In this document: in pieces, positions 1-26,371 of the stretch
Numbering within the stretch: the first letter of the stretch is position 1
Layout: each line of letters opens with the position of its first letter
IMG/VR virus record: IMGVR_UViG_3300034104_000225
Coordinates: 1 to 26,371 of that record
Direction: 5' to 3' (one strand)
From: a virus
Length of the DNA stretch: 26,371 bases
Translations under genes and position numbers: made by a program
The notes under the pieces: model-generated
Database searches by the model: none
Seen by the model: only the letters and a program-made list of their open reading frames with translations
What the model was told of the DNA's origin: nothing

Positions 1-84
1 TCTGGCAATATGTACCCGATGCAGTCCAGACTGATGCCGGACTCACCCTTTTCTGCCCGACCGATCCCGATCGATGGTGAATGA
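1..84 (+). CDS. HNH endonuclease, C-terminal end only (partial)
   Basis: The window opens inside a gene whose last 27 codons (beginning SGNMYPMQS, ending at the TGA at 82-84) align with the C-terminal tail of the complete HNH protein at 15823-16161. The catalytic part lies outside the window, so the identity rests on that alignment and on the same position directly before the terminase. The last residues differ (PIPIDGE here, PVTDSPD in the other copy). The stop overlaps the terminase start region (ATGATG at 81-86). Confidence 0.7.
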   Translation, partial: SGNMYPMQSRLMPDSPFSARPIPIDGE

Positions 85-1502
85 TGGGAGCTCGTAAACA
101 GCCGCTGCGAGGGGCAACCAAAGCAAGGCTTCACAGTCCACTTCTCAAGGGCAAAACTAGAGCCGATGAGGTCGCTAAGATGGCCGAGGATCTAGGCACG
201 CCATTATTACCTTGGCAACGTTGGTTACTTGATGACATGATGCGAATTGACGCTAAAGGGATGTACATTCGCAAGACTTCACTCGTTCTAGTCGCTCGCC
301 AGAACGGCAAGTCTCATCTAGGACGCATGCGAGTAATCTGGGGACTCTTCTATGGAGGTGAGCATAAGCATCTGATCATGTCCTCCAACCGAGCCACAGC
401 CCTCATGACCTTCCGAGAGATTGCTTGGATCATTGAAAACGCGCCTCACCTTAAGGCAGGCACTAAGGCGATCAGATACGCCAACGGCGGAGAACGAATA
501 GAGCTACTCAATGGAGCAACGCTCGACCTCGTATCTGATACGCGAGATTCATCTCGTGGACGCACCGCAGATTTTCTTTGGATCGATGAAGTTCGAGAGA
601 TCAGCAAGGACGGATACACCGCCGCGATCCCTACTACTCGCGCAAGACCTAACGCGCAGACGCTACTTACATCTAACGCAGGCGACGCCTTTTCCGAAAC
701 CCTCAACACGCTAAGAGAGCGAGCCTTATCAGCCCCTCCTAAGTCTTTCGGGTTTTACGAATACAGCGCACCGCAGTACAGCAAGATCACAGACCGCAAC
801 GGCTGGGCGATGGCTAATCCAGCGCTTGGCTACACCATAACGGAGGAATCACTTGAGGAAGCTGTCGCTACTAATAAGATTGAAGACACTAGAACAGAGC
901 TTCTATGTCAATGGATTGATTCTCTGCAAAGTCCGTGGCCTCATGGCGTACTTGAGGCAACCTCCGATGCCACGCTCCAAATTCCGATCGGTGGTTATAC
1001 AGTCTTTGGCTTCGATGTATCTCCTTCTCGCAGGAATGCAAGCCTCGTTGCTGGTCAGATTATGGGTGACGGAAGAATCGGAGTCGGGATCCTCCAGACG
1101 TGGGAGTCGCAAGTCTCGGTCGATGATCTAAAGATTGCAGCAGAGATCAAAGCGTGGGCTGATCAGTACCGGCCAAAGATGATCTGTTATGACAAGTATG
1201 CAACACAATCAATCGCAGAGCGCCTTGCCAATGCAGGGCAGATCATTCAGGATGTATCAGGTCAGCAGTTCTATCAGGCTTGCTCGGACTTACTGGACGG
1301 ACTGGTTAATTCTAGGGTTGTTCATAACGGGCAAGAAGAGCTGATTAAACAGATGAACAATTGCGCCGCTAAAGTCAATGATTCAGCCTGGCGAATCGTA
1401 AAGCGTAAGAGCGCTGGCGATATTTCTGCACCGATTGGCTTAGCGATGGTTGTATCTATGCTACTTAAGCCACAACAGATAGCGCGTATCTACACGGAAT
1501 GA
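81..1502 (+). CDS. terL: Terminase large subunit (unit A)
   Basis: ATP-driven DNA packaging motor and genome-cutting nuclease acting at the portal vertex. The N-terminal ATPase has a Walker A-like motif VARQNGKS at about residues 71-78, Walker B FLWIDE ending in D169-E170, and a coupling-type TSNAG near 198-201. The C-terminal RNase H-like nuclease starts at FGFDVSPS (D312) with further acidic candidates at D371 (CYDKY) and D447 (SAGDIS). The 473-aa length is normal for TerL. Two starts are possible, ATG 81 and ATG 84; ATG 84 aligns with the GTG start of the unit B copy. No small terminase gene precedes it; an HNH gene does. The protein is about 90% identical by eye to the copy at 16161. Confidence 0.95.
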   Translation: MMGARKQPLRGATKARLHSPLLKGKTRADEVAKMAEDLGTPLLPWQRWLLDDMMRIDAKGMYIRKTSLVLVARQNGKSHLGRMRVIWGLFYGGEHKHLIMSSNRATALMTFREIAWIIENAPHLKAGTKAIRYANGGERIELLNGATLDLVSDTRDSSRGRTADFLWIDEVREISKDGYTAAIPTTRARPNAQTLLTSNAGDAFSETLNTLRERALSAPPKSFGFYEYSAPQYSKITDRNGWAMANPALGYTITEESLEEAVATNKIEDTRTELLCQWIDSLQSPWPHGVLEATSDATLQIPIGGYTVFGFDVSPSRRNASLVAGQIMGDGRIGVGILQTWESQVSVDDLKIAAEIKAWADQYRPKMICYDKYATQSIAERLANAGQIIQDVSGQQFYQACSDLLDGLVNSRVVHNGQEELIKQMNNCAAKVNDSAWRIVKRKSAGDISAPIGLAMVVSMLLKPQQIARIYTE

Positions 1503-1515
1503 CCTAGATGTAGTG

Positions 1516-1530
1516 TATAATTGCGACCTA
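1516..1530 (+). promoter_or_regulatory. Putative leaderless promoter (-10 box) of the portal gene, unit A
   Basis: A perfect TATAAT (1516-1521) lies in the short terL-portal gap, 8 bases before the portal ATG at 1530. That spacing would put the transcription start at or within about two bases of the ATG. There is no Shine-Dalgarno sequence before this ATG. The 14 bases TAGTGTATAATTGC are identical before the unit B portal (17582-17587, also 8 bases from the ATG), although flanking sequence differs. I see no clear -35 box. Leaderless genes are common in Actinobacteria (established knowledge); the promoter call is inference. Confidence 0.55.
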
Positions 1531-2627
1531 TGGGTCTATTCGATCGTAAGCCAAAAGTACTAGAGGCTCAACGTGCGCCGCAGATTATGGGCGATAGCAT
1601 CAACGCGATTTACAATTTTACCTTCCCAGTTATATCTCGGCGCGATGCTATGAGTGTTCCAGCTCTCAAGCGATGCCGTGATCTACTCTGCACAGTCGGA
1701 ACTATTCCGCTTGAGTATAAGAAAAAGTCTACAGGCGAAGAAGTTGCTGCTCCTCGATGGGTGCATCAACTCTCAAAGTCACAGCCTCAATTTGTGACCC
1801 TTTCATGGCTAGTAGACAGCCTTCTCTTTTATGGTCAAGCCTTTCTTGAAATAGTCGAGGTTTATTCTGAGGATCTTCGAGGCGCATCATTCGAGTGGGT
1901 ATCTAATACTCGCGTTACTTTCGATCTTGATATTCATAACACTTTCGTCACTCAGTATTACGTCGATGGATCACCCCGGCCAATGTCAGGACTCGGATCA
2001 CTTGTCACATTTCAGGCGTTTAATGAAGGAATTCTAAACACAGGATCTCGCACAATTCAGAGTGCAATCGATGTACAGAAGGCCGCCGCGATTGCGGCGG
2101 GGACACCGATGCCGACGGGTTTCATTCGGAATTCTGGCGCTGATCTTCCTCCAGCAGAAGTTCAAGGACTCCTCGCATCATGGAAAGCGGCTCGACAAAA
2201 TCGCAGTACCGCATATCTCACTTCTACTCTTCAATACGAATCGGTAGGATTTTCGCCTAAGGACATGATGTACAACGAAGCGATTCAGAATCTTGCGACT
2301 GAAATTAGCCGTCTATGCGGAGTGCCAAGTTATTATCTTTCAGCCGATCAAAACACATCGATGACATATTCCAACATCCTCGATGAGCGTAAGCAACTCG
2401 TAGCCTTAGCGTTCCAGCCGTACATTTCTGCAATCGAAACACGCCTAAGCATGGACGATATATCTACGGCTGGGCATTATGTAAAATTCGATCTCGATGC
2501 TTCCTTCCTGCGTGTAGAGCCTATGGAAAGACTTCTCGTACTCGAGAAGATGTTATCCCTAGGACTTATTAGCACAGAGCAAGCGATGGAGATGGAAGAT
2601 TTAACACCTAACGGAAGTGATGACTAA
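1530..2627 (+). CDS. Portal protein, HK97-like (unit A)
   Basis: Forms the ring at the DNA-entry vertex, to which the terminase docks and the tail connector later attaches. The 365-aa product resembles the phage portal/HK97 gp3 family: an N-terminal region with MSVPALKRCRDLL near residue 45, then LVDSLLFYGQAFLE and LPPAEVQGLLASWK, a region rich in FSPKDMMYNEA, and ADQNTSMTYSNI towards the C terminus. I use ATG 1530 rather than the upstream TTG at 1521, because the TATAAT box and spacing conserved with unit B point to 1530. The stop overlaps the capsid-fusion start (TAATG at 2625-2629). Similarity to the copy at 17596 is roughly two thirds by eye. Confidence 0.93.
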   Translation: MGLFDRKPKVLEAQRAPQIMGDSINAIYNFTFPVISRRDAMSVPALKRCRDLLCTVGTIPLEYKKKSTGEEVAAPRWVHQLSKSQPQFVTLSWLVDSLLFYGQAFLEIVEVYSEDLRGASFEWVSNTRVTFDLDIHNTFVTQYYVDGSPRPMSGLGSLVTFQAFNEGILNTGSRTIQSAIDVQKAAAIAAGTPMPTGFIRNSGADLPPAEVQGLLASWKAARQNRSTAYLTSTLQYESVGFSPKDMMYNEAIQNLATEISRLCGVPSYYLSADQNTSMTYSNILDERKQLVALAFQPYISAIETRLSMDDISTAGHYVKFDLDASFLRVEPMERLLVLEKMLSLGLISTEQAMEMEDLTPNGSDD

Positions 2628-4177
2628 TGCAGACCCTATACATTGAAGCATCCAGTATCGAATGCAGCGAAGATCGCCGCGAGATTTCTGGCAAGATCGT
2701 TCCACTCGGTACAGGCGAGATCGGTCAGACTAATCTTGGCGCTTATACGTTCGAGTCTGGCTCTATCGAAATCGAAGATGTCACAGCTATTAAATTATTT
2801 AGCCAGCATGACATGAAGAAGCCAATCGGGCGCATGACAGCTAGCGAAACAAAAGAAGACGGCATCTATGCGACTTTCAAGTTATCGCGCTCAAGTGCCG
2901 GTACTGACGCTCTCGTCATGGCCAGCGAAGGCCTCGTATCTGGCCTATCAATCGGTGCAGAGATCATCTCATCAAAGCCATCACGCGACGGGCACACAGT
3001 CGTAACAGCGGCTAAATTAAAAGAAGTTTCTCTAGTAACTGAGCCAGCCTTTAAGTCTGCTCAAGTATTAGAGATCGCAGCGGAAGAAGCGCCAGCCGAA
3101 GCCGTAGAAGAAACCCTACCTACAGAAAGCGAGACAGTCGTGGAAGACACAACAGTCGAAGCAACACCAGTAGAGGCTGCGGCTGTAGAAGCTGCTCGTC
3201 CTACTGTACAAGCGATGGTGTATTCAACACCTCGAATCGAAGTTACAAAGCGTAACTATCTTGAAAACACACTAAAGGCTAACCTCTTTGGTGACGATGA
3301 TTCTCGTCAATGGCTTCGCGCTGCTGACAACGATCAGACAACAGGTGCAGGATTTATCCCAACACCACAAAGCACACAGCTACTTAACTTCCTTTCTAAC
3401 GCAGATCGTCCGATGATTGATTCAGTCAGCCGTGGAACAATGCCAGAATTTGGAAAAACCTTCGAGTTGCCTAAGATTACTGAGGTTCCTCTAGTAGATC
3501 AGATCGATGAGAATGGTGCAGTAACAGACTCACAGCTTGAAGCATCATTCATCACGGTTACAAAGAAGTCATTCAAGGGTCGCGCAATTACTACCCTCGA
3601 ACTTCTTACAAACTCAACACCTGCATTCCTAGACGAGCTTCTTGTCCAGATGGAATACGCTTACGCAAAAGATACTGAAGAATTTGTAACTACAGCTATC
3701 CAAGGCGCAGGAACACTTAACGCAACAGCACAGGCAAACAGCGCCGATGGATTGCTTAAGTATGTTTCATCTGCTGCAGCTGCAGTATATTCAGCATCAC
3801 TTGGTTTTGGTCGCAACATGGTAGTTACACCAGAACAATGGGCTAATATCATGTCATACAACGATAATGGCCGTCCAATCTACATCGCAGCTAATCCACA
3901 AAACGCAGGCGGAGCACTTTCACCTGCATCACTTCGTGGAACAGTAGCAGGCCTTGATCTTCGTGTATCTCGTTACATGAAGGGATCAGGCGGAGTCGGT
4001 ACAGCCGATTACTCAATGGCTGTTATCAACCCAGACGCTTACACATGGTACGAGGGTGCTCGTCAGCAACTTCGCACAAATGTTAACTCAGACGGAACTG
4101 TAGACATTCTACTCTTCGGTCAGGGAGCACTTGCCACTAAATTAGCGGCTGGCGCAAACTGGTTCAACTTCACCTAA
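2627..4177 (+). CDS. Prohead protease - major capsid protein fusion (unit A)
   Basis: One 516-aa reading frame carries two functions usually encoded separately. Residues about 1-145 resemble the HK97-type prohead protease (peptidase family S78): likely catalytic His61 in SQHDMKKPIGR, Ser108 in SGLSIGA, and the typical LKEVSLVTEPAF strand near 131-142. Residues about 150-195 form an acidic Glu/Thr/Ala/Val-rich linker. From about residue 200 (PRIEVTKRN) comes an HK97-fold major capsid protein, with GRPIYIA and NPDAYTWYEG late in the domain. The linker is much shorter than the roughly 100-residue HK97 delta scaffold domain. Proteolysis in or just after the linker is presumably needed to free mature capsid subunits. 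The capsid half is strongly diverged from unit B. Confidence 0.92.
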   Translation: MQTLYIEASSIECSEDRREISGKIVPLGTGEIGQTNLGAYTFESGSIEIEDVTAIKLFSQHDMKKPIGRMTASETKEDGIYATFKLSRSSAGTDALVMASEGLVSGLSIGAEIISSKPSRDGHTVVTAAKLKEVSLVTEPAFKSAQVLEIAAEEAPAEAVEETLPTESETVVEDTTVEATPVEAAAVEAARPTVQAMVYSTPRIEVTKRNYLENTLKANLFGDDDSRQWLRAADNDQTTGAGFIPTPQSTQLLNFLSNADRPMIDSVSRGTMPEFGKTFELPKITEVPLVDQIDENGAVTDSQLEASFITVTKKSFKGRAITTLELLTNSTPAFLDELLVQMEYAYAKDTEEFVTTAIQGAGTLNATAQANSADGLLKYVSSAAAAVYSASLGFGRNMVVTPEQWANIMSYNDNGRPIYIAANPQNAGGALSPASLRGTVAGLDLRVSRYMKGSGGVGTADYSMAVINPDAYTWYEGARQQLRTNVNSDGTVDILLFGQGALATKLAAGANWFNFT

Positions 4178-4193
4178 GAAACACACTAAGTCG

Positions 4194-4224
4194 CTGGCAG
4201 GGTAGTGCCCTTCTACCCTGCCAG
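4194..4224 (+). terminator. Intergenic hairpin after the capsid gene (unit A)
   Basis: A perfect 12-bp stem, CTGGCAGGGTAG (4194-4205) and CTACCCTGCCAG (4213-4224), encloses the 7-base loop TGCCCTT. TCTTTAGAAAGGAT follows and holds the Shine-Dalgarno of the next gene. The unit B hairpin at 20274-20304 has the same stem length and loop but three base pairs changed on both sides, so the RNA structure itself is under selection. The tract after it is weak for a classic terminator, so partial termination, attenuation or stabilisation of capsid mRNA are all possible. Confidence 0.8.
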
Positions 4225-4244
4225 TCTTTAGAAAGGATAAGAGC

Positions 4245-4817
4245 ATGGCATTGACAACAGTTGCAGAGCTTCGCACCGCCCTAGGCGTTGGCACTCTCTA
4301 TACTGATGCAGTCTTGCAACAAGTCTGCGATGCAGCAGACAACGTTCTCTTGCCTTTTCTATGGAAGAATCAGCAATACATAATTGCTCACGGCAATACG
4401 GGCACAGTAGGAACACTTTATTTTGATCAGGATATCCGCGAGTATTTCTACGTTGGACAATCTGTAACAATCTCAGGTGCAGGTAATCGCTACAATGGGA
4501 CTAAGACAATTACAAAAGTCGATACTCGTTCATTCAACGTAACTACGGCTCACACTAGCGACAATCCACGCCACACAGTTGAGCCTTATGGCATCGCTGC
4601 AGTTGAAACTTACACAGACTATTCAACGATTCCAGCAATCCAAGAAGCCTCACTCATGATTTCAGTAGATATCTGGCAGTCACGTCAGGCACCTTCATCT
4701 GGCGGAGTGACGATCGATGGTTATCAGCCTTCACCTTATAGAATGGGCAATACACTTCTAGCACGTGTTCGTGGATTGCTTGCACCTTATCTCGATCCGA
4801 GATCGATGGTGGGCTAA
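4245..4817 (+). CDS. Head-tail adaptor, gp6-like, with inserted beta domain (unit A)
   Basis: Likely the connector ring protein that docks under the portal. The helical start (residues 1-40, MALTTVAELRTALGVG then LQQVCDAADNVLLPF) and the C-terminal part (about 115-190, PAIQEASLMISVDIWQSRQ then YRMGNTLLARVRGLLAPYLD) fit the gp6-like connector family, and position after the capsid agrees. Between them (about 45-112) lies a stretch with YVGQSVTISGAG and NGTKTIT, resembling small beta-sandwich modules of phage structural proteins. At 190 aa it is longer than a plain adaptor of about 100 aa. The shell is almost identical to unit B, the insert is not. ATG 4245 has an AGAAAGGA Shine-Dalgarno. The stop overlaps the next start. 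Confidence 0.75.
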   Translation: MALTTVAELRTALGVGTLYTDAVLQQVCDAADNVLLPFLWKNQQYIIAHGNTGTVGTLYFDQDIREYFYVGQSVTISGAGNRYNGTKTITKVDTRSFNVTTAHTSDNPRHTVEPYGIAAVETYTDYSTIPAIQEASLMISVDIWQSRQAPSSGGVTIDGYQPSPYRMGNTLLARVRGLLAPYLDPRSMVG

Positions 4818-5206
4818 TGGCCGCCATTTCAACACTACGCGCAGGTATCGCAGCAGCTCTAGTCGATAACACTAAATACTCAGTATTCGCGTTCCCACCG
4901 GCAACACCTATCGCTAACAGCGTCATCATTGCGCCAGCAGATCCGTACATCACGCCGTCTAACGGATGGCATGCCACTATCTCGCCTATGGCGAACTTTA
5001 CTATTTCCGTCATGGTTCCCCTTCTAGATAACGAAGGCAACCTTAACGGGATCGAGGATAATGTAGTCCGAGTCTTTAATAAACTCGCTACATCCTCATA
5101 CACCTATAACGTCACAGAAGTATCGGCTCCAGCCGTACTAAGTGCCGTCTCTGGTGATCTTCTAACCTGCAATATCAATATCTCAGTCCTAACGAGTTGG
5201 AGCTAA
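4817..5206 (+). CDS. Tail completion / tail terminator-like protein (unit A)
   Basis: A 129-aa protein between the head-tail adaptor and the tail tube, where siphoviruses encode head closure, tail completion or tail terminator proteins. It begins MAAISTLRAGIAAAL, has a conserved centre (DPYITPSNGWHATISPM and MVPLLDNEGNL) and ends INISVLTSWS. The mixed alpha/beta pattern and length fit a tail terminator-type protein, but no motif proves it. It starts inside the stop of the previous gene (TAATG), implying translational coupling. The unit B copy is about 90% identical by eye, fitting a part that contacts other conserved tail components. Confidence 0.6.
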   Translation: MAAISTLRAGIAAALVDNTKYSVFAFPPATPIANSVIIAPADPYITPSNGWHATISPMANFTISVMVPLLDNEGNLNGIEDNVVRVFNKLATSSYTYNVTEVSAPAVLSAVSGDLLTCNINISVLTSWS

Positions 5207-5207
5207 A

Positions 5208-5309
5208 ATGTCCGAGTGGGAAAAAGAGCAAGAAGCCTTCCTGATCAAGATCGGGCAGGTAGCACCATCAACACCTAAGCCAGCACCTACAAAGAAAGAC
5301 GAGGAATAA
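5208..5309 (+). CDS. Conserved 33-aa peptide between tail completion and tail tube genes (unit A)
   Basis: A 33-codon frame beginning MSEWEKEQEAFLIKIG and ending KKDEE, with a charged amphipathic N-terminal half and a Pro/Thr/Lys-rich C-terminal half. It starts two bases after the previous stop and ends four bases before the tail tube ATG, filling the gap exactly. The same peptide is at 21294-21395 with identical length; differences between copies are mostly synonymous or in the C-terminal half. That makes it a real gene. Function unknown; it could be a small structural or assembly factor, or serve in translational coupling to the tail tube. Confidence 0.7.
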   Translation: MSEWEKEQEAFLIKIGQVAPSTPKPAPTKKDEE

Positions 5310-5313
5310 TCTC

Positions 5314-5733
5314 ATGGCTGTATTTCTAAATAACAAGGTCGGCGTGAAGATTAACACAGTCGATCTTTCAGACCACGTTACATCTGTAACACTTAACCGT
5401 ACTTTCGACGAGCTCGAAGTGACAGCAATGGGCGATGGCGGACATAAGTTCGTCAAGGGTCTTGAGGCATCATCAGTCACAATCGACTTCCTTAATGACA
5501 CAGCAACCGCCAACGTCCTAGCGACATTGCAAGCTGCATGGGGAACTAACGTCACAGTAGTACTCCTACAGGAAAAGGGAACCGCCGTCGGCGCGACAAA
5601 CCCTCTCTACACGATGACCTGCCTAATCAACGGCACTACAGATATTAACGGCGCAGTCGGTGATATCGGTACACAGAGCCTTACATTTAACGTCTCTGGT
5701 ACAGTAGCGGTTGCCACAACAGGCACATTCTAA
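5314..5733 (+). CDS. Major tail tube protein (unit A)
   Basis: Probably the subunit polymerised into the siphoviral tail tube. The 139-aa product starts MAVFLNNKVGVKINTVDLSD and is rich in beta strands with short turns, including VTLNRTFDELEVTAMGDGG and VTIDFLNDT, the usual style of small Ig/tube-fold tail proteins. It sits directly before the two frameshifted tail assembly chaperones, the position of the tail tube gene in long-tailed phages. The unit B copy at 21400 is over 90% identical by eye, and the start-site region is identical at nucleotide level for more than 50 bases. Confidence 0.85.
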   Translation: MAVFLNNKVGVKINTVDLSDHVTSVTLNRTFDELEVTAMGDGGHKFVKGLEASSVTIDFLNDTATANVLATLQAAWGTNVTVVLLQEKGTAVGATNPLYTMTCLINGTTDINGAVGDIGTQSLTFNVSGTVAVATTGTF

Positions 5734-5756
5734 AACACTAAACAAAGGGGCACAGC

Positions 5757-6014
5757 ATGGCGAAGTTAATAGTCACACTAGCGGATAACACAATAACCGA
5801 GATCGAGATAACTCCTCGCCTCGAATACGCGTTCGAGCTATATGCTAAAAAGGGATTTCACAAAGCGTTTCGCGATGATGAAAAGCAGTCAGATGTCTAT
5901 TGGCTTGCATGGGAAGGCCTTAGGTTAAGTGGAACCACAGTCAAGCCATTCGGCGCAGACTTTCTCGATACCCTAAAGAGTGTCGAGGTTGCTGAGTCTG
6001 ACCCTTTGGCCTAA
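5757..6014 (+). CDS. Tail assembly chaperone, short form (G-like, unit A)
   Basis: An 85-aa protein made when the ribosome does not shift frame. It begins MAKLIVTLADNTITEIEITP and contains FELYAKKGFHKAF and DVYWLAWEGLRLSG, the pattern of small chaperones between the tail tube and the tape measure. In lambda, gpG and gpGT bind the tape measure protein and help the tube assemble around it (established knowledge). GGGGCAC before ATG 5757 could act as a weak Shine-Dalgarno. The slippery heptamer CCCTTTG lies near the 3' end, and frame 0 ends two codons later at 6014. Confidence 0.85.
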   Translation: MAKLIVTLADNTITEIEITPRLEYAFELYAKKGFHKAFRDDEKQSDVYWLAWEGLRLSGTTVKPFGADFLDTLKSVEVAESDPLA

Positions 6015-6181
6015 TCGGACGGGATAGCATCCACTATCTCATAGCTCGCTTGAGCATTGAGACGGCTATCCCTCCACAATCTTTAATCGATTTAGACCCT
6101 ACGATGCTTCAGATGATTCTGAAGGCGTTGAAGGATAGAGCAAAGGAGCAGAGCGATGCCTACAGAGCTAAAAGGCGCTAG
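5757..6181 (+). CDS. Tail assembly chaperone, -1 frameshift fusion (GT-like, unit A)
   Basis: Reading frame 0 to the Leu codon at 6006-6008 and then the -1 frame from 6008 to the TAG at 6179-6181 gives a 141-aa fusion (84 + 57 residues). The -1 frame is open from the slip site and encodes GKD/GRD-type sequence followed by HYLIARLSIETAIPPQ, LIDLDPTMLQMILKALKDRA and KRR. No independent start codon is evident for it. The same extension with the same length exists in unit B, mostly with synonymous or conservative changes, so the frame is translated. The extension runs 26 bases into the next gene. Confidence 0.88.
6002..6008 (+). promoter_or_regulatory. Programmed -1 frameshift site CCCTTTG (unit A)
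   Basis: The heptamer reads C CCT TTG in frame 0, matching the X XXY YYZ rule for tandem -1 slippage: CCT re-pairs as CCC and TTG as TTT. It lies two codons before the frame-0 stop. The same heptamer occurs at the equivalent codon in unit B (22088-22094), although the bases just after it differ. I did not identify a convincing downstream stem or pseudoknot by eye. Confidence 0.85.
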
Positions 6182-6659
6182 CGAACTCCGTCGAGCGATG
6201 AAGAGGTTCTCACCTGATCTCGATAAAGAGACTCGTGATGAGATGGTTGAATTTTTAAAGCCATTGGTTAAAAAGGCTCGTGGCTTCATGCCCTCTAATG
6301 CTGACATGCCCTCAGGCTTTGTTGGAACGGCCGAGTCTGGTCAGTTCCCTAAGTATGACGCTGGAATAGCACGTCGAGGCCTAGGTTATAAACTTACACC
6401 GACAAAGCCTAATCGTCAGGGTTGGGTGCAGACTGTATCGATCCATAATAAGACCGCTGGTGGAGTTATCTATGAGTGGGCTGGTCGTAAGTCGAATAGC
6501 AAGTTCGTGTCTAATCTGCCTGGTCAATTAGCAGGATCGGGCAAGATGGCAGGTCGCGCAATGTTTAAGGCATACAAAGAAGATGAAGGCAGAGCCAAGG
6601 TTGGCGTTATTAAGGCGCTTGAAAAGGCTGCCGCTAAGTTTAATGGGAGAGTAAGTTAA
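6156..6659 (+). CDS. HK97 gp10-like / minor structural protein (unit A)
   Basis: A 167-aa basic protein starting MPTELKGASELRRAMKRFSP, with a conserved KPLVKKARGFMPSN segment, YKLTPTKPNRQGW, IHNKTAGGVIYEWAGRKS and the C-terminal KMAGRAMFKAYKEDEG. The helical N terminus with a 'KARGF.P' motif and the later beta part suggest the HK97-gp10-like family of neck/tail components. Its place between chaperones and tape measure is unusual for that family, which more often precedes the tail tube, so a tail-assembly role is also possible. It starts inside the frameshifted chaperone extension and its stop overlaps the tape measure start. The unit B copy is about two thirds identical. Confidence 0.6.
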   Translation: MPTELKGASELRRAMKRFSPDLDKETRDEMVEFLKPLVKKARGFMPSNADMPSGFVGTAESGQFPKYDAGIARRGLGYKLTPTKPNRQGWVQTVSIHNKTAGGVIYEWAGRKSNSKFVSNLPGQLAGSGKMAGRAMFKAYKEDEGRAKVGVIKALEKAAAKFNGRVS

Positions 6660-8248
6660 TGGCTGAGTTACGCATCCCGATTATCGGTGAGTTCAAGGGT
6701 AAGAAAGCCTTCGACGATGCCGAAAGATCAACAGGTAAACTAGACGATAGCGTCAAGAAACTAGGCAAGGCACTCTTGGCCGCATTCAGCGTTCAGAAGA
6801 TCACTCAGTTTAGCAAGGCAGCTGTTAAGGCGTTCGTAGAAGATGAAGCCGCCGCAAGCCGTCTAGCGCAGTCAGTAAAGAATCTAGGCCTAGCCTTTGA
6901 GACTCAAAATATTGAGACTTTTATCGATCAGTTATCTCGTGCCTCAGGTATTACCGACGATCAGCTTCGCCCAGCTATGCAACGTCTATTACAGACCACG
7001 GGATCTCTGGCTAAGTCCACGGAACTATTAAACCTTGCTCTAGAAGTCAGTCGCGGTTCTGGCGTCGATTACGAAACAGTAGTTAACGATCTTTCAATGG
7101 CCTACGTCGGGCAGACTAGAGGTCTCCGTAAGTACTCACTAGGACTTACTCAGGCAGAACTTAAGACGGCTTCGTTCGCCGAAGTTCAGGAGAAACTTAA
7201 CAAAACTTTTACAGGCGCTAATGCGGCATACCTTGATACTTATGCAGGCAAGTTAACCCTTATTCAGACGGCAGCAGGAGAAGCGCAAGAAACTATCGGT
7301 AAGGGTCTAGTAGATGCCTTCTCGATCCTAGCGACCGATACGGGAAGCATCACAGAACTGACAGAAGCAATGAACAGCTTCGCAGAAGGCACAGCGACAG
7401 CCTTCCGTAACGTCGCCATCCTAGTCAGTAACCTCGATAAGTCTATGCAGGCTGCTTTTGGACTTGTCGGAGCCCTTGATAAAATTACAGGCAGTAACTT
7501 CGTCAAGATATTTGGCGGTGCCATTGGCTTACTTTCTACACAGGGCGGCGGTGCATTCAGTAGTTTTAGCGGCCCCGGCATGGGCGGATATCCTAGCTCT
7601 GCACTCGGCCCCGGCTACGTAGATCCTAATCAAGCTAAGCGCGATAAGTCCGAGCAGGAAGCGGCCAAGCGTAATAAAGAAATCTTAGCTTTACAGAAGA
7701 AAACCTTAGACACCCAGAAGAAGGCTAACGCTCTTACCAAGGCCGCTAAGACTATCGATCTGGATCGTATCAGCATGACTGCCGCCCTTCGTGGCAAGAT
7801 CAGCGAGACCGATCGCCTATCGCTTAATCTTCAGCTAGCCTTGCTAGATAAGAATGAAGCGCAGGCTAATAAACTATCAGCAGAACTTGAAGCGGCAACC
7901 AAGCGCCAGAACGCTCTTAACGCAGCTCTGTTGGCTACCCCAGAAGCGCCGAACCCTTATCGTAATTGGAAAGTGCCTACTTTAGATTTCGGTGGCAATC
8001 TTCTCGGATCAGTCGTACCAAATTTTGTGCCACCTAGTTATGCAATGCCACCTACCTTTGGGCAACAGGGAGGCCTACCTGCGGGCGTAGTGGCTGGCGT
8101 CAATCCTGAGCCAGTAGTAAACGTCATAGTCACACTCGATAGCGGAGTAGTGACTAACGCTGTTTCTGAAGTACAAACTAATAACAATCTTTCAGGATCA
8201 TTCACTTCTGTCGGCGGTCGAGGCGCGAACACAGCGAGATTTACCTAA
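6659..8248 (+). CDS. Tape measure protein (unit A)
   Basis: Sets tail length and is the ruler around which the tube assembles; it is also released during DNA injection. The 529-aa protein is the longest in the unit, follows the chaperones, and is largely helical: an N-terminal coiled segment (FDDAERSTGKLDDSVKKLG), repeated Ala/Lys/Leu helices, a Gly/Ser-rich middle (about 300-325) and a Lys/Ala-rich coiled coil near 325-415. It is short for a tape measure, implying a short tail. The C-terminal region (VNVIVTLDSGVVTNAVSE then NNNLSGSF) matches that of unit B better than the middle does. It lacks the long hydrophobic block of unit B. Confidence 0.88.
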   Translation: MAELRIPIIGEFKGKKAFDDAERSTGKLDDSVKKLGKALLAAFSVQKITQFSKAAVKAFVEDEAAASRLAQSVKNLGLAFETQNIETFIDQLSRASGITDDQLRPAMQRLLQTTGSLAKSTELLNLALEVSRGSGVDYETVVNDLSMAYVGQTRGLRKYSLGLTQAELKTASFAEVQEKLNKTFTGANAAYLDTYAGKLTLIQTAAGEAQETIGKGLVDAFSILATDTGSITELTEAMNSFAEGTATAFRNVAILVSNLDKSMQAAFGLVGALDKITGSNFVKIFGGAIGLLSTQGGGAFSSFSGPGMGGYPSSALGPGYVDPNQAKRDKSEQEAAKRNKEILALQKKTLDTQKKANALTKAAKTIDLDRISMTAALRGKISETDRLSLNLQLALLDKNEAQANKLSAELEAATKRQNALNAALLATPEAPNPYRNWKVPTLDFGGNLLGSVVPNFVPPSYAMPPTFGQQGGLPAGVVAGVNPEPVVNVIVTLDSGVVTNAVSEVQTNNNLSGSFTSVGGRGANTARFT

Positions 8249-9492
8249 TGACGCTTCCTGCAACGATCTCGGTCTCCTTTGACTTTAGCCAAGGCGCTAC
8301 GTTCGGATTTCCCTTTACTATCGGTGATCCAGTTAACGGCGTTATCGGTGTATCTCAATTCGCATCAAGTGAAGTACCTGAGCCCGTAATCGATCTCAGT
8401 CCACAGACTCGGCAGATTACTATTAGGCGCGGGCGCAATATCATGCGAGACACCTACGAATCTGGATCTTGCACAGTCCGAGTTATTGATGAGAACGGCG
8501 ACTTTAACCCTCAGAATCCAGCCAGCCCTTACTTTGGGTTTCTAACTCCTCTTCGTAAGATCCGAGTAGCAGCTACTACTAACACTACTCAGGCCTTTCT
8601 CTTCTCTGGCTATGTCACGGACTATAAGTACACCTACCCACAGGGGCAAGAATTAGGTTATGTCGATATTACTTGCTCGGATGCATTCCGCTTATTTGCC
8701 ATGGCTAACGTCTCAACGATTGCCGATTCAGGTAGTGGGCAGACTACAGGCACACGCATAGATAAGATTCTTGATGAGGTAGACTTTCCGTCTAGTATGC
8801 GCTTCATTGACGCAGGATCTACGACAGTCCAGGCAGACCCAGCCACTACTCGTACAAGCCTTTCAGCAATTCAGGTAGCAGAGTTTACAGAGCAGGGTGC
8901 ATTCTTCGTCCGAGCAGATGGAGAAGTAGAATTTAAGGATCGTGCGAATGTAGTGGGCTCTCTAGCCCCAGCACCGATTGAATTTAATCAGACTACAGGG
9001 ATCCCATATTCTGATCTTCGCTTCGCCTTCGATGACAAGCTCATCATCAACAGCGCTACTATGAAGCGAGTCGGTGGAACTACAGTCACCGCTAATAACT
9101 CCGATTCGATCGCTAAGTACTTTCCTCATGGCATGAACGTCGAGAACTTGATCGCCCAGACCGATGCTCAGGTGCAGGATATCGCTGACATCTATGTCGC
9201 TACTCGTGCAGAGACTACGATCCGCATCGATGCCATGACTGTCGATCTACTCGATCCTAACGTGCCTACAGATACGATGATCGGGCTTGAGTACTTTGAT
9301 AACCTTGAGATCACTAACGTCCAGCCTGATTCGAGTACAATCGTCAAGACCTTACAAGCGCAGGGATTGGCGTGGGATATAACCCCTAATAGCATGAAGG
9401 TTACAGTAACAACACTTGAGCCTATAGTAGAAGGATTCATCATAGGATCCTCGACTTACGGTATAATCGGACAATCCATAATGGGATACTAG
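8248..9492 (+). CDS. Minor tail protein (distal tail / baseplate hub, unit A)
   Basis: A 414-aa protein right after the tape measure, the usual place of the distal tail or hub protein that links the tube to the adhesion apparatus. It starts MTLPATISVSFDFSQGATFG, carries a conserved GRNIMRDTYESGSCTVRV strand-rich segment, FLTPLRKIRVAATT and a C terminus with EGFIIGSSTYGIIGQS. The beta-rich composition fits baseplate hub folds. No enzymatic motif is seen. The start overlaps the tape measure stop. The unit B copy has the same length and is about three quarters identical; its last 20 codons are almost identical at the nucleotide level. Confidence 0.8.
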   Translation: MTLPATISVSFDFSQGATFGFPFTIGDPVNGVIGVSQFASSEVPEPVIDLSPQTRQITIRRGRNIMRDTYESGSCTVRVIDENGDFNPQNPASPYFGFLTPLRKIRVAATTNTTQAFLFSGYVTDYKYTYPQGQELGYVDITCSDAFRLFAMANVSTIADSGSGQTTGTRIDKILDEVDFPSSMRFIDAGSTTVQADPATTRTSLSAIQVAEFTEQGAFFVRADGEVEFKDRANVVGSLAPAPIEFNQTTGIPYSDLRFAFDDKLIINSATMKRVGGTTVTANNSDSIAKYFPHGMNVENLIAQTDAQVQDIADIYVATRAETTIRIDAMTVDLLDPNVPTDTMIGLEYFDNLEITNVQPDSSTIVKTLQAQGLAWDITPNSMKVTVTTLEPIVEGFIIGSSTYGIIGQSIMGY

Positions 9493-9502
9493 GAGAAAAC
9501 AA
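9462..9502 (+). promoter_or_regulatory. Possible internal promoter before the adhesion genes (unit A)
   Basis: TATAAT at 9462-9467 lies in the last codons of the minor tail gene, about 35 bases before the next ATG (9502), which has a strong AGGAGA Shine-Dalgarno. The surrounding roughly 60 bases are almost identical in unit B (TATAAT at 25659-25664), including synonymous positions. No good -35 is visible at standard spacing. The box could simply reflect the conserved codons for Gly-Ile-Ile. Confidence 0.25.
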
Positions 9503-9891
9503 TGGCTACAGGCTTTCCAGCGACTACAGGCGACATCTTTACGGCGGCAGACTATAACGGCCTAGTAACCTTTGATGTCATTGCCGATAAGACCGACGAC
9601 TACACAGTCGCTATTGTGGACTCCTATCAAGTCCTAGTGTCTATGAACAAGGGAACAGCCGTAGCGCTTAAGATCCCTACCAACGCTACAGCGGCTATTC
9701 CTGTCGGATCTGTTATAACTATTCTTAACAAAGGCGCTGGGCTCTGCACCATCTCGGCAGTTACTTCTGGCACTACTACAGTTCTCTCGGCTGGCTCAGT
9801 TCCAGCCTCTCCAACACTTGGACAAAATAAGACAGCGGCGTGCATCAAGACTGGCACGGATACTTGGTACATCGTAGGAGCCATTGCGTAA
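9502..9891 (+). CDS. Small tail fibre-like / adhesion protein (unit A)
   Basis: A 129-aa beta-rich protein following the minor tail gene with a clear AGGAG ribosome site. Its N terminus (TGDIFTAADYNG) resembles the start of the unit B gene at 25700 (TGDVLTAADANG), and similar sequences begin many phage fibre or appendage proteins. The rest has an alternating pattern such as VGSVITILNKGAGLCTISAV and a C terminus CIKTGTDTWYIVGAIA, typical of a compact beta fibre domain. The shared start is probably the attachment part and the rest the receptor-facing part. Binding target unknown. Confidence 0.55.
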   Translation: MATGFPATTGDIFTAADYNGLVTFDVIADKTDDYTVAIVDSYQVLVSMNKGTAVALKIPTNATAAIPVGSVITILNKGAGLCTISAVTSGTTTVLSAGSVPASPTLGQNKTAACIKTGTDTWYIVGAIA

Positions 9892-10826
9892 TGCTTAATA
9901 ATATTGTAGGCATCTATGGCCTAGGAGTTGCACCTAACTTTTCTTGCAATTATCTAGTAATTGCAGGCGGCGCGGGTGGCGGTGGATTCTTCGGTGGTGG
10001 TGGCGGTGCAGGTGGCTATCGATGTTCTATAACAGGAGAATCTTCAGGTGGCGGTGGTTCTGCAGAATCTTCTTTAACTTTGCTTCTATCCACGAATTAC
10101 TCGGTAACAGTCGGTGCAGGCGGCGCAGCAGGTGCTGGTACTACTAGCAACACTTCCATAGGTACTAATGGATCGGATTCTATTTTCTCTACCATAACCT
10201 CTACAGGTGGCGGTGGCGGAGCTGGATTTAACGGCGCATCTTCTGGAAGCAATGGCAAGACTGGCGGTTCAGGTGGCGGTGCAGATGTCTATGCTGGTGC
10301 TAGCGGTACGGCGGGATCAGGAACAGCGAATCAAGGTTACGCTGGTGGCACATCTTTACAAACAGGTGGCGCTACGAGTTCAGGTGGCGGTGGCGGAGCT
10401 GGTGCAGTCGGAGTGACTGGAACTTCTGGACAGGGCGGCGCTGGTGGCGCTGGCGTTGCATCATCTATAACAGGTTCAAGTGTTACACGTGGCGGTGGTG
10501 GTGGCGGTGGCGTTTATGCCTCAGGCACATCTGGGGCAGGCGGTTCAGGCGGTGGTGGCGCAGGTGGCGCTACAAGTGCATCTTCTACTACTGGCTCAGC
10601 GGGAACCGAAAACACAGGTGGCGGTGGCGGTGGTGCTAGACACATTGAAGGATCAAACGTAACCGCAGGCGGTGCTGGCGGTTCAGGAGTAGTTATTTTA
10701 AGATACCCAGATACTTTAACAATCACTATCGGCGCTGGATTGACAGGTACGACCTCATCTCCGTCAGGTGGATTTAAGAGGACAACAATTACCGCTGGTA
10801 CTGGTAACGTAAGCTGGGCGGCATAA
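9891..10826 (+). CDS. Glycine-rich tail fibre / adhesin-like protein (unit A)
   Basis: A 311-aa protein, with ATG 9891 overlapping the previous stop (TAATG). After a short N terminus ending in CNYLVIAGGAGGGG, it consists of Gly-rich blocks (GGGGGAGG, GGGGSAESS, GGSGGGADV and similar) separated by Ser/Thr-rich spacers, then a beta-type C terminus (SGVVILRYPDTLTITIG). This fits the glycine-rich fibre-tip domains used by phages for receptor binding, where stacked polyglycine helices are known in T4-like adhesins (family knowledge; the link here is inference). The longer frame from 9840 runs inside the previous gene and is unlikely. No counterpart is visible in unit B before the window ends. Confidence 0.65.
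   Translation: MLNNIVGIYGLGVAPNFSCNYLVIAGGAGGGGFFGGGGGAGGYRCSITGESSGGGGSAESSLTLLLSTNYSVTVGAGGAAGAGTTSNTSIGTNGSDSIFSTITSTGGGGGAGFNGASSGSNGKTGGSGGGADVYAGASGTAGSGTANQGYAGGTSLQTGGATSSGGGGGAGAVGVTGTSGQGGAGGAGVASSITGSSVTRGGGGGGGVYASGTSGAGGSGGGGAGGATSASSTTGSAGTENTGGGGGGARHIEGSNVTAGGAGGSGVVILRYPDTLTITIGAGLTGTTSSPSGGFKRTTITAGTGNVSWAA
9963..10690 (+). repeat. Degenerate GGTGGC/GGCGGT repeats in the glycine-rich gene
   Basis: Short runs of GGTGGCGGT and variants recur throughout this segment, always in the frame that gives polyglycine. They are irregular in spacing and number, so they look like protein-level repeats that could expand or contract by slippage or recombination, not a DNA-level satellite. 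Confidence 0.7.
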
Positions 10827-11125
10827 TGGCACACTACGCATTCTTAGATGATTCCAATATCGTCACAGAAGTTATTACTGGCATTGACGAAACAGAACTA
10901 ATCGAAGGCTTAGACACTGAAACTTGGTACAGCAATTTTAGAGGGCAAGTCTGCAAGCGAACAAGCTATAACGGCAATATAAGATTTAACTATGCAGGAA
11001 TTGGATTTACTTACGATCCAATCGATGATGCATTCATTGCACCTATGCCTGAGTGCGGTCATGAAGAATTATTACTAAACGATCTTAAGCAATGGGAGTG
11101 CGCGAATGAAGCCCATACTCTGTAA
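10826..11125 (+). CDS. Conserved phage protein of unknown function next to tail fibres
   Basis: A 99-aa acidic protein starting MAHYAFLDDSNIVTEVITG, with LIEGLDTETWYSNFRGQ, CKRTSYNGNIRFNYAGIG and FTYDPIDDAFIAP. I recognise this type as a protein often found beside tail fibre and lysis genes in environmental tailed phages, but know of no demonstrated function. It starts inside the stop of the glycine-rich gene and its 3' end overlaps the endolysin start by 20 bases. The tail-cluster position suggests a small fibre-associated or assembly protein. Confidence 0.6.
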   Translation: MAHYAFLDDSNIVTEVITGIDETELIEGLDTETWYSNFRGQVCKRTSYNGNIRFNYAGIGFTYDPIDDAFIAPMPECGHEELLLNDLKQWECANEAHTL

Positions 11126-11534
11126 GGCTGGGCAACAGTTACGCGAGCAATTCGATGACACCTTCCCAGATCGTGATAGGCGTTCCGATGGCTGGATCGG
11201 CGATCTCCGTCATTCAGCGCGTCCTAGTGATCACAACCCTGATCCAGCGACAGGGGTGGTTCGCGCCATCGATGTCGATCGAGATGTACATAAGTCAGGC
11301 AAGCCCGACCTCATGCCCGATATTGCAGATCAGCTTCGACTCGCCGCCAAAGCAGGCGAGAAGCGAATCTCATACATCATCTTCGCAGGACGAATTGCAT
11401 CGTCTCGCATGGGCTGGCGCTGGCGCAAGTATTCTGGATCTAATCCACATAACGCGCATTGCCATATCTCTTTCTCTAAACAAGGCGATCAAGACGGCTC
11501 TTTCTTTAATATCCCGTTACTAGGAGGCAAATAA
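11106..11534 (+). CDS. Endolysin, M15-type D-Ala-D-Ala peptidase-like
   Basis: Probably the enzyme that opens the host peptidoglycan at lysis. The 142-aa protein shows the metal-binding pattern of the M15 (VanY/L-alanoyl-D-glutamate peptidase-like) family: His43 in RPSDHNPD, Asp56 in VRAIDVDRD, and the C-terminal NPHNAHCHISF, where His120 would complete the zinc site and His118 lies close by. No cell-wall-binding domain or signal peptide is seen, so export probably depends on the holin encoded next. The start lies inside the end of the previous gene. Confidence 0.75.
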   Translation: MKPILCKAGQQLREQFDDTFPDRDRRSDGWIGDLRHSARPSDHNPDPATGVVRAIDVDRDVHKSGKPDLMPDIADQLRLAAKAGEKRISYIIFAGRIASSRMGWRWRKYSGSNPHNAHCHISFSKQGDQDGSFFNIPLLGGK

Positions 11535-11719
11535 TGGAACAGGCAAAATCACTCGCAGCATCATGGGCTCGCTCATTCTTAGCCGCTGCTCTAGCGCTAT
11601 ACATGGCAGGAGTGCAGGATCCTAAGACTTTGGCGATGGCCGGGGTAGCAGCTGTAGCCCCAGTAATCCTGCGATGGCTCAACCCATCGGACGCATCCTT
11701 TGGCGTGACGAAAGAATGA
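11534..11719 (+). CDS. Holin-like membrane protein
   Basis: A 61-aa protein directly after the endolysin, with an AGGAG ribosome site (11521-11525) before ATG 11534. Two hydrophobic segments are visible, about residues 14-27 (FLAAALALYMAGV) and 32-47 (TLAMAGVAAVAPVILRW), separated by a short charged turn. Size, two predicted membrane spans and position fit a small phage holin that permeabilises the membrane for the endolysin. No sequence motif defines holins, so this rests on topology and context. Confidence 0.6.
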   Translation: MEQAKSLAASWARSFLAAALALYMAGVQDPKTLAMAGVAAVAPVILRWLNPSDASFGVTKE

Positions 11720-11865
11720 GTCAAGAAAACTTCTTCACTCTTTACTTTGCAAGCCTTGCAGTAATCGGTGGCCTTGCAGGTTATGTCATCACGCATCTAC
11801 TGTCTGAAATTAAGCGACTAAACTCGCGTGTCGATGAGATCTACAACATACTCTTAGAGCGATAA
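11716..11865 (+). CDS. Small one-TM protein with coiled coil (second lysis protein?)
   Basis: A 49-aa protein from ATG 11716, overlapping the holin stop as ATGA. The first half is hydrophobic (FFTLYFASLAVIGGLAGYVI, one membrane segment), the second a charged helix (SEIKRLNSRVDEIYNIL) with a heptad-like pattern. Position after the holin suggests a holin partner, antiholin or spanin-like helper. A longer frame from 11674 lies inside the holin gene and is not needed. Confidence 0.55.
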   Translation: MSQENFFTLYFASLAVIGGLAGYVITHLLSEIKRLNSRVDEIYNILLER

Positions 11866-11872
11866 TTTTTAC

Positions 11873-12091
11873 ATGGCTAAGAAGAAGGTAATCGATCTAG
11901 ATACTTATTCACAGTTAGACGCGTGGGCTATTAGCCTGCATGAGATGTATCGCGCATTGCGCCGGGCTGGCTTTGCCATTGATATCTGTCTAGCAATTAT
12001 CTCTGATCGAGATGCTTACCCTGATTGGATCTTGCCATCGATCCCCGACCGAGTGGATCGCCTACCCTATGAGGATGACGAAGAGGACTAA
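11873..12091 (+). CDS. Hypothetical protein, 72 aa, acidic C terminus
   Basis: Starts MAKKKVIDLDTYSQLDAW and contains LHEMYRALRRAGFAIDICLAI followed by a Pro/Asp-rich tail ending EDDEED. The helical middle resembles small uncharacterised proteins downstream of lysis genes in actinobacterial phages, but I cannot name a family. No membrane segment or metal site. It starts 7 bases after the previous gene and its stop overlaps the metallophosphoesterase start (TAATG), so the two are likely co-translated. Confidence 0.55.
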   Translation: MAKKKVIDLDTYSQLDAWAISLHEMYRALRRAGFAIDICLAIISDRDAYPDWILPSIPDRVDRLPYEDDEED

Positions 12092-12837
12092 TGAAGCGCA
12101 TAGTCATAGTGAGCGACCTACAGGTTCCGTTCCACGATAGACACGCAGTTAAGAATCTAGCCAGTTTTATCAGTAAGTTCAAGCCGCACGAAGTAGTAAC
12201 GATAGGGGATGAGATTGACTTCAACACCATCTCGAAATGGTCAGAAGGCACACCCGAAGCCTATGAGCAGACACTTGGAGATGATCGCGATGAGGCTGTT
12301 CAAGTACTTTACGATCTACAGGTAACACAGACGATTCGGTCTAATCACACAGACCGCCTTTACAATCAGATCATGAGGAAGATTCCCTCATTCCTGTCAT
12401 TGCCAGAACTTAGGTTCGAGAAGTTCATGAGATTCGATGAGCTAGGAATTACTTTCCACAAAAAGCCATATAGTATTGCGCCTAACTGGATTGCAGTACA
12501 TGGCGACCATACCCCTATTAAGTCACAGGGAGGCCTTTCAGCCCTTGAGGCGGCTCGTAGGCACGGGAAGAGCGTTATCTCAGGGCATACTCACAGGGCA
12601 GGCAGATCATCGTTCTCAGAGGCCTCTGGAGGCCGTATAGGGCGTATCCTGCATGGCGTCGAGGTTGGCAACTTAATGGACTTCTCTAAGGCAGGCTACA
12701 CAAAGGGTTCGGCTAACTGGCAACAGGCGTTCGCCATCATGTACGTCGATGGTAAGAATGTGCAAGTCGATCTGATCTACTTTGAGAAAGACGGCACCTT
12801 CGTAGTCGCTGGGAAGCGTTATGGACGACCTAGATAA
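12091..12837 (+). CDS. Calcineurin-like metallophosphoesterase
   Basis: A 248-aa protein with the motif series of the binuclear metallophosphoesterase superfamily: D9 and H15 in SDLQVPFHD, D40 in IGDEID, the N85-H86 pair in RSNHTDR (a GNHD/E-like site), H137 in VHGD, and H166/H168 in SGHTHR. The active site looks complete. Phage members may act on nucleic-acid ends or nucleotides, but the substrate cannot be read from sequence. It starts the accessory block after lysis and overlaps an Asp-rich small frame at its 3' end. Confidence 0.85.
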   Translation: MKRIVIVSDLQVPFHDRHAVKNLASFISKFKPHEVVTIGDEIDFNTISKWSEGTPEAYEQTLGDDRDEAVQVLYDLQVTQTIRSNHTDRLYNQIMRKIPSFLSLPELRFEKFMRFDELGITFHKKPYSIAPNWIAVHGDHTPIKSQGGLSALEAARRHGKSVISGHTHRAGRSSFSEASGGRIGRILHGVEVGNLMDFSKAGYTKGSANWQQAFAIMYVDGKNVQVDLIYFEKDGTFVVAGKRYGRPR

Positions 12838-12910
12838 CGATCTTGATCGGTCAATAGACGATCACATAGACGACGCAGAATCGTTACCATTTCGTTATCT
12901 GAATATCTAG
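12821..12910 (+). CDS. Small Asp-rich peptide, 29 aa (possible gene)
   Basis: A 29-codon frame from ATG 12821 (MDDLDNDLDRSIDDHIDDAE) to the TAG at 12908-12910, overlapping the phosphoesterase end by 17 bases. Nine of its first 18 residues are Asp. The tight overlap fits the local style, but there is no second copy in the window for comparison and only weak ribosome-site support (GGGAAG just upstream), so it could be a chance frame. Confidence 0.4.
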   Translation: MDDLDNDLDRSIDDHIDDAESLPFRYLNI

Positions 12911-12935
12911 ATTTTCCCCTTTGGGGTATGAGATG

Positions 12936-12975
12936 GTTAAGCCACGGATGAAGGGCATCCACAGAAAGGCTTAAC
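12936..12975 (+). promoter_or_regulatory. Nested inverted repeat covering a ribosome binding site
   Basis: GTTAAGCC (12936-12943) pairs with GGCTTAAC (12968-12975), and inside it GGATG (12946-12950) pairs with CATCC (12956-12960) around AAGGG. The AGAAAGG Shine-Dalgarno (12964-12969) of the next gene (ATG 12977) lies partly in the outer stem. Folding would tend to hide the ribosome site, so this may be a translational control element or protein-binding site in an otherwise gene-dense region. Just upstream is a minor CCCC-TTT-GGGG inverted repeat. Confidence 0.5.
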
Positions 12976-12976
12976 A

Positions 12977-13132
12977 ATGTTCGATACAGTTACTCAGGAC
13001 GTTATAGCTCTTATTACTATCTCGGCGCTATGGTTTCACTTTGGCCGGTCAATAGGTATTCGTGTAGGTTATCTCAAAGGCCGTAAAGCGGTCAGAGATT
13101 ACTACGAAGCCAAGGATAAGGTGAGAGTGTGA
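12977..13132 (+). CDS. Small membrane-associated protein, 51 aa
   Basis: From ATG 12977, 7 bases after AGAAAGG, to TGA 13130-13132. It begins MFDTVTQDVIALITISALWF, giving one N-terminal hydrophobic stretch (about residues 8-22), followed by a basic segment (FGRSIGIRVGYLKGRKAVR) and a charged C terminus. The start codon of the next gene (GTG 13129) overlaps its stop. Function unknown; likely a small membrane-anchored host-interaction protein. Confidence 0.55.
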   Translation: MFDTVTQDVIALITISALWFHFGRSIGIRVGYLKGRKAVRDYYEAKDKVRV

Positions 13133-13404
13133 AGGCTAATGATTTCCTCAACGAAGCAAAAGCAGTTATACAAGATCGTGGAATGGACTACGGACACCCG
13201 TCAGACAATATGTCCAGAACCGCATGCCTCTGGTCTGCATTCCTCCAAATGCCTGTTACTGACTATCAAGTGGCGTCATGCATGGCATTGGTCAAGCTCG
13301 CTCGAAGTATGGAGTCAGCAAAAGTCGATACATACATCGACGCTGCGGCATATATGGCAATAGCAGGGCAACTACACACAGAGGAGAATGAGCTATATGT
13401 TTAA
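13129..13404 (+). CDS. DUF6378-like phage protein
   Basis: A 91-aa protein from GTG 13129. Its layout, FLNEAKAVIQDRGMDYGHP then ACLWSAFLQMPVT, MALVKLARS and YIDAAAYMAIAGQL, matches the DUF6378 family of small helical phage proteins: 'DR..DYG.P..N', then 'LWSA.L', then 'D..AY.A.AG'. That helical pattern resembles MazG-like nucleotide pyrophosphohydrolases, but I see no complete catalytic motif and claim no activity. It overlaps its neighbours at both ends, consistent with translation as part of the DNA-metabolism block. Confidence 0.7.
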   Translation: MKANDFLNEAKAVIQDRGMDYGHPSDNMSRTACLWSAFLQMPVTDYQVASCMALVKLARSMESAKVDTYIDAAAYMAIAGQLHTEENELYV

Positions 13405-14074
13405 TTTAGAAGATTATGAGACAGTAGAAGAGCGTCTAGTTAAGTTTTGGAAGGATCACCCAGATGGACAAATTCACACAAAATTACTTGATCAAAGTCC
13501 CGGCCGTTTTATTGTTGAGGCTTCTGTATATCGTACAGAGGCGGACATTCGTCCATGGACTACAGGACTTGCAGAGGAAACGATTCAAGGTCGAGGTGTC
13601 AATGCGACAAGCGCGCTGGAGAATTGTGAGACTAGTGCTATCGGTCGAGCGCTTGCTAACGCAGGATATGCAACAAAGGGAAAGCGAGCGTCACGAGAAG
13701 AGATGGTCAAAGTTAATAAGTCGCATGAAGTAAAGGCTAGCATCGATGAAGTAAAGGCTAAGATGGCTAGTACATCTGGCGAATACATTCCAGTAGTAAA
13801 GGAGGACGATCCATGGACTATCAAGCCAGCGACTATGCCGCCCACAATGGGGGAAGCTGTATCGATGGTGAAAGAGATTATTGGAGGCCAGACAGAGAAG
13901 GATATTCCACAATGCCATCATGGCGAAATGATGTGGAAAACTGGCACAAGTAAGGCGGGTAAGCCTTGGGGTCATTTCAAATGCACATCAACGCGGATCG
14001 ATCAATGCAAAGATCCGATTTGGTATGAGATTGCCCCAGATGGTACATGGCAACGCCAGAAGGCGAGAGTCTAA
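13397..14074 (+). CDS. Putative ssDNA-binding / recombination protein with zinc-ribbon tail
   Basis: A 225-aa protein from ATG 13397, about 10 bases after GAGGAG; the in-frame ATG 13388 is too close to that site. It begins MFNLEDYETVEERLVKFW and carries NCETSAIGRALANAGY at about 77-91, the 'TSAIGRALA' motif I associate with phage ERF/Rad52-type single-strand annealing proteins. A charged, probably flexible middle (about 95-165) leads to a C-terminal module with Cys173, His174/175, Cys196 and Cys204 plus PIWYEI, likely a zinc ribbon. It would suit a phage with no polymerase of its own and a nuclease encoded nearby. The family assignment is tentative. Confidence 0.5.
   Translation: MFNLEDYETVEERLVKFWKDHPDGQIHTKLLDQSPGRFIVEASVYRTEADIRPWTTGLAEETIQGRGVNATSALENCETSAIGRALANAGYATKGKRASREEMVKVNKSHEVKASIDEVKAKMASTSGEYIPVVKEDDPWTIKPATMPPTMGEAVSMVKEIIGGQTEKDIPQCHHGEMMWKTGTSKAGKPWGHFKCTSTRIDQCKDPIWYEIAPDGTWQRQKARV
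13725..13760 (+). repeat. 15-base direct repeat, 21-base period
   Basis: ATGAAGTAAAGGCTA occurs at 13725-13739 and 13746-13760 in the linker of the recombination-type protein, giving two heptads (HEVKASI / DEVKAKM). It is probably a small in-frame duplication in a coiled or flexible linker. Confidence 0.75.
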
Positions 14075-14304
14075 TGGGAAAACTACAGTTCATGAATCAA
14101 GACGGGGAATGGGAGTCATTTCCTACAGATGATGAGATTGCACGATCTAAAGAAGTCCAGGCTATTTTAGAAGAGTTCACGATGATGACTAGATGTTGCT
14201 TATGTAATGAAGCGATTCCAGTATCAGAGATCAAAGTGAACTTGACTAATAAGGCGTGGTCATGCAGAAAGTGTCATGCGGTTAATGGCCTCACAAAGCC
14301 GTAA
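14074..14304 (+). CDS. Small zinc-finger protein, 76 aa
   Basis: Starts at ATG 14074, overlapping the previous stop (TAATG). It begins MGKLQFMNQDGEWESFPTDD, and its C-terminal half has two Cys pairs, CCLCNEA and CRKCHAV, about 20 residues apart: a treble-clef or ribbon-type zinc site. The acidic N terminus and small size suggest an adaptor or DNA/RNA-binding accessory protein. The 3' end overlaps the nuclease gene by about 20 bases. No specific family recognised. Confidence 0.6.
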   Translation: MGKLQFMNQDGEWESFPTDDEIARSKEVQAILEEFTMMTRCCLCNEAIPVSEIKVNLTNKAWSCRKCHAVNGLTKP

Positions 14305-14725
14305 ATACCGGGGATTCTCGACTGAACGTACAGTCGCCAAGTACCTATCGACTTGGTGGGCTCATGCGGACATCGGTCGAGGGGCTGGAAAAGACATAAC
14401 CCATGTGCCGTTCGACATGGAGGTTAAGGCTAGATCGGCGTTCCAGCCTAAGCCGTGGATCGATCAGGTCACTAAAAGAGCTAGCAAGTCCAATGACTTG
14501 CCAATCGTGGTGTGTCGCTTAAATGGCCAAGGAGAAGCTAATCCTCAGGATTATCTGGCCTTTATGCGGCTTGGTGATCTGGTCGATCTATTGCTCAAGT
14601 CAGGTTACGGGGATTTCAAGGGTGATCGGGATACACTAGAGCCCATGCGTTGCAAGATGTGCGGTGCGTGGGCGTTCACGCCTACATGTAAGACGTGTGA
14701 GGTTGATCCAGATGCCGACTTATGA
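14285..14725 (+). CDS. PD-(D/E)xK nuclease (Hjc/VRR-like) with zinc ribbon
   Basis: Probably a structure-specific DNA endonuclease of the Holliday-junction-resolvase-like fold. From ATG 14285 the 146-aa protein has E14 in STERTVAKYL, D37 in GAGKDI, and E47-V-K49 in FDMEVKAR, the full PD-(D/E)xK arrangement. LPIVVCRLNGQGE and FMRLGDLVDLL complete the core. The C terminus carries CKMC and CKTC, a zinc ribbon that may bind branched DNA or a partner. An alternative ATG at 14276 adds three residues and has an AGAAAG ribosome site 4 bases upstream. It could resolve replication or recombination intermediates before packaging. Confidence 0.75.
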   Translation: MASQSRKYRGFSTERTVAKYLSTWWAHADIGRGAGKDITHVPFDMEVKARSAFQPKPWIDQVTKRASKSNDLPIVVCRLNGQGEANPQDYLAFMRLGDLVDLLLKSGYGDFKGDRDTLEPMRCKMCGAWAFTPTCKTCEVDPDADL

Positions 14726-14900
14726 GTTCGAGTGTGATAATGAGCAATGCGAATCTAATGCAAGAATCGAGCAATGGATGAGTATCAATGAGCCTCATGA
14801 TCTGGAATGCCCATTCTGTCATTCATCTATGCATAAAGTTTACAGCTCTGTAGGGGTCTCATTCAAGGGATCAGGCTTCTACTCAACAGACAATCGATAG
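14712..14900 (+). CDS. FmdB-type zinc-ribbon protein
   Basis: A 62-aa protein from ATG 14712, which overlaps the nuclease end by 14 bases. It matches the small FmdB/CxxC-type zinc-ribbon family: MPTYEFECDN start, Cys8, Cys13, then CPFC (Cys33/Cys36) and the characteristic end FKGSGFYSTDNR. Such proteins are common in bacteria and phages and have been proposed as regulators; their exact function is not established. The frame upstream of 14712 lies in the nuclease gene and is not used. Confidence 0.8.
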   Translation: MPTYEFECDNEQCESNARIEQWMSINEPHDLECPFCHSSMHKVYSSVGVSFKGSGFYSTDNR

Positions 14901-14946
14901 TGATGTATTTCACAATTAACTTATGTCCGAATTGGGGTAGTTTAAT

Positions 14947-15399
14947 ATGATTCATCCACTTGACTGCCATGGTACTCTCAGCGCTAGAGCCCATCAGGGG
15001 CTCAAGGCGAGCCCGATAGGGCTAGCTCGCCTGGTAGCACTCGCTATTGGGATATCTCTATCTATAGCAATGCCCCTAGATGCACAGGCGTCAAATAAGC
15101 AAATACAATGGGCAAAACAATTAGCTAAACAGCAATTAACTGATAAGCAAGAACAATGTCATCATGAGATAGTCTTTCGTGAGAGTACTTGGAACTATAA
15201 GGCCATAGGTAATATAGGCGGCACTAAGCAGACATATGGGCTCTATCAGATGAAGGTAGATAGCCTTAAGCATGCTAATAGTATTAAGCAATTCTGGATG
15301 TATTATCACTATGTAGGTTATCGCTATGGATGGACTGAGTATGAAGACCCTGACTACTGTAAGGCACTTAATCACCTCAGAACGAAGGGGTGGCAGTAA
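14947..15399 (+). CDS. Exported lytic transglycosylase-like protein
   Basis: A 150-aa protein with a long N-terminal export signal: basic residues up to about R29, a hydrophobic core (VALAIGISLSIAMPL, about 30-44) and an AQA|S-type cleavage site near residue 48. The mature part resembles the small SLT fold, with probable catalytic Glu79 in IVFRESTWNY and the partner motif TYGLYQM near 96-102. Two Cys (71 and about 138) may form a disulfide. Muralytic activity outside the membrane is likely. It lies far from the endolysin/holin genes, so it may act in entry, release or superinfection control. Its start region contains strong hairpins. The gene is more AT-rich than the structural block. Confidence 0.6.
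   Translation: MIHPLDCHGTLSARAHQGLKASPIGLARLVALAIGISLSIAMPLDAQASNKQIQWAKQLAKQQLTDKQEQCHHEIVFRESTWNYKAIGNIGGTKQTYGLYQMKVDSLKHANSIKQFWMYYHYVGYRYGWTEYEDPDYCKALNHLRTKGWQ
14987..15031 (+). promoter_or_regulatory. Competing hairpins in the exported-protein gene start
   Basis: GAGCCC (14987-14992) pairs with GGGCTC (14998-15003) over a 5-base loop, and GGCGAGC (15006-15012) pairs with GCTCGCC (15025-15031). A second GAGCCC (15009-15014) can instead pair with the same GGGCTC, so two folds are mutually exclusive, as in attenuators. All lies within the first 28 codons of the gene starting at 14947. A role in translation or termination control is inference. Confidence 0.45.
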
Positions 15400-15836
15400 T
15401 GCCAAGAAAACTAACAGAAGAGCAAAAAGCATTTATAGAAGCCAATGCGATTATGGGTGGTAATTGGTTAGCAGAGAAGCTACAGATTGATAGAGCATTC
15501 ATATATCAGTATGCAACCGATAACAAGATAAGTGTTAAGAAAGGCGGAAAGACCGATCCTAGAGATAGGGCTCTAGCCAAGCGATCTAGGACGTGTATGA
15601 GTTGGCCTAGAAAGCATCATAAATATAAGGCTCTATTGGTAGAACGTGATGGCCTTAGATGCCACTACTGCGATGTATTGATGGCCTATAGTGAGGCACA
15701 AATAGATCATATAATACCTAAGGCTAGAGGAGGCACAGATGCACCATCTAACCTAGTGTTAGCATGTGCCAGATGTAACCATGTTAAGAGTACATTGTGC
15801 TACACATGCCCAGAGTTTAGGGATGCCATTGCCTAA
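15399..15836 (+). CDS. HNH endonuclease with N-terminal helix-turn-helix
   Basis: A 145-aa protein from ATG 15399, overlapping the previous stop (TAATG). The N-terminal third (AFIEANAIMGGNWLAEKLQ then AFIYQYATDNKISV) looks like a helix-turn-helix. The C-terminal part is a zinc-supported HNH nuclease: CHYC, IDHIIPKARGG, NLVLACARCNHVKS. HNH proteins beside the terminase assist genome cutting or packaging in HK97-like phages (established for some members). With no small terminase seen, the HTH could supply DNA recognition (inference). A homing or DNA-damage role is the alternative. Confidence 0.75.
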   Translation: MPRKLTEEQKAFIEANAIMGGNWLAEKLQIDRAFIYQYATDNKISVKKGGKTDPRDRALAKRSRTCMSWPRKHHKYKALLVERDGLRCHYCDVLMAYSEAQIDHIIPKARGGTDAPSNLVLACARCNHVKSTLCYTCPEFRDAIA

Positions 15837-16161
15837 AGATCCTAGAGATACTAGAGCCTACAGAGCAAGGCGATTAGAGATCCTACAACGCGACCAATGG
15901 ACATGCTTCTATTGCATGCAACCTGCAACCACAGTGGATCACGTTATCCCTATCAAAGACGGAGGTGATCCGTTAGCCTACGATAATCTAGTGTCATGTT
16001 GTAGTACCTGTAACTCACGCAAGGGATCACGCTCACAGGGCTCTTTCTTAGCACACACGTTCACCCCCCCTGTCTTTTCTGGCAATATGTACCCGATGCA
16101 GTCCAAGACGATGCCGGACTCACCCTTTACCGCCCGACCAGTCACAGATAGTCCTGACTAG
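15823..16161 (+). CDS. Second HNH endonuclease, directly upstream of terL
   Basis: A 112-aa protein from ATG 15823, overlapping the first HNH gene by 14 bases. It has the compact core: ARRLEILQRDQWTCFYC, TVDHVIPIKDGG, LAYDNLVSCCSTCNSRKGS. The tail after about residue 80 is non-globular (TFTPPVFSGNMYP...) and runs into the terminase start (TAGTG at 16159-16163). Partial equivalents of this tail open the window (1-84). The conserved place before TerL suggests a packaging-associated nuclease. The start at 15766 would run far into the previous gene and is unlikely. Confidence 0.78.
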   Translation: MPLPKDPRDTRAYRARRLEILQRDQWTCFYCMQPATTVDHVIPIKDGGDPLAYDNLVSCCSTCNSRKGSRSQGSFLAHTFTPPVFSGNMYPMQSKTMPDSPFTARPVTDSPD

Positions 16162-17579
16162 TGGCAGCTCGTAAACAAGCCCTACGAGGGGCAATCAAAG
16201 CAAGGCTTCACAGTCCACTTCTTAAGGGTAAAACTAGAGCGGATGAGGTTGCCAAGATGGCCGAGGACTTGGGCATGCCTTTAATGCCGTGGCAGAAGTG
16301 GGTCCTCGATGACATGATGAGGATTGACGCTAAAGGTAACTACATCCGAAAGACATCCCTGCTATTAGTAGCACGGCAGAATGGCAAGTCCCACCTAGGA
16401 CGCATGCGTGTCATCTGGGGCCTCTTTTATGGAGGCGAGACTAAGCATCTAATCATGAGCTCGAACAGAGCAACGGCCTTAATGACCTTTCGAGAGATTG
16501 CATGGATCATCGAGAACGCGCCACACCTTAAGGCAGGAACTAAGGCGATCCGCTATGCCAACGGCGGCGAACGCATCGAGCTTCTAAACGGCGCAACCCT
16601 TGACCTTGTATCAGATACCAGAGACTCATCCCGTGGCAGGACCTGCGACTTCTTGTGGATCGATGAAGTTCGAGAGATCAGTAAAGACGGCTACACCGCG
16701 GCTATTCCTACGACTCGCGCCAGACCTAACTCTCAGACGTTTCTCTCATCAAATGCTGGCGATGCCTTCTCCGAGACCCTAAACAACCTACGCGAGAGAG
16801 CCCTTTCGGCACCGCCTAAGTCTTTCGGGTTCTACGAATACTCAGCACCGCAATACTGCAAGATCACAGACCGCAACGGGTGGGCATTTGCCAACCCTGC
16901 GCTAGGCCACACGATAACCGAGGAGTCACTTGAAGAAGCTGTCGCGACTAATAAAATTGAAGACACTAGAACAGAGCTTCTCTGTCAATGGATTGATTCT
17001 CTGCAAAGTCCGTGGCCTCATGGCGTACTTGAAGCAACCAGCGATGCCACGCTCCAGATCCCGGTCGGTGGTTATACGGTGTTTGGGTTTGATGTATCTC
17101 CATCTCGCCGCAATGCAAGCCTCGTTGCTGGTCAGATTATGGGTGACGGAAGAATCGGCGTTGGGATTCTCCAGACGTGGGAGTCTCAGGTCTCAGTAGA
17201 TGACCTTAGAATCGCAGCGGACATTAAGGCGTGGGCCGATCAATATCGTCCTAAGATGATCTGCTTTGACAAGTACACGACCCAATCAATTAGCGAGCGC
17301 CTTGCCAACGCTGGACAAGTAACGCAAGACGTGTCGGGGCAGCAGTTCTATCAGGCTTGCTCAGACCTTCTTGATGGTCTGGTTAATGGTCGAGTAGTCC
17401 ATAACGGGCAGGAAGAATTGATCAAACAGATGAACAACTGCGCGGCAAAGACTAACGACAGTTCTTGGCGCATCGTTAAACGTAAGAGCGCAGGCGATGT
17501 ATCCGCACCGATCTCCCTGGCTATGGTTGTTTCGATGTTGATGAAACCTCAACAGATCGCAGCTATTTATACAAGTTAG
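16161..17579 (+). CDS. terL: Terminase large subunit (unit B)
   Basis: A 472-aa packaging ATPase/nuclease homologous to the one at 81. Start is GTG 16161, overlapping the HNH stop. The Walker A-like VARQNGKS (about 70-77), Walker B FLWIDE (to about 169) and nuclease FGFDVSPS are preserved; third-acid candidates in CFDKY and SAGDVS also remain. Most differences from unit A are synonymous or conservative (e.g. LTSNAG to LSSNAG). Several stretches (about 16960-17030 and 17117-17158) are almost identical to unit A at nucleotide level while neighbouring parts differ, pointing to exchange between the lineages. Confidence 0.95.
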   Translation: MAARKQALRGAIKARLHSPLLKGKTRADEVAKMAEDLGMPLMPWQKWVLDDMMRIDAKGNYIRKTSLLLVARQNGKSHLGRMRVIWGLFYGGETKHLIMSSNRATALMTFREIAWIIENAPHLKAGTKAIRYANGGERIELLNGATLDLVSDTRDSSRGRTCDFLWIDEVREISKDGYTAAIPTTRARPNSQTFLSSNAGDAFSETLNNLRERALSAPPKSFGFYEYSAPQYCKITDRNGWAFANPALGHTITEESLEEAVATNKIEDTRTELLCQWIDSLQSPWPHGVLEATSDATLQIPVGGYTVFGFDVSPSRRNASLVAGQIMGDGRIGVGILQTWESQVSVDDLRIAADIKAWADQYRPKMICFDKYTTQSISERLANAGQVTQDVSGQQFYQACSDLLDGLVNGRVVHNGQEELIKQMNNCAAKTNDSSWRIVKRKSAGDVSAPISLAMVVSMLMKPQQIAAIYTS

Positions 17580-17581
17580 TG

Positions 17582-17596
17582 TATAATTGCCCTCTA
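17582..17596 (+). promoter_or_regulatory. Putative leaderless promoter (-10 box) of the portal gene, unit B
   Basis: TATAAT at 17582-17587 begins three bases after the terL stop and lies 8 bases before the portal ATG 17596, exactly as in unit A. No Shine-Dalgarno is present. Conservation of TAGTGTATAATTGC with equal spacing, in a gap that otherwise changed length (unit A has a longer spacer), supports a functional -10 element. Confidence 0.55.
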
Positions 17597-18717
17597 TGGG
17601 TATCCTTTCGCGCCTCACAGGTGCAGCACCGAAGTCTGATATCGAAGCGCAATACGCACCGCAGGTTCTAGGTGAGTATTCGCCTTATGCGATGCCGTTT
17701 CAATTTGCTTATGTCGGACGCACAGAAGCAATGGGAGTTCCGGCACTAGCTCGATGCCGCAACCTTCTCGCTGGCACTATCGGCACGATCCCTCTCGAAC
17801 TTTACAAAAAATCAACAGGCGAAGAATTAGGCAAGCCTCTCTGGTTAGATCAGCCTTCATATTCACAGCCTCGTTCTGTAACTATTGCGTACACAGTTGA
17901 TTCACTTCTATTTTACGGTCAAGCATTCTGGCAAGTCGTCGAGACATACCAGGAGGATGGTCGTCCTTCTCGTTTTGAGTGGATCGCTAACAGCCGCGTA
18001 ACCGCAACGCTAGACCGTGATAATGTGTACGTTAAGTCTTACGCCATCGATGGCACAACAGTCCCAATGGACGGCCTCGGATCTCTTATCACCTTCCAAT
18101 CATTAAGCGATGGCATCCTCAACACAGGAACCTCTACAATCCGCGCAGCTTTGGACATTCAGAAAGCCAGCGTAATTGCAGCAGCTACTCCAATGCCTAC
18201 GGGATACCTAAAGAACACAGGCGCGGATCTACCGCCTGCAGAAGTTCAGGGATTACTTGCAGCCTTCAAGAATGCCCGACAGAATCGCTCCACGGCTTAT
18301 CTTACATCGACTCTAAATTATGAAACCGTGGGATTTAGCCCGAAGGACATGATGTACAACGAGGCCATTCAGAATCTAGCAACTGAAATTGCTCGCCTTT
18401 GCAACGTCCCACCTTATTACGTATCAGCGGATCAAAATACGACAATGACATACGCCAACGTTCAAGACGAGAGACTCCAGTTCTTGACTCTATCCTTGCA
18501 GCCTTTCGTTTCTGCCATCGAGGATCGTCTATCAATGGATGACATCACAGCTCGCGGCAACGTCGTTAAGTTCGATCTTGACAGCAATTATCTCCGCATT
18601 GACCCTCTCAAAGAACTTTCAATTATCCGCGAACTTCTCGATCTCCAGCTGATCACACAGGAGCAAGCAATGGAGATGACTGACCTAACACCTAACGGAA
18701 GCGAAGGCATGCAATGA
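17596..18717 (+). CDS. Portal protein, HK97-like (unit B)
   Basis: A 373-aa portal homologous to that at 1530, with the same landmarks: MGVPALARCRNLLAG, VDSLLFYGQAFWQ, LPPAEVQGLLAAFK, FSPKDMMYNEAIQNLATE and ADQNTTMTYANV. It is slightly longer, with differences mainly at the N terminus (LSRLTGAAPKSDIEAQYAP) and C terminus. It overlaps the capsid-fusion start by ATGA at 18714. Divergence is greater than for the terminase, in keeping with co-evolution with the more diverged capsid. Confidence 0.93.
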   Translation: MGILSRLTGAAPKSDIEAQYAPQVLGEYSPYAMPFQFAYVGRTEAMGVPALARCRNLLAGTIGTIPLELYKKSTGEELGKPLWLDQPSYSQPRSVTIAYTVDSLLFYGQAFWQVVETYQEDGRPSRFEWIANSRVTATLDRDNVYVKSYAIDGTTVPMDGLGSLITFQSLSDGILNTGTSTIRAALDIQKASVIAAATPMPTGYLKNTGADLPPAEVQGLLAAFKNARQNRSTAYLTSTLNYETVGFSPKDMMYNEAIQNLATEIARLCNVPPYYVSADQNTTMTYANVQDERLQFLTLSLQPFVSAIEDRLSMDDITARGNVVKFDLDSNYLRIDPLKELSIIRELLDLQLITQEQAMEMTDLTPNGSEGMQ

Positions 18718-20258
18718 AAGAGATGCTCACATTCTCAGCAGAACTCACAGCAGATGCGTCAGAGCGCACAATTTCAGGAAAGATAGTTCCTTTTAACGGC
18801 GAGGTCGGTAATACATCCGCTGGCGCCGTAGTCTTTGAGCGTGGCGCGATCAATATCGCTGACTCATCCAAAGTGAAGCTCCTACTGGAGCACGATCCAA
18901 AGCAGCCGATCGGCCGCGCTCAATTCTTCAATGAAACCGAGGACGGCATCTTTGCATCGTTCAAGATTTCAAAATCATCCCGTGGCACCGATGCACTCAT
19001 CGAAGCCTCAGAAGAACTCCGTACTGGTCTTTCAGTTGGAGTTATGGTCAACGCAGCAAAGCCAAAGAACGGCGTGCTGTACGTATCGAGCGCCGACTTG
19101 CTCGAAGTAAGTTTGGTTCAGGCAGCAGCCTTTAAGTCTGCGGCCGTAACCGATATCGCGGCATCTGAAGATGAAGCCGTTGAAGAAACCCTACCAACAG
19201 AAAGCGAGACAGCCACAGTGGAAACCACTCCAGCAGTCGAAGCAACACCTACAGTTGAGGCTGCCGCAGTTGAAGCTGCTCGCCCTGCTGTAACAGCAAT
19301 GGCTTACACAAAGCCAAGAATCGAAGTAACAGCTGCAAAGTACGCTGAGCAGTCAATCCGCGCAGCACTTGGCGATGACTCAGCACGTCAATACATCGCA
19401 GCAGCAGACAACACAACCGACAACGCTGGTCTCGTACCAACACGTCAACTTTCAGAGATCATCAACCCTCTCGGTACAACTATCCGCCCATCAATCGATG
19501 CAATCTCTCGTGGAGTGCTTCCTGATGCAGGTATGACTTTCGAGATTCCTAAGATTACTGCAATGCCTACAGTTGCAGTTGCAGCTGAAGACGCAGCATT
19601 CTCTAACACAGATCAGAACTCAGCATTCCTAAGCGTAAGCGTTGCAAAGTACGCAGGACAACAGGTCTTCTCAGTAGAATTGCTAGATCGTACATCTCCA
19701 GCATTCTTTGATGAACTCGTTCGCAACATGGCAGCAGCTTATGCCAAATCAACTAACGCAGCAGTAAACGCAGCACTTATCACAGGTGCAACAGTTGATG
19801 CTACAGGCGTCGCAACTTACCCAACAGCAGCAGAACTCCTCGGAATTGTTGCTCGCGGATCAGCTTCTGTTTATGGAGCAACAGCAGGACTTCCAAATCC
19901 ATTCGCTCGCAACATGATCGTATCGACAGGACAATGGTCTAACATCATGTCTCTCAACGATGCAGGACGTCCAATCTACACAGCTTCACAGCCAATGAAC
20001 GCAGGCGGAGTTGTAGCACCTACATCTCTCACAGGTAACGTTGCAGGTCTTAACCTCTACGTAGATCCTACAAACGCAGGAGATGGCGATGGAACTATCC
20101 TCATCGTTAATCCAGATGCTTATACATGGTACGAGTCACCAACATACCGCCTACGCGCTGAATCAACAGCAGCGGGACAGGTAACAATCGGTTACTACGG
20201 ATACGGCGCAATCGCAACTAAGGTTGCAGCAGGCGCATTCCAGAACAACAAGTCGTAA
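18714..20258 (+). CDS. Prohead protease - major capsid protein fusion (unit B)
   Basis: A 514-aa fusion with the same architecture as unit A: S78-like protease (about 1-145; likely His60 in LEHDPKQPIGR and Ser107 in TGLSVGV), acidic Glu/Thr/Ala linker (about 150-195), then the HK97-type capsid from PRIEVTAAKY. The capsid half is only moderately similar to unit A, but the linker and the boundary EAARPxVxAM are nearly unchanged, marking a probable processing region. Late capsid motifs GRPIYTASQP and NPDAYTWYES are retained. It is followed by the unit B hairpin. Confidence 0.92.
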   Translation: MKEMLTFSAELTADASERTISGKIVPFNGEVGNTSAGAVVFERGAINIADSSKVKLLLEHDPKQPIGRAQFFNETEDGIFASFKISKSSRGTDALIEASEELRTGLSVGVMVNAAKPKNGVLYVSSADLLEVSLVQAAAFKSAAVTDIAASEDEAVEETLPTESETATVETTPAVEATPTVEAAAVEAARPAVTAMAYTKPRIEVTAAKYAEQSIRAALGDDSARQYIAAADNTTDNAGLVPTRQLSEIINPLGTTIRPSIDAISRGVLPDAGMTFEIPKITAMPTVAVAAEDAAFSNTDQNSAFLSVSVAKYAGQQVFSVELLDRTSPAFFDELVRNMAAAYAKSTNAAVNAALITGATVDATGVATYPTAAELLGIVARGSASVYGATAGLPNPFARNMIVSTGQWSNIMSLNDAGRPIYTASQPMNAGGVVAPTSLTGNVAGLNLYVDPTNAGDGDGTILIVNPDAYTWYESPTYRLRAESTAAGQVTIGYYGYGAIATKVAAGAFQNNKS

Positions 20259-20273
20259 CCACCCCTTAAGTCA

Positions 20274-20304
20274 CTGGCGGCGGAGTGCCCTTCTCCGCCG
20301 CCAG
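20274..20304 (+). terminator. Intergenic hairpin after the capsid gene (unit B)
   Basis: Perfect 12-bp stem CTGGCGGCGGAG (20274-20285) and CTCCGCCGCCAG (20293-20304) around the same loop TGCCCTT as in unit A. Relative to unit A, stem positions 6, 8 and 10 changed as A-T to G-C, G-C to C-G and T-A to G-C, each fully compensated. The flank TCTTTAGAAAGGAT is identical. It lies between the capsid stop and the adaptor ribosome site. Confidence 0.82.
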
Positions 20305-20322
20305 TCTTTAGAAAGGATCAGC

Positions 20323-20901
20323 ATGGCACTCACAACAGTTGCAGAACTTCGCACGGCTCTAGGCGTAGGTACTCTCTATGCTGACGCAACCCTGCAACAA
20401 GTCTGTGACGCTGCGGATAACGTCCTGCTCCCTTTCATCTGGTCTAACACTCTTTCAATTATTGGGCATAGCAACACAGCCACCACAGGCACTTCTTATT
20501 TTGAAGATTCAATCGTCGATGTCCTTTACGTTGGCGAGACAGTAGTGATTACAGGCGCAGGATCGAAGCACAATGGATCAAAGACCATCACGGGTCGCGA
20601 CACTCGATCCATCACTTATGCGATTACAGGCAACAATAACGCTGTGAAGCCATACCACCCAATTAACCCGTACGGCCTACTCGCCGCAGATACTTATCTA
20701 GACCCTTCAACAGTGCCAGCCATTCAAGAAGCCGCACTTATGATCTCCATCGACATCTGGCAAAGCCGTCAAGCTCCATCATCGGGCGGCGTAACCATCG
20801 ATGGATATCAGCCAAGCCCTTATCGGATGGGTAACACACTCCTCGCGAGAGTCCGCGGCTTGCTTGCTCCATATCTTGATCCGAGATCGATGGTGGGCTA
20901 A
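20323..20901 (+). CDS. Head-tail adaptor, gp6-like, with inserted beta domain (unit B)
   Basis: A 192-aa homologue of the gene at 4245. Residues 1-38 and the last 65 or so are nearly identical to unit A. The inserted middle (about 45-115; YVGETVVITGAG, HNGSKTIT) is strongly diverged with a 2-residue length change. ATG 20323 has the AGAAAGGA ribosome site. An upstream frame extension to 20224 would cross the hairpin and is rejected. The contrast suggests the helical shell is fixed by contacts with portal and tail while the insert is exposed. Confidence 0.75.
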   Translation: MALTTVAELRTALGVGTLYADATLQQVCDAADNVLLPFIWSNTLSIIGHSNTATTGTSYFEDSIVDVLYVGETVVITGAGSKHNGSKTITGRDTRSITYAITGNNNAVKPYHPINPYGLLAADTYLDPSTVPAIQEAALMISIDIWQSRQAPSSGGVTIDGYQPSPYRMGNTLLARVRGLLAPYLDPRSMVG

Positions 20902-21290
20902 TGGCCGCCATCTCAACACTTCGCGCAGGTATCGCAGCAGCTCTCACAGATAACACAAAGTACTCTGTATTTAGCTTCCCACCTGCAACACCTATCGCCA
21001 ACAGCGTCATAGTCGCGCCAGCAGATCCCTACATCTCACCGTCTAACGGTTGGCATGCATCGATCTCGCCAATGGCTAACTTCGTCATTTCCGTCATGGT
21101 TCCCTTGCTTGATAATGAAGGCAACCTTAACGGGATGGAGGATAACATCGTTCGGGTCTTTAACCTGCTCGCTGCATCTTCCTACACCTACAACGTCACA
21201 CAGGTCTCGGCTCCAGCCGTACTCAGTGCCGTCTCTGGTGATCTACTAACCTGCAATATCAACATATCCGTACTTACGAGTTGGAGCTAA
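20901..21290 (+). CDS. Tail completion / tail terminator-like protein (unit B)
   Basis: A 129-aa homologue of the product at 4817, about 90% identical by eye and of equal length, beginning MAAISTLRAGIAAALTDN and ending INISVLTSWS. It starts within the adaptor stop (TAATG). Substitutions are mostly conservative. Function as for unit A is inferred from position between adaptor and tail tube. Confidence 0.6.
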   Translation: MAAISTLRAGIAAALTDNTKYSVFSFPPATPIANSVIVAPADPYISPSNGWHASISPMANFVISVMVPLLDNEGNLNGMEDNIVRVFNLLAASSYTYNVTQVSAPAVLSAVSGDLLTCNINISVLTSWS

Positions 21291-21293
21291 ACC

Positions 21294-21395
21294 ATGTCCG
21301 AGTGGGAAAAAGAACAAGAGGCCTTCCTGATCAAGATCGGGCAGGTAGCACCATCAACACCAAAGCCAGTAACTACTAAGAAAGAAGAGGAATAA
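21294..21395 (+). CDS. Conserved 33-aa peptide (unit B)
   Basis: A 33-codon frame beginning MSEWEKEQEAFLIKIG and ending KKEEE, in the same place as 5208-5309. The first 24 residues are identical to unit A, with synonymous changes at nucleotide level; changes concentrate after Pro24. Stop 21393-21395 lies four bases before the tail tube ATG. Conservation of length, frame and N terminus shows it is translated. Confidence 0.7.
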   Translation: MSEWEKEQEAFLIKIGQVAPSTPKPVTTKKEEE

Positions 21396-21399
21396 TCTC

Positions 21400-21819
21400 A
21401 TGGCTGTATTTCTAAATAACAAGGTCGGCGTGAAGATTAACACTGTCGATCTTTCTGATCACGTTACATCTGTAACTCTTAACCGTACCTTCGATGAGCT
21501 CGAAGTAACAGCGATGGGCGATGGCGGGCACAAGTTCGTTAAAGGCCTCGAAGCATCATCTGTCACAATTGACTTTCTCAATGACACAGCGTCTGCAAAC
21601 GTCCTAGCGACTTTGCAAGCTGCATGGGGAACGAACGTCACTATCGTTCTACTTCAAGAAAAGGGCACCGCAGTATCTGCGACTAACCCTCTCTACACGA
21701 TGACATGCTTGATCAACAACACGACAGATATTAACGGCGCAGTCGGTGACCTCTCAACTCAGAGCCTCACATTCAACGTCTCTGGTACTATCGCAGTTAC
21801 AAGTACAGGCACATTCTAA
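21400..21819 (+). CDS. Major tail tube protein (unit B)
   Basis: A 139-aa homologue of the product at 5314, over 90% identical by eye, with the same start MAVFLNNKVGVKINTVDLSD and the same length. Such similarity next to strongly diverged capsid and tape measure genes suggests either strong constraint or recent sharing of this segment. A 57-base identical tract spans its start codon in both units. Confidence 0.85.
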   Translation: MAVFLNNKVGVKINTVDLSDHVTSVTLNRTFDELEVTAMGDGGHKFVKGLEASSVTIDFLNDTASANVLATLQAAWGTNVTIVLLQEKGTAVSATNPLYTMTCLINNTTDINGAVGDLSTQSLTFNVSGTIAVTSTGTF

Positions 21820-21842
21820 GAAACTAAACAAAGGGGCACAGC

Positions 21843-22103
21843 ATGGCAAAGTTAATAGTAACAATGGCAGACAACGTAGTTCACGAGATCGAGATCACTC
21901 CTCGCCTCGAGTACGCGTTCGAGTTATATGCGAAGAAAGGCTTTCATCGTGCGTTTCAAGAAGATCAGAAACAGAGCGATGTCTATTGGCTTGCATGGGA
22001 AGGACTGCGCCTTAATGGGGTAACAGTCAAACCATTCGGGCCTGACTTCCTTGACACGCTCAAGGGCGTGGACATTGGTGACTCAGCCCCTTTGGAAAGC
22101 TAG
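21843..22103 (+). CDS. Tail assembly chaperone, short form (unit B)
   Basis: An 86-aa frame-0 product starting MAKLIVTMADNVVHEIEITP with FELYAKKGFHRAF and DVYWLAWEGLRLNG, homologous to the one at 5757. The 3' end differs (SAPLES instead of SDPLA) but keeps the slippery heptamer. GGGGCAC precedes the ATG in both units. Confidence 0.85.
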   Translation: MAKLIVTMADNVVHEIEITPRLEYAFELYAKKGFHRAFQEDQKQSDVYWLAWEGLRLNGVTVKPFGPDFLDTLKGVDIGDSAPLES

Positions 22104-22267
22104 GGAAGGATAGTCTCCATTACTTGATCGCTCGTCTGAGCATCGAGACGGCTATCCCTCCGCAAGCATTGATAGATTTAGATCCGTCAATGTTGGAGAT
22201 GATACTGAAAGCACTACAAGACAGAGCAAAGGAGACGCGAGATGCCAACAGAAGTAAAAGGCGCTAA
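21843..22267 (+). CDS. Tail assembly chaperone, -1 frameshift fusion (unit B)
   Basis: Frame 0 to Leu at 22092-22094 and then the -1 frame from 22094 to the TAA at 22265-22267 gives 141 aa (84 + 57), exactly the length of the unit A fusion. The extension reads GKLGKD, then HYLIARLSIETAIPPQ, LIDLDPSMLEMILKALQDRA and KRR. Its residues are well conserved with unit A while codons differ, which proves translation of this frame. It overlaps the next gene by 26 bases. Confidence 0.88.
22088..22094 (+). promoter_or_regulatory. Programmed -1 frameshift site CCCTTTG (unit B)
   Basis: C CCT TTG in frame 0, two sense codons before the frame-0 stop (22101-22103). It is at the same distance from the start codon as in unit A. 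The heptamer is unchanged whereas bases 3' of it (GAAAGCTAG against GCCTAATCG) are not, so the slip site itself is selected. Confidence 0.85.
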
Positions 22268-22751
22268 CGCACTCCTCAAAGCTCTTAAGAAGTTCGCTCC
22301 AGACCTTGCTAAAGAAACTCGTGATGAGCTGGTGGGATTCCTCAAGCCGATTGTAAAAAAGGCGAGAGGATTCCTACCCTCTAACGATGAGATGCCTTCT
22401 GGATTCGTCAAGCACGAAGTCAAGACCGCAAGGTTCCCAATGTACGACGCAGCAGAAGCACGCCGTGGAATTGGCTACAAACTAACACCGACCAAGCCTA
22501 ATCGCCAAGGCTGGTCTTCTTCTGTTTCAATTCATAACAAGACAGCAGGCGGCGCGATCTTTGAGACCGCAGGCCGTAAGTCTGGCATTACTGGTCGATT
22601 CAGTCCTCAGATGCCCGGCACTTTAGCAGGCGGCGGCAAGATGGCAGGCCGCGCAATGTTTAAGGCATACAAAGAAGACGAAGGCAAAGCCAAGGCCGCA
22701 ATTGTTAAAGCCCTAGAGGCTGCAGCTATTAAGTTCGCGAGGAGTAAGTAA
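22242..22751 (+). CDS. HK97 gp10-like / minor structural protein (unit B)
   Basis: A 169-aa homologue of the product at 6156: MPTEVKGANALLKALKKFAP, KPIVKKARGFLPSN, YKLTPTKPNRQGW, IHNKTAGGAIFETAGRKS and KMAGRAMFKAYKEDEG are aligned blocks. The segment between ESG/EVK (about 55) and the first YKL motif, and that after RKS, vary. It starts within the frameshifted chaperone extension and its stop overlaps the tape measure ATG. Confidence 0.6.
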   Translation: MPTEVKGANALLKALKKFAPDLAKETRDELVGFLKPIVKKARGFLPSNDEMPSGFVKHEVKTARFPMYDAAEARRGIGYKLTPTKPNRQGWSSSVSIHNKTAGGAIFETAGRKSGITGRFSPQMPGTLAGGGKMAGRAMFKAYKEDEGKAKAAIVKALEAAAIKFARSK

Positions 22752-24448
22752 TGAGTAACCTACTAGTCTCCCTCGTTGCAGAATGGAAAGGTCAAGCGGC
22801 ATTTAAGAAAGCCGACACCGCTACAGACAAACTTAACAAAGGCGTAAAGAAGCTAGCCCGTAATTTAGGTTTGGCTTTAGGTGGCGCAGGGTTAGCCAAG
22901 TTTGCTAAAGATTCAATAAAGGCATTCGCAGATGAAGAGAAGTCTGTAGCGATGCTATCCAATGCCCTAGAAAACTTAGGCATGGCTAAGCAAGCCGATC
23001 AGATTTACGCCTACATCGATGCTCTACAGATGGCTACGGGCGTCTCAGATGACGACCTACGTCCAGCCTTTCAGAAACTAGCGACAGCTGGATTGAATGC
23101 GGCAGATGCTCAAGCAGTCCTCGCACTTGCCCTAGATGTCTCAGCTGGATCAGGTAAGGATCTCAATACTGTCTCGGTAGCACTTTCTCGTGCAGTAACG
23201 GGTAACACGACAGCCCTTGGCAAGTTAGGCGTAGGTCTTACTAAAGACGAACTTAAGACGATGGATCTAAATGACATCATGCTTAAGCTTGCAGACACTT
23301 ACAGAAACTCAGCTTCAAAGGCTGCCGATACATTCGCGGGCAAGATGGCACGGCTAAGCGTAGCCATCGACACGGCTAAAGAATCTATAGGTAAGGGTCT
23401 TGTTGATGGCCTTATGCTTGCCACAGGATCTGCATCGATCGATGATCTCCAGAGCAAGATAGTTAATCTAGGAACTAACTTAGCGGCGATCTTTGTAGCT
23501 ACAGGTAACTTGATATATGAGAATTGGTTCTTAATCAAGCAGCTCGGTATTGCTTTGATCGCTGCCTTTACAGCTGCCAAGGTTTATGCGGGAGTCATCG
23601 CCTTCATTGCGCTAGTAAAGAAACTTAAGGTCGCTTTGGCAGCCCTAAGAGCGACAGGCTTTGCCGCAGCCGTGGCAACCATGGCAGCCATTAACCCCGT
23701 CGGTGCAGTCTTTGCCGCTGGTGCATTAGTCACCGCAATCATCGCGGGCAATAAAGTCCTCGATAAGTTCAACGAAAGCAAATCAGAAGCGGAGAAGCCA
23801 TTTAAGGCACCGGACTTCTCTGGCTTGACAACTCCTAATTACGGCGATGCAAAGCGTTTAGAGGATCTTAAGATCAAAGCCGCCAAGGCTCAGGAGAAGG
23901 CTGCTAAAGAATCTATAAAATTGCAGAAACTTTCTAAGGTGTTTGATCTTAGTTACATTCAGATTTACGCAGCGTTACAGGGACAACTTTCAGAAGAAGA
24001 AAGAACTCGCGTCCGTTTGCAGTTAGCCTTGCTCGAGGAGAACGTAGGCGCGGCAGATCATCTATCTAAGAAACTGGCAGATAGCCAAGGCAAGACTTCG
24101 ATGCTTTCGACTTTCTTGCGTACCTTGCCAGATGCTAAGAACCCATTCGAGAAGTGGGGCGACTATCTAAAGGCAATCGAGCTAGAAGCTAAACGCATCG
24201 GAGCGATGAGCTTTACTACAGCCGCAGCCGATGGCACCGCTGCACAACCTTTCGGCGTAGGTGGAGCGTTAGGCCTTGAAGACCTGCGTGGGCAGAGTGC
24301 AGCTGTGCCACAGATAAACATCACCGTAGAACTCGACGGCCAGACAGTCGGTGGAGCAATCCGTGACGGTCAGATTAACGACTCACTCTCTGGATCATTT
24401 AATCAAGTAAATCGAGGTTCAGGATTTAAAGGCGCCATAGCAATATGA
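22751..24448 (+). CDS. Tape measure protein (unit B)
   Basis: A 565-aa tape measure, 36 residues longer than in unit A. The first 220 residues align with unit A (KGQAAFKKADTATDKLNK; GKGLVD near 214-219). Then comes a block absent from unit A: residues about 262-333 are strongly hydrophobic (LIKQLGIALIAAFTAAK, VIAFIALVKK, NPVGAVFAAGALVTAIIAG), like membrane-inserting segments of other tape measures. A Lys/Ala coiled coil (about 370-440) and the conserved C terminus (INITVELDGQTVGGAI, NDSLSGSF) follow. Stop and next start overlap as ATGA. Confidence 0.88.
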   Translation: MSNLLVSLVAEWKGQAAFKKADTATDKLNKGVKKLARNLGLALGGAGLAKFAKDSIKAFADEEKSVAMLSNALENLGMAKQADQIYAYIDALQMATGVSDDDLRPAFQKLATAGLNAADAQAVLALALDVSAGSGKDLNTVSVALSRAVTGNTTALGKLGVGLTKDELKTMDLNDIMLKLADTYRNSASKAADTFAGKMARLSVAIDTAKESIGKGLVDGLMLATGSASIDDLQSKIVNLGTNLAAIFVATGNLIYENWFLIKQLGIALIAAFTAAKVYAGVIAFIALVKKLKVALAALRATGFAAAVATMAAINPVGAVFAAGALVTAIIAGNKVLDKFNESKSEAEKPFKAPDFSGLTTPNYGDAKRLEDLKIKAAKAQEKAAKESIKLQKLSKVFDLSYIQIYAALQGQLSEEERTRVRLQLALLEENVGAADHLSKKLADSQGKTSMLSTFLRTLPDAKNPFEKWGDYLKAIELEAKRIGAMSFTTAAADGTAAQPFGVGGALGLEDLRGQSAAVPQINITVELDGQTVGGAIRDGQINDSLSGSFNQVNRGSGFKGAIAI

Positions 24449-25689
24449 CCCTGCCAGCCACTATCTCGGTATCTTTCGACTTTAGCCAAGGCGCTACCTT
24501 TGGCCTTGGTTTCGTTATCGGCGACGATAAATACGGAGTTATTGGCACCGGTACATTCGCAGCCTCAGCCGTACCTGAACCAGTAGTCGATCTTAGTGAT
24601 GTCACTCGATCCATTAAGATCAGCCGTGGCCGCAACATCATGCGCGACACCTACGAGTCCGGTAGCTGCACCGTCCGAGTCTTAGATCCTAATTCTTACT
24701 TCAATCCTCAGAATGTTTCTAGTCCCTATTTTGGCTATCTGACTCCATTAAGAAAGATCCGTGTCGCTGCTACGACAGACACAGCGCAGGAGTTCTTATT
24801 CTCTGGATACGTCGATACCTATAAGTATTACTATCCAACAGGCCAAGAGATTGGCTACGTAGACATCATCTGCAATGATGCCTTTAGGCTCTTTCAAATG
24901 GCCAACGTGGCAAGCATAACAGGGGCAACGGCTGGCCAGACTACAGGCACCCGTATCACTAAGATCCTCGATCAGCTCTCATTCCCTACATCGATGCGAA
25001 TTACAGACACAGGATCCACAACAGTCCAGGCAGATCCGGGCACAGCTCGAACATCCCTTGCAGCCCTCAAGGCGGCAGAGTTTGCAGAACAGGGCGCATT
25101 CTTTATGTTGCCAGATGGCACAGCAGAGTTTAAGGATCGCGCTGATGTCGTGGCATCTCTAGCGGCTACCCCTATCGAGTTCAATCAGACAACAGGGATT
25201 CCGTACTCAGACCTTAAATACGCTTTCGATGATAAGCTCATTATCAATCAGGCCAGCATGACACGCGTTGGCGGCACAGCACAGACCGCCGTGAACGTTG
25301 ATTCATCGGCTAAGTATTTCCCACATGGCACCACAGTCACAGAGATGATTCCAGAGACAGATGCTCAAGTCTTAGACATCGCCAAGATATACGTGGCAAC
25401 TAGAGCAGAGACTACGATCCGCATCGATGCCATGACTGTCGATCTACTTGATACAGACGTCCCAACGGATACCATGATCGGGCTCGATTACTTTGATAAC
25501 GTGAAAATCACTAACGTCCAACCAGACGGCAGTACAATCGTGAAGACCTTGCAGGTGCAGGGCTTGGCATGGGATATCACCCCAAACTCTATGAAGTGCA
25601 CAGTGACAACACTGGAACCAATAGTCGAGGGATTCATCATCGGATCATCGACTTACGGTATAATCGGACAATCCATACTGGGATACTAG
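24445..25689 (+). CDS. Minor tail protein (distal tail / baseplate hub, unit B)
   Basis: A 414-aa homologue of the product at 8248 with identical length. MTLPATISVSFDFSQGATFG, GRNIMRDTYESGSCTVRV, FLFSGYV and EGFIIGSSTYGIIGQS are shared; the region near 10-60 and the middle vary. The last stretch contains TATAAT at 25659 as in unit A. It links the tape measure to the lineage-specific adhesion gene that follows. Confidence 0.8.
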   Translation: MTLPATISVSFDFSQGATFGLGFVIGDDKYGVIGTGTFAASAVPEPVVDLSDVTRSIKISRGRNIMRDTYESGSCTVRVLDPNSYFNPQNVSSPYFGYLTPLRKIRVAATTDTAQEFLFSGYVDTYKYYYPTGQEIGYVDIICNDAFRLFQMANVASITGATAGQTTGTRITKILDQLSFPTSMRITDTGSTTVQADPGTARTSLAALKAAEFAEQGAFFMLPDGTAEFKDRADVVASLAATPIEFNQTTGIPYSDLKYAFDDKLIINQASMTRVGGTAQTAVNVDSSAKYFPHGTTVTEMIPETDAQVLDIAKIYVATRAETTIRIDAMTVDLLDTDVPTDTMIGLDYFDNVKITNVQPDGSTIVKTLQVQGLAWDITPNSMKCTVTTLEPIVEGFIIGSSTYGIIGQSILGY

Positions 25690-25699
25690 GAGACAAACA

Positions 25700-26371
25700 A
25701 TGGCTGCAGGCTTAGGATATAAAGAGTTCTCGACGGGTGACGTATTAACCGCCGCAGACGCTAACGGCTATCTAGCCTCTCAGGTAGTGATGGTCTTTGC
25801 TAGTGCGGCAGCTCGCACATCTGCAATCGCCTCACCTCAAGAAGGCATGATCTCCTATCTCAAGGATACGAACTCAACCGAGTATTACTCAGGCTCGGCT
25901 TGGGTTGCTATCTCAGGCGGAGCTAGTGGATTGGTGCTTATTACTACACTAAGCCCTTCAGGCGTTACAGAAGTAACAGCTGACTCGATCTTTACTTCAA
26001 CTTATGAGAATTACTTGATCGAGATCGCACTAGATCAGACGGCTAACTCTGTTCTATATGCTCAACTGCGATCAGGCGGAAGTAACTTAACTTCTGCCAC
26101 GTATACATACGATGCCGTTGGCGGTCCCGCACAAACAGCCCAAACAGCCTGGGAAATTTCAGCCAACACTGGAAGCGGTTGCACTTTAGTAAGTGCTTTA
26201 ACTTTATTTCGACCACAACTAGCAAATCCAACTTTCGGCGTCGGTTCACGAATGGCAAGCGTGGACAATTTTGCGCAGCAATACGGATACATTAACACAA
26301 GCGCAGCAGCTTATGACGGGCTTAGAATTTTTGGAAGTTCTGGAAATATTACAGGCAAGATCAGAATCTAC
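25700..26371 (+). CDS. Tail fibre-like protein, 3' end outside the window (unit B)
   Basis: Open from ATG 25700 (AGGAGA ribosome site 25688-25693) to the window edge, 224 codons. The N terminus (STGDVLTAADANGYLASQ) resembles the start of the 129-aa unit A protein and of many phage fibre or appendage proteins, and EGMISYLKDTNSTEYYSG, then SAWVAISGG, is a phrase typical of fibre N-terminal domains. The rest, beta-rich and Ser/Thr/Gly-rich (SANTGSGCTLVSALTL), has no counterpart in unit A. It is probably the receptor-binding or fibre shaft protein of the second lineage. End and full length unknown. Confidence 0.6.
   Translation, partial: MAAGLGYKEFSTGDVLTAADANGYLASQVVMVFASAAARTSAIASPQEGMISYLKDTNSTEYYSGSAWVAISGGASGLVLITTLSPSGVTEVTADSIFTSTYENYLIEIALDQTANSVLYAQLRSGGSNLTSATYTYDAVGGPAQTAQTAWEISANTGSGCTLVSALTLFRPQLANPTFGVGSRMASVDNFAQQYGYINTSAAAYDGLRIFGSSGNITGKIRIY

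Follow-up and report, generated by a model that had tools for sequence, protein, structure and literature searches.

A 26-kb viral contig that very probably joins two small siphophage genomes at a common cos site

Organization of the window

The stretch of DNA analysed here (the window, 26,371 nucleotides of IMG/VR record IMGVR_UViG_3300034104_000225) contains two diverged units arranged head to tail, with all the features described below on the plus strand. Unit A (1..16077; 16,064 bp plus a 13-nt overhang) is a complete cos-ended phage genome, and unit B (16078..26371) covers the left ~10.3 kb of a different phage, truncated by the contig end. Unit A begins with the gene of the terminase large subunit, TerL (81..1502, with the start at 81 or 84; PF20441, PF03354; phrog_9, 4e-67), followed by those of a portal (1521..2627; PF04860, 4.9e-27), a prohead protease-capsid fusion (2627..4177; PF04586, 2e-9) matching the 'major capsid and protease fusion' of small actinophages, and a major tail protein (5314..5733; phrog_4574, 2e-22). 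The probable tape measure gene (6659..8248) was assigned by its position and size and by synteny with the annotated tape measure of the EE and AN phages discussed below. In unit B, the homologues are found at 16161..17579 (TerL), 17587-18717 (portal), 18714-20258 (protease-capsid), 21400-21819 (major tail protein) and 22751-24448 (tape measure). The right arm of unit A encodes a metallo-phosphoesterase (12091..12837; phrog_221, 9e-58), a RusA-like or PDDEXK resolvase-type nuclease (14276..14725; phrog_244, 1e-13; PDDEXK_15, 9.9e-6, slightly under the Pfam cut-off) and an HNH protein (15390..15836; PF01844, 2e-13; PHROG HNH, 2.8e-22) whose N-terminal extension may be a helix-turn-helix. Immediately downstream lies another HNH endonuclease gene, which spans the cos (15823..16161; Pfam HNH PF01844, 3.9e-11). 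No integrase was found among the window proteins scanned, and no att site in the window.

The first-pass annotation had described a tandem repeat in which position 1 resembles position 16078 and the gene order recurs with homologous, differing proteins, and both observations hold. The two positions match over 62 nt at 90% identity, 12 direct-repeat families are offset by 16.08-16.20 kb, and gene order is the same over 10-11 genes, BLAST aligning 1-2437/16078-18521, 4187-6636/20267-22728 and 8248-9515/24445-25713 at 75%, 77% and 72% identity, respectively. Amino acid identity ranges from 33 to 94%: TerL 93%, portal 62%, protease-capsid 50%, adaptor 75%, tail terminator 91%, major tail protein 94%, the next gene 79%, g8 69%, tape measure 33% and minor tail protein 77%. 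As had also been noted, every frame is open in both copies. The claim that substitutions are mostly synonymous stands for TerL, the major tail protein and the tail terminator (pN/pS of 0.10, 0.09 and 0.13), but not for the capsid (0.57) and the tape measure (0.67).

Near-identical copies of both units exist elsewhere. Contig L004 (3300042507_000329) is 100% identical to unit A over 83-11336 and L217 is 99.9% identical to it over 9323-15163, and contig L199 (3300042507_000016) is 99.99% identical to unit B over 19229-26371 and extends 839 bp beyond it, into an endolysin region that matches that of A at only 72% identity; A and B are therefore on separate contigs in the related metagenome 3300042507. 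The stretch 15164-19228, which holds the junction, has no near-identical copy among the other records fetched.

Physical termini and cohesive ends

Position 1 (1..1) is the left physical terminus of unit A, the first base past the cos overhang. Among the related IMG/VR contigs, 25 of 80 have as their first base exactly the homologue of window 1/16078 (probability by chance about 1e-85), and 24 of 75 right-arm contigs end exactly at the base homologous to window 16064. Between these points lies the cos in its joined state (16065..16077), the 13-nt 3' cohesive overhang CCCCCCTGTCTTT, which is exact in 40 of 41 unselected contigs crossing the site: right-end contigs end one base before it and left-end contigs begin one base after it. 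The segment is absent from both blunt-type ends and present in single copy at joins; in some libraries it is included in purine-tailed left ends and pyrimidine-tailed right ends. Moreover, one tailed end containing it (L126) runs on into Illumina adapter, and another contig (G015) carries the overhang at both ends. As read from the contigs, these end tails show that the 13-nt segment is a 3' overhang, i.e. a cos. With unique fixed termini, complementary single-stranded ends (deduced from contig termini) and a large terminase, the units can be classed as predicted cos-type tailed phages.

Relatives are single units of 15.3-16.6 kb, including complete linear ones of 16253 (G012), 16438 (G011) and 15607 bp (G023), in agreement with the unit size of ~16 kb proposed earlier. 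Other relatives are circles self-closed across the cos, with exact terminal repeats of 127 (G013, G019), 98 (G014), 72 (G016) and 28 nt (G010). The first-pass annotation had overlooked that positions 1 and 16078 are the same physical DNA terminus, as well as the cos and the HNH gene across it. As a consequence of this identity, the boundary of the repeat is set by the cos site and is not arbitrary.

An HNH gene across cos

The frame of the cos-spanning HNH gene is open from a GTG at 15766, its likely start being the ATG at 15823. In the window, the codons up to 16077 come from A, and codons 16078-16158 and the TAG stop come from B, so that the encoded protein is a hybrid. Unit A has its own 3' tail for this gene (1..84), made up of 27 codons and a TGA (82-84) that overlaps the TerL start, and when the right end of A is joined in silico to its left end the HNH frame remains open through to that stop. 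The cos lies inside an in-frame HNH gene at 107 of 107 junctions examined, the other frames being closed, and residues C47, C50, D58, H59, N74, C79, C82 and N83 are invariant. By its HNH motif and its location, spanning the cos and abutting TerL, the product is a predicted packaging-associated HNH of the HK97 gp74 type.

During normal infection, joining between the ends of a single genome would give a circle or a concatemer. This self-join would complete the HNH gene and set its stop over the terminase start, so that both would probably be translated together, and cos cleavage during packaging would cut the HNH gene again. Tentatively, and with rather more doubt than confidence, we propose that an abundant freshwater mini-phage family has its cos inside a predicted packaging HNH gene, which would be split in every virion, rebuilt on joining and recut at packaging, HNH and terminase forming one coupled unit only on joined DNA. 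As the overhang and the frame are nearly invariant, the ends of different co-infecting phages could also join, yielding a working hybrid HNH. A literature search returned no report of an HNH gene containing its cos, and nothing relevant on genes across cos. The arrangement offers a testable idea on packaging control: a nuclease gene complete only on joined DNA and cut by the very reaction that it may assist.

Joins between different units

The window is not the only contig joining two different units at the cos: five more were found (G027, G002, G008, G039 and G006). The alignable parts of the two units in G027 (29,664 bp) are ~65% identical. In metagenome 3300011335, G006 and G039 have right ends identical at 77 of 150 positions, and both continue across the cos into one and the same foreign left end (61/61 identical). 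Such variable pairs, including one left end with two unrelated right ends, indicate that joining is promiscuous, whether by sticky-end annealing and ligation or by an assembly path. Some multi-unit contigs are not true joins, since the terminal 127 nt of G001 and of G003 exactly repeat a stretch inside the same contig, a pattern that strain mixtures would produce in a k=127 graph. Strain mixture was rejected as the source of all multi-unit contigs: it fits these two lariats, but not G006, G039 or G027. Two further candidates were discarded, G004 (24.7 kb) being an inverted-repeat contig without cos, and G005 (20.7 kb) a distant relative with a single terminase and a similar right end. With the right end of A as query, exact searches gave no match, with the left end of B they gave only relatives about 82-84% identical, and a portal search gave one contig (L336) at 90%.

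These data bear on the possibility that the window is a phage or provirus with two structural modules, or tandem genomes, maintained as a single heritable unit. The genes of both units are all open and under purifying selection, as such an entity would require, but the junction coincides exactly with the packaging terminus, relatives are single units, A and B are found apart, integrase and att were not found, and the partners across the cos vary. We consider this explanation highly improbable. Both of its earlier forms, the phage with two structural modules and the tandem related prophages, were rejected on the termini, the varying partners and the separation of A and B in 3300042507, with no integrase or att found and no fixed pair in any other record.

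Origin of the joined contig

Very probably, the window arose when the genomes of two separate small siphophages were linked end to end at their common cos, a heterologous join. Each phage has a linear virion genome of ~16 kb with identical 13-nt 3' cohesive ends, as judged from contig termini, so that any right end could pair with any left end in the family. The right end of A (...GTTCAC) would have paired through CCCCCCTGTCTTT with the left end of B (TCTGGC...), the contig then continuing into B. A random mis-join is improbable, given that the junction falls exactly at a family-wide 13-nt 3' cohesive end and that similar joins occur elsewhere. The earlier preference for two ~16 kb strains merged in assembly was right as to the outcome, two phages in one contig, with A and B apart in 3300042507.

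As to how the join arose, we favour, by a small margin, physical annealing and ligation of sticky ends, in the DNA extract, the library or a co-infected cell, over a purely computational path. The latter, which has an appreciable but less than even chance, supposes that the right end of A equals that of B over at least the assembler k, reads across the B self-junction leading from A into B. Identical right arms with different left arms do occur (in two contigs from different metagenomes, L069 and L174, the sequence is the same over at least 1200 nt up to the cos and diverges beyond), G001 and G003 resemble k=127 strain mixtures, and the left end of A is a dead end in the contig, leaving no competing A self-junction path. 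Nevertheless, this path leaves unexplained the single left end that follows two unrelated right ends in G006 and G039, and B is diverged from A at least as far as its endolysin region. Furthermore, the longest exact run common to A and B is at most 57 nt, so that a direct assembler jump from one to the other would require a small k.

A heterologous concatemer had also been suggested, and was closer to the truth than its proposer held, the junction lying exactly at the shared 13-nt cohesive end. Its in vivo form, in which A and B co-infected a cell, host ligase sealed their annealed ends and the mixed concatemers were sampled, is nonetheless unlikely. The same overhang in nearly all relatives and an HNH frame open even in the A-B hybrid are consistent with it, and the self-closed forms imply that intracellular joined DNA may be among the DNA sampled. 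Yet identical products are expected in vitro in any DNA extract, and contigs ending at bare termini indicate that linear virion DNA made up much of the DNA. The contigs compared gave no evidence of a packaged or inherited 26-32 kb double genome.

In practice, this reading of the contig keeps a 26-kb 'double phage' from being entered as a single genome, and a rule follows for this family: a contig with an internal CCCCCCTGTCTTT may join two phages. More generally, cohesive ends and their overhang type can be deduced, even without reads, from where contigs stop in public viral collections.

Comparison with known systems

The units have the architecture of small actinobacterial siphophages of the EE, AN and RRH1 kind: about 14-17 kb, a fused protease-capsid, a right-end HNH gene and no integrase. 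The Microbacterium cluster EE phages (Noelani MH399783, Lunatic MW321655; Paopuvirus, Orlajensenviridae) are linear and about 17 kb long (PMC7302621), and share with the window units the gene order, the protease-capsid fusion, the right-end HNH gene, the lack of integrase and a C-rich right-end sequence. However, their HNH gene does not cross the right end but stops about 75 nt short of it, TerL is separated from the left end by two genes, and the capsid fusion matches over only 28% of its length at ~35% identity. Arthrobacter cluster AN and its relatives (Decurro KT355471, Kels ON970580) and Rhodococcus phage RRH1 (JN116822) are siphophages of 14.3-15.6 kb (PMC5513430), also with a fused protease-capsid and HNH as last gene, but this gene falls 26-86 nt short of the right end, and at least one gene (annotated TerS in RRH1) precedes TerL. 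Membership of cluster EE or AN was rejected: megablast of window 1-16200 against 50,697 phage records gave no match, and the window TerL is less than 60% identical to those of all phages compared, cluster EE included.

Curtobacterium phage Penoan (MZ333133) is similar in size (15.3 kb) and has an unannotated HNH frame open across its joined record ends (...FFGLDASATPRQHVSFSPPSEQN...), which may not be true termini, with a stop overlapping the next ATG as in the window. It differs from the window in the overhang region, and its proteins show little similarity, the capsid being 36% identical over 28%. In size, the family also resembles the freshwater 'miniphages' of less than 15 kb, some of them predicted to infect Actinobacteria, for which Kavagutti et al. 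(2019, PMC6802176) describe a size peak at about 15 kb among complete phage genomes from freshwater. A search of GTDB genomes with the terminase of A gave no near relative; an alignment query gave one contig of 15.9 kb, binned with an uncultured actinobacterium (TerL 60%), which, together with the actinophage relatives, suggests an actinobacterial host.

Finally, the HNH genes of HK97 (gp74) and GVE2 adjoin cos and terminase, like that of the window, whose product matches GVE2 HNH (5h0m) by profile (1.7e-11) and in predicted fold (rmsd 1.6). According to PMC9410871, citing Kala et al. 2014, HK97 gp74 stimulates cos cleavage by TerL.

Relationship between the two units of the record

The window, which is the entire IMG/VR record (26,371 bp), repeats itself at an offset of approximately 16.08-16.20 kb. 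Between unit A (1-16077) and unit B (16078-26371), amino acid identity is 93% for the terminase large subunit (TerL), 62% for the portal, 50% for the protease-capsid fusion, 75% for the adaptor, 91% for the tail terminator, 94% for the major tail protein, 33% for the tape measure and 77% for the minor tail protein. The first-pass annotation had described the substitutions as mostly synonymous, which is true only in part, since selection is strong on TerL and the major tail protein (pN/pS approximately 0.1) but weak on the capsid (0.57) and the tape measure (0.67).

Metagenome 3300042507 has the two units in different contigs. The contig of A matches window 83-11336 at 100% identity; that of B matches 19229-26371 at 99.99% and extends past it by 839 bp, where its endolysin region has 72% identity with that of A. 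A third record corresponds to A 9323-15163 at 99.9%. A and B are separate phages, whether their contig arose by sticky-end joining, in the tube or in a cell, or as an assembly path. In the last case, the assembler may have passed from A to B through a right end common to both. Window 15164-19228 has no near-identical match in the other fetched records, and contigs with the same right arm can differ in their left arms (the arms being the HNH and TerL sides, respectively, of the cohesive-end site, cos): contigs L069 (1-4598) and L174 (1-1200), from different metagenomes, have an identical right arm over a stretch of 1200 nt or more that reaches cos, while their left arms have diverged from cos onwards. 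The longest exact run common to A and B is not above 57 nt.

Termini and cohesive end

Among the related contigs found with the terminase of A, 25 of 80 start exactly at the homologue of window positions 1 and 16078, and 24 of 75 right-arm contigs stop exactly at that of 16064; under a model of random contig ends on a 16-kb genome, each clustering has p < 1e-80. In contigs crossing cos, the segment between both termini is CCCCCCTGTCTTT (window 16065-16077), identical in 40 of 41 contigs from sets not selected for it, with a 1-base difference in the remaining one. Moreover, contigs G012 (16,253 bp), G011 (16,438 bp) and G023 (15,607 bp) run exactly from left to right terminus without these 13 nt, an absence at both ends that is expected from trimming of 3' overhangs.

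In other metagenomes the segment is present at contig ends, adjoining low-complexity tails: purine tails precede it at left ends (AGAGAGGAAA, GGGAAGG, AAGGA) and pyrimidine tails follow it at right ends (TCTCT, TCTTCTCCC). This pattern is consistent with single-strand library kits of the type that adds tails to 3' ends. The right end of contig L126 passes from the segment through a pyrimidine tail to the Illumina adapter AGATCGGAAGAGC; a library adapter, preceded by this tail, has been left in that IMG/VR record (7381-7415). Fixed termini and a common 13-nt segment absent from linear ends are directly established, and we infer from them and from the tailed ends that phages of this family have 13-nt 3' cohesive ends.

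In more distant relatives (G005, the same as L299, together with L280 and L289), the sequence stops at a similar right-end motif, TTTTTTGA...ACAC, or close to it, TerL identity being 30-33% for G005 and the record of L280. Given this motif, the terminus may predate the family.

Partners across cos

Five relatives (G013, G019, G014, G016 and G010) are closed on themselves across cos, with exact terminal repeats of 28-127 nt, so that a right end normally pairs with the left end of its own genome. Different units lie on either side of cos in G027, G002, G008, G039 and G006; in G027 (29,664 bp), the alignable parts of the units are approximately 65% identical. The clearest case is that of two contigs from metagenome 3300011335, G006 and G039. 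Only 77 of their last 150 bp match between them, and each runs through cos into one and the same foreign left end (61/61 bases identical). Since one left end is joined to two unrelated right ends in the same sample, partners are exchangeable. The multi-unit contigs G001 and G003 each terminate in an exact 127-nt copy of part of their own interior; strain mixtures in a k=127 assembly graph explain these two better. A further contig, G004 (L296-L297, 24694 bp), carries a long imperfect inverted repeat (80-86%) without the cos sequence, two related phage arms being joined head to head; it is probably another chimera.

An HNH gene spanning cos

The gene at window 15766-16161 may be of more interest than the A-B join itself. 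Its frame is open through cos here and in L005, L008, L011 and others; indeed, none of the 107 distinct junctions examined interrupts this frame within the 13 nt, and in 104 of them it extends 60 codons or more upstream of cos without a stop, which the other two frames never do. The encoded protein is an HNH endonuclease (PF01844) with invariant metal and catalytic residues followed by TPPVF; PPVF is coded by the overhang, and its invariance is partly due to selection, most junctions having been retrieved by overhang search. Among phage proteins of solved structure, the GVE2 HNH endonuclease is the nearest. AlphaFold gives a confident HNH domain (residues 28-95) and a disordered tail, block mean pLDDT decreasing from 60 to 44 beyond residue 100. 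The catalytic domain is thus whole on the right arm, but its gene acquires a stop codon only when the ends join.

The left arm contributes a 3' tail of 25-28 codons in nearly all junctions. In 98, the stop of this tail and a start codon at the position of TerL overlap: relative to the first base of the stop, the start lies two bases downstream in 61 and one base upstream in 37. In-frame pN/pS is 0.32-0.68 in the tail, compared with 0.72-1.9 in other frames and 0.21 in the right-arm part; the tail is a translated but weakly constrained segment. In the window, the HNH domain of A is fused in frame to the tail of B; A's own tail is also compatible with this domain.

The data directly establish mixed partners across cos and an HNH frame that continues through cos up to TerL. 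In the proposed mechanism, the 13-nt segment would be a 3' overhang through which phage ends anneal before ligation; the joined DNA would allow HNH and TerL to be translated together, and HNH might help to cut cos, thereby splitting its own gene.

Comparison with known systems

No close relative was found in 50,697 phage records, and a limited literature search found no description of a cos inside an HNH gene. Many mini-phages of approximately 15 kb are known from freshwater metagenomes (PMC6802176). The MAG bin of an uncultured actinobacterium includes a 15.9-kb relative, L334 (CAIXTG010000145.1; 60% TerL), a weak hint as to the host.

The window phages have the same architecture as the small actinobacterial siphophages of clusters EE and AN and RRH1 (PMC7302621, PMC5513430): 14-17 kb, a protease-capsid fusion, HNH last and no integrase. 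However, in the EE, AN and RRH1 members examined HNH stops 26-86 nt short of the right end, and one or more genes lie between the left end and TerL, whereas the window phages have no small terminase gene between cos and TerL (start at 81 in A). DNA recognition may instead be performed by the two HNH proteins encoded upstream. In HK97, HNH proteins adjoining cos assist terminase cleavage (PMC9410871). Finally, in the cultured Curtobacterium phage Penoan (L331, MZ333133), an unannotated HNH frame is likewise open across the joined ends.
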